From positions 1-57,314 of the forward strand of contig JAFYZR010000082.1 of NCBI GenBank assembly GCA_017557345.1: a DNA stretch of 57,314 nucleotides. The letters run 5' to 3'. The DNA is from Paludibacteraceae bacterium (GTDB lineage Bacteria; Bacteroidota; Bacteroidia; Bacteroidales; Paludibacteraceae). Below, piece after piece: positions 1 to 57,314 of this stretch. Both the position numbers and the translations under genes were made by a program. The notes under the pieces were generated by a model that made no database searches, was not told the DNA's origin, and was given only the letters and a program-made list of their open reading frames with translations. How positions within the stretch are numbered: the stretch's first letter is position 1; the number at the start of each line of letters is the position of its first letter.

Positions 1-1
1 A

Positions 2-190
2 TTTATTCCTGTTCCGCCGGAAATGACAGAAGGCGTAGGATGTTCATGTAACGAGTGCGAGTATATGCGCATGAATACGCTTGAGAAAGTGTATAACTGT
101 TTGCTTAACGAATCGCCGGAGATGATAGTACCAAAAGAGACAGCCGAAAAAGCCATCTCTTCTATCCAAAGAATGCTCCAAATGAGCTGA
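2..190 (+). CDS. nadA: Quinolinate synthase NadA, C-terminal fragment
   Basis: This is the last 62 codons of a gene whose start lies outside the window. The readable peptide contains CSCNECEYMRMNTLEKVY, the C-terminal Fe-S cysteine motif and NTLEK block typical of quinolinate synthase, and ends in a kA-x-x-x-I-x-RML tail as family members do. NadA condenses iminoaspartate with dihydroxyacetone phosphate to quinolinate in NAD synthesis, using a 4Fe-4S cluster; one cluster cysteine should be in the CxxC seen here. It stops at TGA, and no terminator is visible before the next promoter at 217. The identification rests on motif recognition only. Confidence 0.88.
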   Translation, partial: FIPVPPEMTEGVGCSCNECEYMRMNTLEKVYNCLLNESPEMIVPKETAEKAISSIQRMLQMS

Positions 191-216
191 TAAAAAGAAG
201 TATAATATCTAAATAT

Positions 217-247
217 TTGCATATTTAATAAATTTTTATTAATTTTG
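217..247 (+). promoter_or_regulatory. Promoter of the methyltransferase gene
   Basis: TTG at 217-219 (TTGCATATTTA), 20 bases, then TAATTTTG at 240-247, matching the Bacteroidetes -33/-7 pattern. Transcription should begin near 254, giving a leader of roughly 295 bases before the probable ATG at 550. Confidence 0.75.
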
Positions 248-269
248 CACACAAAATTGAAATAAATTA

Positions 270-550
270 GCGCAAAGCGTTGCGCAATAACATATTTAAA
301 TAATTAGCATTACTATTATTTCACGTTCGCCAGAAATGTAGGAAGTTTCAATAAGAACCACGGAATAATAAGTAAAGGTATTCTGTATAGGATACCCATT
401 CCCGTATATAATAGCAATGCTCATACCATATTAGTGTGAGCATTTATTGCGGGAATCGGGTTTTCCTACATACCTTGGCGAACGGATAAGTGCTTGCACT
501 TTTTGTATCCGTTTGTGGATTGATAGTATGCGCAATCGACTATCAATCCA
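270..550 (+). promoter_or_regulatory. Highly structured 5' leader (nested and serial hairpins)
   Basis: Several inverted repeats can be read by eye. GCGCAA/TTGCGC pairs 270-275 with 280-285. A long-range helix pairs CGTTCGCCA (324-332) with TGGCGAACG (476-484), stacked on ATGTAGGAA (336-344) with TTCCTACAT (463-471). Inside it, CCCATTCCCG (395-404) pairs with 450-460 with one bulge, enclosing a 10-bp hairpin 416-425/435-444. ACGGATA (482-488) pairs with TATCCGT (506-512). A perfect 12-bp stem joins TGGATTGATAGT (516-527) and ACTATCAATCCA (539-550) and ends on the A of the probable start codon. I recognise no known riboswitch or ncRNA family. It could be a regulatory leader, a separate small RNA, or a palindromic mobile element; no target-site duplication is visible. 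Confidence 0.7.
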
Positions 551-3111
551 TGGCGAAAAACGCTAATCTCAGTCAATTCCGTCAATTACTCTCCCGCTGC
601 AAAGTGGAAGATGATGTTCGTGCGGCTTATTCTAAGTTTTTTGATATCCCATTTGATGCTTCGGAATATATAGATTTATATACTCCGCAAGTTCTCTTTG
701 AGTTTAAATACGACAAGAATCTTTCGCGCACTCAAGAGAAGGCACGTGTTTTAGCACAAGCTCTTTATTATGTACGGCGGCTGCGTTATGGAGATATTGA
801 CGAATTAAATATAACCAAAGGTAAAACACTTTTCTCGCAGGACCAAATGCAAGAATTGCTTCAAGGTTTACGTCCTGTTCCTCCTACGCTTTGTTTGGCT
901 GATGTTAATGAGGCTGTAATTACACAAACGGCTGATTGGCTGCCATTTTTCGAAGATAAAGAATGCAAATATGACTGGACTCTTTCTCCAAGTAGTCCTG
1001 ATGAGCAACTCATCAAAGATCTTGCTTCTACTTCCGAATTACAGACACTTCATACATATGAGTTTGACAACCCTCAAGAATTAAGCCTATTCAATGAGTC
1101 TTTGACAAAATGTTTGGATTCACAATTGACCTTTAAAGGATTGCATGTAAAAAAGCAAATTACAGAGAAAAATTTTGAACGTGTTTATGCCTACTGGAAT
1201 CATCTTTTCGGCGAAGCTGTACAAAACGGCTACAAACCAAGCCGCTATTTTGTAAGTGATATTCAAGAAGGTAACACGTTATTCTCTCCATCTGATGGCA
1301 AAGCTTTATTCAATGTTGATAATAAGTTTATTCCTAAGAAGATTCTCGCAAGCGATTATAATTGGTTCTGGTCGCAATTTGATAAAGTAAAGGACATAGA
1401 TACCATTCGCGGTATTCTTGCAAAAGTTGACCGTCTTACAGATGATTCGCTGCGCCGTTTCCATGGAGAGTTTTTCACTCCGATACCTTTTGCGACAAAA
1501 GCCTTGGATTATATTGCAGAAACAGTAGGACAGGAATGGTGGAAAACAGGCGAATATCGCTTGTGGGATATGGCTGCCGGAACCGGAAACCTTGAATACA
1601 ATCTCCCTGCGGCTGCTTGGAAATACTGCTATTTATCAACGCTTGAAGAAACTGATGTAGAACACCTTACACGCTTATTCCCTGATGCCAATGTTTTTCA
1701 GTATAATTATCTTGACGATGATATTGATTATATCACCGCTAAAGTAAAAATGGAGAAAGACAAATTAGCGTCTAAAGAAGTCTTTGCTTCTTATCAAAAA
1801 CTACCGGCTAATTTAGTCGCAGATCTCGACAATCCTAATATCAAATGGATAATACTTATCAATCCTCCATTTGCAACAGCACAATCTTCTAATAGAACTG
1901 GTGGTGGTAAAGAAGGTGTTTCAAGCACGCGAATACGTCAACTAATGCATAAAGATGATTTAGGCGAAGTGAGTAGAGAACTTTTTGCTCAGTTTATGTA
2001 TCGCGTAAAATATGAGTTCTCGGACAAAGAGGCTCATCTTGCTCTATTCTCAAAGATTATATATTTAAATGCCACTAATGACCATAAATTGCGAGAAAAA
2101 TGTTTCCAATGTGAGTATGAAAGAGGATTCATATTTGCCTCTGGTAACTTTGCAGGTACATCAAAGGCGACTCAGTTTCCTGTTGGAATGCTTATTTGGA
2201 ATTTATCACAAAAGAAACATCTTTCTGAACAAACAATTGTGGTAGATGTACTTAATAACAAGACAGATAAAATAGGTGAAAAGCATATACCGTCTATTGA
2301 TAAAGAACTATTTCTAAGCAAGTGGATAGAACGACCTTCTGCCATTCAGAAATTTCCTCCTTTTGGAAATGCAATAGAAGTTAGATCCGAGAATAAAGAC
2401 CGTAGAGATAGAATAGCCGATGGGTTTATCGGTTCTTTAATGTGTTGTGGTAATGATATTCAGCATCAAATGTATACCGCCATATTTTCCGGGCCGTATG
2501 TCAGTGCTGGCGCACTATCCATCACTCCGGCTAATTTTGAGCAATCCATGATTGTACACACAGCCAGAAGAATGCCGCCTTGTACTTGGATAAACATCAA
2601 TGACCAATTACTTCAACCAAATAATGAGTTAACTGAAGAATTTATTGGGGATTGTTTGTTGTGGAATATGTTTAGTGATGGCAACCAGACTGCGGCATTA
2701 AAGGATGTAGTTTATGAAGGCAATACGTACCAGATACACAACCATTTCTTTCCATTTGCGGTTGCTGAACTCAAGAAATGGCACATAACAGACTCTGATA
2801 TTCGACAAACACTTCTTTCTGCAGACGATACATTCGTTTGTAAATGGCTTGAAGCACACACCCTTTCTCCAGAAGCACAAGACTTATTGAATAAAGGTAA
2901 AGAGATTTATCGTTTCTATTTTGAGAATCTGAATAAGTTGCGCACTTCCAAATTCAAAATTGAAACATGGGATGCCGGTTGGTATCAAATTCGCATGGCA
3001 CTTAAGAACGCTGATCTTGCAGCAGACTTGTTGTCAGACTTAAAAGAGTTACATCGCGCTCTCCGCGCGAAATTACTTCCTCAATTAACGGAGTATGGCA
3101 TTATATCGTAA
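550..3111 (+). CDS. Fused nuclease/adenine-specific DNA methyltransferase (type IIG-like)
   Basis: 853 residues from the ATG at 550. The frame is open back to a GTG at 490, but the extra 20 residues are encoded by hairpin sequence and look spurious. Residues about 42-53 hold D-x8-E-F-K followed by a QALYY helix, which resembles the PD-(D/E)xK nuclease module found in front of single-chain restriction-modification enzymes. Residues 338-347 (LWDMAAGTGN) are SAM-binding motif I. NPPF at 438-441 is catalytic motif IV of N6-adenine methylases. The remaining 400 or so residues probably include target recognition. No separate specificity or nuclease gene adjoins it. A type IIG-like enzyme or a phage-defence methylase are both possible. 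The gene sits alone between its own promoter and terminator, which suggests an inserted accessory gene. Confidence 0.75.
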   Translation: MAKNANLSQFRQLLSRCKVEDDVRAAYSKFFDIPFDASEYIDLYTPQVLFEFKYDKNLSRTQEKARVLAQALYYVRRLRYGDIDELNITKGKTLFSQDQMQELLQGLRPVPPTLCLADVNEAVITQTADWLPFFEDKECKYDWTLSPSSPDEQLIKDLASTSELQTLHTYEFDNPQELSLFNESLTKCLDSQLTFKGLHVKKQITEKNFERVYAYWNHLFGEAVQNGYKPSRYFVSDIQEGNTLFSPSDGKALFNVDNKFIPKKILASDYNWFWSQFDKVKDIDTIRGILAKVDRLTDDSLRRFHGEFFTPIPFATKALDYIAETVGQEWWKTGEYRLWDMAAGTGNLEYNLPAAAWKYCYLSTLEETDVEHLTRLFPDANVFQYNYLDDDIDYITAKVKMEKDKLASKEVFASYQKLPANLVADLDNPNIKWIILINPPFATAQSSNRTGGGKEGVSSTRIRQLMHKDDLGEVSRELFAQFMYRVKYEFSDKEAHLALFSKIIYLNATNDHKLREKCFQCEYERGFIFASGNFAGTSKATQFPVGMLIWNLSQKKHLSEQTIVVDVLNNKTDKIGEKHIPSIDKELFLSKWIERPSAIQKFPPFGNAIEVRSENKDRRDRIADGFIGSLMCCGNDIQHQMYTAIFSGPYVSAGALSITPANFEQSMIVHTARRMPPCTWININDQLLQPNNELTEEFIGDCLLWNMFSDGNQTAALKDVVYEGNTYQIHNHFFPFAVAELKKWHITDSDIRQTLLSADDTFVCKWLEAHTLSPEAQDLLNKGKEIYRFYFENLNKLRTSKFKIETWDAGWYQIRMALKNADLAADLLSDLKELHRALRAKLLPQLTEYGIIS

Positions 3112-3159
3112 CTATATTTTCTGCAAGTAATCCCTAAAAAATAAATATTTTTTACAATT

Positions 3160-3188
3160 CGCAGTCATCATTGATGGCTGCGTTTTTT
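3160..3188 (+). terminator. Intrinsic terminator after the methyltransferase gene
   Basis: The inverted repeat CGCAGTCAT-cattg-ATGGCTGCG (3160-3182, one G-T pair) is followed by six T residues. It lies 50 bases after the stop codon. Confidence 0.85.
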
Positions 3189-3227
3189 ATGAAATCAGAT
3201 TATTATGCATAATAGTTTGAATAATCT

Positions 3228-3381
3228 ATAAATCACCTACAAATCACCTACAAATAACCTACTAATAACCTACTAATCACCTACTCAAATAATGTAGAGA
3301 AATGTAGGAGGAATTTTTAATTATCTATATATAATTTTTTAATTATCTATTTATAATTGTCTAATTATCTATTTAAAATTG
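3228..3381. repeat. 11-bp phased array A, 14 units
   Basis: From 3228 the sequence divides into 14 consecutive 11-mers without a phase slip. The first five are close copies (ataaatcacct, acaaatcacct, acaaataacct, actaataacct, actaatcacct). Later units alternate between tttaattatct and atttataattg types, giving an extra 22-bp repeat. Units 6-8 are more diverged (3283-3315) and carry AGAAATGTAGGA. The array lies between two intrinsic terminators, so little transcription should cross it. It is not a CRISPR: it has no spacers and the units are too short. Confidence 0.85.
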
Positions 3382-3405
3382 CCATTTTTTAATATAAATA
3401 TTACT

Positions 3406-3434
3406 ATCCGTCATATTCTGCGACGGATTTTTTG
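3406..3434 (+). terminator. Second intrinsic terminator, downstream of array A
   Basis: ATCCGTC (3406-3412) and GACGGAT (3422-3428) form a 7-bp stem followed by a T run. It closes the spacer just before the promoter of the next gene. Confidence 0.75.
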
Positions 3435-3461
3435 TTTTTATTTACGATTATTTGAAAAAGG

Positions 3462-3492
3462 TTGCATATAATATAGAAAAATAGTACTTTTG
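3462..3492 (+). promoter_or_regulatory. Promoter of the glycosyltransferase gene
   Basis: TTGCATATA at 3462 and TACTTTTG at 3485-3492, with 20 bases between TTG and TA. The start codon follows 32 bases later. Confidence 0.8.
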
Positions 3493-3524
3493 CACTATGT
3501 TTAACAATAAAAACAGGTAAAAGT

Positions 3525-4772
3525 ATGCGAATTCTATTTGTGGTAAATAGTTACTTCAGTCAAGGAAACGGCCTTGACGAGTCAGCAAGAAGAACCGTAC
3601 AAGCGTTACGCGAGGCAGGGCAAGAAGTAAGAGTTTTGTCAGGAAAGAACTTTGAAGATCCGAACGGACCTCAACCGGAATATCCCATGGAAAAATTCCA
3701 TTTTCCTTTGATGCAACCTATGTTGGATTCCTTCGGTTACGCTTATGCAGATTGGCACGGCCCGATGGTAGAAGAAGCCGTTCGTTGGGCGGATGTCATT
3801 CATCTGGAAGAGACGTTTTTCCTCCATCATGCTGTTATGAACTGGGCTAAAAAACTCGGCAAACCCATTACAGGCACTTATCATGTACACCCGGAAAACA
3901 TAGTGTATAACTGTCTGGGCTTCACAGGAGGAAATCTTATCTGCCAAATACTCTATCGCTATTGGTGCCGCGTGTTCTACGATAATTACAAATATCTCCA
4001 ATGTCCTACGGATAATGTGCGTGACCGATTGATTCGCCATCGCGTTAAAGCCAAATGTTTCACGCTTTCTAACGGAGTGATTCCCGATGAATGTATTCGT
4101 CCAACCACTCCTCCGGCTGACTATTTCGACGAAAACCGTCCATTAGATCTCATTTATATCGGCCGTACGGCCATAGAAAAAGACCAGCCGACTCTTTACA
4201 AGGCTATTCGTCTCAGCAAATACGCAAAGCGTATCCGTTTGCATATAGCCGGTCGCGGACCGAAACTGAAAGCTTATACCCGCATGGCAAATAAACTATA
4301 CAAAGATGGTGTTGTTTCATACAAACCTACTGTCGGTTTTTATAATCGTGACCAGCTCCGCAAATTGGCTGCTACAGCCGATCTGGCCGTTCATTGTGCC
4401 ATCGTGGAGGTGGAAGGAATGAGCATTACCGAGGCACTCCAGCAAGCTGTTGTTCCCGTTATTGCTACCGCACGTTATTCCGGAACGGATACATATGCCT
4501 TGGATAGCTGCAGTAAGTTCCCTGCAAAAGATGCCAGAGCTTTAGCGCAACGAATCGATTATTGGTTTGATCATCCGCAGGAACGTTGGGAAATGGGATT
4601 CAAATATGCCGAATCCATGAAGCAATATAAAATTGCTTATTGTGCCCAAAAACTCATAGAAATGTTCCAAAAAGCGATAGAAGAAAACGAAAATGAAAAA
4701 ATATTTCCTAATATTACTATGCTTTCTGCCATTAAGCGCCGGGTCGTCAGACTCTACAAGCGTATCGCATAA
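3525..4772 (+). CDS. GT4-family glycosyltransferase
   Basis: 415 residues. The N-terminus MRILFVVNSYF followed by a Gly-rich loop, and the two-Rossmann layout, mark a GT-B group 1 (GT4) enzyme. The second half holds GRTAIEKDQPTL (acceptor to donor domain switch) and, near residue 293, VEVEGMSITEALQQA, the E-x7-E motif that contacts the nucleotide-sugar donor. It should transfer a sugar from an NDP-sugar to a glycan or lipid in the cytoplasm; donor and acceptor cannot be told. It starts a two-gene unit: the next coding region begins 80 bases before this one ends. No membrane segment is evident. Confidence 0.85.
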   Translation: MRILFVVNSYFSQGNGLDESARRTVQALREAGQEVRVLSGKNFEDPNGPQPEYPMEKFHFPLMQPMLDSFGYAYADWHGPMVEEAVRWADVIHLEETFFLHHAVMNWAKKLGKPITGTYHVHPENIVYNCLGFTGGNLICQILYRYWCRVFYDNYKYLQCPTDNVRDRLIRHRVKAKCFTLSNGVIPDECIRPTTPPADYFDENRPLDLIYIGRTAIEKDQPTLYKAIRLSKYAKRIRLHIAGRGPKLKAYTRMANKLYKDGVVSYKPTVGFYNRDQLRKLAATADLAVHCAIVEVEGMSITEALQQAVVPVIATARYSGTDTYALDSCSKFPAKDARALAQRIDYWFDHPQERWEMGFKYAESMKQYKIAYCAQKLIEMFQKAIEENENEKIFPNITMLSAIKRRVVRLYKRIA

Positions 4773-5472
4773 TATCATTCATACACAATGGTTTAGCCAT
4801 AAAGAGAACCAATATCGCCGAGTAGATATTTATGTGCCGCCAATAATATCCAATGTCCAATCTCCAATCTCCAATGATAAATACCCCGTTTTGTATTTAT
4901 TGCATGGCATAAATGGCTACGAAGGCTCATGGCAAGATCAAGGATTTGCAATCGATACCTTGCAGGCACTTATGGCTTCCGGACGTTGCCAGCCCATGAT
5001 TCTTGTCATGCCGGACTGCAATAAATGGCCGTACAAAGAGCGTCCTTCGCATCATAGTAATCTTTGGAAATGCGTTCTCCATTATCGCAAACTAAGCCGG
5101 GAACATGAAATCGAATATGCCATAAGTGACTTGATCGATATGATCGACACTACGTATAATGTCTCGTCTTGCGCTATTGCCGGACTTAGCGATGGCGCCA
5201 GAATGGCTGCAAATGTTGCGAATAAACGACCTGACCGCTTACAGACAATCGGGCTTTTCTCGCCTGTTTTGCGCAAAGATCAGTTACCAAAAGACTCAAC
5301 GCAAAGCTATTGCATTTATGTCGGACAAGATGATATGTTCTTCGCAAGCGGAGCGCGATTTCATAGACGGTTAGAAAAAGAAAACTATCCGCATCAATGG
5401 ATAGTTTTACCGGGACATCATAACTGGAAAATGTGGAGAAAATGCTTGTCGGATTTCTTAGAAAAGCTTTAA
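4693..5472 (+). CDS. Secreted alpha/beta-hydrolase esterase
   Basis: 259 residues with a clear signal peptide (MKKYFLILLCFLPLSAG), which supports this start despite an 80-base overlap with the glycosyltransferase gene. The core resembles the putative esterase / feruloyl-esterase-like (CE1) family: LLHGINGYEGSW oxyanion region near residue 72, nucleophile elbow G-L-S-D-G with Ser166, a probable acid around Asp214-215, and His near residue 238 in PGHHNW. Natural substrate unknown; acyl groups on surface or dietary glycans are typical for the family. A short microrepeat (4850-4875) encodes NVQSPISND in an N-terminal loop. The 3' end overlaps the convergent DUF2851 gene by 15 bases. Confidence 0.75.
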   Translation: MKKYFLILLCFLPLSAGSSDSTSVSHNIIHTQWFSHKENQYRRVDIYVPPIISNVQSPISNDKYPVLYLLHGINGYEGSWQDQGFAIDTLQALMASGRCQPMILVMPDCNKWPYKERPSHHSNLWKCVLHYRKLSREHEIEYAISDLIDMIDTTYNVSSCAIAGLSDGARMAANVANKRPDRLQTIGLFSPVLRKDQLPKDSTQSYCIYVGQDDMFFASGARFHRRLEKENYPHQWIVLPGHHNWKMWRKCLSDFLEKL

Positions 5473-6711
5473 TTGCCGTTCTTGGAAAATCTTATATCCC
5501 ACTTCGCAGTTGATACATTCATGGTGCTGACAGTAATTTTGATAAAGATGCAAAAGTGCCTGCGTATCGGCTGCATTTTTTATCTCTTGGCCTAATACGC
5601 GCCATTGGCGGATAATTGTGTTATTCTCTGCCGGAATCTTTTCCATCAGCGCGATAATATCCGTTTCTTGGTTCAGATGCTTGGCGTACGCATATTTATA
5701 CGGCAAAACGGTATTAATCAGCAGTATTTCGATACTCGCTTTGCCCAACTGAGGAATATTGGACGTTGCATTTAATTCAAACAACCGCACTAATTCTTTC
5801 AAATCATTGGTATCCAATATCTTACTCAGCAAACTTTCCGATTGATGCATCAGTTGTGCAAACTGGCGAATCCGTAATTCCGGACTATTTTGCGGCCTTA
5901 ATTTGCCATGCTTCCAAACACTTCCGTCCATCGGACTCAACCCAAATTTTGTCCGCAAGAATTCATATTCCTTCTGCAATCCACTAATCCCTTCATCCTC
6001 TAATCCACTAACCCCTATTAGGCCGGATTGGCCTAATAATAATGCCGTTAACTGAAACAGACTATTCCGATGTTTCTGCAGATACGAAAGAGGTGTATTG
6101 ATAGCCAGTTGTTCAAAGGGTAAACTATTGGTATGGAAGCCGAAATTGCGCGCTAACGAAATATACAACGCATGTTCCCAACTGCCTTTTGTGATTTCCA
6201 ATAATCTCAAAATAGAAGCTCGCTTGCATTCTAATCGCTTCAATAACAGCGTTTTGCGCCATCCTTCTGTCAGCAATCCGGGTTCACGCAATAACTGTTC
6301 CGCACATCCGATCCTGCCAACCGCACTATCCATCTGCTGAGCCGCAGCAAACAATTCACTCAGATAATCCTTATCCGAAGGATAATTCAATTCACATTGC
6401 GGCACCAGTTCTCCTTGCGCATTCCAAACAGGCTTGTCTGCGGTCCGAACGACATGCAAAATCACATTATCATAAGCCTTATCCAGATGATGGTGATGTT
6501 TCGTCCAATCGCTCGAGCAAACATGAATCTCAATATTTCCTACCCACTCTTTTCCGTCAATCCGAACGCGCGCATGGCTGTAATCCGGACCTGCATCTTT
6601 GTTATGCTCACCAACCGACAAAATCTCAACGGACTTTCCGTCCGTAGTCTTTTGTTCAAAGCCTGCCCACAGGCATTTCTCCCAAATATAATGTAAAACT
6701 ATCTCTGGCAT
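5458..6711 (-). CDS. DUF2851 family protein
   Basis: 417 residues, a family common in Bacteroidota with no established function. The N-terminus (E-x-LHYIWEK followed by G-x-N-x-DAGPD and GNIEIHV, then SDW) is the conserved part and has the look of a nuclease-type D/E core, though activity is unproven. An in-frame microrepeat at 5979-6020 adds a peptide GVSGLEDEGISGLQ in the middle of the protein. It is the last gene of a long minus-strand run, its start overlaps the preceding EEP gene by 13 bases, and its end overlaps the convergent esterase gene. Confidence 0.75.
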   Translation of the reverse strand: MPEIVLHYIWEKCLWAGFEQKTTDGKSVEILSVGEHNKDAGPDYSHARVRIDGKEWVGNIEIHVCSSDWTKHHHHLDKAYDNVILHVVRTADKPVWNAQGELVPQCELNYPSDKDYLSELFAAAQQMDSAVGRIGCAEQLLREPGLLTEGWRKTLLLKRLECKRASILRLLEITKGSWEHALYISLARNFGFHTNSLPFEQLAINTPLSYLQKHRNSLFQLTALLLGQSGLIGVSGLEDEGISGLQKEYEFLRTKFGLSPMDGSVWKHGKLRPQNSPELRIRQFAQLMHQSESLLSKILDTNDLKELVRLFELNATSNIPQLGKASIEILLINTVLPYKYAYAKHLNQETDIIALMEKIPAENNTIIRQWRVLGQEIKNAADTQALLHLYQNYCQHHECINCEVGYKIFQERQLKLF

Positions 6712-7673
6712 TCTAAAATAATTGGCAGATGGTCCGAATAGCCGTTTTGATACGTAAATCCGTTATATGTCCTTTTAGGTTTCAAACCCATATATCTCTC
6801 ATCCGTCTCTTGAATCCATTCCTCATCATAAATCCGCACAGTAGAAATACTATCCATTGCCGCAGAGACATAAAATTGATCCAGACATGTCCATTGTCCC
6901 TGGTATTTATGCGTCCCCTTATCCTTCATCCTTTCATTTTTCATTTTATTTCTCATGCCGGCAAGATCTTCTTTCGGTTCACTATTCATATCTCCCATCA
7001 CCACAATCTTTGCCTCCGGATGTACACTAAAAACGGAATCTACAGCCTCTTGCAATACCCGTTTAGTTATTTCTCTTTTCCACTCACTCTCTGCCATTCC
7101 TCCTCTTTGACTCGGCATATGGCATACAAAGAAATGAATCGTATCTGTTTTATCCACTTTAGCGCAGACATACAGAATATCGCGGGTGATTAAATTACTA
7201 ATTCGCTCATTCCCTAATTCGCTAATTCGAATACTTCTTGTTCGAATTGTATCTACTCTGCTCTTCTTATAAATCAGCGCCACATCTATTCCTCGCTCAT
7301 CCGGACTCTCATAATGCACAAAATCATACTCTCCGCGTCGTAATGTATAGCATAATCGCTTGACAACCAGTGCATTCTCAACTTCTTGCATACCAACTAC
7401 ATCTACTCCATCCCACTCGCCGATATTCGTCAATACCCGCGCAATATTCTCTTCTTTTTTATAATACCGTGTATAACTCCATTTTCGCTCACCTTCCGGC
7501 GTCCATTCCCAATCATCTTTTTCTATTCCCGCAACTGTATCATGTTTCGGATGAAAAAGATTCTCAACGTTATAACTCACGATCCGTAAAGGTTCGCCAT
7601 ACATGATGCCGGTGACCAACAATCCCATCAGAATAGTTACGATGTTATGTACTATGTAATACCTGGTCATCAC
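6699..7673 (-). CDS. Endonuclease/exonuclease/phosphatase (EEP) family protein
   Basis: 324 residues with an N-terminal hydrophobic segment (about residues 8-25), so probably exported or membrane-anchored. EEP motifs are present in order: SYNVENLF near residue 34, MQEVEN, a GDMNSEP metal/catalytic block, and a C-terminal SDHLP. The fold covers Mg-dependent DNases, phosphodiesterases and lipid phosphatases; the substrate is not readable here. Two simple-sequence insertions are encoded in frame: RISELGNERISNL (7192-7230) and RNKMKNERMKDK (6919-6957). It follows sufS by 24 bases and overlaps the DUF2851 gene by 13. Confidence 0.82.
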   Translation of the reverse strand: MMTRYYIVHNIVTILMGLLVTGIMYGEPLRIVSYNVENLFHPKHDTVAGIEKDDWEWTPEGERKWSYTRYYKKEENIARVLTNIGEWDGVDVVGMQEVENALVVKRLCYTLRRGEYDFVHYESPDERGIDVALIYKKSRVDTIRTRSIRISELGNERISNLITRDILYVCAKVDKTDTIHFFVCHMPSQRGGMAESEWKREITKRVLQEAVDSVFSVHPEAKIVVMGDMNSEPKEDLAGMRNKMKNERMKDKGTHKYQGQWTCLDQFYVSAAMDSISTVRIYDEEWIQETDERYMGLKPKRTYNGFTYQNGYSDHLPIILECQR

Positions 7674-7697
7674 GTATCTTATCCCGTGATTTTGAAT

Positions 7698-8966
7698 TTA
7701 TATTAATATGCTTAATGCTTTTTTTAGCGCCGCAATAAATGCATCTACATCACTTTTGTCGTTATAAAGACCGAACGAAACTCTCACCGTTCCCGGAACT
7801 TTCATCTCATCAATCAGCGGCTCGGCGCAATGATGGCCGGTTCTTACCGCCACACCTTGTTGATCCAGCAACGTTCCTATATCAAACGGATGAATCAATT
7901 GTTTGCCATTATATACATTAAAACTGATTACTCCTTCTTTCGTTTGGCCTTCTGCATATATGTGAATATCCACTAATCCACTCATCCCCTCATCCGCTAA
8001 TCCTTTCAACTGCTTCTCGCAATATTCCGTCAGTTCCTGTTCATGCTTCTCAATTGCCTCTAAACCAATCGATTGCATATAATCAATAGCCGCTTTTAAT
8101 GCCCAGCTTCCAATGAAATTCGGAGTTCCGGCTTCAAACTTATAGGGTAACTCATTAAAGGTCGTTCCGTTCCAGCGAACATGATTAATCATCTCTCCTC
8201 CACCTTCATGCGGCGGCAGTTTCTCTAACCATTCTCGCTTGCCGTACAATACGCCAATTCCCGTTGGACCGTACATCTTATGCCCAGAGAATGCCATAAA
8301 ATCACAATCCATCGCTTGAACGTCTATTTTCATATGTGGAACACTCTGCGCGCCATCGATGCAAACAGGAATACCCTTTTCATGAGCCATACGGATAATC
8401 TGTTCCACGGGTTGAATAGTGCCAAGTACATTACTTACATGCGCTATACTTACCAACCTCGTTTTCTCGTTCAGCATCCCCTTAAAAGCCTCTAAATCCA
8501 ACGATAAATCTTCGCGCAAAGGAATATGCCGCAGCACGGCTTTCTTACGCTCACAGAGCATTTGCCATGGCACGATATTCGAATGATGCTCCAATCCACT
8601 TACGATAATCTCATCTCCCTCTTTAAGCAGCATTTCGCCGAAACTAAACGCTAAAGCGTTTATACTATCTGTCGTTCCTTTGGTGAAAATAATCTCATCA
8701 CTACTCTGCGCCCCGATAAACTCTGCTACTTTTTGCCTGGCCTCCTCATGCTTCATCGTTGCCACTTGGCTTAGATGATGCACACCACGATGGATATTGC
8801 TGTTCCACGAGGTATAAGCTTCCATAATAGCATCAAGAACCTGTTTCGGCTTTTGACTCGTTGCTGCATTATCCAAGTACACCAAATTCCGTCCGTGTAC
8901 CTGTTCTTTCAATATCGCAAAATCTTCTCTATTCATGGCTTGTAATAACTGTTTTCTAAAATCCAT
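7698..8966 (-). CDS. sufS: SufS-type cysteine desulfurase
   Basis: 422 residues. A PLP-dependent class V aminotransferase fold with VYLDNAATSQKP, SNIHRGVHHLS, the PLP lysine in SGHKMYGPTGIG, and active-site Cys380 in RTGHHCAEPL. It removes sulfur from cysteine for Fe-S assembly by the SUF pathway; no other suf gene adjoins it. A surface loop before the catalytic Cys region carries GLADEGMSGL, encoded by microrepeats at 7970-8003 and absent from the SufS sequences I know. A second ATG at 8936 would give a 4-base ATGA overlap with gldB and is an equally plausible start. Confidence 0.9.
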   Translation of the reverse strand: MDFRKQLLQAMNREDFAILKEQVHGRNLVYLDNAATSQKPKQVLDAIMEAYTSWNSNIHRGVHHLSQVATMKHEEARQKVAEFIGAQSSDEIIFTKGTTDSINALAFSFGEMLLKEGDEIIVSGLEHHSNIVPWQMLCERKKAVLRHIPLREDLSLDLEAFKGMLNEKTRLVSIAHVSNVLGTIQPVEQIIRMAHEKGIPVCIDGAQSVPHMKIDVQAMDCDFMAFSGHKMYGPTGIGVLYGKREWLEKLPPHEGGGEMINHVRWNGTTFNELPYKFEAGTPNFIGSWALKAAIDYMQSIGLEAIEKHEQELTEYCEKQLKGLADEGMSGLVDIHIYAEGQTKEGVISFNVYNGKQLIHPFDIGTLLDQQGVAVRTGHHCAEPLIDEMKVPGTVRVSFGLYNDKSDVDAFIAALKKALSILI

Positions 8967-9946
8967 TGAGCATCCGGTTCGGCCATCAGCTCTTGCAACG
9001 ATACATTTTCATTATGCTCCATATAACTCTCTGCAATTCGCCAGCCCAGCCAGATTCCTAATCTTCCCGGCGCATCTTGAGATATCTCAGAAGTAAAAGG
9101 ACCATCATTCAGATAACTGGTCAGCACCAGACTCTCGGTCTTAAATAGATCCCGTTTGTCCATCACCAAATGCCATATTCCTCGCTCATTCTTCACGCAC
9201 CAATCCCATTGCTCTTTGCTCCAGCCCATCACTTCATATGCCGGCAATTCGTTAAAAATTTGTGCCGTGAGATACATCACTTTGCCCCGATACATCATTT
9301 GGTCTAGCAGCCGGCTTTTAGTGCTGGTGTAGGGTAGATTCCGGAACAGGAAAGCACTTATCACATCCACCGGGATACACTCTTTCCGCATGGTTCGTTT
9401 TTGATAATCATAAACCACACGGTTATAATATTCATAATCGCTTCCGAGATACATATCCGCTCCGATTCCAATGAAATCATCTCCAAAGAAGATAGAAGCA
9501 TTAAAACCCGAAATAAATAAATACAGAGTAGGGATTTCCATTTCCGGATAAAGATAATGGACGCGTGTAAAAGCCTTATCGAACGATTGTTGCAAATCGG
9601 CTATGTCCGCAAAAATCTCTCGTTCCCGTTCGTTGGTTTGCTTGAAACCATATAATGTATCCTTCAAAAAGAGTGGCAATTGTTGCTCTAAGTATGCTGT
9701 ATCCGCCGAAGGAATGCCTAATATATCTTCTACCCATAAAGGCATAAACTCCGGATATTCATCATATAACACACGGATGTCTTGTGCCACAGTTGTTTCA
9801 TGCACATTCAATAGCGCCTTGTCAAACCGCACAATCTCTACTTCTTGCGCCTCCATCTCACTCGCTTTCGGAAAATATGTTCGTCCTTTCTGACAAGCCG
9901 TAAGCGTCAAGAAGCAAAGTGCTATGTATAATAACTTCTTCATCAT
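8933..9946 (-). CDS. gldB: Gliding-motility-type lipoprotein GldB
   Basis: 337 residues with a lipoprotein signal peptide ([18 protein letters not shown], acylated Cys18). The sequence pattern ([42 protein letters not shown]) matches GldB of Bacteroidota. In gliding Flavobacteria GldB is needed for motility; in non-gliding Bacteroidales its role is unclear, and it often sits next to sufS and the ABC ATPase as here. The ATG overlaps the stop of the ATPase gene by 4 bases, so the two are probably co-translated. Confidence 0.85.
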
Positions 9947-10593
9947 TTGATCACTCCATCAACTATTTCAATGACCCGATCCGCCATTTTGGCTAAATCC
10001 TTATCATGCGTTACTAGCAAAATAGTCTGGCCGTATTCTTTCCGTAACTGCAGTAATAAGTCGCTCAGTTCTTTCTTATTCTGGGTATCCAAACTGCCTG
10101 TCGGTTCGTCCGCAAGAATAATATCAGGATTCATCATTAGCGCACGCGCTGCGGCTACCCGCTGTTTCTCTCCTCCGGATAACTCATTCGGCTTATGGTT
10201 CAAACGATCCGATAACCCCAAATCCGTTAACAATTTTTCCGCTCTTGGCTTGTATTCACTCTCTTTCTGCCGTGCAATCATCGCAGGAATACATACATTC
10301 TCCAAAGCTGTGAACTCTGGCAACAACTGATGGAACTGGAAGATAAAACCAATATGTTTATTGCGGAAAGCAGCTAACTCGTTATCTTTCATTTTAAATA
10401 CATCCGTGCCTTCAATCAGCACTTGGCCTTTTGTCGGTCGATCGAGTGTACCGATGATTTGGAGTAGGGTAGTCTTACCTGCTCCTGACTTGCCGACAAT
10501 CGCTACAATCTCGCCTTTCTTTACTTCCAGGTTCACGCCTTTCAGCACTTCCAAATCGCCAAACGATTTCCAAATATTCTTAACTTCAATCAT
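9943..10593 (-). CDS. LolD-like ABC transporter ATP-binding protein
   Basis: About 216 residues from the ATG at 10593. An in-frame ATG at 10611 adds MVIGDF, encoded by microrepeat sequence, and is less likely. Walker [11 protein letters not shown]-loop, signature LSGGEKQR, Walker [14 protein letters not shown] and the H-loop THD are all intact. The DEPTGSLD form and compact size place it with the LolD/MacB/FtsE class, which powers extraction of lipoproteins or peptides from the inner membrane. No partner permease is adjacent. It is directly followed by the lipoprotein gene gldB. Confidence 0.85.
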
Positions 10594-10611
10594 AAAATCA
10601 CCAATTACCAA

Positions 10612-11085
10612 TTATAAATCACCTATCTCCAATTTCCTGTCTTCATTCTCCTGAGGTACAATCTTCACCCATACCGTATCTTCCGGCAACAGGGCTTCTA
10701 TCTTTTCCGGCCATTCAATGAAACAGTAGTTGCCCGAATATAGATATTCTTCCGCTCCGAAATCCATCGCCTCACGAATATCTTTCAGTCGATAGCAATC
10801 AAAATGATATGCCTCGCCTTTGTAAGGTTGTTCCACGTCATACACATTTACAATTGCAAAAGTCGGACTGTTCACCACATCGGTTGTCCCCATCTCTTCA
10901 CACAACTTTTTGATGAACGTCGTCTTGCCGGCCCCCATCTGCCCGTCAAAGGCAAACACACGATGTGGTTCGGTCTGACGGAGAATATCCAAGGCACTTA
11001 CTTCCTCTCCTTGCTCATTTAGCACCAAAAGGCCTGATTTTTCATATTTTTTTAGTGTATAAATACGCATGTTCTTGCTTTTCAT
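10612..11085 (-). CDS. tsaE: tRNA threonylcarbamoyladenosine biosynthesis ATPase TsaE
   Basis: 157 residues. Walker A GQMGAGKTTFIK, then VNSPTFAIVNVY, YHFDCYRL and FIEWPEKI are the classic TsaE blocks. With TsaB, TsaC/Sua5 and TsaD it makes the t6A modification at position 37 of ANN-decoding tRNAs; a Sua5/YrdC protein is encoded at 54759. Two starts are possible, 11085 or the ATG at 11070 (MRIYTL). It follows uvrC by 7 bases. Confidence 0.92.
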   Translation of the reverse strand: MKSKNMRIYTLKKYEKSGLLVLNEQGEEVSALDILRQTEPHRVFAFDGQMGAGKTTFIKKLCEEMGTTDVVNSPTFAIVNVYDVEQPYKGEAYHFDCYRLKDIREAMDFGAEEYLYSGNYCFIEWPEKIEALLPEDTVWVKIVPQENEDRKLEIGDL

Positions 11086-11092
11086 TCAATTC

Positions 11093-12910
11093 TCAGAGAC
11101 TTATTTTTGCTTGTAATCGTTCATAAATCATTGATCCTCTGTGTTTTCCGAGTAATTCTATCCATTCTTCTTTTTTGGCTGCTCTAGCTTGTTTCACAGA
11201 CCCAAAATGATTCAAAATTTTCTGTTTTAAGCTTGGTCCGATGCCGTCAATTTCGTCTAACTGACTGTGTATCAATGATTTACTACGTTTTTGCTTGTGA
11301 TACGTTATTGCAAAGCGGTGAACTTCATCCTGAATGTTCGTCAACAATCGAAAAACTTCACTTGTCACAGGCATACTGATCTCTTTTGGAGGAAAACCAA
11401 ATAACAATGTCTGTGTTCTATGTTTGTCATTTTTCTTCAATCCTGCTATCGGAATATGCAAACCCAACTGATCTTCCAATGCTTCTCGAATAGCATGCAT
11501 CTGACCCAAACCTCCATCGGCAATAATCAAGTCTGGCATTTGACCACCTTCATCTATCATGTGTTGGTATCTTCTTCTTACCACTTCACGCATACTCGAA
11601 TAATCATCGATTCCATCGACACTTTTGATCTCAAATCGTTTATAATCACTCTTGCTCGGTTTAGCCATTCGATAAACTACACATCCTGCTACGGCACTTG
11701 TACCTTGTATGTTTGAGTTATCAAAGCAGTCAATCCATCGTGGCAGGGTAGGGAGAGCCATCATTTTTTGTAGTTCTGTTAAGATTCTTATGCCCCGTTG
11801 TTCAGAATTTAGCTTATCTTCTTGCTTCATTCGGTCGAGTTTATATTGCCGCACATTTTGCATAGCTAAATCCAGTAGTTTCTTTCTATCCCCGTTTACG
11901 GCAATAAAAATATGTAGCGAATCATCAAAAATCTCCGGAATGAACGGAACAATTACGTCTTTTGTACTACTCTCCAATTGGGTTCTTAACTCCATCATAC
12001 CAAGTGCCAAAATCTCCTCTTTCTCCTCTTCCATCTTCCGCCGATATTCTATTGTTTGCCCCTGTACAATAGATCCGTTGTGCACATGTAGCATAGAAAT
12101 ATAGACTTTATCATCTTGCTCATCATATCCAAATACATCCACATCTTTTGCCGATGAATTCGTGATAATTGTCTTGCTTTTGAATTGCTCTAGTAGTTCT
12201 ATCTTATGCTTAATTGTGGCAGCTACTTCATATTTCATCTGTGCCTCTAAGGACATCATCTCATCTTCTAGTTGTCTGCCAATCTCGTGTGCATCTCCCT
12301 TAATCAGTTTGCGTGCCTGCTCTACCCATTTCTGGTATTGTTCTTTGCCAATTCCTTCACAAATACCGCAACAATTCTTTAGGTGGTATTTTAGGCATAC
12401 TCTAACTTTCTTTTTCTCGATGGAATCGTTAGTTATTGGTATGTTGCAGGTCCTGATAGGATAGAGTTTATGGATCAACTCCAATACCATATCTACAGTA
12501 TTACCAAAACTGTATGGACCGTAATACTCTCCTGTTTTCTTGTTTATTGTACGAGTCTTGAATATGCGAGGGTAGGTTTCGCGTGTAATGCAGATACTTG
12601 GATAAGATTTCCCGTCTTTCAATAGGATGTTATACCTCGGTTGGTATTGTTTAATTAGATTGTTCTCTAATAAGAATGCATCCTGCTCGTTCTCTACTAC
12701 TACATATTTGATATCGGCTATATGGGATACCAACTGACGAGTTTTTGATGACTGGTGATCTTTTGAGAAATAGCTGTTTACGCGTCGATGAAGATTCTTT
12801 GCTTTACCCACATAGATAATCTGCCCTTCCTTATCAAAGTACTGGTACACTCCCGGTTGTTCAGGAATGCGCTTCAATAAGAGTGTAATATGATTATCTT
12901 TATTCGTCAA
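11093..12910 (-). CDS. uvrC: Excinuclease ABC subunit C
   Basis: 605 residues, normal length. The N-terminal GIY-YIG nuclease (GVYQYFDKEGQIIYVGKAKNL) makes the 3' incision. A UVR motif for UvrB contact lies near residues 205-230. The RNase H-like 5' nuclease begins at WIDCFDNSNIQGT, and tandem helix-hairpin-helix (IDGIGPSLKQKIL) closes the protein. It acts in nucleotide excision repair. Its start overlaps the apt stop by 11 bases. Confidence 0.95.
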   Translation of the reverse strand: MTNKDNHITLLLKRIPEQPGVYQYFDKEGQIIYVGKAKNLHRRVNSYFSKDHQSSKTRQLVSHIADIKYVVVENEQDAFLLENNLIKQYQPRYNILLKDGKSYPSICITRETYPRIFKTRTINKKTGEYYGPYSFGNTVDMVLELIHKLYPIRTCNIPITNDSIEKKKVRVCLKYHLKNCCGICEGIGKEQYQKWVEQARKLIKGDAHEIGRQLEDEMMSLEAQMKYEVAATIKHKIELLEQFKSKTIITNSSAKDVDVFGYDEQDDKVYISMLHVHNGSIVQGQTIEYRRKMEEEKEEILALGMMELRTQLESSTKDVIVPFIPEIFDDSLHIFIAVNGDRKKLLDLAMQNVRQYKLDRMKQEDKLNSEQRGIRILTELQKMMALPTLPRWIDCFDNSNIQGTSAVAGCVVYRMAKPSKSDYKRFEIKSVDGIDDYSSMREVVRRRYQHMIDEGGQMPDLIIADGGLGQMHAIREALEDQLGLHIPIAGLKKNDKHRTQTLLFGFPPKEISMPVTSEVFRLLTNIQDEVHRFAITYHKQKRSKSLIHSQLDEIDGIGPSLKQKILNHFGSVKQARAAKKEEWIELLGKHRGSMIYERLQAKISL

Positions 12911-13439
12911 CTTCTATACCGAATAAGCAATCTAAACCATCTGACTTGCCTTCCAGATGCTTTCGGCCATTCAAGCCTTCGAGTTCAATGAGACAGTTGA
13001 CATAAATCTTCTTTACCCCCAGTTTCTTTACCAGATTGATTGCTGCTTCCATTGAACCACCTGTCGCCAGTATATCATCATGAATCAGAACAACATCGTT
13101 CTCATTCAGCGCATCCTTATGCATCTGAATAGTATCCTCTCCATACTCTTTTTTATATGTAACAGAGATGGTTTCTGCCGGCAATTTGTTGGGCTTGCGT
13201 ATAGGGACAAAACCTGCACCTAACTCCATTGCAACAGCTGGGGCCATAATGAAACCGCGAGACTCTATGCCTACTACTTTGGTTATCCCCTTGTCTCGAT
13301 ATAATTTTACGATCTCATCACGCATCCATTCCATGTACTCTGCCTTCAGTAGGGCAGTTGTGATGTCCTTGAACTGTATGCCTGGAATGGGAAAATCAGG
13401 CACGTTTCGAATAGCATTTTTTACTTCTTCTGCAGTCAT
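12900..13439 (-). CDS. apt: Adenine phosphoribosyltransferase
   Basis: 179 residues, typical length. The PRPP-binding loop VLIHDDILATGGSMEAA and the N-terminal FPIPGIQFKDITTLL-like block (here FKDITTALL) identify the enzyme, which salvages adenine with PRPP to AMP. It is the first gene of the run apt-uvrC-tsaE and follows a 73-base spacer carrying a parS-like site. Confidence 0.94.
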   Translation of the reverse strand: MTAEEVKNAIRNVPDFPIPGIQFKDITTALLKAEYMEWMRDEIVKLYRDKGITKVVGIESRGFIMAPAVAMELGAGFVPIRKPNKLPAETISVTYKKEYGEDTIQMHKDALNENDVVLIHDDILATGGSMEAAINLVKKLGVKKIYVNCLIELEGLNGRKHLEGKSDGLDCLFGIEVDE

Positions 13440-13460
13440 ATTGTATAATATTTTTTGATT

Positions 13461-13476
13461 TGTTCCACGTGAAACA
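13461..13476. promoter_or_regulatory. parS: parS-type ParB binding site
   Basis: TGTTCCACGTGAAACA matches the chromosomal parS consensus TGTTNCACGTGAAACA at every position. It lies in the short spacer between mnmG and apt. A nearby 8-bp palindrome, TAGTTTGC-ttt-GCAAACTA (13484-13502), may be separate. parS sites usually cluster in the origin-proximal part of bacterial chromosomes. No parA or parB gene is in this window, so the function is inferred. Confidence 0.8.
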
Positions 13477-13512
13477 TTTAAAGTAGTTTGCTTTGCAAAC
13501 TAAAATGCAAAT

Positions 13513-15378
13513 TTATCTCCCCATTAATACTAATAATACGCTTATATCATTGGGGCTGACACCGGGTATACGCTGGGCTTCTCCAATGGATTTTGGACGA
13601 ATCCTGTCCAGTTTTTGTCTGGCTTCAGTACTCAAACTTTGTACCTCATCATAATTAAAGCCATCGGGTATGCGTATTTGATCCAGTCGTTGTAGTTTGG
13701 CAGCTTCATTCTGCTCGCGTTTTATATATCCTGCGTATTTGATCTGAATCTCACAACTCTCTATGATTTCATCGGATAAATTCTCTGTTTTTGCTTTCAG
13801 GCTCGGGAGAATATCGGCAAGTTCTTTGATTCCAACTTGTGGACGCAGAATAAGATCACTTATTTTGCATCCCTCGTGCAATGGAGTGCTGCCAATCTGC
13901 TCCAGCCAGCCGTCAATATCTCCTCTATGCACAATAGTGTTCTGCATATATCCGATGAAATCGGAACAACTTGTTTGTTTACCGCACCATAAATCATACC
14001 GCTCCTTATCTGCTAACCCCATCTCATAGCTGCGTTTGGTCAATCGTTCATCTGCATTATCTTGGCGCAGTAATATTCGGTACTCCGCTCTGGAAGTGAA
14101 CATTCGGTATGGCTCATCTACTCCTTTATTGACCAAATCATCAATTAATACACCAATATAACTTTCGTCTCTACTCATGGTAAATGGATTGCCGCCATGA
14201 GTGTTGATATGTGCATTTGCTCCGGCTACCAGTCCTTGTCCTGCTGCCTCTTCATAACCTGTCGTTCCGTTAATTTGTCCGGCAAAAAACAGATTTTTAA
14301 TCTGTTTTGTTTCTAAGGTATGGTGCAGTTGTGTTGGATCGAAGAAGTCATATTCAATAGCATATCCGGGACGATATAATACTACATCTTCCAGTCCTTT
14401 TATGGTTCTTAATCCGGCTAATTGTATTTGCCATGGCAAACTGCTGGAGAAGCCATTCACATAATATTCATTGCTGTCAACTCCTTCCGGCTCGAGGAAT
14501 AATTGATGTGCTTCTTTGTCTGCAAAGGTTACAATCTTGGTTTCTATGCTCGGGCAATAACGCGGACCGATACTCTTGATTTGTCCGTTGAAAAGGGGAG
14601 AATCTGCTAATCCTGCGCGTAATGCTTCGTGGGTGTTAGGATTGGTGTAAGTAATCCAGCATGGCATCTGCTTTAGTTCTCTTTTGACAGAGTCAAGATA
14701 AGAGAACTTTCTCCAGTCATTATCACCATCCTGTCGAACCAATTCATCAAAATGAATGGACCTGGCATCTACACGCGCAGGAGTGCCGGTTTTCATTCGG
14801 TCTGTGCGGAAACCTAATTCTACCAACTGCTCTGTTAATCCGTAGGATGCCGGTTCGGATATACGTCCTCCTGCTATCTGCGTCTTGCCGCAATGCATCA
14901 ATCCATTAAGGAATGTGCCATTGGTAAGTACTACGGCTTGTGCCTCCATTTCGATACCTAATAACGTCTTTACACCGCATACCTTATTATCTTTGATAAT
15001 AAGACTTGTTACAATATCTTGCCAGAGATATAAGTTATCGGTATGGGAAAGTACTCGTATCCATTCCTCTATAAATCGTTTGCGATCGCTTTGACTGCGC
15101 GGACTCCACATTGCCGGACCTTTACTTTGGTTAAGCATCCGGAATTGAATGGCACTTCTATCTGTCACAATACCCATCTGTCCGCCTAACGCATCAATCT
15201 CTCGCACAATCTGTCCCTTGGCGATACCACCTACGGCAGGATTGCAACTCATCTGCGCAATCTTATTCATATCCATTGTGATAAGCAGCGTCTTACTGCC
15301 CATCCGGGCAGCAGCACTTGCGGCTTCACAGCCTGCATGGCCTGCTCCTACTACTATCACATCATATTTGAAATCCAT
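13513..15378 (-). CDS. mnmG: tRNA uridine-5-carboxymethylaminomethyl modification enzyme MnmG (GidA)
   Basis: 621 residues, family-normal. The FAD-binding GAGHAGCEAASAAARMG opens the protein, followed by MSCNPAVGGIAKG, GTFLNGLMHCG and GGRISEPASYGL, all hallmark MnmG blocks. With MnmE it installs cmnm5U at the wobble position of tRNA. It directly follows yraN (1-base gap) and forms the distal end of the mreB-rodA run. Confidence 0.96.
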   Translation of the reverse strand: MDFKYDVIVVGAGHAGCEAASAAARMGSKTLLITMDMNKIAQMSCNPAVGGIAKGQIVREIDALGGQMGIVTDRSAIQFRMLNQSKGPAMWSPRSQSDRKRFIEEWIRVLSHTDNLYLWQDIVTSLIIKDNKVCGVKTLLGIEMEAQAVVLTNGTFLNGLMHCGKTQIAGGRISEPASYGLTEQLVELGFRTDRMKTGTPARVDARSIHFDELVRQDGDNDWRKFSYLDSVKRELKQMPCWITYTNPNTHEALRAGLADSPLFNGQIKSIGPRYCPSIETKIVTFADKEAHQLFLEPEGVDSNEYYVNGFSSSLPWQIQLAGLRTIKGLEDVVLYRPGYAIEYDFFDPTQLHHTLETKQIKNLFFAGQINGTTGYEEAAGQGLVAGANAHINTHGGNPFTMSRDESYIGVLIDDLVNKGVDEPYRMFTSRAEYRILLRQDNADERLTKRSYEMGLADKERYDLWCGKQTSCSDFIGYMQNTIVHRGDIDGWLEQIGSTPLHEGCKISDLILRPQVGIKELADILPSLKAKTENLSDEIIESCEIQIKYAGYIKREQNEAAKLQRLDQIRIPDGFNYDEVQSLSTEARQKLDRIRPKSIGEAQRIPGVSPNDISVLLVLMGR

Positions 15379-15379
15379 A

Positions 15380-15832
15380 TTATCGTTTTCTTCCTATCGT
15401 TTTATTGCGATGACTCCATTTCCATTGTCCGTTATAACTACCGGAACTCACTGTTCTGACTTGGGGTTGAAAGGCATTTTCCAGATGATTGCGGTAAGTT
15501 ATTTCATTTGTTTTGGCATCAACTAATATTCCAATGATGTCAAAACGCGGAGTCTTTGTTATCTGTTTGTGTTTGATATATGCGTTAGCCGCAGCTATCA
15601 TTCTTCTCTTTTTATTCTCATCTACATATTCTTCCGGCAGCATATTTCCGAAAGTGGTGGTTCTTGCTTTTACTTCCGCGAAAACAATCTCTTTTCTGCT
15701 TTCCGCTATCAAATCTACTTCCAGGTGTCCCATACGCCAGTTATGTTCTGTAACGCGGAAACCTTTCTTCTTCAGCATTTTAGTGGCTTCTTCCTCGCCG
15801 AGAATTCCTATGGGATCGGTAACAAATGACAT
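15380..15832 (-). CDS. yraN: YraN family (UPF0102) endonuclease-fold protein
   Basis: 150 residues. GEEEATKMLKKKGFRV, NWR-x-GHLEVDLI and VFAEVKART carry the D...E-x-K triad of the restriction-endonuclease-like UPF0102 family. Its precise role is not established. The C-terminal 30 residues after the conserved core are Ser/Trp/Lys-rich and look unconserved. The start overlaps the rodA stop by one base (TAATG). Confidence 0.88.
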   Translation of the reverse strand: MSFVTDPIGILGEEEATKMLKKKGFRVTEHNWRMGHLEVDLIAESRKEIVFAEVKARTTTFGNMLPEEYVDENKKRRMIAAANAYIKHKQITKTPRFDIIGILVDAKTNEITYRNHLENAFQPQVRTVSSGSYNGQWKWSHRNKTIGRKR

Positions 15833-17295
15833 TATCTTAATTGCTCAGTGCGGGCTGCATCTAATCGTAGTAAGACAAACAATAACAGCGTAAATCCCCA
15901 TAACGAACTACCACCATAACTGAAGAAAGGTAATGGGATACCTATTACCGGCAGTACTCCCAACACCATACCTACGTTAATCATCAGATGGAATAGGAAG
16001 ATGCTGGCTACTGCATATGCATAAATCTGCGTGAAGTTATTCCGTTGTCGTTCGGCAATCTCTATCAATCGCAAAATAAAGAGCAAATAAACCAATAAAA
16101 CTCCGATGGAACCGACAAAACCCCACTCTTCACCAACGGTGCAGAAAATGAAATCAGTATCCTGTTCCGGTACAAATTGCAGCTTGGTTTGTGTTCCTTT
16201 CAGGTAGCCTTTTCCCATGAATCGTCCTGAACCGATGGCGATACGGGCTTGATTGACGTTATATCCTGCACCCGCCGGATCTTCTTTCATTCCTAACAGC
16301 ACCTCAATACGGATACGTTGGTGCGGTTGAAGTACTTTGGTGAATACAAAATCACATGCCTGGGTATAACCAATACATAGCAAACTAACTACTGCAACAA
16401 TCAGCAGCATATACTTGCGCCAATAGAGGCTAACGAAAATCATATATAGCACTAAAGCAACTACCACTCCCATCGATATCCAATCAAATGGGACGCGCAC
16501 CCAGATATTGACAAGCAGGCTGATGCCATATACTACTATTACACTGCCAATCAATATCAATGCTTGCCATTTCATTTTGTGCTCTTTACAGATGAAATAT
16601 ATCTCTACGGCCGTCAGTAGTAGCATGCAGGCTAAGATACCTACACTTCCGCTACCAAAAGGTAAAGCCACTCCTCCCCAGCGGATACTGATGATGAAAA
16701 GCGCTACCGCGGCAACCACCATCCATAGTACATATCCGCTCATGCCCTGACGGTAAAAAACAAAGAGGAATGCTGCAAAAACGAGTGCCGAGCCGGTCTC
16801 TTTTTGAAGTACCATGATGATGAGAGCCGGTATGCCAATCAACGCAAAAGGTACGATGAGATCGCGCCAACCTCGTAATTTGTATTCATAGCGTCCCATG
16901 TATTTGGCAACGGCCAAAGCGACGATACATTTAGCAAATTCCGCCGGTTGCAGACTGATTGGACCCAAAGAGATCCAACTCAAGGAACCTTTGATATCAT
17001 GTGCTAGGAATGGCGTAACTAACAGCAACAGCAACATCACGCCATAAGCGATATAAGCCAAAATATCGTATGTCTTCCAGTCAATAAGAAGCAGAATTAT
17101 TCCTAATACTACGGAACCAATCATCCACGCAAATTGTTTACCTGCGCGGTTGGAGAAATCAAAGATACTCGTTTGGTCAAACGTGTAACTTGCACCATAG
17201 ATATTCAGCCAACCGAAGATGACTAAAACTAAAAATAGACCGATGGTGATCCAATCTACGTTTTGCCATATGTTACCACTTCTTGACGCTCTCAT
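15832..17295 (-). CDS. rodA: Rod-shape-determining peptidoglycan polymerase RodA
   Basis: 487 residues, longer than the roughly 370 of E. coli RodA but within the Bacteroidota range because of extra membrane segments in the middle. About ten hydrophobic helices, with signature blocks QPAEFAK, QKETGSALVF, GYNVNQARIAIGSG, EQDTDFIF and GIPLPFFSYGGSS. It is a SEDS glycosyltransferase that polymerises lipid II together with PBP2. The start overlaps the mrdA stop by 23 bases. Confidence 0.94.
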   Translation of the reverse strand: MRASRSGNIWQNVDWITIGLFLVLVIFGWLNIYGASYTFDQTSIFDFSNRAGKQFAWMIGSVVLGIILLLIDWKTYDILAYIAYGVMLLLLLVTPFLAHDIKGSLSWISLGPISLQPAEFAKCIVALAVAKYMGRYEYKLRGWRDLIVPFALIGIPALIIMVLQKETGSALVFAAFLFVFYRQGMSGYVLWMVVAAVALFIISIRWGGVALPFGSGSVGILACMLLLTAVEIYFICKEHKMKWQALILIGSVIVVYGISLLVNIWVRVPFDWISMGVVVALVLYMIFVSLYWRKYMLLIVAVVSLLCIGYTQACDFVFTKVLQPHQRIRIEVLLGMKEDPAGAGYNVNQARIAIGSGRFMGKGYLKGTQTKLQFVPEQDTDFIFCTVGEEWGFVGSIGVLLVYLLFILRLIEIAERQRNNFTQIYAYAVASIFLFHLMINVGMVLGVLPVIGIPLPFFSYGGSSLWGFTLLLFVLLRLDAARTEQLR

Positions 17296-19111
17296 TCAAT
17301 ACACTTTCAGCTATTCGTTTCCGCAACCATGTGCGTTTTACTTCTCCTGTCAGATATTGTTCCATCATCATAGTGGCTACCGGACAAGCCCATGTGGCTC
17401 CAAAACCGGCATTTTCTACCACTACTGCAACTGCTATCTGCGGATCCTCAACAGGTGCAAAACCAATAAAGATAGCGTGATCTTTACCATGGGGATTTTG
17501 TACTGTTCCGGTTTTACCGGCCATGTGCAAACTGTCTATAGCAAAATGCCGTCCCGTTCCATGTACCATCACGCGATGCATGCCGTTTTTGAGAATATCA
17601 AAATATTCCGGCTCGATATCCAATTGATGAACATGGGTCAGCATAGAATCGTTTTTATTCAAATGCGGCGAGATATAATATCCGCCGTTGGCGATGATGG
17701 TTGCCTGGTTGGCCAATTGTAATGGCGTTACCAATATCTCGCCTTGACCGATACTTAGTGATCGGATAGTAATCGCTTTCCATCCGGTTTTACCGAAATA
17801 TCGGTCGTAGAATTGGATAGTAGGAATGTTTCCCGTGGATTGGTCGCCCAGATCCGTGTCTGTAAATTTCTGACCCAAGCCAAAACTCATCACATCATTC
17901 CGCCATAACTCATATCGCTTCTTGAAATCCTCATTCTCTTTTCCGTATCCGTTTTTCTGCAGCATATCACGGAAAGCAGCCCAGAAATACGGGTTACAAC
18001 TCTGCTCAATAGCATTTTCCAGAGAAACAGGCGAACCGTGATGGTGAGTACATTTGATAGGGGAACTGCTTGGACCGGAACATGGGTATTTCGTGTCGGG
18101 AGTTATTCCTTTTTCATGCAGACAAACCAGGGCCTGAATCGTTTTGAATGTCGATCCGGGAGAGTAGGTGGCTTGAGTAGCGCGGTTGTAAAGCGGTTTG
18201 GTGGGATCATTAAGAAGAATATCGTAGTTCTTGCTACGTTCTTTGCCGACCAATACTTTCGGATTCCATCCGGGATTAGACGCTAACGCCAATATCTCGC
18301 CTGTCTTCGGTTCAATGGCTACAGCGCTTCCTATTTTTCCTTCCAATAATTCCTCTGCCAGCAGTTGCAATTGGATATCCAGCGTGGTATAGATATCTGT
18401 TCCGGCTTTGGCTTTTTGATCCAATTCCCCGTCTTGGTAACTGCCTTGCATGCGCCCGTGAGAGTCACGCATAAGCACTTCTACGCCCTTATCTCCACGT
18501 AACTGCTTCTCATACGTACGCTCCAAGCCGTCACGGCCGGAATAATCGCCTCGTGTGTAATAGTCATCACGATCGATATCATTCTGATTCACTTCGCCAA
18601 CACTGCCTAATACATGTGCTGCGGCTTTGTAGGTATAATCGCGGAGGGTGCGTTTCTGAATCTGAATACCCGGGAAGAGAAACATAGCCTCTTGAAGGGT
18701 TGCTATATCTTCTTTCTTCAGTTGGCTCATGAAGACCTGTGGCGTCCAGCGGGAATAGCCTTTGTTTTTCCGCTTATCTTTTATCTCTTTCACGCGGTCA
18801 TTAAACTCTTCTCTGCTTATATGAAGGCATCGGCAAAAAGAGGTGGTATCCCAATCATCACCCATGTCACGCATCGTCATCGTGATTTCATAAATCGGCT
18901 GATTGAAAACCAGCAGCTCGCCGTGACGGTCATAAATAAGTCCACGGGAAGGGTAAACGGTCTGCTTGACTAACGCATTATTATCCGCTTGACCTTTGGT
19001 TGATTGATCAATGACCTGCAAATAGAATAGTCGGGCTATATACACCAAAACAACCACAATGGCTATGCCACTGATGATATATCGGCGTCTATAGTATTGG
19101 TCATTAATCAT
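17273..19111 (-). CDS. mrdA: Penicillin-binding protein 2 (transpeptidase)
   Basis: 612 residues. A single N-terminal membrane anchor (residues about 10-30), a dimerisation domain beginning with PSRGLIYDR, and a transpeptidase domain with SxxK in YSPGSTFK, SxN in EQSCN and KTG in AGKTGTV. As the class B partner of RodA it cross-links peptidoglycan for cylindrical growth and is the mecillinam target in other bacteria. Its ATG overlaps the mreD stop by 4 bases. Confidence 0.95.
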   Translation of the reverse strand: MINDQYYRRRYIISGIAIVVVLVYIARLFYLQVIDQSTKGQADNNALVKQTVYPSRGLIYDRHGELLVFNQPIYEITMTMRDMGDDWDTTSFCRCLHISREEFNDRVKEIKDKRKNKGYSRWTPQVFMSQLKKEDIATLQEAMFLFPGIQIQKRTLRDYTYKAAAHVLGSVGEVNQNDIDRDDYYTRGDYSGRDGLERTYEKQLRGDKGVEVLMRDSHGRMQGSYQDGELDQKAKAGTDIYTTLDIQLQLLAEELLEGKIGSAVAIEPKTGEILALASNPGWNPKVLVGKERSKNYDILLNDPTKPLYNRATQATYSPGSTFKTIQALVCLHEKGITPDTKYPCSGPSSSPIKCTHHHGSPVSLENAIEQSCNPYFWAAFRDMLQKNGYGKENEDFKKRYELWRNDVMSFGLGQKFTDTDLGDQSTGNIPTIQFYDRYFGKTGWKAITIRSLSIGQGEILVTPLQLANQATIIANGGYYISPHLNKNDSMLTHVHQLDIEPEYFDILKNGMHRVMVHGTGRHFAIDSLHMAGKTGTVQNPHGKDHAIFIGFAPVEDPQIAVAVVVENAGFGATWACPVATMMMEQYLTGEVKRTWLRKRIAESVLNESVKKW

Positions 19112-19602
19112 CTGTATCTCAATGCGTTATAGCCAATGATGATAGAAATGGTTACTATACTACTTACCAGTGTTTCCAATAGAATAAATCCGATGTGATG
19201 CCAACTCCATGCAGCCAAACTGAAGACTACCAGATGATGAATAACAACCAGAATGACCACATATTTTATCATGGCTTCCATGCCGATGGAGCGCAAACTG
19301 ATTTGCTCGTTCAGACGGTCTTTGTCATTCACGATGGCGCCGATCAGATACGGACGAATGAACATGATGAGGATGCAACTGGCGGTATGAACACCTAATG
19401 AATTACAGAATACATCCATAATGAGACCTATTATGGCGCCAATCACCATATCTACGCTATGAGGCAACGTAATCGGCAGCATCAGCAGGCACAAGATATA
19501 GATGTATGGATGACATACGCCCCATAACTGCAACTGGTCAAAAAGCAGCACTTGCAGCAGCATCACGATAACATATCGTCCCAATTGTTTAGTCCAATCC
19601 AT
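19108..19602 (-). CDS. mreD: Rod-shape-determining protein MreD
   Basis: 164 residues, almost entirely hydrophobic with five or so membrane helices. It is identified mainly by position between mreC and mrdA and by its size. The sequence is weakly conserved, as usual for MreD. It overlaps mreC by 14 bases. Confidence 0.85.
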   Translation of the reverse strand: MDWTKQLGRYVIVMLLQVLLFDQLQLWGVCHPYIYILCLLMLPITLPHSVDMVIGAIIGLIMDVFCNSLGVHTASCILIMFIRPYLIGAIVNDKDRLNEQISLRSIGMEAMIKYVVILVVIHHLVVFSLAAWSWHHIGFILLETLVSSIVTISIIIGYNALRYR

Positions 19603-20380
19603 CTATCAACTCCTCCAATTCGTTTTGATCTGCATTCTGAACCACTTCCACATATTTCAATCGCTTGAAATTAGTGTGCAGGCGCACGCGTATGGTGTGA
19701 TACGACTCGCCTTCTTTTAATATGCTACTTTCTACGATTCCAACGGGAATTCCTTCTGGGAAAACAGGACTTAAACCGCTCGTAACAATCGTGTCGCCTG
19801 GATTAACAACCATGTGGGCTGCCACATCGGCCAGTTGTGCAAAACGGATATCTTTTCCGTCCCATTGAAGCGTGCCGACATAGTCGTTTTTGGCAAAACG
19901 GCAACTGAGATTGGTGTACGTGTTGATAAGTGGCAGCACAACACTGTAATTACGGCCTACCGTCCGCACTATACCTACCGCGCCATCTTCATTACGCACG
20001 CCTTGCCCGCGACAAAGACCGTCCTTAGCACCACGATTGATGGTCAGATAATTATGCATCTCATCGGTCGTCATCTGAACCACTTTGGCGTTTAGGTAAT
20101 GATTTGAACGTTCATTTTCTGCCGAATCCATCGAACAAATATAGTTCCTCAGGGCTACATTCTCCGCAGCTAATTTCTCATTTTGACTGCGTAGACTGAA
20201 GTACCCGCCTATCTCGCTCAGCTGTTCATGTTGCCAGGCGATAAATTCGTTCGCTGTACTCAGGAAACTGCTACGCGGATAGGCGCTATTCCAATTAAGC
20301 AGCAAAAACGCAGCAACTTCCAAGGCGATAAACACGAGGAAGTTGCTATAACGCAGCAGTATTTTCAGCAGATTTTGCAT
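19589..20380 (-). CDS. mreC: Rod-shape-determining protein MreC
   Basis: 263 residues: a cytoplasmic start, one transmembrane helix (about 12-30), a coiled-coil segment (about 40-75) and a periplasmic beta-rich domain with LTINRGAKDGL and GDTIVTSGLSPVFPEGIPVG. It couples cytoplasmic MreB to the periplasmic wall synthases. Length and motif layout are normal. It lies 19 bases after mreB. Confidence 0.94.
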   Translation of the reverse strand: MQNLLKILLRYSNFLVFIALEVAAFLLLNWNSAYPRSSFLSTANEFIAWQHEQLSEIGGYFSLRSQNEKLAAENVALRNYICSMDSAENERSNHYLNAKVVQMTTDEMHNYLTINRGAKDGLCRGQGVRNEDGAVGIVRTVGRNYSVVLPLINTYTNLSCRFAKNDYVGTLQWDGKDIRFAQLADVAAHMVVNPGDTIVTSGLSPVFPEGIPVGIVESSILKEGESYHTIRVRLHTNFKRLKYVEVVQNADQNELEELIDGLD

Positions 20381-20399
20381 ACGCCGCTTTTATCGCTGA

Positions 20400-21419
20400 T
20401 TAGCGCAGCAGGAATCCGAAGTTATTGACGTTCTTCAACGCAATACCGGTACCGCGAGCTACGGAGTGCAAAGGATCGTCTGCTACATGGAACTGAATGG
20501 TGATCTTATCCGTCAGACGTCTTGCCAAACCATGCAGTAAAGCACCACCACCGGTCAAGTAAATACCGCGTTTTACGATATCTGAGTACAACTCAGGAGG
20601 AGTGGTTTCCAAAGCCTGAAGGATTGCTCCTTCAATCTTGCTCACGCTCTTCTCGAGGCAGTGTGCAATCTCCGGATAGCTAACAGGAACAGACATCGGC
20701 AGAGCCGTTACTTTGTTCGGGCCTACTACGATGAAATCTTCAGGAGCATCCTCCAATTCCGGCAGAGCAGAACCTACTTGAATCTTGATGCGCTCTGCTG
20801 TCGGCTCATCGATACGTAAGTTGTGCATACGTCCCATGTATTCGATGATATCTTGGTTGAAGTCATCACCTGCAATCTTGATGGACTTGTTACTTACGAT
20901 GCCACCGAGAGAAATAACGGCAATCTCCGTGGTACCACCACCGATATCTACGATCATGCATCCTTCCGGACTCTCCACGTCCAGACCGATACCGATAGCT
21001 GCGGCCATTGGCTCGTAGATCATATAGATATCACGTCCACCTGCATGCTCTGAACTGTCACGCACGGCACGAATCTCCACTTCCGTTGAACCCGAAGGAA
21101 TACATACCACCATACGAATCGACGGAGTGAACAGGCGAGCTTGCTTCGGAATCATCTTAATCATTCCGCGAATCATCATCTCGCATGCATAGAAGTCAGC
21201 GATCACACCGTCACGCAATGGGCGAACCGTACGAATCATACTACCGCCTTTACCAATCATCTGTTGTGCCTTGCGGCCTACGGCAACCATTTTGTTGTCC
21301 GCCATCGAAATAGCCACTACCGAAGGCTCGTCAACCACTATCTTATCATCGCACATGATGATCGTGTTCGCTGTTCCCAAGTCAATGGCAATCTCCTGTG
21401 TAAAAGAAAAAAGTCCCAT
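20400..21419 (-). CDS. mreB: Rod-shape-determining actin homolog MreB
   Basis: 339 residues. DLGTANT phosphate-1 loop, GRKAQQM, IGGGTTEIAV phosphate-2 and GGGALLHGL adenosine block give an actin-fold ATPase. It forms membrane filaments that direct elongasome movement. First gene of the mre cluster, with its own promoter at 21493-21523 and a leader of about 65 bases. Confidence 0.97.
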   Translation of the reverse strand: MGLFSFTQEIAIDLGTANTIIMCDDKIVVDEPSVVAISMADNKMVAVGRKAQQMIGKGGSMIRTVRPLRDGVIADFYACEMMIRGMIKMIPKQARLFTPSIRMVVCIPSGSTEVEIRAVRDSSEHAGGRDIYMIYEPMAAAIGIGLDVESPEGCMIVDIGGGTTEIAVISLGGIVSNKSIKIAGDDFNQDIIEYMGRMHNLRIDEPTAERIKIQVGSALPELEDAPEDFIVVGPNKVTALPMSVPVSYPEIAHCLEKSVSKIEGAILQALETTPPELYSDIVKRGIYLTGGGALLHGLARRLTDKITIQFHVADDPLHSVARGTGIALKNVNNFGFLLR

Positions 21420-21492
21420 ATTTATATCATTTATTTAATCGTTTTTCACGTCCAAACTATTCCCGAAATGTGCCTATTCCGGAAATATCGTG

Positions 21493-21523
21493 CAAAGGTA
21501 CAACTATTTTTTCAAATATGCAA
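21493..21523 (-). promoter_or_regulatory. mreB promoter
   Basis: On the minus strand TTGCATATTTGA, then TACCTTTG (21500-21493), with a 20-base spacer. Confidence 0.8.
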
Positions 21524-21560
21524 GCGCGCGCGAAATTTTTTTTACTTTTTCGCTATTTTT

Positions 21561-21611
21561 AACCCCTTAACCCCTAATTCGCTAACTCACTAATCGCTAA
21601 TTCGTTAATCG
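21561..21611. repeat. Degenerate octamer microrepeat (CTAATTCN type)
   Basis: Successive units cctaattcg, ctaactca, ctaatcg, ctaattcg, ttaatcg between the divergent mreB and tRNA-Ala promoters. The same style of repeat recurs at 22491-22543 and inside genes. Confidence 0.7.
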
Positions 21612-21648
21612 AAAAAAGGCGCTATTGAGCTCTTTTTTTCGATTTTTC

Positions 21649-21679
21649 TTGCATATATCAAAAAAAAGCAGTACTTTTG
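21649..21679 (+). promoter_or_regulatory. tRNA-Ala promoter
   Basis: TTGCATATATCA at 21649, 20-base spacer, TACTTTTG at 21672-21679. The tRNA begins 11 bases after the -7 box. Confidence 0.82.
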
Positions 21680-21690
21680 CACTCGCTTTG

Positions 21691-21764
21691 GGGGTATTAG
21701 CTCATCTGGCTAGAGCGCAACACTGGCAGTGTTGAGGTGAGCGGTTCGAGTCCGCTATACTCCA
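21691..21764 (+). tRNA. tRNA-Ala (anticodon GGC)
   Basis: 74 bases. Acceptor stem GGGGTAT/ATACTCC carries the G3-U70 wobble pair that marks alanine tRNAs. D stem GCTC/GAGC, anticodon stem CAACA/TGTTG with loop CTGGCAG (anticodon GGC), T stem AGCGG/CCGCT with TTCGAGT, discriminator A. CCA is not encoded. Confidence 0.95.
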
Positions 21765-21772
21765 CATACACA

Positions 21773-21799
21773 AGGATCACCTTTTCGGTGGTCCTTTTT
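21773..21799 (+). terminator. tRNA-Ala terminator
   Basis: AGGATCACC-ttttc-GGTGGTCCT forms a 9-bp stem with one G-T pair and runs into a T tract, nine bases after the tRNA. Confidence 0.88.
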
Positions 21800-21842
21800 G
21801 TTTGTCAATAAACTCCAACTTTTCTCGATTTCATCGTAACTT

Positions 21843-22265
21843 TTATTGCAATTCTCGCATCTCGCGATATATCGTAACATAGATGAAGGGATAGAGGTGA
21901 TAGGGTTTGTCTTCATACAGAGCGGATTGACAATAATCCTCATACTTGGTCTTCCAAAATATCCCTTCTTCTACCATCTCGGGAGAACATTGTTCTGGAT
22001 GAAGTATTGCTCGTTCGATATCATGTGCTGTGCGTTGGGCGGCTTTAATCATCTCGCGATTACGGGTCGCACCTTCCGACCAGGAACCTTCATGGAAATG
22101 ATATAAGAATAACTGATGCCATCTTTTCCCGTTTTGATCGATATTTTTCTCGCCGTAGTTATGTCGGCGCGCCACCACTCGATAACCGTTTTTCTTGCCT
22201 TCTTTAGTCTGGTCTATTGCACCCCATAAGGATTCTATTCCATCTGAAAATGTTACTTGTGCCAT
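21843..22265 (-). CDS. Small uncharacterised protein with an 11-bp array in its leader
   Basis: 140 residues, soluble, no signal peptide. I do not recognise the family. The pattern (MAQ.....GIESLWGAI near the start, a basic middle, N-x6-AAQRTAHDIERAILHP, then W-x-x-KYEDY and an aromatic tail) can be aligned by eye with the protein at 47904-48341: MA start, I-x3-GA, Asn followed by an Ala-rich helix, A-[IL]-x-[HD]-P, then W-x-x-[KR][YF]E. Identity is low and the relationship is inferred. The promoter is at 22400-22430, and its leader of about 130 bases contains phased array B. No terminator of its own is obvious before the tRNA-Ala. Confidence 0.65.
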   Translation of the reverse strand: MAQVTFSDGIESLWGAIDQTKEGKKNGYRVVARRHNYGEKNIDQNGKRWHQLFLYHFHEGSWSEGATRNREMIKAAQRTAHDIERAILHPEQCSPEMVEEGIFWKTKYEDYCQSALYEDKPYHLYPFIYVTIYREMRELQ

Positions 22266-22306
22266 ATTTACTCTTTCTTTAATTTAATTCTTCTACTTTT
22301 TCTCGA

Positions 22307-22394
22307 GGTCAATACCTGGTAATTACGTATGAATTACGTGGTAATCCTAGACAATACACGTACTCTCATCGTACCTTCACCGTATCCTCATTTC
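22307..22394. repeat. 11-bp phased array B, about 8 units in a 5' leader
   Basis: Eight consecutive 11-mers: ggtcaatacct, ggtaattacgt, atgaattacgt, ggtaatcctag, acaatacacgt, actctcatcgt, accttcaccgt, atcctcatttc. CGT recurs at the end of five of them in fixed phase. The array lies between the -7 box (22400-22407) and the ATG (22265) of the minus-strand gene, so it should be transcribed as leader RNA. Confidence 0.78.
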
Positions 22395-22399
22395 GCTTG

Positions 22400-22430
22400 C
22401 AAAGATACGACTTTTTTCTGACATACGCAA
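22400..22430 (-). promoter_or_regulatory. Promoter of the 140-residue protein gene
   Basis: Minus strand TTGCGTATGTCA, 20-base spacer, TATCTTTG (22407-22400). Confidence 0.82.
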
Positions 22431-22465
22431 ATAGTCTGTATTATTTTTTCCATTAAATACAGACA

Positions 22466-22493
22466 AAAATGAAAAGAGCGTCCAAAGACGCCC
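22466..22493 (-). terminator. Terminator of the surface-protein pair
   Basis: Read on the minus strand: GGGCGTC-tttg-GACGCTC (22493-22476) followed by TTTTC and a second T run. It lies about 70 bases after the stop at 22566. Confidence 0.75.
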
Positions 22494-22543
22494 TAATCAC
22501 TAATTCACTAATCCCTAACTCCCTAATTCTCTAATTCGTTATT
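22491..22543. repeat. Degenerate octamer microrepeat in a 3' untranslated region
   Basis: Seven near-copies of CTAATTCN: cctaatca, ctaattca, ctaatcc, ctaactcc, ctaattct, ctaattcg, then ttatttct. It lies between the stop codon at 22566 and the terminator hairpin. Confidence 0.75.
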
Positions 22544-22565
22544 TCTAAGCTCTAATGGGCACGAT

Positions 22566-23687
22566 TTATTCTGCATTACGAACTAAACGAACGGAGTGAC
22601 CTTTGTCCCGATCGTTGCCGCTCATGCCGGCTCCATCCGAACCGAAGTACACGCAGCACGCGTAGCTCTGATAGAAGTACGAAGCCGACCAGTAGTAGCC
22701 GTGCGAACCCACATTGTTCACATCCGTTCCGTCGCGGTAACCCGCAGCCGGCAAGAAGACGGCACCTACGGTCTCCATAGCACTCCAAACTTGTGGACCA
22801 TAAGTATTCGTATCCCAATCGTTGGTCTGGTAACTCCAACTCAGGCCATCGGGCAAAGTAAAGTCATCGGGCAGAAGAACATATCCATGCACTCCGCAAA
22901 CGGTCGCTTGCGAGCGAAGGTATTGCGCTAAATTACGACCTCTAAGGATATAATTCCATTCGTCCTGTGTGAGCGAACGCCACATATTAGGCTTGTTGCC
23001 GCCGTTGGAGATGGCATTAAACACGCCCCAGTCATAATTGGCGCTTGTACCGGCAAGGTTCGGATCTGTCTGATTCGTGGAAGGTCCGTAACCGTAATAG
23101 TTAATATTGTCAGAATTCAGCGTTTCTTCTCCTTTCCATGTGGTATCACACTTGCCGGTAATAGCTTGCATCTCGCAGTTAATATTGTCTATCTCTGCGC
23201 CCTTAATCGGTATCGACTGGCTAAGTTGCGCAGTACTCGTGGCCCACGGTTGATAGTTTACCGCAAACGGGTCATTAGCGGTGTTATTATAGCCGCTTGT
23301 TCCCCAACCAAACAAATCAATCCAGCCATCATATGTACTACTGATGTTGCTGTTATCAGTTCCGATAATATCATACTGGTTGGTAGCAAACTGCCAAGTA
23401 TTGGTACTTGCCTGATACTGCAAATTACCCTGCGAGAAGAAGATTTGGTCGCCATTACTATTAATAGTAAAAGCTTTTGCATGAAAATTCGGATTAGCCG
23501 GTGTGGTATCCGGCACTTGAGGATCGGGATCCGGCGTCACGGCTGGTTTATAGAACGTTATACTGTCAATGTCTGCAAGGCCTTTCTGGTAATCGATGGC
23601 ACCATTAACCCAAACACGCATCTGGGTTTGCGCACTCATGCTTAATGCGGCAAAGACCGCAAGCGTTAAAGTAAAAATCTTTTTCAT
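22566..23687 (-). CDS. Secreted protein with a Fibrobacter-type major paralogous (FISUMP-like) domain
   Basis: 373 residues. Signal peptide MKKIFTLTLAVFAALSMSAQ, then a short Bacteroidales N-terminal module (VWVNGAIDYQKGLADIDSITF), a Pro/Asp linker (about residues 50-68), and a C-terminal domain with FSQGNLQYQAST, WRSLTQDEW, GVHGYVLLPDDF, FLPAAGYRDGT, YYWSAS and a final SVRLVRN. This layout is typical of the Fibrobacter succinogenes major paralogous domain, a C-type-lectin-like fold found in many gut Bacteroidota surface proteins. Ligand unknown. It follows the T9SS-tailed gene by 5 bases and is probably co-transcribed with it. The end of the lectin-like domain resembles diversity-generating-retroelement targets, but no template repeat or reverse transcriptase is present. 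Confidence 0.75.
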   Translation of the reverse strand: MKKIFTLTLAVFAALSMSAQTQMRVWVNGAIDYQKGLADIDSITFYKPAVTPDPDPQVPDTTPANPNFHAKAFTINSNGDQIFFSQGNLQYQASTNTWQFATNQYDIIGTDNSNISSTYDGWIDLFGWGTSGYNNTANDPFAVNYQPWATSTAQLSQSIPIKGAEIDNINCEMQAITGKCDTTWKGEETLNSDNINYYGYGPSTNQTDPNLAGTSANYDWGVFNAISNGGNKPNMWRSLTQDEWNYILRGRNLAQYLRSQATVCGVHGYVLLPDDFTLPDGLSWSYQTNDWDTNTYGPQVWSAMETVGAVFLPAAGYRDGTDVNNVGSHGYYWSASYFYQSYACCVYFGSDGAGMSGNDRDKGHSVRLVRNAE

Positions 23688-23692
23688 ATCTT

Positions 23693-24163
23693 TTATTCCT
23701 TTATAAATTTAACAATCTGTGCGCCTGCCTGCAGCAAGTATGTGCCGTTCTGCAAACCGGTAACGTTAATCATTGTGCGCTCCGCTTGTACCGGAGTAGC
23801 CATCATCAGTTTGCCCTGCAAGTCATAGACCCGCACGGTTTGGTTTTCTGGCAGACCTTTGATAATAAGTGCGTCCCGAGTCGGATTTGGGAATACACAC
23901 AACTGGCCATTCAGATTGTCCAGCGCCGTTGCTTGTTCCTCTTCAACTACCACTTGACCTACGTTTTCTACATCCGTAAAACCAAGAAGCGTTCCGGTTT
24001 CATCGTAAAGATACATCACATCATTTTCGAATGTGATTTTGCCGAGTTGCGAGAGCGCGTACTGCTGTTCTACTCCATTCAAATCAATAACGGTTAATTT
24101 TGTTTCTGCCATTGTAAATACTGCAACGAGCAGTATTGGCAAAAAGAGAAGTTTTTTGCTCAT
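23693..24163 (-). CDS. Small secreted protein with a type A T9SS sorting domain
   Basis: 156 residues from the ATG at 24163; the frame is open to 24262, but the signal peptide MSKKLLFLPILLVAVFTMA fixes this start. The N-terminal module (LTVIDLNGVEQQYALSQLGKITF) resembles that of the following gene. The C-terminal 75 residues (VFPNPTRDALIIKG, VRVYDLQGKLM, INVTGLQNGTYLLQ, KFIKE) are a clear Por/type IX C-terminal sorting domain, so export across the outer membrane by T9SS is expected. Little remains besides the sorting domain, so it may act as a scaffold or anchor. Confidence 0.85.
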   Translation of the reverse strand: MSKKLLFLPILLVAVFTMAETKLTVIDLNGVEQQYALSQLGKITFENDVMYLYDETGTLLGFTDVENVGQVVVEEEQATALDNLNGQLCVFPNPTRDALIIKGLPENQTVRVYDLQGKLMMATPVQAERTMINVTGLQNGTYLLQAGAQIVKFIKE

Positions 24164-24259
24164 ATTATTTTGAAGATTATTGTATTGCAACACCTTGTTT
24201 TCAATATGTCCTTCTGTTTTACGTCGGTAAGCGACGGCGGTTATAAAACCTTTGCGGGG

Positions 24260-24290
24260 CAAAGGTACAACATTTTTTTGACATACGCAA
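24260..24290 (-). promoter_or_regulatory. Promoter of the surface-protein pair
   Basis: Minus strand TTGCGTATGTCA, 20-base spacer, TACCTTTG (24267-24260). The leader to the ATG is about 90 bases. Confidence 0.83.
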
Positions 24291-24327
24291 GAGGAAGAAC
24301 AATTTATTCATAAAAATATGCAATTAT

Positions 24328-24358
24328 TTGCATATGTCATTTTTTTTTTGTACCTTTG
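24328..24358 (+). promoter_or_regulatory. Plus-strand promoter running antisense over tRNA-Asn
   Basis: TTGCATATGTCA at 24328, 20-base spacer, TACCTTTG at 24351-24358. The first long plus-strand gene is the kinase at 24645, 280 bases on; in between the transcript would cross tRNA-Asn in antisense. No better promoter was found closer to the kinase. Confidence 0.75.
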
Positions 24359-24391
24359 CAGCGGTTTTCGGTTAGTGGGGGAAATGAAGGA

Positions 24392-24425
24392 GAAAAAAAG
24401 AAGCACCCTCGTTATGCGAAAGTGC
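24392..24425 (-). terminator. tRNA-Asn terminator
   Basis: Minus strand GCACTTTCG-cataa-CGAGGGTGC followed by TTCTTTTTTTC, five bases beyond the tRNA 3' end. Confidence 0.85.
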
Positions 24426-24429
24426 TCTG

Positions 24430-24503
24430 CGCTCCCTCTAGGACTTGAACCTAGGACCCCCTGATTAACAGTCAGATGCTCTAACCGACTGAGCTAAGGA
24501 AGC
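24430..24503 (-). tRNA. tRNA-Asn (anticodon GTT)
   Basis: 74 bases on the minus strand. Acceptor GCTTCCT/AGGGAGC, D arm GCTC-AGTCGGTTA-GAGC, anticodon stem TCTGA/TCAGG with loop CTGTTAA (GTT), T arm CTAGG-TTCAAGT-CCTAG, discriminator G. CCA is not encoded. Confidence 0.95.
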
Positions 24504-24536
24504 GTGTTTTGTGCTCCCGTTTTTCGAAAGCGGGTG

Positions 24537-24567
24537 CAAAAGTACTGCTTTTTTTTGACATGTGCAA
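24537..24567 (-). promoter_or_regulatory. tRNA-Asn promoter
   Basis: Minus strand TTGCACATGTCA, 20-base spacer, TACTTTTG (24544-24537), ahead of the tRNA at 24503. Confidence 0.83.
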
Positions 24568-24644
24568 ATTTTTTGCGAAAAAAATGTGAATAAGCGTCAA
24601 TATTTTAGCAAATTAACCCTGTTTTAGGTCAAAAATACACAAAA

Positions 24645-25649
24645 ATGAAGAAGATTTTAGGTTTAGGTAACGCATTAACGGACATTTTGCTCCAGGTGAG
24701 CGAGGATGATCTGCGTGAACTGGGGTTTCCAAAAGGAAGCATGAACCTTATTTCTAAAGATCAGGCAGAACGGATTCAGTACCGTTTCTTATCTGTGCGC
24801 AGGCGTATGGTGGCGGGCGGTTCGGCATCAAACACCATCAACTGTATCGCCTCTCTTGGCGGAAAAGCCGCTTTCATCGGAAAAATCGGAAACGATGAAG
24901 TGGGTGATTTTTACCGCGAGGACATGATAAAGAATGGTGTGAAACCGATATTGCTTCTCTCGCAAACATCTATGTCCGGTTTTTCCATCGTTCTGGTGAC
25001 GCCTGATGGTGAGCGTACGTTTGCTACATATTTGGGTGCTGCGTCAAAACTGTGTGCCGATGATATATCCAAAGATGCTTTCAGCGGATATGATATCTTT
25101 CATATTGAGGGTTATCTGGTGCAAAATCATGATTTGCTGGAGAAATCGATCCGTTTGGCGAAAGAGGCCGGCTGTATGGTGTCCCTTGACCTGGCTTCCT
25201 ATAATGTGATTAACGAGAATCACGCTTTCCTCAAGGATCTGGTGAAACAGTATGTGGATATTGTGTTTGCCAATGAGGATGAGTCGTTTGCTTATACCCA
25301 TCTTAATCCGGAAGAATCGGTACAGATGATAGCCGAGCAATGCGATATCGCGGTAGTCAAAGTAGGCAAGAACGGATCGTATGTGCAGCAGGGCAGCAAG
25401 CGTCATCATATAGGTGCCATCACAACCAGTTGTACCGATTCCACCGGCGCCGGAGACTATTTTGCGGGCGGATTCTTACATGCTTTGGCTGATGGATTCG
25501 ATATCCGTCGCTGCGCAGAGATAGGCACGATAGCTGCCGGACGGGTTGTCGAAGTGATCGGAACGAAACTGCCGGATGAGCAATGGGAAGAGATTCGTCG
25601 TATATGCGCGCTTTACCGCGGATTCATGCAGAAATACGATAGAGACTGA
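24645..25649 (+). CDS. PfkB-family sugar/nucleoside kinase (adenosine-kinase-like)
   Basis: 334 residues. N-terminal GLGNALTDILL, the GGSASNTI-x-C-x-ASLGG substrate block, and the C-terminal anion-hole motif D-S-T-G-A-G-D near residue 265 with the catalytic Asp. The ribokinase/PfkB fold is certain. Substrate assignment to adenosine rests on overall similarity to Bacteroidota proteins annotated that way and is not proven. First of a ten-gene plus-strand run. Confidence 0.88.
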   Translation: MKKILGLGNALTDILLQVSEDDLRELGFPKGSMNLISKDQAERIQYRFLSVRRRMVAGGSASNTINCIASLGGKAAFIGKIGNDEVGDFYREDMIKNGVKPILLLSQTSMSGFSIVLVTPDGERTFATYLGAASKLCADDISKDAFSGYDIFHIEGYLVQNHDLLEKSIRLAKEAGCMVSLDLASYNVINENHAFLKDLVKQYVDIVFANEDESFAYTHLNPEESVQMIAEQCDIAVVKVGKNGSYVQQGSKRHHIGAITTSCTDSTGAGDYFAGGFLHALADGFDIRRCAEIGTIAAGRVVEVIGTKLPDEQWEEIRRICALYRGFMQKYDRD

Positions 25650-25681
25650 AAGTGAAAGTTTAAAGTGGAGAGTTTAACATT

Positions 25682-26419
25682 ATGAAAAACATACTTCTTC
25701 CGTTTTATATTATATATCAATATCTGATTGCATTTCCGTTGATAGGACTGTTAACCGTCTTTACAGCTGTTTTTACTATTTGCTGCTATCCATGGCGAAA
25801 TGCAGAGTTTGTTCATCGTGAGCAGCAGTTCTGGTCACGTGCCTGTTATTGGCTGATGTTTATCCCGGTTTCTGTCGATGGAATCGAGAATATTCAGCCC
25901 AATCAGAGCTATGTTTTTGTATCCAACCATCAATCGATGTATGATGTTTGGCTTATCTATGGTTGGCTGCCGGTGGTATTCAAATGGCTTATGAAAGCAG
26001 AGATACGCCGCATACCGTTTGTGGGTACAGCTTGTAAAGCGGCCGGACATATCTTCGTTGACAGACGTGGCGCCAAAGCAGCTGTAGAGAGTCTGCATGA
26101 TATTGAGAAACAACTGAGTAACGGTGTTTGTACGGTTATTTTCCCGGAAGGCACCCGGACCTTAGACGGAGAAGTGGGACGATTTAAAAGAGGTGCATTC
26201 CAAATAGCCATGGATCTAAGTTTGCCGGTTATTCCTCTTTCCCTTAGCGGATGTTACGAGGTGATGCCCAAAGGCCAGTTATATGTGCGTCATTTCCCCG
26301 TGCATATGCATATAGGGAAACCGATCGATTTGAAACAATTCAAAGATGCAGAAGGAAATCCGGACGCCAATGCGGCTATAGAGGTTGTTCGTAATGCCGT
26401 TATCGAAGGATGTAAGTAA
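25682..26419 (+). CDS. plsC: 1-acyl-sn-glycerol-3-phosphate acyltransferase (PlsC family)
   Basis: 245 residues with an N-terminal hydrophobic segment. NHQSMYD near residue 82 is the catalytic H-x4-D; FPEGTRT with a following RFKRGAF is the glycerol-phosphate binding block; VIPLSLSG follows. It should acylate lysophosphatidate to phosphatidate at the inner membrane. The stop overlaps the next start by one base (TAATG). Confidence 0.92.
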   Translation: MKNILLPFYIIYQYLIAFPLIGLLTVFTAVFTICCYPWRNAEFVHREQQFWSRACYWLMFIPVSVDGIENIQPNQSYVFVSNHQSMYDVWLIYGWLPVVFKWLMKAEIRRIPFVGTACKAAGHIFVDRRGAKAAVESLHDIEKQLSNGVCTVIFPEGTRTLDGEVGRFKRGAFQIAMDLSLPVIPLSLSGCYEVMPKGQLYVRHFPVHMHIGKPIDLKQFKDAEGNPDANAAIEVVRNAVIEGCK

Positions 26420-27582
26420 TGCTTTTCCGTGAGATCATAGGACAAGAGGCCACGAAGAATCAACTTCGTCAGACCGTGCGTGACGGACGCATTCCGCATG
26501 CCCAGCTCTTCACGGGAATATCGGGAATCGGCAAATTGCAACTGGCGCTGGCCTATGCTCAATATCTCAATTGTCCGCATCGGACAGAAGAGGATAGCTG
26601 CGGCACTTGTCCAACCTGTTTGCAATTCGAGAAATTACAACATCCGGATCTTCATTTTGTCTTTCCGATTGTTAAAACAGATGATGGCGACAGGTGTGAT
26701 GATTTCGTAGAAAGCTGGCGGAATATTATTCTTGACCGGCACTATTTTGATCTCGATGACTGGCATCAGGCTTTGGGCGTGGAAACCAAGCAATCGATGA
26801 TCTATGAGAAAGAGAGCGGGGAGATATTGCGCAAACTGAGCCTCAAGGCTTTTGGCGATGGGTATAAAGTGATGATTATCTGGCAACCGGAGAAAATGAA
26901 TGCCGCTACATCCAATAAACTGCTGAAGATATTGGAAGAACCGGCAGACCGCACAGTCTTTCTTCTTGTCTCAGAACATCCGGACCAGTTGCTTTCCACC
27001 ATTTTATCGCGTGTGCAGACCATCCGCGTGCCGCAATTGGAGACAGAGACGATCGTTGCGGCTTTACAGCAAAAAGGTATCCATGCCGCCAAAGCAAACG
27101 ATATAGCGCGCATAGCAAATGGAAGCTATCTGGCTGCACTCAAAAAAGCCGATGAATCCGAGGAAAATCAGCAGGAACTACGCGATTTCATCGCACTTTT
27201 CCGAGATGCTTATACGGTAGGCGTTCTAAATGACGTGACCAAAAAATATGAAAGTCTCAAACGGCTTCGCCAATGGGCTCTCGATATGGCAGATAGTAAA
27301 GTGGGAAGAGAACGCCAGAAATATTTTCTCCAATATGCCCAGCAGCAAGTTCGAGAGAACTATGTCCGCAATCTCGGTCAACCCGACCTGAATTACCAAT
27401 TGGAAGCAGAGAGAGATTTTTCTGTTAAGTTCTCGCCTTTTATTCACGATGGCAATGTGGAGGCTATCATGAATCAATTAGACCTGGCCGAACGACAAAT
27501 TGAACAAAACGGCAATGCAAAGTTGATTTTCTTTGACCTTTGCCTGCAAATGATAGTGTTAATTAAAAAGCCAAAGATATGA
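26419..27582 (+). CDS. holB: DNA polymerase III delta-prime-type clamp-loader subunit
   Basis: 387 residues. F-x-x-IIGQ, HAQLF, then GISGIGKLQLA, a P-loop in which the usual Thr/Ser after Lys is replaced by Leu, as in non-hydrolysing delta-prime subunits. The zinc module (CPHRTEEDSCGTCPTC) and LLKILEEPADRTVFLL are typical AAA+ clamp-loader blocks, and sensor 1 ILSRVQ is present. It probably serves as a structural member of the clamp loader. The stop overlaps the next start by 4 bases. Confidence 0.88.
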   Translation: MLFREIIGQEATKNQLRQTVRDGRIPHAQLFTGISGIGKLQLALAYAQYLNCPHRTEEDSCGTCPTCLQFEKLQHPDLHFVFPIVKTDDGDRCDDFVESWRNIILDRHYFDLDDWHQALGVETKQSMIYEKESGEILRKLSLKAFGDGYKVMIIWQPEKMNAATSNKLLKILEEPADRTVFLLVSEHPDQLLSTILSRVQTIRVPQLETETIVAALQQKGIHAAKANDIARIANGSYLAALKKADESEENQQELRDFIALFRDAYTVGVLNDVTKKYESLKRLRQWALDMADSKVGRERQKYFLQYAQQQVRENYVRNLGQPDLNYQLEAERDFSVKFSPFIHDGNVEAIMNQLDLAERQIEQNGNAKLIFFDLCLQMIVLIKKPKI

Positions 27583-28676
27583 AAAAATATACCATAGGAG
27601 CCGGTCATCAGGAACTGAATGCGGCTGCAACAAAGCGTAACTCAGCGCATATGTTACCTGTGAGTGATTGGTTGAATGACCTTCCGGAAAATACTCAACT
27701 GACCGATCTCATCGAGGTGCAGTTTAAAAATACACGTAAGGGCTATTTCCATAATAGCGAACATCTGCCGCTGGAGAAAGGTGTTAAAGTGGTAGTGGAA
27801 GCCAATCCCGGGTATGATGTAGGCGAGGTGGTTCTTACAGGCAAACTGGTGGAACTGCAGATAAAGAAGAATAAGATAGATGCCTCTCGTTATGAGATTC
27901 GTCAGGTGATACGTATTGCCACAGAAGAAGATTTGGAGCATGCCGCCCAAGCGCACGCGCGTGAGCATGAGACGATGATTAAAGCACGTGAGTTGGCAAA
28001 GTCGCTGGGATTGGAGATGAAGATAGGCGATGTGGAATATCAGGGTGATGGCTCAAAAGCTATTTTCTTCTATATAGCCGATGGCCGTGTCGATTTCCGT
28101 CAACTGATCAAGGTTTATGCAGAGACTTTCCGTATCCGTGTAGAGATGAAGCAGATTGGAGCGCGTCAGGAAGCGGGGCGTATCGGAGGAACAGGACCTT
28201 GCGGACGTGAGTTATGTTGTTCTACATGGATGATTAATTTCTCATCGGTAGGCACCGGGGCTGCGCGTTTGCAGAATATATCTCCTAATCCGCAAAAACT
28301 AGCCGGCATGTGCGCTAAGCTAAAATGCTGTCTCAATTACGAAGTGCCCGTTTATGAAGATGCATCCAAACTGTTACCGGCACGTCATATTGAATTAGAG
28401 ACGAAAGATGCAACCTTCTATTTCTTCTCTTGTGATCCGCTGGCAGGAACGGTTACTTATTCCTCTGATCCACACATGGCGGCTAATCTTACTACGCTTA
28501 CAGCTGCCCGCGCACAAGAAATAATAGCGATGAATAATCGCGGAGAAAAACCCGATACACTTGCCGGAACGCGTGCGGTAATATCAGAGATCGGTTATCA
28601 GACAGGTCATGGCGATGTGACGCGATTTGACAAGAAGAAAAAACATCCTCATGGAGATAGGAGAGATAGAAGATGA
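27579..28676 (+). CDS. PSP1-domain protein (RicT/YaaT-like)
   Basis: 365 residues. The PSP1 C-terminal domain runs from about residue 45 to 255 and ends with the Cys-rich blocks RIGGTGPCGRELCC (about 200) and MCAKLKCCLNYE. In Bacillus the homolog YaaT/RicT belongs to a Y-complex, with Fe-S clusters, affecting RNase Y and phosphorelay control. The role in Bacteroidota is not known. The C-terminal tail is very basic ([14 protein letters not shown]). It overlaps gldH by 4 bases, in the order holB-ricT-gldH often seen in this phylum. Confidence 0.82.
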   Translation: MKKYTIGAGHQELNAAATKRNSAHMLPVSDWLNDLPENTQLTDLIEVQFKNTRKGYFHNSEHLPLEKGVKVVVEANPGYDVGEVVLTGKLVELQIKKNKIDASRYEIRQVIRIATEEDLEHAAQAHAREHETMIKARELAKSLGLEMKIGDVEYQGDGSKAIFFYIADGRVDFRQLIKVYAETFRIRVEMKQIGARQEAGRIGGTGPCGRELCCSTWMINFSSVGTGAARLQNISPNPQKLAGMCAKLKCCLNYEVPVYEDASKLLPARHIELETKDATFYFFSCDPLAGTVTYSSDPHMAANLTTLTAARAQEIIAMNNRGEKPDTLAGTRAVISEIGYQTGHGDVTRFDKKKKHPHGDRRDRR

Positions 28677-29134
28677 AACGTATTATTTCTATATTGCTTA
28701 TTGTAGGTGCTATATTATCATTCTCTGGCTGCAGACGTGGTATTGTGTATAGTCAGTTTTGCTCGATTCCATCGGAGAAATGGGGCATTGATGAGTTGGC
28801 ACAATTCGATTATTCGATTATAGATACAGCTGTCGATTACCGTATGCTGATTTATGTACGTCATACGGAGCGATATCCATATCAGAACATGTGGCTGTTT
28901 GTGAGCGATAGCCATCATTGCGATACGATTGAGTTTTATCTGGCGGATGATCGTGGTCAATGGCTGGGCGATAAACACAATGGTTTTATTGAGATGCCTG
29001 TTCTCTTTGAAGAATCGAAACATTTTCCGGATACAGGGCAATATCATTTGTCTATTCAGCATGGTATGCGCGATAGTGTATTGCGGGGCATAACAGACAT
29101 CGGCCTGGAGATAATCAAGAATGGGGAAGAATAA
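28673..29134 (+). CDS. gldH: Gliding-motility-type lipoprotein GldH
   Basis: 153 residues with a lipoprotein signal peptide ending FSGC (Cys20). The domain pattern ([48 protein letters not shown]) matches GldH. It is required for gliding in Flavobacteria; its function in non-gliding Bacteroidales is unknown. It overlaps trmB by 14 bases. Confidence 0.85.
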
Positions 29135-29870
29135 GTTAAAAAAGTTCGCAGAAATGGAGACATTTTCTAATGTCTTCCAACCTCCCATAGAACCCATGGC
29201 AGGCCGCTGGCGCGAGGCTTATTTTCAGAATGCGAATCCCATTGTTCTTGAATTGGGATGCGGGCGAGGCGAATATACGGTAGGTTTGGCGCAGAAATAT
29301 CCTGATAAGAACTTTATAGGAGTCGATATCAAGGGTGCACGCATGTGGGCAGGCGCCAAGCAGGCAGAGCAAATGGGTATGAGAAATGTAGCATTTCTGC
29401 GTACGAACATTGAGTTCATTACTTCTTTTTTTGATAAAAATGAAGTGGATGAGATTTGGATTACTTTTTGTGATCCTCAAATGAAAAAGGCCACCAAGCG
29501 TTTGACTTCTACCTATTTTATGCAACGTTATCAAGAGATTGTCAAACAGGATGGACTGATACATCTCAAGACGGATAGCCCGTTCCTTTATACTTATACT
29601 ATGGAAATGCTGCGGCTTAATCCTTATCCGGTATTATGCTCAACAGACGATTTATATGCTGATTCTCTCGATTCCATCGATGCTTTCGCGGACGCAAGAG
29701 CTCTACAGACCCATTATGAGAGACAATGGCTTGACCGAGGTTTAAGTATTAAATATATTGAGTGGCAACTTACTCCTCTTGCGCATTTTGACGAACCGAC
29801 CATCGAAATAGAGAAAGATACTTATCGCTCTTATGGGCGTAATTATATCGAGGGCAAAACCAACTCATAA
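29121..29870 (+). CDS. trmB: tRNA (guanine-N7)-methyltransferase TrmB
   Basis: 249 residues. SAM motif [16 protein letters not shown], then [12 protein letters not shown], and TFCDPQMKK in place of the more usual FPDPWPK block, as in several Bacteroidota. It methylates G46 in the variable loop of tRNAs. The longest start overlaps gldH by 14 bases, and the [11 protein letters not shown] start fits the family. Confidence 0.93.
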
Positions 29871-29875
29871 GTCGT

Positions 29876-30469
29876 ATGAAAAAGATTATCTTATTTACAT
29901 TGTCAGCAATGCTGTTTGCTGCATGTACCCAACAACCTAAAGTTATGAAAAACGAAGCAATTGACAACATCATGACCCGCGTTTCTGTACGTGAGTTTAC
30001 GGGTGGGAAAATCTCTGCCGAGCAGATTGACACTCTTCTGCGTGCCGCTATGGCTGCGCCATCGGCCATCAATCGCCAACCATGGGCATTTATTGTTGTA
30101 ACAGATGAAACTATTATCGCTCAGTTGGGTGAGGCGTTACCTTATTCGCGTTGTAGCAATCATCCGGCATGTGCTATCATACCTTGCGGTGACTTGAGCA
30201 AAGCGATTGAAGGTGAGATGGGGGCATTTTGGATTAATGATGTGTCGGCTGCTACGGAGAACTTGTTACTGGCCGCACATGCAATGGGACTTGGGGCAGT
30301 ATGGACAGGACTTCATCCGGATATGAAACGGGCAACGATGGTACAGCAGTTACTGGGATTGCCGGAACATATTATCCCATTATGTGTTGTGCCTGTTGGT
30401 GTTCCAGCAGAGCATCCTGCCATTAAGGATAAATACATCCCGGAGAATATACACTACAACAAATGGTAA
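29876..30469 (+). CDS. Nitroreductase-family lipoprotein
   Basis: 197 residues. A lipoprotein signal (MKKIILFTLSAMLFAAC, Cys17) precedes a complete nitroreductase domain: RVSVREF, AAMAAPSAINRQPW and AHAMGLGAVWTGLHP are FMN-binding blocks. Most nitroreductases are cytoplasmic, so a lipid anchor is unusual and puts the flavoprotein in the periplasm or on a membrane. Substrate unknown. It follows trmB by 5 bases. Confidence 0.85.
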   Translation: MKKIILFTLSAMLFAACTQQPKVMKNEAIDNIMTRVSVREFTGGKISAEQIDTLLRAAMAAPSAINRQPWAFIVVTDETIIAQLGEALPYSRCSNHPACAIIPCGDLSKAIEGEMGAFWINDVSAATENLLLAAHAMGLGAVWTGLHPDMKRATMVQQLLGLPEHIIPLCVVPVGVPAEHPAIKDKYIPENIHYNKW

Positions 30470-30479
30470 AAATTAAATT

Positions 30480-31175
30480 ATGGCAAAAATCGTTGTTTTC
30501 ACCGGTGCAGGTGTAAGTGCTGAGAGTGGTTTAGGCACATTCCGTGACAGTGATGGACTTTGGGAACATTATCGCGTTGAAGATGTATGTACCCATGAGG
30601 CATGGTTGCGCAATCCGCAGTTGTGTGTTAAATTCTATAATGACCGGCGCCGCGACACCTTAGCGGCAAAACCGAATGCAGCACACATAACTATTGCTAA
30701 ATTGCAAGAGGTGTTCCCGGATACAGAAATCATCACACAGAATATCGATGATTTGCACGAACGTGCCGGAGCAAAAAATGTGGTTCATCTCCATGGAGAG
30801 ATAACCAAACTACGCTCCGAGAACAACGAAACGGCTACTGTGCCCTTGAAGGGATGGGAGCAACATTACGGAGATCGTCATCCGGATGGTTCGTTGCTAC
30901 GGCCTTACATCGTTTTCTTCGGAGAAGGAGTGCCTTATTTCGATGAAGCGTGTCGCATTGCCGCTACGGCTGATATCATGATTGTAGTGGGCACAAGTCT
31001 CAATGTTTATCCTGCTGCTTCGTTGCTGCACTACACACGTCCAGGAATTCCTATCTACTTTGTAGACCCCGGACAGCCCGAATTCGGTATGTGGGCAGAT
31101 CGAATCACTCATATCAAGAAAAAAGCCACTGAGGGAGTGCCTGAACTTGTGGAAAAATTAATAAATCATAAATAA
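30480..31175 (+). CDS. Sir2-family NAD-dependent protein deacylase lacking the zinc cysteines
   Basis: 231 residues. NAD-binding GAGVSAESGLGTFRD (about residues 8-22), TQNIDDLHERAG and catalytic His in HLHGEI (about 103), then GTSLNVYPAASLL. The stretch between HLHGEI and LRPYIVFFGE, where CobB enzymes carry four zinc-binding Cys, contains none. Class III (desuccinylase-like) sirtuin architecture is likely. Ten bases after the nitroreductase gene. Confidence 0.9.
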   Translation: MAKIVVFTGAGVSAESGLGTFRDSDGLWEHYRVEDVCTHEAWLRNPQLCVKFYNDRRRDTLAAKPNAAHITIAKLQEVFPDTEIITQNIDDLHERAGAKNVVHLHGEITKLRSENNETATVPLKGWEQHYGDRHPDGSLLRPYIVFFGEGVPYFDEACRIAATADIMIVVGTSLNVYPAASLLHYTRPGIPIYFVDPGQPEFGMWADRITHIKKKATEGVPELVEKLINHK

Positions 31176-31183
31176 TATTTATT

Positions 31184-32233
31184 GTGTATCCGCAGCAAGT
31201 TATAGATGCTTTGCGCCACGTGCGCTATCCCGGAACGGGGAAAGATTTGATAGAGAGCGGGATGTTAGAAGACGATATCCGCATCTCTGGTTTTGAAGTA
31301 TCGTTCTCTCTTATCTTTCAAAAAGATAACGATCCTTTCATGAAGTCGGTGATTAAAGCGTCCGAAGTAGCTTTGCAGACCTATATAGACCCGAACGTTA
31401 CAGCAAAGATCCATACTAAGTTTATCAAGCAAAACGGCCAATCGCCAACAGCCAATCACCAATCGTCCTTACAGGCCAAGCATATCATCGCTATCCATAG
31501 TGGAAAAGGCGGTGTGGGTAAATCGACCGTAGCGGCTAACTTAGCAGTGGCGTTAGCGCAAAAAGGATATCAGGTCGGGCTGTTAGATGCAGATATCCAC
31601 GGACCATCTATGCCTAAGATGTTTCATACGGAAGATTGTCGTCCCGTTTCCGTGGAAATTGATGGCAGAACACTTATCGAACCCATTGAGCAATATGGTG
31701 TCAAGATGCTCTCGATAGGTTTCTTTGTAAATCCGGAACAAGCGGTTATATGGAGAGGTGGTATGGCATCGAATGCTATCAAACAGCTTATTGAAGATGC
31801 CCATTGGGGAGAACTGGATTATTTCTTGATTGACCTTCCTCCGGGAACAAGTGATATTCATTTAACCCTGATTTCATCGATACAATTGACAGGTGTAATT
31901 GTGGTTACAACGCCTCAACCCGTGGCACTTGTGGATGCGCGAAAAGGCGTGGAGATGTTCCAAAACGAAAAAATCAACGTGCCTATTTTGGGGCTTATCG
32001 AAAACATGGCATGGTTCACTCCGGCAGAATTACCGCAGAACAAATATTATATTTTCGGCAAAGAAGGAGGAAAAGCACTGGCTGAAGAATTGCATATCCC
32101 ATTGTTAGGGCAGATTCCTTTGGTGCAATCTATCCGTGAGGGTGGCGATGAAGGAATGCCAATTGCCTTACAAACAGGTCACCCAGCAGCTGCTGTTTTT
32201 GAAAAAATAGCCAATAGCCTGAATAAACTGTAA
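31184..32233 (+). CDS. mrp: Mrp/ApbC-type Fe-S carrier ATPase
   Basis: 349 residues if the GTG at 31184 is used. An N-terminal MIP18/DUF59-like domain (about 1-80) joins a P-loop domain with the deviant Walker A HSGKGGVGKST (about residue 105), DADIHGPSMPKM, and DLPPGTSDIHL. It carries Fe-S clusters to apoproteins. The linker between the domains (QNGQSPTANHQSS) is encoded by CCAAT-type microrepeats at 31437-31467. The C-terminal CxxC of many homologs is not seen. Confidence 0.9.
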   Translation: MYPQQVIDALRHVRYPGTGKDLIESGMLEDDIRISGFEVSFSLIFQKDNDPFMKSVIKASEVALQTYIDPNVTAKIHTKFIKQNGQSPTANHQSSLQAKHIIAIHSGKGGVGKSTVAANLAVALAQKGYQVGLLDADIHGPSMPKMFHTEDCRPVSVEIDGRTLIEPIEQYGVKMLSIGFFVNPEQAVIWRGGMASNAIKQLIEDAHWGELDYFLIDLPPGTSDIHLTLISSIQLTGVIVVTTPQPVALVDARKGVEMFQNEKINVPILGLIENMAWFTPAELPQNKYYIFGKEGGKALAEELHIPLLGQIPLVQSIREGGDEGMPIALQTGHPAAAVFEKIANSLNKL

Positions 32234-32248
32234 ATCGTTCAATCGTCA

Positions 32249-33613
32249 ATGGTCAACGATCTCGGCACAGCGCCCGTACATAAACTGCTTTTTAAATACG
32301 CGATGCCTGCCATTATTGCAATGACAGCGACTTCGTTGTATAATATTGTCGATAGTATATATATCGGCCATGGTTGCGGTGCATTGGCATTGGGCGCTTT
32401 GACGGTAGCCAAACCATTTATGGATATCTGCGCAGCATTTGGCAGTTTGGTGGGAGTAGGTGCTTCTTCGTTGCTGGCTATTTATCTGGGAGAAAAAGAT
32501 TATGACCGGGCAAATCGTGTCTTAGGCAATGTCATTGTGATGAATATTATCCTATCGGCCATCGTGATGGCGGTAGGTTTGATATGGTTAGATCCCATTT
32601 TATTGGCTTTCGGAGCGAGCGAGGATACTTTATTATATGCGCATGAATATATGGAGATTATCCTTTATGGAAATATCCTAACGCATATCTATTTCGGCCT
32701 TAATGCTATGCTTCGCTCTGCCGGACATCCACGATTCTCGATGACGGCAACCATCGTAGCGGTAGTGATCAATATTATCCTTGATCCTATTTTTATCTTC
32801 GGTCTCAAGATGGGTGTTCGAGGTGCTGCATTGGCAACGGTTATCAGTCAAGCAGTGGCGGTTGTTTGGCAGTTCACCAAGTTTATGGATAAGAACGAAT
32901 TAGTTCGATTTCATCGGGGAATTTGGCGATTGAACAGGCACATTACAAGTCGTGCATTGGCTATTGGAATGTCGCCATTCTTATACAATATTGCTCATTG
33001 TTTTGTGGTTATCATCATCAATAATCAACTTAAGAATTTCGGTGGCGATATGGCGATTGCGTCTTATGGCGTGATAAACCGCCTGACATTTGTTTTTGCG
33101 ATGATTGTAATGGGCTTGAATCAAGGAATGCAACCAATTGCAGGATATAACTACGGAGCAAAGAAATACGATAGAATGCTTAAATCTTTCTATCTTACTG
33201 CACTCTATGCGACAGGCGTAATGGGAATTGTGTTTATCTTAGGTGAATGTTTCCCTATGCTGATGACAAAGATGTTTACACACGATCCGGTTCTTATTGA
33301 CTTGACAATCAAGCCAATGCGTATCATCTGTTCTTCCATGTTAATCATCGGTTTCCAAATGGTAACGGGAAACTTATTCACATCGATAGGGAAGGCCGGA
33401 AAATCCATTTTCCTGAGTCTCACGCGTCAGGTTATTTATCTCATTCCGCTGACCCTTCTTCTGCCTATGGTTTTTGCTGATCCGCTGGATGGAGTGTGGT
33501 GGGCTATTCCTGCCAGCGACACGCTTTCGGCAATCACGGCTGTTATAGTACTTTTAGCCTCGCGTAGAAGTCTGCATATGCATACTACAACTGCCCCGCT
33601 TCCACAAGATTAA
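32249..33613 (+). CDS. MATE family efflux transporter
   Basis: 454 residues with twelve predicted membrane helices. The start P-A-I-I-A-M-x-x-x-S-L-Y-N-I-V-D-S-I-Y-I-G and the repeated second half (NQGMQPIAGYNYGAKKYDR) are standard for NorM/DinF-type MATE pumps, which expel cationic drugs or metabolites using H+ or Na+ gradients. Substrate unknown. The 3' end overlaps the convergent DUF4294 gene by 29 bases. Confidence 0.93.
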   Translation: MVNDLGTAPVHKLLFKYAMPAIIAMTATSLYNIVDSIYIGHGCGALALGALTVAKPFMDICAAFGSLVGVGASSLLAIYLGEKDYDRANRVLGNVIVMNIILSAIVMAVGLIWLDPILLAFGASEDTLLYAHEYMEIILYGNILTHIYFGLNAMLRSAGHPRFSMTATIVAVVINIILDPIFIFGLKMGVRGAALATVISQAVAVVWQFTKFMDKNELVRFHRGIWRLNRHITSRALAIGMSPFLYNIAHCFVVIIINNQLKNFGGDMAIASYGVINRLTFVFAMIVMGLNQGMQPIAGYNYGAKKYDRMLKSFYLTALYATGVMGIVFILGECFPMLMTKMFTHDPVLIDLTIKPMRIICSSMLIIGFQMVTGNLFTSIGKAGKSIFLSLTRQVIYLIPLTLLLPMVFADPLDGVWWAIPASDTLSAITAVIVLLASRRSLHMHTTTAPLPQD

Positions 33614-34172
33614 TGACGCGCTCGGTGATACGATCTTTATCATTGGCATCGTATTCTTCCTTCAGATCGTTTTTGAATAATTTCGCTACAAACTGCCAGA
33701 AATTGGCTGAGGCTTTGCCTTTGTATTGTTTGATGAGTTCGTAACTCGTGCGATCTGTTTCGCGATCCAGAAGCAGCATAAGCATCATGCCTTGGCTGGC
33801 ATACATACCCCGAAAATCTTTCTCATATTTTTTGAATAATTGCTTTTCGAAGGAGTGCCACCATTTTTTTCTGCTTTTTGTGTCCGGCAGTTTGGCTAAT
33901 TCTTCATCAGCATATGCCATGTCTTTCGTAATCATCTTAGCATAAGGCAGGCATTTTTTCACATCCCGCACAGTCCGCCAATAAAACTTCTCCTGTTTCT
34001 TGCTTTTAAACTGCATTGGCGGATAAACCCATACTTCATGCAACCACGCCAAGTACATGGTATCTCCGTTCTGGATACGAATCATACAGGAATCCAGGTA
34101 CTGTTCTGCAGCAAACATCTGCATGCTCACCAATAGAACTAAACATATGTGCAGTAATCGCTTCATATTCAT
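33585..34172 (-). CDS. DUF4294 family secreted protein
   Basis: 195 residues with a signal peptide (MNMKRLLHICLVLLVSMQMFA). The body (NGDTMYLAWLHEVWVYPP, FYWRTVRDVKKCLPYA, KQLFKKYEKDFRGMYASQGMMLMLLLDRETDRTSY split over the middle) matches DUF4294, a Bacteroidota family of unknown function. No clear promoter was found. Phased array C lies 116 bases upstream. Confidence 0.75.
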   Translation of the reverse strand: MNMKRLLHICLVLLVSMQMFAAEQYLDSCMIRIQNGDTMYLAWLHEVWVYPPMQFKSKKQEKFYWRTVRDVKKCLPYAKMITKDMAYADEELAKLPDTKSRKKWWHSFEKQLFKKYEKDFRGMYASQGMMLMLLLDRETDRTSYELIKQYKGKASANFWQFVAKLFKNDLKEEYDANDKDRITERVINLVEAGQL

Positions 34173-34287
34173 CAGTCACGATGAACGTAATGGTTCATTT
34201 TTATGTTACTGACAAAAACCGTGCCAACTCAAACCGTTAGGTGTTTGGAAAAATGCAACATTTTTGGCAAAAATCGCATGGATTTTT

Positions 34288-34353
34288 ACACGTATAACAT
34301 AGCTATTGCATACGTGTTACATAGGTAATGATACCGATGAGATACCGAGAGGT
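34288..34353. repeat. 11-bp phased array C, 6 units
   Basis: acacgtataac, atagctattgc, atacgtgttac, ataggtaatga, taccgatgaga, taccgagaggt: unbroken 11-base phase, with ATAG/ATAC starts in units 2-4 and TACCGA starts in the last two. It is upstream of the DUF4294 gene and downstream of proS, which is also minus-strand. Confidence 0.65.
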
Positions 34354-34375
34354 GGAAATTTAGAACATTTTTGCT

Positions 34376-35866
34376 TTAGTAATTCAAAGCAAATACCACT
34401 CTTCCTGCAGATGGTTTACCCGTTACCATACAAGTTCCCGGTTCGCTGTGATGACCCGGAAGATCTGCCAACGGGATGCAACGGATTGTGGCTTTCGTCT
34501 CATCTTTGATGCGTTGTTCGGTCTCTGCTGTGCCATCCCAATGAGCGAGAATGAAACCACCTTTCTTCAGTTCCTCTTTGAACTCATCATAGCTATTCAC
34601 TTCACGCGTGTTAGCGATACGGAAATCAAGGGCTTTCTTAAGCAGGTTCTTCTGAATTTCTTCTAGCAGATTTTGCACAATTGTTACGATTCCATCGATA
34701 GAAATCGTCTCTTTAGTTTGTGTGTCACGGCGTGCAATTTCAATCGTATTATTTTCTAAATCACGTCCGCCCATTGCCAAACGAACAGGCACACCTTTCA
34801 GTTCATAATCTGCAAACTTATAGCCAGGAGTATATTTTTCATCAGCATCCACTTTGACACGAATACCGAGCGCCTTCAACTGGTCAGCTATTGGATTAAG
34901 TTTCTCCAAAAGTGCATTCAGTTGCTCAGGAGCCTTGAAAATAGGTACAATAACTACTTGAATCGGAGCCAGATGTGGCGGAAGAACGAGTCCGTTATCA
35001 TCCGAGTGCGTCATGATAAGCGCGCCCATCAGACGTGTAGAAACACCCCAACTGGTTGCCCAAACATATTCGTATTTGTTCTCTTTACTCAAGAATTGCA
35101 CGTCAAAACTCTTGGCGAAGTTCTGTCCGAGGAAGTGACTTGTACCGGCCTGTAGTGCTTTGCCATCTTGCATCATCGCTTCGATGCAGTACGTATTCAG
35201 CGCGCCTGCAAAACGCTCATTTGGCGATTTAACACCCTTCACAACCGGTATAGCCATTACGTTCTCTGCGAAATCAGCATATACATCGAGCATCTCACGT
35301 GCATAATCCTCAGCTTCCTCTTTCGTGGCATGTGCTGTATGACCTTCTTGCCAGAGGAACTCTGCCGTACGTAAGAACAAGCGCGTGCGCATTTCCCAGC
35401 GCATAACGTTACACCATTGATTGCACAGAATAGGCAGATCACGATATGAAGAAATCCAGTTTTTATAGGTGCTCCAGATGATAGTCTCCGAAGTAGGACG
35501 AATAATCAATTCTTCCTCCAGTTTAGCCTGTGGGTCAACAACAACTCCCTTACCATTCGGATCGTTCATCAAACGATGGTGCGTCACAACCGCACATTCT
35601 TTAGCAAAGCCTTCTACATGCTCAGCCTCACGGCTCAAAAAAGATTTAGGAATGAGCAAAGGGAAATAAGCATTTTTTACACCCTTCTCTTTGAAACGTC
35701 GATCCAATTCTGCTTGAATCGTTTCCCAGATAGCATAACCGTATGGTTTTATAACCATACAACCGCGAACTGCACTCTGCTCTGCCAAATCAGCTTTTAC
35801 TACCAGTTCGTTATACCATTTCGAATAATCCTCTGCACGAGGAGTCAATTTCTGAAAATTTGCCAT
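34376..35866 (-). CDS. proS: Prolyl-tRNA synthetase, archaeal/eukaryote-type
   Basis: 496 residues. Class II motifs are present: motif 1 in the [14 protein letters not shown] region, motif 2 [23 protein letters not shown] (split here for reading), and motif 3 near the [14 protein letters not shown]-type segment. No editing insertion, and the protein ends in a tyrosine (FALNY), as ProS type 3 enzymes do. It charges tRNA-Pro. Own promoter at 35898-35928, back to back with that of the metallopeptidase gene. Confidence 0.95.
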
Positions 35867-35897
35867 ATATATGTTTTCTATTTTTCAAAATCGGGTG

Positions 35898-35928
35898 CAA
35901 AATTACAAAATTTCTTGCATATATGCAA
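35898..35928 (-). promoter_or_regulatory. proS promoter
   Basis: Minus strand TTGCATATATGC, 20-base spacer, TAATTTTG (35905-35898). Its -33 box is half of the palindrome TTGCATATATGCAA (35915-35928), shared with the divergent promoter. Confidence 0.8.
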
Positions 35929-35945
35929 ATTTTTTACTAATTTTG
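35915..35945 (+). promoter_or_regulatory. Metallopeptidase gene promoter
   Basis: TTGCATATATGC at 35915, 20-base spacer, TAATTTTG at 35938-35945. The ATG follows 20 bases later. Confidence 0.8.
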
Positions 35946-35965
35946 CAGCGTTAAAATACGTTCTT

Positions 35966-37942
35966 ATGAAAGTTAAATATCTTATTCTAGGCTTCATTAT
36001 GTTAGCCTCCTGTACTCAAAAAATGTCGATGGAATCGGAAGAAAATGCGTCTCGTGGTGTACAACAAGCTGCAGCGCTTTGGACAGAACAAGATGGTACT
36101 AAAGCAGAGTTTGATCAGCTGGTGGCAGATTATTTATGTCAAACAGATGAAGAAAAACAAGCGCTGTTTGAGTCACTCAGCCGAATATTTGAGAATATCT
36201 ATCAATCGGCAGATATGCTAACGGTAGAATTATTGCGACCAACGCAATTGACTAACGCTTCCGAACCGCAAGAACCTGATTGGATTATGTCAGGATATAG
36301 TCCATTGGCGCATTTTTCGGATGATATGTTTGCTAATAAACTTGCCTTTATCACTATCATCAATTTTCCGCACTATACGTTAGAGGAAAAGAATACACTC
36401 GGGCGTAATTGGAGTCGTCAAGAATGGGCGTATGCACGTATGGGGGATGTATTTACAACCCGTGTCCCTGCCGAAGTAAACACTCGTCTTGCGCAAGTCT
36501 TTGCCAATGCGGAGAACTATATAGCCGATTATAATATCTACATGGGAAATCTGCGTACGGAAGATGGCAGACAACTATGGACGGACGATGTCATTTTACT
36601 CAGTCACTGGAATTTGCGTGACGAATTGAAGGCCTTGTACCAATCGGATAATTTAGAAACCAGAGGAAAGAACCGCGAGAAGCAGGAAATGATTTATCAA
36701 GTGATGCAACGCATTGTTAATCAGACAATTCCAAAAGCCGCTATCAATGGATCTACTTTTGTTTGGAAACCCTATTCCGATGCCTCGGAAAGCGAACCCT
36801 ATACGCGCTATGAGAGGATATTAGATATAGCCCATGCCTATTTTGCAGAAGACAGATATTGTCCATCTGCACCAACGGGTATTATGCGTAATTTTGAAGA
36901 AGGCGTTGAAATTCCCGCCGATGAATTAGATAGTTTGTTCCGTGCCCTAGTTGGATCGAAGCAAGTACAGCAAGTGGCTGCCATAATAAAAGAACGTTTA
37001 GGTAGAGAATTGCGTCCGTATGATATATGGTTCGATGGTTTTAAAGCGCGTGCATCGTTGAACGAAGATGAATTATCCGCACAAACTCGGAAACTATATC
37101 CTAATGCTGAGGCTTTTGCTGCAGACCAATCCCGTTTGCTTCAACAGATGGGATTTTCCTCGATGAAATCGAAAGAAATAGCCTCTCACATAGCCGTAGA
37201 ACCTGCTCGCGGTTCCGGTCACGCATGGCCATGCCTTGGCAGAAAAGAAGATGCCCGTCTGCGCACCCGCATTGCTTCCACCGGTATGGATTATAAAGGT
37301 TATAACATCGCCGTACATGAGTTTGGCCATTGTGTAGAACAAGTTCTGGATATGTATTTCATTGATCATTATATGCTTTCCGGTGTGCCAAATACGGCAT
37401 ATACAGAGGCTTCTGCATTCTTATGGCAGCATCGCGATTTGCAGTTATTACCCGGAGCAAAAATGGGCAACGGAATTCATAATCCGGATGAAGTTTTTGA
37501 TCAATTTTGGTCAATGTATGAAATTATGGGTGTTAGTTTGGTCGATATGGCTATGTGGCGATGGATTTATGCGCATCCAAAAGCTACAGCAAAAGAACTT
37601 TGTGAGGCAACTATACAGATTGCTAAAGATGTTTGGAATCAATACTACGAACCGGTTTTAGGCGAACATAACTGTATTCTATTAGGTGTATACAGCCACA
37701 TGGTTAACGCCCCGATGTATCTACCGAATTATCCATTAGGTCATATTGTTCAATATCAATTGGAGGAACACTTGGCTGGTTGTAAAACGCAACAAGAATT
37801 CGCTCAAGAATACGAGCGCATTTATCGTTTAGGCCGATTGACGCCAAAAGAGTGGATGATTCAGGCTGTAGGAGAAGCGCCATCTATTGAGCCTATACTC
37901 CGCGCAGTGGATACGCTTTGCGTAAAGACTCAAAACGAGTAG
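35966..37942 (+). CDS. HExxH zinc metallopeptidase lipoprotein
   Basis: 658 residues from the ATG at 35966; the open frame extends back to 35576 through proS and the promoter, which is spurious. A lipoprotein signal (MKVKYLILGFIMLASC, Cys16) sets the start. VHEFGHCVEQ holds H451-E-x-x-H455 and a downstream Glu near 481 in YTEASAF fits a gluzincin third ligand. The rest is helix-rich, resembling M3/M49-like peptidases; the exact family is uncertain. Likely at the outer membrane or periplasm. The 3' end overlaps pdxB by 50 bases. Confidence 0.75.
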   Translation: MKVKYLILGFIMLASCTQKMSMESEENASRGVQQAAALWTEQDGTKAEFDQLVADYLCQTDEEKQALFESLSRIFENIYQSADMLTVELLRPTQLTNASEPQEPDWIMSGYSPLAHFSDDMFANKLAFITIINFPHYTLEEKNTLGRNWSRQEWAYARMGDVFTTRVPAEVNTRLAQVFANAENYIADYNIYMGNLRTEDGRQLWTDDVILLSHWNLRDELKALYQSDNLETRGKNREKQEMIYQVMQRIVNQTIPKAAINGSTFVWKPYSDASESEPYTRYERILDIAHAYFAEDRYCPSAPTGIMRNFEEGVEIPADELDSLFRALVGSKQVQQVAAIIKERLGRELRPYDIWFDGFKARASLNEDELSAQTRKLYPNAEAFAADQSRLLQQMGFSSMKSKEIASHIAVEPARGSGHAWPCLGRKEDARLRTRIASTGMDYKGYNIAVHEFGHCVEQVLDMYFIDHYMLSGVPNTAYTEASAFLWQHRDLQLLPGAKMGNGIHNPDEVFDQFWSMYEIMGVSLVDMAMWRWIYAHPKATAKELCEATIQIAKDVWNQYYEPVLGEHNCILLGVYSHMVNAPMYLPNYPLGHIVQYQLEEHLAGCKTQQEFAQEYERIYRLGRLTPKEWMIQAVGEAPSIEPILRAVDTLCVKTQNE

Positions 37943-38852
37943 GATCTGCTTTGAGAGATTGTGTAATAGCAGCGAGCCATGGTTCGTTGCTATTTTTGCA
38001 ATTTGAGGATACTCCGGAATAGGGATATTTAGAGAGATCTATTTTCGGTAATTCGAATTGTTCTGCAATGCCATCAAGACACATTTGAGAGGCATTTCGT
38101 TTGCCTTCTACAGAATAACCTGCTATATGCATAGAAGCAAGCAAAGCATGTCGCAATACGTCGGGATGGATATTGGGCTCATTTTCCCATGTATCTATAA
38201 TATACGGATGTCCGCTACGCAAAAGTGCTTGCTCATCGATAACTCCCCCTCTTGCTGCATTAATAATTAAGGCATTGGGTTTACATTGGGTTAGAAATGA
38301 CTCATCGCACATATGGTAGGTGGATGTATCAAGCGGCACGTGGAAAGTGATAATATCGCAATTTTTGGCGATTTCATCGAGTGGAACACCGATTCCTTTT
38401 GGCGGATCATTAAGCAACACAGTATATCCTTTCCGCTTAGCCATCTTAGCTACCAAAGAACCAACATGCCCGACACCAACTATTCCGATTATTGGCGACT
38501 TATGAGTTTTTATTTTTTCAATTTTATATTCCAGGAGAGCTTCTTCTATATAATCGCAAACCGCTTGAGCGTTACAACCAGGACAAGACATCCATTGAAT
38601 ACCATGGCATTCGCAATATGCTGTATCTATATGATCGTAACCAATCGTGGCTGTGCAGACAAGTCGCACGCGCGATTCGCTTAATAAAGCCTCATTTACT
38701 TTGGTGCGAGTTCGTATGACCAAGACATCTGCATTCTGTATGGCGGCAGCATCTATTTCTTCCGATTCCATCGGATAAATATCGACGGTTGGCCATACGT
38801 TTTGAACGGCTTCGACGATAAAAGGAATATGTTTGTCGCAAATGATCCGCAT
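37893..38852 (-). CDS. pdxB: Erythronate-4-phosphate dehydrogenase
   Basis: 319 residues. The start MRIICDKHIPFI, then TATIGYDHIDT, GCNAQAVCDYI, NAD-binding GIVGVGHVGSLVAKMA, INAARGGVIDE and HIAGYSVEGK are PdxB signatures of the D-2-hydroxyacid dehydrogenase family. It acts in pyridoxal phosphate synthesis. Shorter than the roughly 380-residue enterobacterial protein because the C-terminal dimerisation region is reduced. The upstream spacer holds array D. Confidence 0.92.
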   Translation of the reverse strand: MRIICDKHIPFIVEAVQNVWPTVDIYPMESEEIDAAAIQNADVLVIRTRTKVNEALLSESRVRLVCTATIGYDHIDTAYCECHGIQWMSCPGCNAQAVCDYIEEALLEYKIEKIKTHKSPIIGIVGVGHVGSLVAKMAKRKGYTVLLNDPPKGIGVPLDEIAKNCDIITFHVPLDTSTYHMCDESFLTQCKPNALIINAARGGVIDEQALLRSGHPYIIDTWENEPNIHPDVLRHALLASMHIAGYSVEGKRNASQMCLDGIAEQFELPKIDLSKYPYSGVSSNCKNSNEPWLAAITQSLKADPTRFESLRKAYPLRGV

Positions 38853-38877
38853 GGATTATATATCATCTAACGTTTAA

Positions 38878-38915
38878 ACCAGGTAATAATAAGGTAATAA
38901 TAAGGTAAAAACACC
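38878..38915. repeat. 11-bp phased array D, 3-4 units
   Basis: accaggtaata, ataaggtaata, ataaggtaaaa, then a weak fourth unit. AGGTAA recurs at 38881, 38892 and 38903. It lies in the spacer between panC and pdxB, both minus-strand. Confidence 0.7.
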
Positions 38916-38940
38916 GATCAATAATGCTTATTTAATTTGA

Positions 38941-39795
38941 TCAGTACTTAATATTGTCAATCAGTCTTACGGGGCCACAATAAACGGTGACGCAACCGAT
39001 AGCATGATGGAAGGTATTTGTGGGAAGCAGTGTCGATTGATCTACTATTTCATAGTATTCCACTTCTAACCCCGGAACGGCATTGATGGTATCAATAACG
39101 CGCTGTTGAACCTCAGAAACAGAAGCTGATTTAGCCCATTTTAACGAGTCAAATAGCGTTTTACTAATTGCAAGAGCCGTTAGTTTTTCACTATCTGAAA
39201 GCCTCTCATTACGACTGGATAATGCTAATCCCGAATCTTCGCGAATTATAGGACAATCCACAATCTGCAAATTACCGAATGTTCCTGCCATAGAACTACG
39301 TTCTACCATATGATGGATGATAGCCAATTGCTGAAAATCTTTCTCCCCGAAATAAGCTTTATCCGGCTGAACAAGGTAGAATAATCTACTGACAACTTGC
39401 ACTACACCGTTAAAATGTCCCGGGCGCATTTTACCTTCCATCACTTTGTCCAATCCCGCAAAATCAAATGCGAACGTTGTATTCAATTCTTCTTCTGAAT
39501 ACATTTCTTCGGGTGTAGGAGCAAAAACAAAATCTGCACCAATAGAACTAAGTAATTCAGCATCACGCTCTATGTTACGAGGATACTTGGCCAGATCTTC
39601 TTTGTTATTGAATTGAGTTGGGTTTACAAAAACAGAAACAAAGCAGACATCATTTTCTTCTACTGCTTTTTGAACGAGCGAAGCATGACCTTGATGCAAA
39701 GCACCCATAGTAGGAACCAAGCCAATCGTTTTTCCCTCGTTCTTACATACCTTAACGGCTGCCTGTAAGTCTTTTTTCGTTGTAATGATTTGCAT
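38941..39795 (-). CDS. panC: Pantothenate synthetase
   Basis: 284 residues, normal. GLVPTMGALHQGHASLVQKA, VSVFVNPTQFN, YFGEKDFQQLAIIH and SSRNERL are the conserved ATP- and pantoate-binding blocks. It joins pantoate and beta-alanine. Divergent from the glycogen-synthase-like gene, an arrangement common in Bacteroidales. A -7-like box TAACTTTG lies at 39846-39839. Confidence 0.96.
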   Translation of the reverse strand: MQIITTKKDLQAAVKVCKNEGKTIGLVPTMGALHQGHASLVQKAVEENDVCFVSVFVNPTQFNNKEDLAKYPRNIERDAELLSSIGADFVFAPTPEEMYSEEELNTTFAFDFAGLDKVMEGKMRPGHFNGVVQVVSRLFYLVQPDKAYFGEKDFQQLAIIHHMVERSSMAGTFGNLQIVDCPIIREDSGLALSSRNERLSDSEKLTALAISKTLFDSLKWAKSASVSEVQQRVIDTINAVPGLEVEYYEIVDQSTLLPTNTFHHAIGCVTVYCGPVRLIDNIKY

Positions 39796-39897
39796 ATCTA
39801 AATTATTAAAATTTTTAACAAAATATCAAAAAAACGCGCAAAGTTAGTCAAAAATACTCGAAAAATAAAATTTTTCGTCACTTTTTTTTGTTTTTTT

Positions 39898-39928
39898 TTC
39901 GATATGTCATTTTTTTTTCGTACCTTTG
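39898..39928 (+). promoter_or_regulatory. Promoter of the glycogen-synthase-like gene
   Basis: TACCTTTG at 39921-39928. At the expected -33 position the sequence is TTCGATATGTCA, differing from TTG by one base but keeping the downstream ATGTCA. Confidence 0.72.
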
Positions 39929-39949
39929 CACTGCGAATAAAATGTGCAT

Positions 39950-40807
39950 ATGCCTATGAAAGAGCCGAAACGTATCTTATTTATCTCTCAGGAGATCAGC
40001 CCTTATTTGGCAGAAGAGACGCCAATACGCCTTCTCAATCGTCAGCTTCCAGAGTATTTTCAGGGGCATGGTTTTGAGACGCGTACGTTTATGCCTAAAT
40101 TCGGTGAAATAAACGAGCGTCGCAATCAATTGCACGAAGTGATTCGTTTATCCGGAATGAATCTGATAATCGAGGAATCTGATCATCCACTATTAATAAA
40201 GGTTGCATCAATCCAGACCGCTCGCATTCAAATTTATTTCATAGATAATGATGATTTATTCCATCGTCGTAAAGGTGTTTGTGATGAAAATGGAGAGGAA
40301 TATGCAGATAATGACGATCGCGTGATTTTCTATGCCCGCGGCGTGATAGAGACAGTAAAGAAATTGCGTTGGACACCGGATGTTATATTATGCTCCGGTT
40401 GGATGAGTGCATTGGCTCCACTATACTTAAAGAAAGCATTTAATGATGAGCCATTTTTCGCTAACTCAAAGATAGTGGTGATGTTAGATGAAAATGAGTA
40501 TAGGAAACCTTTCTCGACTAAATTTACGGATAAACTACGTCTGGATGGTATTACGAATACCGATGTTCGTTCAATAGCAGGTTTCCCGGTTGGCTATGAG
40601 GAGTTAATGCGGCTTGCAGTAGATTATTCGGATGCTGTCGTTTATGCTATGCCGAAGGTCAACCAGCGTCTTATGAACTATGCAGAGACGAAAGGAATAC
40701 CTATTTTACCATATCAGGAATGTGCGGATTTGGTAGAAGCTTGCAAGCGTCAATATGATTTCTACATGTCGTTGCTACCGCTTGAAGAGGAGGACTTTAT
40801 CTATTGA
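39950..40807 (+). CDS. Glycogen/starch-synthase N-terminal domain protein
   Basis: 285 residues from the ATG at 39950; 39956 and a GTG at 39944 are alternatives. RILFISQEISPYL, FMPKFGEINERRNQLHEVIRL (split) and PDVILCSGWMSAL match the donor-side N-terminal Rossmann domain of GT5 glycogen synthase. The C-terminal half with the nucleotide-sugar site is missing: family members run to about 480 residues. Bacteroidales often keep this short form beside panC. Catalysis alone is doubtful. The stop overlaps the next TTG start. Confidence 0.8.
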   Translation: MPMKEPKRILFISQEISPYLAEETPIRLLNRQLPEYFQGHGFETRTFMPKFGEINERRNQLHEVIRLSGMNLIIEESDHPLLIKVASIQTARIQIYFIDNDDLFHRRKGVCDENGEEYADNDDRVIFYARGVIETVKKLRWTPDVILCSGWMSALAPLYLKKAFNDEPFFANSKIVVMLDENEYRKPFSTKFTDKLRLDGITNTDVRSIAGFPVGYEELMRLAVDYSDAVVYAMPKVNQRLMNYAETKGIPILPYQECADLVEACKRQYDFYMSLLPLEEEDFIY

Positions 40808-42207
40808 AGATTAAGCAGATAATAGGAGTATTGGCTGTTATTGCGTGCTGCGGGACGGCATGCAAGAATGATATCGCTAACACTGGAGAGTCGGTGTTAG
40901 ATGAGGATGATGCAATTGTTGTGCTCGCGGATACCTTCTCTTTACTTTCTTCCATTGATAGTTGCCGTGCCATCATCTCTCAAGCGGATTCTTTCTTGCT
41001 CGGTGAGATAGAGACCGATTATGGACTTTTGCGTGCGTCTATACTCACGCAATTGGCTTGTCCTGAGGGTTATTCTTATCCTGAAGGTTTCTCTGCTGAA
41101 GCAGTTGATTCTATTTGCCTATTTGTGAATTATTCTACATGGGTAGGTGATGCCAACTCACCCATGGCAGTAAATGCTTATCGAATGGATAAAGGTACAT
41201 TTTTGTATAATGGCACCTATCCGACTGATTTGAATATTGACGATTACTGCTCACGTGAAAAGAGTATTCTCACCAACCATCGTATCGTTGTAGCATCCGA
41301 AAAGAGGGACTCTATCCGTAATCAGAATGGAGATTATATCCCAATGATTCGTATGCGCACGAACGACGATTTCTTGCAGTATTTTGCATCCATCCAGTCA
41401 TTTGAGAGTCAAGCAGCTTTTAATGAACTCTTCAATGGTATTCTTATTGAGACATCTTTTGGTTCATCTACTATATTGAACATAACTGATGTAGCATTAG
41501 GTGTGTACTATCATTTTTCGTATAAAAAAGGCGACCGTGATACGCTGGTGAGCGATATGAAAGCATTCTACGCCAATTCAGAAGTGCGCACGGTCAATCA
41601 TCTGCAGTACCAGGATAAGAAAGAATGGGTAGAGGCATTAGAGAAAGATTCCAATACCTATAATTATATTATCGCGCCCGCGGGTATATATACGCGTTTG
41701 CGCTTCCCGATGAAACAAATAGCCGACACGATTTTTAGTAAGGTGGGAGACAAGCGTCCGTATGTAAATAAGGCGGAAGTGCAAGTGTTGGTTAGTAATC
41801 TCTTCACAGGCACATCGAGCAAGGTGACTCGTAATGATTGGTTGCAACCGGCAAGTTATATGTTGCTTGTACGAGAAGAAAGTATGGATCGATTCTTCAA
41901 TAAGCGAGAATTACCGTCCGATACTTGTGCATTATTAGGGCAGTTGACCCAAGGTACCGATTCGTTGGGCAATACTATTTATTACTATACGTATGATATG
42001 TCGGATTTCATGACGAATCAGTTACGTAAGCGTACGGAAGATATTATCTTGAATATGCTTTTGGTACCAGTAACGGTAGAAATGAGTACCACATCTTATT
42101 CAACGACCGCAGTTTCATCTGTTCGGCAAGAACAAACGGTATCTGCAACGAAGATACATTCGGCCAAGAACGGAATGAAATTTGAATTGGTCTATAGCGG
42201 CTTCTAA
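40804..42207 (+). CDS. DUF4270 family lipoprotein
   Basis: 467 residues if the TTG at 40804 is the start, which overlaps the preceding stop. A lipoprotein signal follows (KIKQIIGVLAVIACCGTAC). The body has the repeated beta-rich pattern and the late RLRFPM plus KAEVQVLV blocks of DUF4270, a Bacteroidota family of unknown function next to the panC locus. Its end abuts a bidirectional terminator. Confidence 0.8.
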   Translation: MKIKQIIGVLAVIACCGTACKNDIANTGESVLDEDDAIVVLADTFSLLSSIDSCRAIISQADSFLLGEIETDYGLLRASILTQLACPEGYSYPEGFSAEAVDSICLFVNYSTWVGDANSPMAVNAYRMDKGTFLYNGTYPTDLNIDDYCSREKSILTNHRIVVASEKRDSIRNQNGDYIPMIRMRTNDDFLQYFASIQSFESQAAFNELFNGILIETSFGSSTILNITDVALGVYYHFSYKKGDRDTLVSDMKAFYANSEVRTVNHLQYQDKKEWVEALEKDSNTYNYIIAPAGIYTRLRFPMKQIADTIFSKVGDKRPYVNKAEVQVLVSNLFTGTSSKVTRNDWLQPASYMLLVREESMDRFFNKRELPSDTCALLGQLTQGTDSLGNTIYYYTYDMSDFMTNQLRKRTEDIILNMLLVPVTVEMSTTSYSTTAVSSVRQEQTVSATKIHSAKNGMKFELVYSGF

Positions 42208-42237
42208 AAAAAGCGACTCGTATGAGCCGCTTTTTTT
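42206..42237. terminator. Bidirectional terminator between DUF4270 and clpX
   Basis: AAAAAAAGCG-a-CTC-gtat-GAG-c-CGCTTTTTTT: a symmetrical stem with A and T tracts, serving both converging genes. Confidence 0.88.
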
Positions 42238-43483
42238 ATCCTGCATTTTGCAGTTGTATGAGTTTCTCTTTTCCTAATTTCTCTTGAGCGTAAGCTTTGG
42301 AGACCGTGAATGTCTGTGTTTTGCCCATGTTCTTTTGGCTAGGCAATTCGAACATTAAATCCGTCATAACCGTTTCCATTAGTCCGCGTAAGCCACGTGC
42401 GCCAAGTTTATATTCCAGAGCCTTATCCACAATAAAATCCAACATGTCGTCATCAAATGTGAGTGTCACATTATCCATGGCGAGTAGTTTCTTGTATTGC
42501 TTTGTTAGTGCATTTTTGGGTTCTGTAAGGATATTGCGCAGCGCCTCGCGTGAAAGCGGTTGCAGGTATGTTAGAACAGGCAAACGGCCGATTATCTCGG
42601 GGATAAGTCCGTAGGATTTGAGATCTTGCGGAGCAATATATTGCAGTAAGTTGTTTTTATCCACCAAAGCGGACTGTTGTTGTGCTGCAAAACCAACGGC
42701 TTGTGTGTTTAATCGCTGTGAGATTTTACGTTCGATGCCATCAAAAGCTCCACCGCATATAAAGAGAATATTTTTCGTATCAACATGAATCAGTTCCTGT
42801 TCCGGATGCTTTCGTCCGCCTTGTGGCGGTACATTTACGATTGAGCCCTCCAGCATCTTCAATAAACTCTGTTGAACTCCTTCTCCACTCACATCGCGGG
42901 TGATAGACATATTCTCCGATTTACGGGCAATTTTGTCGATTTCATCGATAAAAACGATGCCTCTTTGTGCTTTTGCTACATCGTAATTAGCATCTTGTAA
43001 TAGACGAACCAACAGTGATTCTACATCTTCACCAACATACCCTGCTTGAGTGAGAGCAGTAGCATCTCCAATAGCAAAAGGCACTTTTAGCAATTTGGCA
43101 ATTGTGCGTGCTAACAGAGTCTTACCGGTTCCTGTAGAACCAACGAGTAGGATATTGCTTTTTTCTATCTCTACATCATCATTGCTAATCTCTTGTAGCA
43201 CACGCTTGTAATGGTTGTAAACAGCCACAGAAAGGAAGCGCTTGGCATCTTCCTGGCCGATGACATATAAATCAAGGAAATCCTTGATGGCTTGCGGTGT
43301 CGGTAAGGATTCTAAACTCAAACCAGAGTTTTTATCCCCTATTGTCTTGGGCCTTGCCGCAATAATTTTATGTCCTGCTTCGATGCATTCGTCACATATG
43401 AGCACTTCTCCATCCATACCGGAGAACATCTCTGGCATGACGCGCCCACAAAAACTACATGCATGGCTGTTCCGTTTAACCAT
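42236..43483 (-). CDS. clpX: ATP-dependent Clp protease ATP-binding subunit ClpX
   Basis: 415 residues. N-terminal zinc finger CSFCGR...CDECIE, Walker [12 protein letters not shown], Walker [12 protein letters not shown], sensor and C-terminal small domain [10 protein letters not shown]. It unfolds substrates and feeds them to ClpP. The start overlaps the clpP stop by one base. Confidence 0.97.
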
Positions 43484-44169
43484 TATTCTTTGCGTGTATA
43501 GACTTTATCAATCATACCGTACTCCAACGCCTCGGCCGCTGTCATCCAGTGGTCACGATCGGCATCTTGACGGATTTGCTCCATCGATTTGCCGGATTTA
43601 TCGGAGATTATCTGATAAAGTTCATCTTTGAGTTTAAGAATCTCTTTCGCTGTTATCTCAATATCACTTGCTTGTCCCTGAATGCCACCGAGAGGCTGAT
43701 GAATCATAACACGGCTGTGGGGCAGCGCAGCACGCATGCCTTTTTCGCCGGCAACGAGTAACACAGCACCCATCGATGCAGCCAATCCCGTACAAATAGT
43801 AGCAACACGAGCCTTGACAAACTGCATGGTATCATAGATGCCCAATCCTGCATATACAGAACCACCGGGAGTGTTGAGATAAAGATTAATATCGCGTTCA
43901 CTATCCACAGAATCCAGATAAAGCAGTTGAGCCTGAATGACATTTGCTGTGTAGTCATTTACCTCTGTACCAAGGAAAATAACACGATCCATCATCAAAC
44001 GACTGAATACATCCATTTGCGTCACATTTAACTGGCGCTCTTCAAGGATAGTCGGCGAAATATATCCACCGCTCGCGCGGGTTTGATCCATGCTGCGAGA
44101 CATTACGTTCTCTACATGCATAGAGTTCAAACCCTGCGAAACAGCGAATTTTAAGAAATCATTCTTCAT
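43483..44169 (-). CDS. clpP: ATP-dependent Clp protease proteolytic subunit ClpP
   Basis: 228 residues. Ser in [11 protein letters not shown], His in [11 protein letters not shown] and an Asp further on form the catalytic triad. An N-terminal extension of about 35 residues precedes the mature part and may be processed. It follows secDF by 27 bases with no visible promoter, so it may be read from the secDF transcript. Confidence 0.96.
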
Positions 44170-44196
44170 TATTGTTTTTTCGTCTAATAAGAACGA

Positions 44197-47100
44197 TTAT
44201 TTTTTCTCTGCTTTTTTCTCAGCGCGACGAGCTTGTGCCAACTGGATATCATAAGCAATCGGCGAAGCGATAAACAGAGAAGAGTAGGTACCTACGATGA
44301 CACCCATAAGAAGTGCAAACACGAAACCACGAATAGTCTCGCCACCGAAAGTGAAAATAGCCAGCAATACAACAAACGTAGACATAGACGTAGAGAACGT
44401 ACGGCTGAGCGTGTTGTTCAACGCATCGTTGATGTTGATTTTTCTTTCACGTTTCGGATAGAGTCCATTGTATTCACGGACACGGTCGAAGATAACCACG
44501 GTATCGTTGATAGAATAACCGATAACGGTCAGGATAGCAGCAATAAATGCTTGGTCAATCTCCATAGAGAAAGGCATAATCTTCCAAAGAATAGCATACA
44601 AACCAAGGATGATTACTGTATCGTGAGCCAAAGCGGTCAATGCACCTACTGAGTAAGCAAAGTTACGGAAGCGGAGCAAGATATAGAGGAAGATAACAAC
44701 AAGCGCAGCCAATACAGCCCAGATGGCACTGGTTGTGATATCATCTGCAATGGCCGGTCCTACTTTCTGGCTTGACATAATTCCTACTTCGGCATTCGAA
44801 TCGGTAGAACGGAAGTCATCGAAAGAAATATTCTCGCCCAAGAACGGCTTGCAGCCTTCGTACAACAAAGCTTCGATTTGCTCATCTGCCTCTGCAGTCT
44901 CCTCGTGGATACGATAGTTGGTAGAGATACGAACTTGGTTAGCGTCATTACCAAAGGTAATCACGTTTAAGCCAAAGGTTTCTCCTTCTTCCAATGTAGC
45001 TTTGAATACATCATCCAAACTCTCTCGTACGTCTTGCGTGTTTATGTTTTGATCAAAACGAACAACATAGTTACGACCTCCGGAGAAATCAATACCAAGA
45101 TTCAGTTTACCGAAGATATGTGGTTCCAATCCAAGAACAGCGAAGATAACAATTGCTCCTGAAATACAGTATGCAATCTTACGTGCCTTGACAAAGTCGA
45201 AATGAATGTTCTGCAGGAAGTTCTTCATCAAACGAGTGGTGAAAGTCAGTTCCTTAGCACCATCGCGCTTGCTATAGTCTTCGAGCAACAGACGGGTAAT
45301 AAATACGGCCGTTAAGAACGAAGAAATAATACCAATCATGTAGGTAACAGCGAAACCTTTGATAGGACCTGTACCGAAGATAGCCAAGATGGCACCGGTC
45401 AGGAATGAAGTAACGTTGGCATCAACGATAGCAGAAATGGCACCCTTGAAACCATCTTCGATAGCTTTACGCATACCCTTTCCTGCGCGCAATTCTTCAC
45501 GAATGCGCTCGTAAATAAGTACGTTAGCATCGACAGCCATACCCATTGTAAGGACGATACCGGCAATACCCGGTAAGGTCAAAACAGCACTAAACGATGC
45601 GAGAATACCAACCAACAGGAATACGTTGCAAACCAAAGCTGCGTCGGCAATCAGACCAGGAATCCATCCATAATAGAAGATCATATAAATGAGGATCAGG
45701 ATGAAACCGAGAGCGAAGGACCAGAGACCGGATTGAATAGCTTCACGACCTAACGAAGGACCAACAACACTCTCTTCGATGATGCGAGCAGGAGCCGGCA
45801 TTTTACCGGATTTCAATGTGTTAGCCAAGTCTTTTGCTTCTTCAACAGTAAAGTTACCGGTGATACGGCTATTACCGCCCGCAATTTCATTCTGTACTGT
45901 TGGGAAGGAATATACATATCCATCCAGAACAACTGCTACGGACTTACCGATGTTGTCTTTTGTCAAACGCTGCCAGGTCTTAGCACCCTCTGCGTTCATT
46001 GACATCGAAACCTCTGCATAAGCACTAAATTGCGAGAAGTCTGCGCGCGCATCGGTAATAACGTCACCTTCGAGGCTTGCGCGACCATCACGTTGTGCTT
46101 TTAATGCAACGAGTTGATAATAAGCGTTAGCTTCGTCAATAGCCTTAACTGTCCAATAGAAACGAGCGTCACGCGGCAGGATAGCTTTGGCTATCTGCGA
46201 GTTCAGCATAGCGTTTACTTTTGCGGTATCTACATAGTGAACCGTACCGACAACCGGACCGCGATAAGCTTGACCGGCTTGATTGATGGACGGGTTCAGG
46301 ATAGCGAAGAGCGGATTATTTTTCTTGTACTCAGCCAATTGAGCGGCTTGATCTGCCTCTAAAGCTGCACTATCTGTGCCGAGGTTTTCTACGAGGTCAG
46401 CCAATTCGTCACCCTCTGCTTTCGGAGTCTCTTCTTTTGCTTTTACTTCCTCTTTCGGAGTTTCCTCTGCTGTTTCAGGAGCAGAAGCGGCGAACTCACG
46501 ATTGATTTGTGCCAGCATCGGCAGCAACTCAGAAGCCTCATAAGTCTCCCAGAATTCAAGGTTAGCAGAACCTTGGAGGAGTTTACGGACACGTTCCGGT
46601 TCTTTAATACCCGGTAACTCAATCAAGATACGACCCGGTTGAGCCAGTTTTTGGATGTTCGGTTGTACAACACCGAAACGGTCAATACGCGTACGGAGTA
46701 CGTTGAATGAGTTTTGAATAGCGCCATCAACCTCTTCGCGGATAACTTTCTCAACTTCTGCGTTAGTGGAAGTAAGCGTTATTTTGTCTTTGAGCTCGAA
46801 TGTGGAGAAAATAGATGCTAATTGGCCATCAGGATCTATTTCACGATACGACTCAATGAAGAGCGTTACGAAATCAGCACCGCTCGATTTTTGTTTTTGG
46901 CGCGCTAACGCCATAGCCTCTTTGTAGTTCGGCGTTTCGTTGTGTCCGCTCAAAGCATCCAGAATGTCAGGAACAGACACTTCCATTGTTACGTTCATAC
47001 CACCTTTGAGGTCAAGACCAAGATTGATCTCTTTCTCGCGGCACTCTTTGAGCGTGTAACCAAACCAAACTTTCTTAGCAGCAATAGAGTCGAGGTACAA

Positions 47101-47241
47101 GAACTCTTTTGCATTGTCACCTGCAGCGTACTCTTTGGCTTTCTTGTCATAATGGCTCGTAACCAGCGAGAACGACAGGTAGAAGGCGCATACCAACGCA
47201 AGGCACACCGCCAAAATTCTAACAAGTCCTTTGTTTTGCAT
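44197..47241 (-). CDS. secDF: SecDF fused protein-export membrane protein
   Basis: 1014 residues from the ATG at 47241; the frame is open to 47481 but that reaches past the promoter. It joins SecD (first about 620 residues, with LGLDLKGGMNVTMEV and GMAVDANVLIYERIREE) to SecF (LNLGIDFSGGRNYVVRF and YSINDTVVIFDRVRE). Twelve membrane helices are expected. An acidic insert rich in E, K and A (about residues 255-310) is a usual Bacteroidota feature. It uses proton motive force to finish Sec export. Confidence 0.95.
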   Translation of the reverse strand: MQNKGLVRILAVCLALVCAFYLSFSLVTSHYDKKAKEYAAGDNAKEFLYLDSIAAKKVWFGYTLKECREKEINLGLDLKGGMNVTMEVSVPDILDALSGHNETPNYKEAMALARQKQKSSGADFVTLFIESYREIDPDGQLASIFSTFELKDKITLTSTNAEVEKVIREEVDGAIQNSFNVLRTRIDRFGVVQPNIQKLAQPGRILIELPGIKEPERVRKLLQGSANLEFWETYEASELLPMLAQINREFAASAPETAEETPKEEVKAKEETPKAEGDELADLVENLGTDSAALEADQAAQLAEYKKNNPLFAILNPSINQAGQAYRGPVVGTVHYVDTAKVNAMLNSQIAKAILPRDARFYWTVKAIDEANAYYQLVALKAQRDGRASLEGDVITDARADFSQFSAYAEVSMSMNAEGAKTWQRLTKDNIGKSVAVVLDGYVYSFPTVQNEIAGGNSRITGNFTVEEAKDLANTLKSGKMPAPARIIEESVVGPSLGREAIQSGLWSFALGFILILIYMIFYYGWIPGLIADAALVCNVFLLVGILASFSAVLTLPGIAGIVLTMGMAVDANVLIYERIREELRAGKGMRKAIEDGFKGAISAIVDANVTSFLTGAILAIFGTGPIKGFAVTYMIGIISSFLTAVFITRLLLEDYSKRDGAKELTFTTRLMKNFLQNIHFDFVKARKIAYCISGAIVIFAVLGLEPHIFGKLNLGIDFSGGRNYVVRFDQNINTQDVRESLDDVFKATLEEGETFGLNVITFGNDANQVRISTNYRIHEETAEADEQIEALLYEGCKPFLGENISFDDFRSTDSNAEVGIMSSQKVGPAIADDITTSAIWAVLAALVVIFLYILLRFRNFAYSVGALTALAHDTVIILGLYAILWKIMPFSMEIDQAFIAAILTVIGYSINDTVVIFDRVREYNGLYPKRERKININDALNNTLSRTFSTSMSTFVVLLAIFTFGGETIRGFVFALLMGVIVGTYSSLFIASPIAYDIQLAQARRAEKKAEKK

Positions 47242-47333
47242 AATTGTTTTTGTTATTTTGTTTTTATTGTTAAAAAGTTTCACTTTTGCATGTGTATAAC
47301 GCGCACATTCGTGTGCGATACACAAAAAGTGCG

Positions 47334-47364
47334 CAAAATTACAAAAAATATTTGACATGTGCAA
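47334..47364 (-). promoter_or_regulatory. secDF promoter
   Basis: Minus strand TTGCACATGTCA, 20-base spacer, TAATTTTG (47341-47334). Leader about 85 bases. Confidence 0.82.
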
Positions 47365-47381
47365 GAAAAAAGCAGAAAAAC

Positions 47382-47412
47382 TTGTGTATTTACAATTTTT
47401 ATTGTACTTTTG
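47382..47412 (+). promoter_or_regulatory. Promoter of the first four-helix membrane protein
   Basis: TTGTGTATTTAC at 47382, 20-base spacer, TACTTTTG at 47405-47412. The leader contains a three-codon open frame (Met-Glu-Ser-stop, 47423-47434) before the ATG at 47459. Confidence 0.78.
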
Positions 47413-47458
47413 CAGTCGGTTTATGGAGTCATAAGCAGAAAAAAGATCGTTCAAAGCG

Positions 47459-47932
47459 ATGTATCGCCGTTGGATATACATGGCGATCGCTATCTTGGCA
47501 GCAGCCTTGTTGCCGGTAAAGCCTGTGTTCTTGTTTCAAGAGGACAAAGGCATCATCTACGTCCGCAGTTTTTCCATGGATCAGAAAGAGTTTGTGGTGA
47601 CGCAAACGGAAATGAAAACAGGGATTGAGCAAATCACAGCAACGATGTCGGTCAAGGGACTGTATTATTGCTATAAAGTGATGTTATGGGGCACGATATT
47701 ATGTTTGCTGTGTTTCTACCGTCGTCGTTGGCGGATAGCCATATGCACAGCTGTGACGGTTGTCGCAGGCATCTATTATGCGCTGATGATTTACTATGCC
47801 GTTCGGATGGCCGATCTCCATTATGCAACGCTCTATCCCAGCTGGACTGCTATCTTGCCGGCGATTGTGCTGCAGATGATGCTTATGACACGTCAGAACG
47901 TCATCAATTCTGTGACCGACGATGAATGGTAG
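47459..47932 (+). CDS. Four-helix membrane protein, paralog 1 (DUF4293-like)
   Basis: 157 residues with four hydrophobic helices (about 5-23, 65-83, 90-112, 123-140). After helix 1 comes FQEDKGIIYVRSFSMDQK, then TATMSVKGLYYC. It is plainly homologous to the protein at 52278-52817 along its whole length. Size and layout resemble DUF4293 of Bacteroidota; no function is known. The 3' end overlaps the convergent gene by 29 bases. Confidence 0.7.
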   Translation: MYRRWIYMAIAILAAALLPVKPVFLFQEDKGIIYVRSFSMDQKEFVVTQTEMKTGIEQITATMSVKGLYYCYKVMLWGTILCLLCFYRRRWRIAICTAVTVVAGIYYALMIYYAVRMADLHYATLYPSWTAILPAIVLQMMLMTRQNVINSVTDDEW

Positions 47933-48341
47933 CTTTGAGTTCCTGCATGATCATCGTTCTAACAAAAGCATCAAAGCGGACATATCTTCTTTTGGTTCCT
48001 CTTTTCGGGTCATAAGTAGCGAAAGGGTCGGGTTTAGATCCTCGTGTCACGTATAGTTGTGCTTCGAACCGTTGTTGCCAATATTCGTACTGTTTCGGGT
48101 CGCTAAGTGCTTTATCCATGATAGCAGAGGCTTTCTTAAAGAGGTCTTGGTTTGCTTTTTCTTCGCCTCTGGCGGGTTTGCGCTTATAATTACGCGGGTG
48201 CTTGACATCGTATGTCTCTTGCACTCCGACACCGATAATACGTCCTCTTGCGTCCCTAAAACGCTTTACACGATGGATGTGTCCGGGCGACGTTGCCCCG
48301 TTGATTTCTACGATTGCATTAGCCAGTTTTTCTCTTGCCAT
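47904..48341 (-). CDS. Small basic uncharacterised protein with an 11-bp array in its leader
   Basis: 145 residues, basic, no signal peptide. It begins MAREKLANAIVEINGA, continues with an Arg-rich stretch (HRVKRFRDARGR), then EEKANQDLFKKASAIMDKALSDP, YWQQRFEAQL, a Lys/Arg-rich loop and an amphipathic C-terminal helix. No family recognised. It can be aligned loosely with the protein at 21843-22265, and both genes have the same promoter form and an 11-bp phased array in the leader. The basic character would suit nucleic-acid binding, which is inference. Confidence 0.68.
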   Translation of the reverse strand: MAREKLANAIVEINGATSPGHIHRVKRFRDARGRIIGVGVQETYDVKHPRNYKRKPARGEEKANQDLFKKASAIMDKALSDPKQYEYWQQRFEAQLYVTRGSKPDPFATYDPKRGTKRRYVRFDAFVRTMIMQELKATIHRRSQN

Positions 48342-48360
48342 AGTATAGATTTTTTATCGA

Positions 48361-48404
48361 ATCACACAATAATCACGCAATAATCACTCAATAATCACCC
48401 AATA
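48361..48404. repeat. 11-bp phased array E, 4 close units in a 5' leader
   Basis: atcacacaata, atcacgcaata, atcactcaata, atcacccaata: four copies differing at one position, which is a different base in each. It lies between the promoter (48474-48504) and the ATG (48341) of the minus-strand gene. Confidence 0.88.
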
Positions 48405-48473
48405 ACGGTCCGATGCAGCCCCGATTTTTACTAGCTTTACGACCTGTTTGATGGCTGAGTACGAATTTGAGTG

Positions 48474-48504
48474 CAAAGATACAAAAAATAAATGACATAC
48501 GCAA
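48474..48504 (-). promoter_or_regulatory. Promoter of the 145-residue protein gene
   Basis: Minus strand TTGCGTATGTCA, 20-base spacer, TATCTTTG (48481-48474). The leader is about 125 bases and includes array E. Confidence 0.83.
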
Positions 48505-48544
48505 ATGCATATGCCATTTTCTGTTATTTAATTTATGATTATCT

Positions 48545-48952
48545 TTAATCATCAAATATATCAGCCACAAAATATTCCATTTCGTCGACATCTTTTTGTA
48601 ATTTACGTGTTAGACGTAGGAACTCTTTGTGCCATTGTATCAATTCCTCTCTGGAATCATTGAGCATTAGTCGGTACAAATTCATGAGGCGACAATATAA
48701 AAGTACCTTATCCTCTGGCAAACAAGCCGCTAATGCAGATATAACATCCTTAATTGTTTCGCTCTCGGTTATTGCTTCGGGCGAAATATTTATCTTGAAA
48801 TAATTATTGAGGAATCGGCAGAAAGCCTCCGCCTCTTCAGTATTTCTCATGAGATTTTCTTCCCAATCCAGCACTTGGGTGTTAATTTCTCGCTTAGCAA
48901 AATAGATTTGGAGCAAGTCCTTGCTCGTAATTTCATGTGTTACGCAAATCAT
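48545..48952 (-). CDS. Uncharacterised small helical protein
   Basis: 135 residues from the ATG at 48952 (MICVTHEIT); an upstream ATG at 48979 is possible. Acidic and helical, with no signal peptide or recognised domain. The segment NYFKINISPEAITESETIKDVISALA has the rhythm of a carrier-protein helix bundle but lacks the modified serine context, so that idea is weak. Last gene of the operon DUF1232-UDG-like-sORF-this gene. Confidence 0.55.
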   Translation of the reverse strand: MICVTHEITSKDLLQIYFAKREINTQVLDWEENLMRNTEEAEAFCRFLNNYFKINISPEAITESETIKDVISALAACLPEDKVLLYCRLMNLYRLMLNDSREELIQWHKEFLRLTRKLQKDVDEMEYFVADIFDD

Positions 48953-49040
48953 GATTGCTGTTGTTTTGTAAAATATCAATCAAATCTTGTACACTTTTCC
49001 CTGATTGAGGATAAGGATCTTCACAAATTAATATACCCAT
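48933..49040 (-). CDS. Candidate 35-residue small ORF
   Basis: Starts 18 bases before the end of the UDG-like gene and stops 20 bases inside the next one, so it bridges two genes by overlap. Peptide start MGILICEDPYPQSGK, then a short helix VQDLIDILQ. There is no spare coding space between its neighbours otherwise. No homology recognised; the evidence is only its position and coupling. Confidence 0.35.
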   Translation of the reverse strand: MGILICEDPYPQSGKSVQDLIDILQNNSNHDLRNT

Positions 49041-49668
49041 AATTGATTTTTTTCTTAATAGTTTCTATCACATTATACCATTCATTCCAAGAATATGCGG
49101 CTGAAGGGTGGTATACCCCAAGAGCATGGACAACATGCCCGCTTGGCAGAGTATAATAACCAACTTCCTCGTGCTCTTTGGAATCAAAATTAATAATAAG
49201 AGGCTCGCTATCGCTCCAATATGTGTAAGGCAGATGATGCCAGAGTCTTTTACCCCACACAATCATTAATTGCGGGCGTAAGGTCTCCAATACGGAGAAG
49301 AATGCATCTTCTGACTGTTTGTATTGTGCTTTTGTTCCTGCTTGTCGAGGTGCTTTCATCGGCACTTGAAGATAGTTATAAAAAGCAACTTCATCCCAAA
49401 TCAGGCTACTCTCATTAATGTTGGTCTTATGTCCGACCAGTGATCTTTCAAACTTGAGGTAGGTATTCATCCAGCCCTCTCGTTCGACATTTGGGTTGAG
49501 ATAGCCCCTGATAACGTTTGTCGTGAAGTTGGCACATTCTGGATGTGCGCCACAATGTCCGCAATTTCGGCACAACTTGTTGCAATAATGGCTTTCGCCC
49601 AGAACAAGCAGTCCTGTCTTTGCGTAATTTGTACCCACATGGGGTAGGAAAAAGGGTTGCATCAACAT
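49021..49668 (-). CDS. Uracil-DNA-glycosylase-superfamily-like protein with a Cys cluster
   Basis: 215 residues. LLVLGESHYC near residue 22, LMIVWGKRLWHHLP near 140 and a late VYHPSAAYSW fit the order of motifs in the UDG superfamily fold (motif 1 GE..., central beta strand, final H-P-S). Between motifs 1 and 2 is HYC-x3-C-x2-C-x2-C-x4-C, unlike ordinary UDGs, suggesting a metal or Fe-S site. Glycosylase activity is not implied. Starts on the last base of the DUF1232 stop (TAATG). Confidence 0.55.
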   Translation of the reverse strand: MLMQPFFLPHVGTNYAKTGLLVLGESHYCNKLCRNCGHCGAHPECANFTTNVIRGYLNPNVEREGWMNTYLKFERSLVGHKTNINESSLIWDEVAFYNYLQVPMKAPRQAGTKAQYKQSEDAFFSVLETLRPQLMIVWGKRLWHHLPYTYWSDSEPLIINFDSKEHEEVGYYTLPSGHVVHALGVYHPSAAYSWNEWYNVIETIKKKINYGYINL

Positions 49669-50033
49669 TACTTGTTAAAAATGTCATTTAATTTGTTTTG
49701 AGCCTGCTCCTTAATAGCCGGCGTGATACTTGAACGTACAGTTGCAATTGCTGCAGTTAAAGCGGCCAAGTCATCCGTATAACCGACTACAGGAAGGAAA
49801 TCGGGGATAAAATCAGTCGGTAAAATCAGGTAACCCAAAGCTCCCAAGATAACGAGCTTCTGTTTATGTGGCACATCCGGTGATGTTAATACATAGTACA
49901 GGAGCAATGCCTGATAAACGATTTTACGACCGGCTTCATTAGCCAATACTTTTACTTTGTTCCAAAATTTAGAGTCTGAATACTCCTTTTGATAGTCTGC
50001 AGTTTGAACGGCTACGGTTAAATTTTTATTCAT
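49668..50033 (-). CDS. DUF1232 (YkvA-like) membrane protein, copy 1
   Basis: 121 residues. The core VILGALGYLILPTDFIPDFLPVVGYTDD (split: ILGALGYLILP, DFIPDFLPVVG, YTDDLAAL) is the DUF1232 signature, with one hydrophobic hairpin. Function unknown. Homologous to copy 2 at 50244. First gene of the second small operon, read from 50106-50136. Confidence 0.85.
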   Translation of the reverse strand: MNKNLTVAVQTADYQKEYSDSKFWNKVKVLANEAGRKIVYQALLLYYVLTSPDVPHKQKLVILGALGYLILPTDFIPDFLPVVGYTDDLAALTAAIATVRSSITPAIKEQAQNKLNDIFNK

Positions 50034-50105
50034 AAGTTAATTTTTTTTGCCTTTCGGCGGTTAATAAAATTTTTAATTATGTCATTCGATTTTCGAAAGA
50101 CGGTG

Positions 50106-50136
50106 CAAAAATATAGTTTTTATATAATATGAGCAA
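50106..50136 (-). promoter_or_regulatory. Promoter of the copy-1 DUF1232 operon
   Basis: Minus strand TTGCTCATATTA, 20-base spacer, TATTTTTG (50113-50106). Leader about 65 bases. Confidence 0.75.
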
Positions 50137-50148
50137 GCATAAGTAGAT

Positions 50149-50194
50149 AAAAAAATATCGGTTTCCAACAAATCAGCAATGTTTGGAAACCGAT
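50149..50194 (-). terminator. Terminator of the upstream small operon
   Basis: A 12-bp perfect stem ATCGGTTTCCAA (50157-50168) with TTGGAAACCGAT (50183-50194), followed on the minus strand by ATTTTTTT (50156-50149). Confidence 0.85.
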
Positions 50195-50243
50195 AGATAG
50201 ATAGTTCTAAAAACTAGGCGTTTTTTGGAAAAATCTCCTTTTG

Positions 50244-50636
50244 TTACATTCCGAGGTCGGTCAATTCTTGATCCGATATATCTTTATACAATTTTTTCAT
50301 TTGTTCCCTAGCTTTTCGTTTCGCATCAGGCCCAATATGACTACCCACTTTTGCAAAAACAAAGGCCAAAGCAGCTAAGTCATCGCTAAAACCGACTACA
50401 GGATAGAAATCAGGAATAAGATCTAATGGAAGGATAAAGTAACCCAGTGCTCCAATAACTAATGCCTTTTCGCCGGCTGACATGCTATCTTTGGCATAAT
50501 AGAGTAATAAAACTTTTGCGATAACAATCTGTCCGGCCTTTGCTGCTGTTTCCTTGAGTTTATCCCAGAAACTGGATTCGTCATAGTTTTTTTGATATTG
50601 CTCAATATTTTCAGGTTTCTTTGCCATACTTATCAA
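50244..50636 (-). CDS. DUF1232 (YkvA-like) membrane protein, copy 2
   Basis: 130 residues; the ATG at 50627 (MAKKPEN) is an alternative start. Signature VIGALGYFILPLDLIPDFYP then VVGFSDDLAALAF. About half identical to copy 1 in the core by eye. Third and last gene of the operon beginning with the zinc cross-brace protein. Confidence 0.85.
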   Translation of the reverse strand: MISMAKKPENIEQYQKNYDESSFWDKLKETAAKAGQIVIAKVLLLYYAKDSMSAGEKALVIGALGYFILPLDLIPDFYPVVGFSDDLAALAFVFAKVGSHIGPDAKRKAREQMKKLYKDISDQELTDLGM

Positions 50637-50638
50637 TC

Positions 50639-51511
50639 TTAATTTTGATTAAATTTTCCTTTGATTAATTGTTGCGTATATATAATAAGTGCTAGCATTG
50701 CACATGCATGCCATGTCGTTTTAATGTTAGGCAGCCATTTTTTGAGTTTTTCGCGCGTATTTTTTTTCTGTTCCACATTATTTCCATAAATAACGGATAG
50801 CAAATCCACTTCCTGCATCCTCTCATAAACCTCATCGATGTCAATACCGTTCTTTCGTGCAAGTTTTAACTTTTTTACAGTACAAATTGATAAAGCAAGA
50901 TAATAAAGGGGGTTGCCTTCGTCATAAAGTTGGTAGCCTTCGTTCCGCAAATCAATAAGTTGCTGGATATCTTCTGACTTACGACCTTCTTTTTCGTACT
51001 GTTTTAGGGAGATATCCGGTGTGTTAATAGCATTTCTGCAGAAGTTCATCGTCTGCAATTCGTTCATATCTTTGACGATAACTAACATAATTTTTACCGC
51101 AGGGATAACTTGCTTGTCTATTCTGACCAAAAGTTCTTCTGGATTAACTTCTTTTAACATTATATCCTCATCACCTTCTTTTGGTGGACGAAGAGGAAAT
51201 GTGTTAACAAAATATACAAGGGACCACCATAATTGCGCATACTCTTTTTGCTCGAACCAAAGTTTCTCTAAATATTCATCGCTTTTATTTGAAACATCTA
51301 TTACAAGGTCGTCGATTTTATTTGCCAATGTTTGATCGTTTTTAGAGTCGAAATGATACTCGCCCAACTCTTCTGCCAGAGCGGAACGTGAACCAAATAA
51401 TTTGCTTTTCGCTTCATCTATACTATTGTTGTTGTTGTTGTTTTTATAGACTTCAAGAAGCGAAAGCAATGTTCGTAATTTAGCAGGTGGGTAATAATCT
51501 TTATAGTTCAT
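50639..51511 (-). CDS. Uncharacterised 290-residue protein with a C-terminal hydrophobic helix
   Basis: Largely charged and helical, no signal peptide. An Asn run near residue 23-29 comes from a GTT repeat at 51425-51443 and is likely to vary in length. One hydrophobic stretch near the end (ACAMLALIIYT, about residues 268-280) may be a tail anchor. No family recognised. It lies between the zinc cross-brace gene (8-base gap) and DUF1232 copy 2 (2-base gap), so the three probably form an operon. Confidence 0.6.
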   Translation of the reverse strand: MNYKDYYPPAKLRTLLSLLEVYKNNNNNNSIDEAKSKLFGSRSALAEELGEYHFDSKNDQTLANKIDDLVIDVSNKSDEYLEKLWFEQKEYAQLWWSLVYFVNTFPLRPPKEGDEDIMLKEVNPEELLVRIDKQVIPAVKIMLVIVKDMNELQTMNFCRNAINTPDISLKQYEKEGRKSEDIQQLIDLRNEGYQLYDEGNPLYYLALSICTVKKLKLARKNGIDIDEVYERMQEVDLLSVIYGNNVEQKKNTREKLKKWLPNIKTTWHACAMLALIIYTQQLIKGKFNQN

Positions 51512-51519
51512 CTCTATGT

Positions 51520-52062
51520 CTATTTTATGCCTATTCCCTCATAGTTATAAACTGAAAATTTATAGTTACCTTCAGAATCTGTATCTTTATTAAAACGCAC
51601 ATTGATAACATTGTGACAACCTAAGTGAGCAGCAAAAGCCTTCATCATCTGTTCTGCCTCGTTTCTGTCCTTGAAATATAAAGTTTTAATATGTATTTCT
51701 TCCGAGTGGTTTGGAATACGACCTTGATAGCGGTAGCTATATAATCTCACATTATCTATTCCAATGGTTTTTGCATTTCGAATCATCGTCTGTACTGTAG
51801 ATTTAAAAGAACGGTAGCATGAAGGGCAAGCATATGCATATCTACTAGACCAGCCTATGTGAGATTTCTCTTTTAATTCATAATCGTTATATAACCAATA
51901 GTTTTGAATTGAATAAAGAAACGCGAAAAGTTCTGCGTCTACTTCTGGATCAAAGTGGAACTTTGTAGCACAATCATGGCAAATTGTGGCATTACAAAAA
52001 CAACACGTGTAATCTCGATTTAAAAAGCCAAGATGACGCTGGCAAATTTTACATATTCCCAT
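51520..52062 (-). CDS. Zinc cross-brace (FYVE/LIM-like) protein
   Basis: 180 residues. The N-terminus holds CKIC-x11-C-C-x-x-C-x4-C-x-x-C, the spacing of an interleaved zinc finger, and a later CPSC (about residue 79). A C-terminal domain of about 70 residues is alpha/beta. Function unknown; such fingers in bacteria often bind membranes or partner proteins. First gene of the small operon, with promoter 52157-52187. Confidence 0.6.
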   Translation of the reverse strand: MGICKICQRHLGFLNRDYTCCFCNATICHDCATKFHFDPEVDAELFAFLYSIQNYWLYNDYELKEKSHIGWSSRYAYACPSCYRSFKSTVQTMIRNAKTIGIDNVRLYSYRYQGRIPNHSEEIHIKTLYFKDRNEAEQMMKAFAAHLGCHNVINVRFNKDTDSEGNYKFSVYNYEGIGIK

Positions 52063-52156
52063 GTTAATAGATTTTGTAGTTACTATTAAAATTTGTTATC
52101 TTTATTTTATGCGCTGTTGACACCAGCATAAAGGTAAATGATAACTTATGCGAGTG

Positions 52157-52187
52157 CAAATATACAATAAAAAAATGACATACGCAA
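52157..52187 (-). promoter_or_regulatory. Promoter of the zinc cross-brace operon
   Basis: Minus strand TTGCGTATGTCA, 20-base spacer, TATATTTG (52164-52157). Leader about 85 bases. Confidence 0.8.
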
Positions 52188-52203
52188 GAAAAAAGCGAAA
52201 AAT

Positions 52204-52234
52204 TTGCGTATTTGGAAAATTTATTGTACCTTTG
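52204..52234 (+). promoter_or_regulatory. Promoter of the second four-helix membrane protein
   Basis: TTGCGTATTTGG at 52204, 20-base spacer, TACCTTTG at 52227-52234. Confidence 0.82.
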
Positions 52235-52277
52235 CAGCCGAAAAACGCTATAAGCATGGCGCTTAGTAAGACGAAAA

Positions 52278-52817
52278 ATGGAAAAGAAGAAAAAAATAAA
52301 CATTCCTACCTGGGCAAAACAAGTAATCTGTATATCCGTGGCAATTATTGCATCGGGATTATTGTTGAAACTGCCTGTTTTTTCCTTTCAAGACGATAAA
52401 GGAATAATGTATGTGCGTAGTTTTTCGATGACACCAAAGACTTTCTATGTCATGCAAACAGAAATAGCGACAGGTATAGAGGAAGTGTCGGCAACAATGT
52501 CTGTGGCGGGTTTATATTACTGTGCGTGGGCAATGTTATTAACGTCTCTAGTTTGTCTGCTATGCATTTATAATAATCGCTGGAGAATGATATTATGCGT
52601 AGCTGCGGCTTTTTTCGCAGGTGCGTATTATCTATTGATGATATATTATGCGATAGAAATGACAGGCAATCATTACTCCACTTTATATCCTAATTTTGTC
52701 GCTCTCTTGCCGGCAGTAGTGTTGCATATGATGTTACTGGTTCGCCGCAATCTTGCACAATCAATCATGGCAGAGAATGAGGATGAGGAACAAGAAGATG
52801 AGTCTGTCGAGTCATAA
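52278..52817 (+). CDS. Four-helix membrane protein, paralog 2 (DUF4293-like)
   Basis: 179 residues, four hydrophobic helices (about 15-32, 77-96, 103-124, 135-152) and an acidic tail EDEEQEDESVES missing from paralog 1. Shared blocks with 47459-47932: F-Q-[ED]-DKGI-x-YVRSFSM, [QT]-x-T-E-[MI]-x-TGIE, SATMSV-x-GLYYC, and [YH]-x-TLYP. Function unknown. Upstream sequence is also similar to that of paralog 1 (GCAAGAAAAAAGC ahead of both), which points to duplication of gene plus promoter. Confidence 0.72.
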   Translation: MEKKKKINIPTWAKQVICISVAIIASGLLLKLPVFSFQDDKGIMYVRSFSMTPKTFYVMQTEIATGIEEVSATMSVAGLYYCAWAMLLTSLVCLLCIYNNRWRMILCVAAAFFAGAYYLLMIYYAIEMTGNHYSTLYPNFVALLPAVVLHMMLLVRRNLAQSIMAENEDEEQEDESVES

Positions 52818-52865
52818 AAGATAACAGACTGCATAAAAAGTATATAATACTATGTATCATATAGT

Positions 52866-52896
52866 AAAAGGACGAAATTTCACATTTCGCCCTTTT
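52866..52896. terminator. Bidirectional terminator between paralog 2 and pckA
   Basis: AAAAGG-a-CGAAAT-ttcac-ATTTCG-c-CCTTTT, with A and T tracts at both sides. Confidence 0.85.
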
Positions 52897-52900
52897 ATCT

Positions 52901-52940
52901 TATAGGTATCCTATAGGTATGTTATAGGTATCCTATAGGG
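52901..52940. repeat. 11-bp phased array F, 3.6 units
   Basis: tataggtatcc, tataggtatgt, tataggtatcc, tataggg. It lies between the pckA stop (52953) and the shared terminator, so it is probably in the pckA 3' untranslated region. Confidence 0.85.
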
Positions 52941-52952
52941 AAATATGGTACA

Positions 52953-54557
52953 TTATAGTTGCGGACCAGCAGCAACAAGTGCTTTGCCTGCTTCGTTCGA
53001 CGTATATTTGTCAAAGTTCTTGATGAAGCGCGCTGCCAAATCCTTTGCTTTTGCTTCCCATTCAGCGGCATCCTTGTAAGTATCGCGTGGGTCGAGAATA
53101 GCAGGATCAACACCCGGCAGAGCTGTCGGAACTTCGAAATTGAAGAACGGAATCTTCTTTGTCGGAGCAGTCAAGATGTCGCCACCGAGGATAGCATCGA
53201 TGATACCACGTGTGTCGCGGATCGAGATACGTTTGCCCGTTCCGTTCCAACCGGTGTTAACCAAATAAGCTTTCGCACCGGATTTCTCCATACGCTTAAC
53301 GAGTTCTTCTGCATATTTAGTCGGATGTAACTCGAGGAATGCTTGTCCAAAGCAAGCGGAGAAGGTTGGAGTCGGCTCGGTAATACCACGCTCTGTACCT
53401 GCGAGTTTTGCGGTGAAACCACTCAGGAAGTAGTACTTGGTCTGCTCCGGAGTCAGGATGCTAACAGGAGGCAGAACGCCGAAAGCATCAGCACTCAGGA
53501 AGATAACGTTCTTAGCAGCAGGACCTGCAGAAACCGGACGAACGATCTTCTCAATGTGGTTGATAGGATACGAAACGCGGGTATTCTCGGTCACGCTCTT
53601 GTCAGCAAAATCGATCTTACCGTTTGCGTCAACCGTTACGTTCTCCAGAAGGGCGTTACGACGGATAGCTGCGTAGATATCAGGTTCGCTTTCTTTATCC
53701 AAATTGATTACTTTTGCATAGCAACCACCTTCGAAGTTGAACACGCCTTGATCATCCCATCCATGTTCGTCGTCACCGATAAGGAGACGTTTCGGGTCGG
53801 TAGAAAGGGTGGTTTTACCGGTACCGGAGAGACCGAAGAAGATAGCGGTGTTCTTGCCTTCCATGTCGGTGTTAGCGGAACAGTGCATCGAAGCGATGCC
53901 CTTCAATGGCAGGTAGTAGTTCATCATCGAGAACATACCTTTCTTCATCTCGCCGCCATACCAGGTGTTGAGGATAACTTGCTCACGGCTGGTGGTATTG
54001 AAAGCTACGCAGGTTTCGCTGTTCAGACCGAGTTCTTTGTAATTATCAACTTTAGCCAACGAAGCGTTGTAGATGACGAAGTCCGGCTCGAAGTTAGCGA
54101 GTTCCTCTTCGCTTGGTTGGATGAACATGTTCTTTACAAAGTGTGCCTGCCATGCTACCTCCATGATGAAACGAACGGCCATGCGGGTGTCTTTGTTCGC
54201 GCCGCAGAAAGCATCTACTACGTAGAGGTTCTTGCCGCTCAGCTCTTTGATGGCCAATTCTTTTACCTTAGCCCAAACTTCCTCCGACATCGGGTGGTTG
54301 TCGTTCTTGTAACCCTCGCTGGTCCACCAAACAGTGTCTTTCGAGTTTTTGTCCATCACGATGTATTTGTCTTTTGGCGAACGGCCGGTATAGATACCGG
54401 TCATGACGTTAACAGCATTGAGCTCGGTGTTTTGTCCCTTAGCGAAGCCTGTCAACTCAGGTTTGGTCTCCTCTGCGAACAGATACTCGTAAGACGGGTT
54501 GTGGGCGATTACAGTTGCGCCCGTAATACCATACTTGGTAAGATTTAACTCTTTCAT
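52953..54557 (-). CDS. pckA: Phosphoenolpyruvate carboxykinase (ATP)
   Basis: 534 residues. The PEPCK-specific [13 protein letters not shown] kinase-1a, metal-binding [22 protein letters not shown] (split), [10 protein letters not shown] substrate loop, and STNTRVSYP-like ENTRVSYPI are all intact. It converts oxaloacetate and ATP to PEP and CO2, or the reverse for CO2 fixation during fermentation in gut Bacteroidota. Own promoter at 54639-54669. Confidence 0.97.
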
Positions 54558-54638
54558 TTTTGTAAATATTTAGATGATTATTGTCAAATTATAGTGTTTC
54601 GCAGCGTCCGCAACGATTGAACGCTACTAAAGCGACTA

Positions 54639-54669
54639 CAAAAGTACAACATTTTTTGCAATTGTGCAA
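54639..54669 (-). promoter_or_regulatory. pckA promoter
   Basis: Minus strand TTGCACAATTGC, 20-base spacer, TACTTTTG (54646-54639). Confidence 0.8.
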
Positions 54670-54717
54670 ATGAATTTCGATTTTTTTAAGAAAATTTCTT
54701 AAAATTGTTAGTTTTGT

Positions 54718-54748
54718 TTGGCAAATTCGATATTTTGTTGTACCTTTG
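54718..54748 (+). promoter_or_regulatory. Promoter of the Sua5/YrdC gene
   Basis: TTGGCAAATTCG at 54718, 20-base spacer, TACCTTTG at 54741-54748. The ATG starts at 54759, so the mRNA should be nearly leaderless. Confidence 0.8.
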
Positions 54749-54758
54749 CAGTCGAATT

Positions 54759-55355
54759 ATGGATAATATGCGGTTTGAAAAGGAGGATTTGCAACAAGCT
54801 TTACGCGTTTTGCGTGAAGGCGGTGTGATAGTTTACCCGACCGATACCGTTTGGGGCATTGGATGTGATGCAACAAATGCCGAAGCAGTAGCGAAAATAT
54901 TCACTATTAAACAGCGTCAAGACTCCAAATCGATGCTTGTGCTGCTTGATTCGCCGGCTAAACTGCAATATTATGTGAGTGATATTCCCGATGCAGCATG
55001 GCAGCTTTTGGAAGCAACTGACGAGAACGAAGATTCCAAACCGCTGACCATTATTTATCCCGGAGCAAGAAATTTAGCTCCAAATCTTATTGCTGAGGAT
55101 GGATCAATTGGAATTCGTATTACGAATGAACCGTTTACGAAAGCACTTTGTGCCCAATTAAGGCACCCGATTGTCTCCACTTCGGCGAATATAAGTGGTG
55201 AACCCGCTCCGAGTGTTTTTCGAGAGATTAACGAGGTAATCCTAGACAATACAGACTATTGTTGCCTGTTTAGAAGGGATGATGAAACACCCCATGAACC
55301 GAGTTCGATTATAAAAGTTAATAGTGACGGAAGTTTTAAGATTATTAGGGCATGA
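54759..55355 (+). CDS. Sua5/YrdC-family threonylcarbamoyl-AMP synthase
   Basis: 198 residues from the ATG at 54759; an upstream in-frame start at 54705 lies before the promoter and is rejected. PTDTVWGIGCDATN and IKQRQDSKSM are the ATP/threonine-binding blocks, then GSIGIRI and PIVSTSANISGEP. It makes TC-AMP for t6A in tRNA, working with TsaE at 10612. It overlaps the next gene by 4 bases. Confidence 0.9.
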   Translation: MDNMRFEKEDLQQALRVLREGGVIVYPTDTVWGIGCDATNAEAVAKIFTIKQRQDSKSMLVLLDSPAKLQYYVSDIPDAAWQLLEATDENEDSKPLTIIYPGARNLAPNLIAEDGSIGIRITNEPFTKALCAQLRHPIVSTSANISGEPAPSVFREINEVILDNTDYCCLFRRDDETPHEPSSIIKVNSDGSFKIIRA

Positions 55356-56623
55356 CATTAAGGCGTAAGCAGCAATTATGGTATATCATAGCCGATCTTA
55401 TTAGTAGCGAATTGGTGTGGCTGTGTTTTTTGGGTTTTCGATGGATGGTTTATGAAGGACATGTCGAATTATTAGATGATGTGTTGGTTCCTGCATTCGG
55501 ATTTTGGCCTCCCCTATTGGTTTATCCTATAATCTGTTTAGCCATTTATTATCTCTCGGGTTATTATTTGCGGCCATTCCAAAAACCGCTTTTACATGAG
55601 TTTAATTGCACATTTGTGTCTGCAGCGATTATCTCTTTGCTCTTTTTCTTCATCATCATCATAGATGATCCTACCGAGAATTATCGCCGTTATATAGTAT
55701 CGTTAGCTGTACTTTTCGGCTTGCAATTTACGCTCAGTTATATCCCTCGTCTGATGATTACGCTTCTTTCGCGTCGACGCGGGGTGCTTCAATCACAAGT
55801 GGTCCGGTCGATGAAAGATATACAAAATCTTAAACCCGGAGAACAAGACGAAGTGATTATTGACTTGCCGGAAGGTTATTCCGACCGTGAATTATATACG
55901 CTTATTGCGCATTTATATCCTCTTACTTGTCAAATCAGTATGGTACCACGCGTTTATGATATGTTAACGGGAGCGGCACGTATTGGACAATTGGATAGAC
56001 CTTCGCTCATTCGTATTACGGAGTATCATATGTCCGATGCGGAATTATGTATCAAAAGAGCGTTTGATATGGTTGTTTCTTTCTTCGGACTAATCTTACT
56101 TTCGCCTCTTTTGGGCTTTATTGCTCTGCGTGTGAAGAAATCATCCAAAGGACCGGTTATCTATTCGCAAGAACGAATAGGGTTATACGGCATACCTTTC
56201 CAAATCTATAAATTCCGAACAATGGTTGATCATGCCGAAGCTGATGGTGTGCCGCAACTTACTTTGGATAATGACCCGCGTATAACGTCTATCGGAAAAT
56301 GGTTGCGCAAATATCGTTTGGATGAATTGCCTCAGTTGTGGAATATCCTTCGTGGCGATATGTCGATTGTCGGACCTCGTCCGGAACGACCGTATTTTAT
56401 TAATCAAATCATGGCGGACGCTCCTTATTATTGCTTGATTTATAAAGTACGTCCGGGTTTAACCAGCTGGGGACCGATTCGCGTCGGTTATACTGATACG
56501 ATGGAAAAAATGATTGAGCGTCTTAATAGTGATATTGTCTATGTAGAAAATATGTCATTGATGCTCGATTGGAAGATTCTTCTTTACACGGCCGGTGTGA
56601 TAATCAAAGGAAAGGGTAGGTGA
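55352..56623 (+). CDS. Polyprenyl-phosphate sugar-1-phosphate transferase (WcaJ/CpsE-like)
   Basis: 423 residues. Four to five N-terminal membrane helices (about 10-130), a short cytoplasmic domain, then the bacterial sugar-transferase domain: KRAFDMVVSFFGLILLSPL (split), ERIGLYGIPFQIYKFRTM, LRKYRLDELPQLWNIL and SIVGPRPERP. It starts capsule, exopolysaccharide or O-antigen synthesis by placing a sugar phosphate on undecaprenyl phosphate. No other polysaccharide genes follow, so it stands alone here. Confidence 0.92.
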   Translation: MTLRRKQQLWYIIADLISSELVWLCFLGFRWMVYEGHVELLDDVLVPAFGFWPPLLVYPIICLAIYYLSGYYLRPFQKPLLHEFNCTFVSAAIISLLFFFIIIIDDPTENYRRYIVSLAVLFGLQFTLSYIPRLMITLLSRRRGVLQSQVVRSMKDIQNLKPGEQDEVIIDLPEGYSDRELYTLIAHLYPLTCQISMVPRVYDMLTGAARIGQLDRPSLIRITEYHMSDAELCIKRAFDMVVSFFGLILLSPLLGFIALRVKKSSKGPVIYSQERIGLYGIPFQIYKFRTMVDHAEADGVPQLTLDNDPRITSIGKWLRKYRLDELPQLWNILRGDMSIVGPRPERPYFINQIMADAPYYCLIYKVRPGLTSWGPIRVGYTDTMEKMIERLNSDIVYVENMSLMLDWKILLYTAGVIIKGKGR

Positions 56624-56624
56624 T

Positions 56625-56792
56625 ATGACATACGATGAAGCTATCCAACGCGCAGAAACCATTATCGCGCAATTAGAGCAGTCCGAAGCTATCAGCATGG
56701 ATGAGTATAAACGCTTAGCATCTGAAGCTACTGCGTTACTCAAGCAATGTAAGGACGAAATCAGCGCGAATTTCAATACCGAGGCTCGATAA
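56625..56792 (+). CDS. xseB: Exodeoxyribonuclease VII small subunit
   Basis: 55 residues, MTYDEAIQRAETIIAQLE then a second helix with LLKQCKDEI. This is the usual coiled-coil small subunit of exonuclease VII, a single-strand exonuclease of mismatch and recombination repair. It starts one base after the sugar transferase stop. No xseA in the window. The 3' end overlaps the convergent lipoprotein gene by 57 bases. Confidence 0.85.
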   Translation: MTYDEAIQRAETIIAQLEQSEAISMDEYKRLASEATALLKQCKDEISANFNTEAR

Positions 56793-57173
56793 TCCAAAGT
56801 CTTCTTGCGACACAAAAAGAGTCTCTTCTTTATATTTCCCTTTTGGATCAGAAGCAACAATAATTACTTCTGTTGGAAGATTTCGTCCAAGATAACGGCA
56901 TATGGTATAATGGCCATCAGCATCTGTAATGGCATAATTATAACTGAGAATATCACCTTCATTCTCTTCACGCACGCCATAAATATCCACACGAATGCCT
57001 TCAAGGGATTTCGATGTTTCGCCGGTAACGATACCTTGAACTACTAATCGTTGCGGATTGTCAGTTGGCAATATTGGATATGTTCCGTGATGAGGTCCTT
57101 GTGCACATCCGGTTAACAGAAAACTGCCTAAAAATAAAGCTACATATAGAATATAGGTTATATTTCTTTTCAT
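56736..57173 (-). CDS. Radical-SAM-associated-type putative lipoprotein
   Basis: 145 residues. Lipoprotein signal ending LLTGC (Cys23). The rest is one immunoglobulin-like/CarboxypepD_reg-type domain: VQGIVTGETSKSLEGIRVDIYG, then ITDADGHYTI. Such small lipoproteins accompany radical SAM genes in Bacteroidota; no radical SAM gene is in view. Its ATG overlaps the upstream stop by 4 bases (ATGA). Confidence 0.65.
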   Translation of the reverse strand: MKRNITYILYVALFLGSFLLTGCAQGPHHGTYPILPTDNPQRLVVQGIVTGETSKSLEGIRVDIYGVREENEGDILSYNYAITDADGHYTICRYLGRNLPTEVIIVASDPKGKYKEETLFVSQEDFGLSSLGIEIRADFVLTLLE

Positions 57174-57314
57174 AGTTTTATGATTTTTGTTGCTGTATAA
57201 CCGTAATTGGTCTCCACGCGTAGAATATACATCCCTTGCGGAAGCATAGGGTTTGATATGAGATAGTCATAATTTTTCCCGTTGAAATCGTATAGATGAA
57301 TAGAATAAACGCTC
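57170..57314 (-). CDS. T9SS substrate, C-terminal fragment
   Basis: The last 47 residues of a gene that runs out of the window. IHLYDFNGKN, MLPQGMYILRVET and TATKIIKL are the beta strands and basic end of a type A T9SS sorting domain. The rest of the protein is not visible. It is translationally coupled to the lipoprotein gene. Confidence 0.8.
   Translation of the reverse strand, partial: SVYSIHLYDFNGKNYDYLISNPMLPQGMYILRVETNYGYTATKIIKL

Follow-up and report, generated by a model that had tools for sequence, protein, structure and literature searches.

Period-11 intergenic arrays as probable cognate DNA sites of a small-protein family, with gene-linked and scattered copies, in a rumen bacterium

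Contig JAFYZR010000082.1 of a Paludibacteraceae bacterium, analysed as a single stretch of 57,314 nucleotides (the window), contains six tandem arrays, A to F, and raises the question of what a repeat period of 11 bp shared by all of them might mean. The original prediction placed the arrays outside genes, considered their units unrelated and proposed a protein or RNA complex repeating once per turn.

Period-11 arrays in the window and in the genus

The period was recovered by TRF for arrays A, D, E and F and by lag-11 autocorrelation for B and C, whose degeneracy keeps them below TRF detection at score 30 and whose best autocorrelation is at lag 11 (0.52 and 0.53, respectively). With our own gene caller, all six arrays again fell between genes. 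The span 3228-3381, previously read as one array A, is actually occupied by two arrays, the second of which has a period of 22 and a different unit. The features discussed below are:

3220..3285, minus strand: array A, period 11, unit AATnACCTACn (TRF 3226-3284)
3314..3380, no strand assigned: second array within the earlier span of A, period 22, A+T-rich unit TTTTTAATTATCTATTTATAAT
21843..22265, minus strand: P0002, 140 aa, probably a divergent member of the family
22307..22394, minus strand: array B, in the P0002 leader between a -7-like box and the start codon, with a degenerate period of 11
22398..22407, minus strand: putative -7-type box TATCTTTGCA before P0002
34288..34353, no strand assigned: array C, degenerate period 11, containing ATAGGTAATGATACCGATGAGATACCGA, which resembles the abundant F3 group
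38881..38911, no strand assigned: array D, period 11 (TRF), unit AGGTAATAATA
47904..48341, minus strand: P0001, 145 aa basic protein, family member
48360..48405, minus strand: array E, period 11 (TRF), in the P0001 leader
48472..48481, minus strand: putative -7-type box TATCTTTGCA before P0001
52896..52939, no strand assigned: array F, period 11/22 (TRF), unit TATCCTATAGG; on one side of it is the pckA stop and on the other a terminator-like hairpin

The proposed genome-wide scan, which asked whether period 11 is in excess or its arrays are spread randomly over coding sequence, was carried out and did not refute the idea. In stretches pooled from 15 genomes of a Paludibacteraceae-like genus, with genes called by our own hexamer script (predicted starts can be off), 110 period-11 arrays were found in 193 kb of intergenic DNA versus 5 in 1.83 Mb of coding DNA. 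For periods 7/8/9/10/11/12/13 the pooled loci numbered 103/48/8/10/110/1/1 in intergenic and 91/18/9/1/5/4/0 in coding DNA, and 13 of the 15 genomes had at least one period-11 locus. The stretches of three genomes (G000, G011 and G015) were chosen partly for matches to array A, which may bias the sample; those of the other 12 were chosen without regard to such matches, contigs with known matches being passed over in G003 and G006. These 12 genomes alone yielded 48/10/6/5/36/0/0 loci for the same periods in about 90 kb of intergenic DNA, with period 11 present in 10 of them. A 770-kb sample of the source genome had 38 period-11 arrays in about 54 kb of intergenic DNA versus 3 in 714 kb of coding DNA; the raw intergenic count was 39, one of which was an N-run and was removed, and the shuffle baseline of 1.0 for this sample is due to the same N-run. 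Three genomes from other families had no period-11 array in 46.7 kb of intergenic DNA. In this genus, arrays of period 11 therefore constitute a genuine class of intergenic repeats. Periods 7 and 8 are also enriched in its intergenic DNA, with different behaviour, and form a class apart.

A protein family with arrays in its leaders

Arrays B and E lie before P0002 and P0001. P0001 itself matches nothing in Pfam or NCBIfam; it belongs to a family without a curated name, matches to which were found in 59 of 61 genomes of the genus, up to 24 per genome. Its members are mostly basic, the median net charge per 100 aa being +7.4 for 29 members versus -1.5 for 134 size-matched proteins. No HuH motif is kept across the family (the GHIH of P0001 is absent from its paralogues in the alignment, inspected by eye), and none of the members scanned matched a Pfam transposase; one member hit an integrase model at E 0.11. 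In alignment A1, residues R24 and K26 are invariant, and the beta-hairpin to which they belong is a candidate site of contact with the array. P0002 is probably a divergent member. It was missed by an earlier family profile at E 1, and a profile built without it retrieved it at E 0.025 among 1,967 proteins; the same profile gave 2.8e-4 for a look-alike in G015 (L076:12168-12602). The predicted strands and helices of P0002 follow an order similar to that of the family, in an alignment which included family rows.

Of 24 loci selected for their protein match, the query among them, 22 have a period-11 array (score of at least 12) within 300 bp upstream, and the units of these arrays mostly differ from each other. 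Adding all 11 other complete own-genome members seen, array-less ones included, gives 29 of 35. In a set of 30 loci made of the 24 and the six own-genome members having arrays (members lacking arrays being excluded), period-11 arrays were upstream in 28 and downstream in 1, and upstream arrays of period 7 occurred in 2 loci, of period 8 in 1 and of periods 9, 10, 12 and 13 in none. Among sampled genes, 9 of 16 family members versus 62 of 1,650 others had an array within 250 bp (p 2.5e-9), and the same test was not significant for periods 7-10, 12 and 13 or for the downstream side. Four of these 16 overlap the 24 or the six, and five of the remaining 12 have an array; among the 16 are two genes standing downstream in a single tandem triple, and another that is truncated at the end of its contig. 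The units covary with the proteins: across 27 members, protein and unit distances correlate with a Spearman coefficient of 0.40, reached in 3 of 5,000 permutations, and without three near-orthologues the coefficient is 0.345 (7 of 5,000). Such a family, mostly basic and with its own array before most paralogues, fits the proposed protein repeating once per turn.

The leader arrays share further properties. Many of their units read GTGAT on the sense strand. The sense unit of array E, TTATTGnGTGA, is present in four copies, each with a different n, and the array and its gene are kept together in three other genomes of the genus (L238, L239 and L240). By eye, the arrays at B, E and the family loci C90, C52 and C6 lie just 3' of a -7-type box. 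An exact box is present at B and E, and TATCTTTGCA, which we take to be the Bacteroidota -7-type promoter box, has two exact copies in the window, those before P0002 and P0001. B itself scores below 12 in the array scan. Of the four arrays thought likely to be transcribed (B, D, E and F), B and E are clear leaders of family genes, but neither D, between panC (38941-39795) and a pdxB-like gene (37893-38852), nor F is a clear leader. At pckA, three near relatives (L117-L119) lack a period-11 array, and G005 has one whose unit, AACATGTGTAT, differs from that of array F.

Scattered copies and their explanation

Array A is a scattered copy with no family gene adjoining. Its minus-strand reading, AGTAGGTGATT, corresponds to the leader of family member G000:C90:10-435, from whose unit that of A differs by one mismatch. 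Nine other sites in the genome have the A unit (11 matches, one being A itself and one to the other half of the query), as do other genomes of the genus. By eye, C and D resemble the F3 group, one array of which has 40 matches in the genome. The view of the units as unrelated is therefore wrong genome-wide; there are families of shared units, which go with paralogues. Of 94 scattered arrays (four more, of G005, were dropped for want of a unit), 42 are within two mismatches of the unit of an own-genome paralogue, compared to a mean of 20.9 and a maximum of 39 with the units of other genomes, and none of 1,000 draws was as good. When the genomes and the family that had guided the choice of stretches are excluded, an own unit is matched by 13 of 53 arrays (others: mean 5.2, maximum 11); 0 of 1,000 draws equalled this by count, and 1 of 1,000 did so on the mean.

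We consider it probable, at roughly 0.6, that the period-11 arrays are cognate DNA sites of this family, with gene-linked and scattered copies. This lineage-expanded family consists of small proteins, mostly basic, with a distant relationship to Pfam DUF6266. In most cases the gene of a close paralogue has an array, usually with its own unit, in the leader before the start codon; the protein probably binds this array with one unit per helical turn, so that the units lie on one face of the DNA, and probably controls its own gene. Gene-less copies of several leader arrays are dispersed between the genes of that genome, and from one species to another these copies turn over. From sequence we infer binding, regulation and mobility, and also that the spread is driven by the protein and not by some other form of recombination.

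Alternatively, the proteins could be ordinary autoregulators with regulons, and the scattered arrays operators of regulated genes rather than spread copies. The position of leader arrays just 3' of -7-type boxes is a normal place for an operator, the units differ, the proteins are basic, and 1 of 13 members weakly matches a PHROG of CII-like transcriptional activators (E 0.0027). However, the scattered arrays have no promoter bias: they occupy codirectional, divergent and convergent gaps in numbers of 61, 23 and 16, proportional to gap length (chi-square p 0.55), and 45 of the 61 in codirectional gaps are nearer the upstream stop. Moreover, their positions are rarely kept between species, with a period-11 array on both sides in 6 of 67 gene-side comparisons (3 reciprocal pairs). 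We regard this explanation as unlikely, though worth keeping in view.

Control at the RNA level appears improbable; here the protein would recognise the repeated motif within the leader of its mRNA, where 11 nt amounts to roughly one turn of an A-form helix. The leader arrays would be transcribed if the -7 boxes are real, and the frequent sense-strand GTGAT would suit such binding. For the scattered arrays, the transcript idea is weakened because gaps are used by length, convergent ones included, and there is no clear strand preference: among 41 unit-matched arrays, 25 share the orientation of the gene that follows and 14 that of the gene before, a mild lean at most, and the C-rich strand relative to the two neighbouring genes is co/co in 18, anti/anti in 19, anti/co in 15 and co/anti in 6.

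Long simple sequence repeats with units of 5-11 nt were reported by Mrazek and co-workers, as summarised in the introduction to PMC4679880. Neutral arrays of this kind, arising by slippage, would be consistent with the near-identical leaders at C90 and C124, which differ by one unit in copy number, and with the richness of the genus in 7- and 8-bp arrays. Such repeats are expected to have neither a tie to a gene family nor a sharp unit length, but here the length is sharply 11 with 9, 10, 12 and 13 nearly absent, arrays are nearly absent from coding DNA, one gene family is linked at period 11 only, and scattered F2 copies have conserved flanks, all of which makes slippage a very poor candidate. 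In aligned F1 and F2 copies, neither of two MITE hallmarks, terminal inverted repeats and target-site duplications, was seen by eye. Rho utilisation sites, which are C-rich, G-poor transcripts with YC steps phased at about 11 nt, would fit the strong strand skew (|skew| of at least 0.8) of 33 of 91 intergenic period-11 arrays in five genomes, but the C-rich strand is unrelated to gene direction and the idea can practically be dismissed.

Known gene-repeat pairs and distant relatives

Plasmid partition sites such as parC with ParR have 11-bp direct repeats, and share with the proposed system a small autoregulating DNA-binding protein and tandem repeats at the helical turn in its own leader. The period-11 arrays differ in being chromosomal, many and of differing units. 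RAYTs are Y1 transposases related to IS200/IS605, encoded by fast-evolving genes flanked by two inverted cognate REPs, and REP/REPIN repeats are scattered, mostly extragenic and of species-specific abundance, in apparent co-evolution with them (PMC2817692; PMC3116915). The period-11 family likewise has a fast-evolving gene with cognate repeats beside it and scattered, mostly extragenically, in an abundance that depends on the species, and gene and repeats again appear to co-evolve; its copies may relate to it as REP/REPIN do to RAYTs; however, its units are direct 11-bp tandem repeats on the 5' side of the gene rather than palindromic inverted pairs, and it has no conserved HuH motif. The minisatellite-bearing BrickBuilt MITE of Porphyromonas gingivalis is also multi-copy, intergenic and from Bacteroidales, but has a 23-nt unit and terminal inverted repeats, with no linked protein family described in the text available to us (PMC4596501). 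TAACTGA heptamer repeats form many short tandem intergenic sets upstream of genes, also in some Bacteroidetes, but have one fixed 7-nt unit and, in the text of PMC4679880 available to us, no described cognate gene family.

If the cognate-site reading is true, a protein family of unknown function gains a testable role and an abundant class of Bacteroidota intergenic repeats is explained. The family would offer a natural series of proteins whose recognition sequence has seemingly changed many times, with a candidate site before each gene, and therefore protein-DNA specificity would be open to experiment, as would the origin of bacterial interspersed repeats outside RAYT/REP.

The linkage extends to distant relatives: within the roughly 430 bp upstream, 9 of 21 have an array of period 11 and 3 one of period 10. 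Shuffling predicts 0.02 period-11 loci, and the rate observed at 80 pckA loci predicts 0.08, a figure that is low for upstream regions because it is drawn from mostly coding DNA. Six of the seven relatives found with family profile A4 (all except L280) were scanned against Pfam. Among DUF6266 (PF19781) matches, 16 were listed and 14 read, the two left out having a contig-end start or internal stops. No genus member scanned matches DUF6266 above the cut-off (0 in the source genome), and these members are shorter; no paper with the word DUF6266 was found in the literature searched. Tentatively, there may be phylum-wide, unrecognised gene-repeat pairs of DUF6266-like proteins and tandem sites about one turn apart (11 bp, at times 10 and perhaps 13, depending on the subfamily), with units retargeted among paralogues and arrays seeded from them, which would account for most period-11 intergenic repeats of the genus. 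Two of the six scanned relatives, both from other genera, match DUF6266 above the cut-off (L281, 1.8e-14; L284, 4.1e-10), and both have upstream period-11 arrays.

Intergenic arrays of period 11

The six arrays (A to F) had been placed outside genes, and with a hexamer-based gene caller all of them are indeed intergenic. TRF detects period 11 at A, D, E and F, while B and C are degenerate, with top autocorrelation still at lag 11. Array A had been read as a single array; its period is confirmed by TRF, which divides it into two arrays. The window makes up the opening 57 kb of a contig of 144 kb; the assembly totals 2.84 Mb in 155 contigs. Its PckA has its nearest named records in metagenome genomes: those from goat reticulum and rumen carry the label Paludibacteraceae, and one further genome the label Bacteroidales.

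The original prediction would have been refuted by the lack of a genome-wide excess of period 11, or by arrays falling randomly in coding sequence. Scoring of self-shift segments shows neither, both in a 770-kb sample of the own genome and across 15 genus genomes. The own-genome sample holds 38 period-11 arrays in ~54 kb of intergenic DNA versus three in 714 kb of coding DNA, and 0, 2, 1 and 0 intergenic arrays at periods 9, 10, 12 and 13. Across the 15 genomes, counts for periods 7 to 13 are 103, 48, 8, 10, 110, 1 and 1 in intergenic DNA and 91, 18, 9, 1, 5, 4 and 0 in coding DNA, with densities inflated in the own genome, G011 and G015, where some stretches were picked for matches to array A. 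The remaining 12 genomes give 48, 10, 6, 5, 36, 0 and 0, period 11 being present in 10 of them. No period-11 array was found in 46.7 kb of intergenic DNA from three genomes of other families of the order.

General slippage is a poor likeness, because the peaks at 7, 8 and 11 are separated by near-gaps. Period-7 and period-8 arrays are a class apart: they are as common in the genus as period 11, yet also occur in called coding DNA (103 and 48 intergenic, 91 and 18 coding), and in the sampled stretches they show no link to the gene family described below. Those in the window have units CTAATTC- or AATCCACT-like:

4845-4875, period-7/8 array
5978-6011, period-7/8 array
7198-7229, period-7/8 array
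21574-21611, period-7/8 array
22493-22537, period-7/8 array

A gene family with arrays in its leaders

Array E lies in the leader of P0001; of 25 genus genomes, 20 contain a match to this protein. Nearly all of the 24 family loci fetched carry a period-11 array directly upstream, with many different units (22/24 within 300 bp, P0001's own locus included); when the 11 other complete own-genome members are added, the figure is 29/35. At 30 loci (the 24 and the six own-genome members having arrays), period 7 occurs in two and period 8 in one, and periods 9, 10, 12 and 13 in none. In sampled stretches, an array lies within 250 bp of 9/16 family genes versus 62/1,650 other genes (p 2.5e-9), four of the 16 being also in the 30-locus set and five of the remaining 12 having an array; linkage in this comparison was not significant at any other period from 7 to 13. 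A wider profile, built in part from members already found, gave between 1 and 24 matches in each of 59 genus genomes, out of 61, but at order level it hit just 2 of 149 genomes, the window's own and one weakly. In G017, three divergent members stand in tandem with a single array before the first (L087:651-1754).

The own genome has twelve complete members seen, plus two fragments at contig ends:

Window 47904..48341 (-), P0001, 145 aa, leader array by score
C90:10, C67:21490, C52:6954, C40:34878, C83:28625, C6:1615 and C114:37392, members with leader array by score
Window 21843..22265 (-), P0002, 140 aa, degenerate array B in the leader
C67:39772, C32:2054 and C151:37116, members with no upstream array; at C151:37116 an array lies on the 3′ side

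P0002, missed by an earlier family profile, is probably a divergent member. A profile made without it gives E 0.025 among 1,967 proteins, and its predicted strand/helix order is similar to that of the family, in a model whose alignment included the other members. The exact box TATCTTTGCA has two copies in the window, one before P0001 and one before P0002, each in the order box, array, start codon.

Family proteins are small and mostly basic (for 29 members the median net charge per 100 aa is +7.4, versus −1.5 for 134 size-matched proteins), and are predicted to form a β-hairpin and three helices; the search for relatives of known structure found none. A tandem site with one turn of DNA per unit in the gene's own leader suggests that the protein would bind there cooperatively, on one face, and would autoregulate its gene. 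Scattered arrays, meaning period-11 arrays with no detected family gene nearby, do not sit like operators: their gap classes track length (p 0.55), and where the gap lies between codirectional genes 45/61 are closer to the upstream gene's stop.

Units, proteins and scattered arrays

Protein distance and unit distance are correlated (Spearman 0.40, 3/5,000 permutations; 0.345 and 7/5,000 with three near-orthologues removed), which can stem from common descent of gene and leader. Among 94 scattered arrays (four G005 arrays were dropped, no unit being known there), 42 lie within two mismatches of a unit of a paralogue in the genome that holds the array, versus a mean of 20.9 and a maximum of 39 for units taken from elsewhere in the set of genomes and 2.8 when letters are shuffled. 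Without the genomes and the unit family used to choose stretches, 13/53 match versus a mean of 5.2 and a maximum of 11; among 1,000 draws, none was as good by count and one by mean distance. Unmatched arrays are expected, since many paralogues are unread. In behaviour, the scattered arrays are like REP/REPIN sequences with their RAYTs, as described in PMC2817692 and PMC3116915. Membership of that system is rejected, because no HuH motif is kept in the family protein and its repeats stand in tandem on one side.

Units had been described as unrelated, which holds between unit families; within them it fails, because units recur. The array A unit has nine further occurrences in the own genome. For group F2 (unit CGCACTWATMR), seven copies from the sample were aligned, among them the leader of C67:21490; their flanks are conserved, and most carry the palindrome GTATTATATAC/GTATATAATAC beside the array. 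This likeness of array and flanks in sequence suggests that the array is copied as a whole.

L046:1936-2030, F2 copy
L019, L020, L024, L033 and L049, loci with further F2 copies

Group F3, the most abundant seen, gives 40 matches in the own genome with one array as query and has no settled partner; by eye, C and D look like it. Array F follows the pckA stop and precedes a terminator-like hairpin. The pckA loci of three near relatives have no counterpart of it, and that of G005 has a period-11 array with a different unit. The palindrome half GTATATAATAC, known from F2 copies, also occurs near array F (52840-52850). The unit of the C40 member, ACACGTAAACG, recurs on a different contig as an array of five copies within a called gene (L026:19259-19314). 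Leaders C90:453-547 (L022) and C124:35-105 (L036) are near-identical, with exactly one 11-bp unit more in one than in the other, and part just past the −7-type box; as both lie at contig ends, a duplicated or strain-variant gene may have broken the assembly.

Relatives beyond the genus

Searched at E 0.01 with a short-subfamily profile, 197 other genomes of the order yielded matches in 11. At four of seven distant relatives fetched, a period-11 array lies in the 400 bp upstream; L283, one of the other three, has a period-13 array. Two of six distant relatives scanned match Pfam DUF6266; a search for DUF6266 itself across 148 genomes of the phylum found it in 11. Among 14 DUF6266 upstream stretches, period 11 occurs in five and period 10 in three, one of these stretches having both. 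Pooled, 9/21 distant relatives have period 11 upstream, versus 0.02 loci expected by shuffling and 0.08 from the rate in 80 pckA loci, which are mostly coding DNA. The linkage of gene and array is not confined to one genus, with the caution that the controls are shuffling and pckA loci rather than matched genes of the same genomes. The spacing of the arrays (10, 11 or 13) may differ by subfamily; the three DUF6266 genes with period-10 arrays upstream are at L288-L290.
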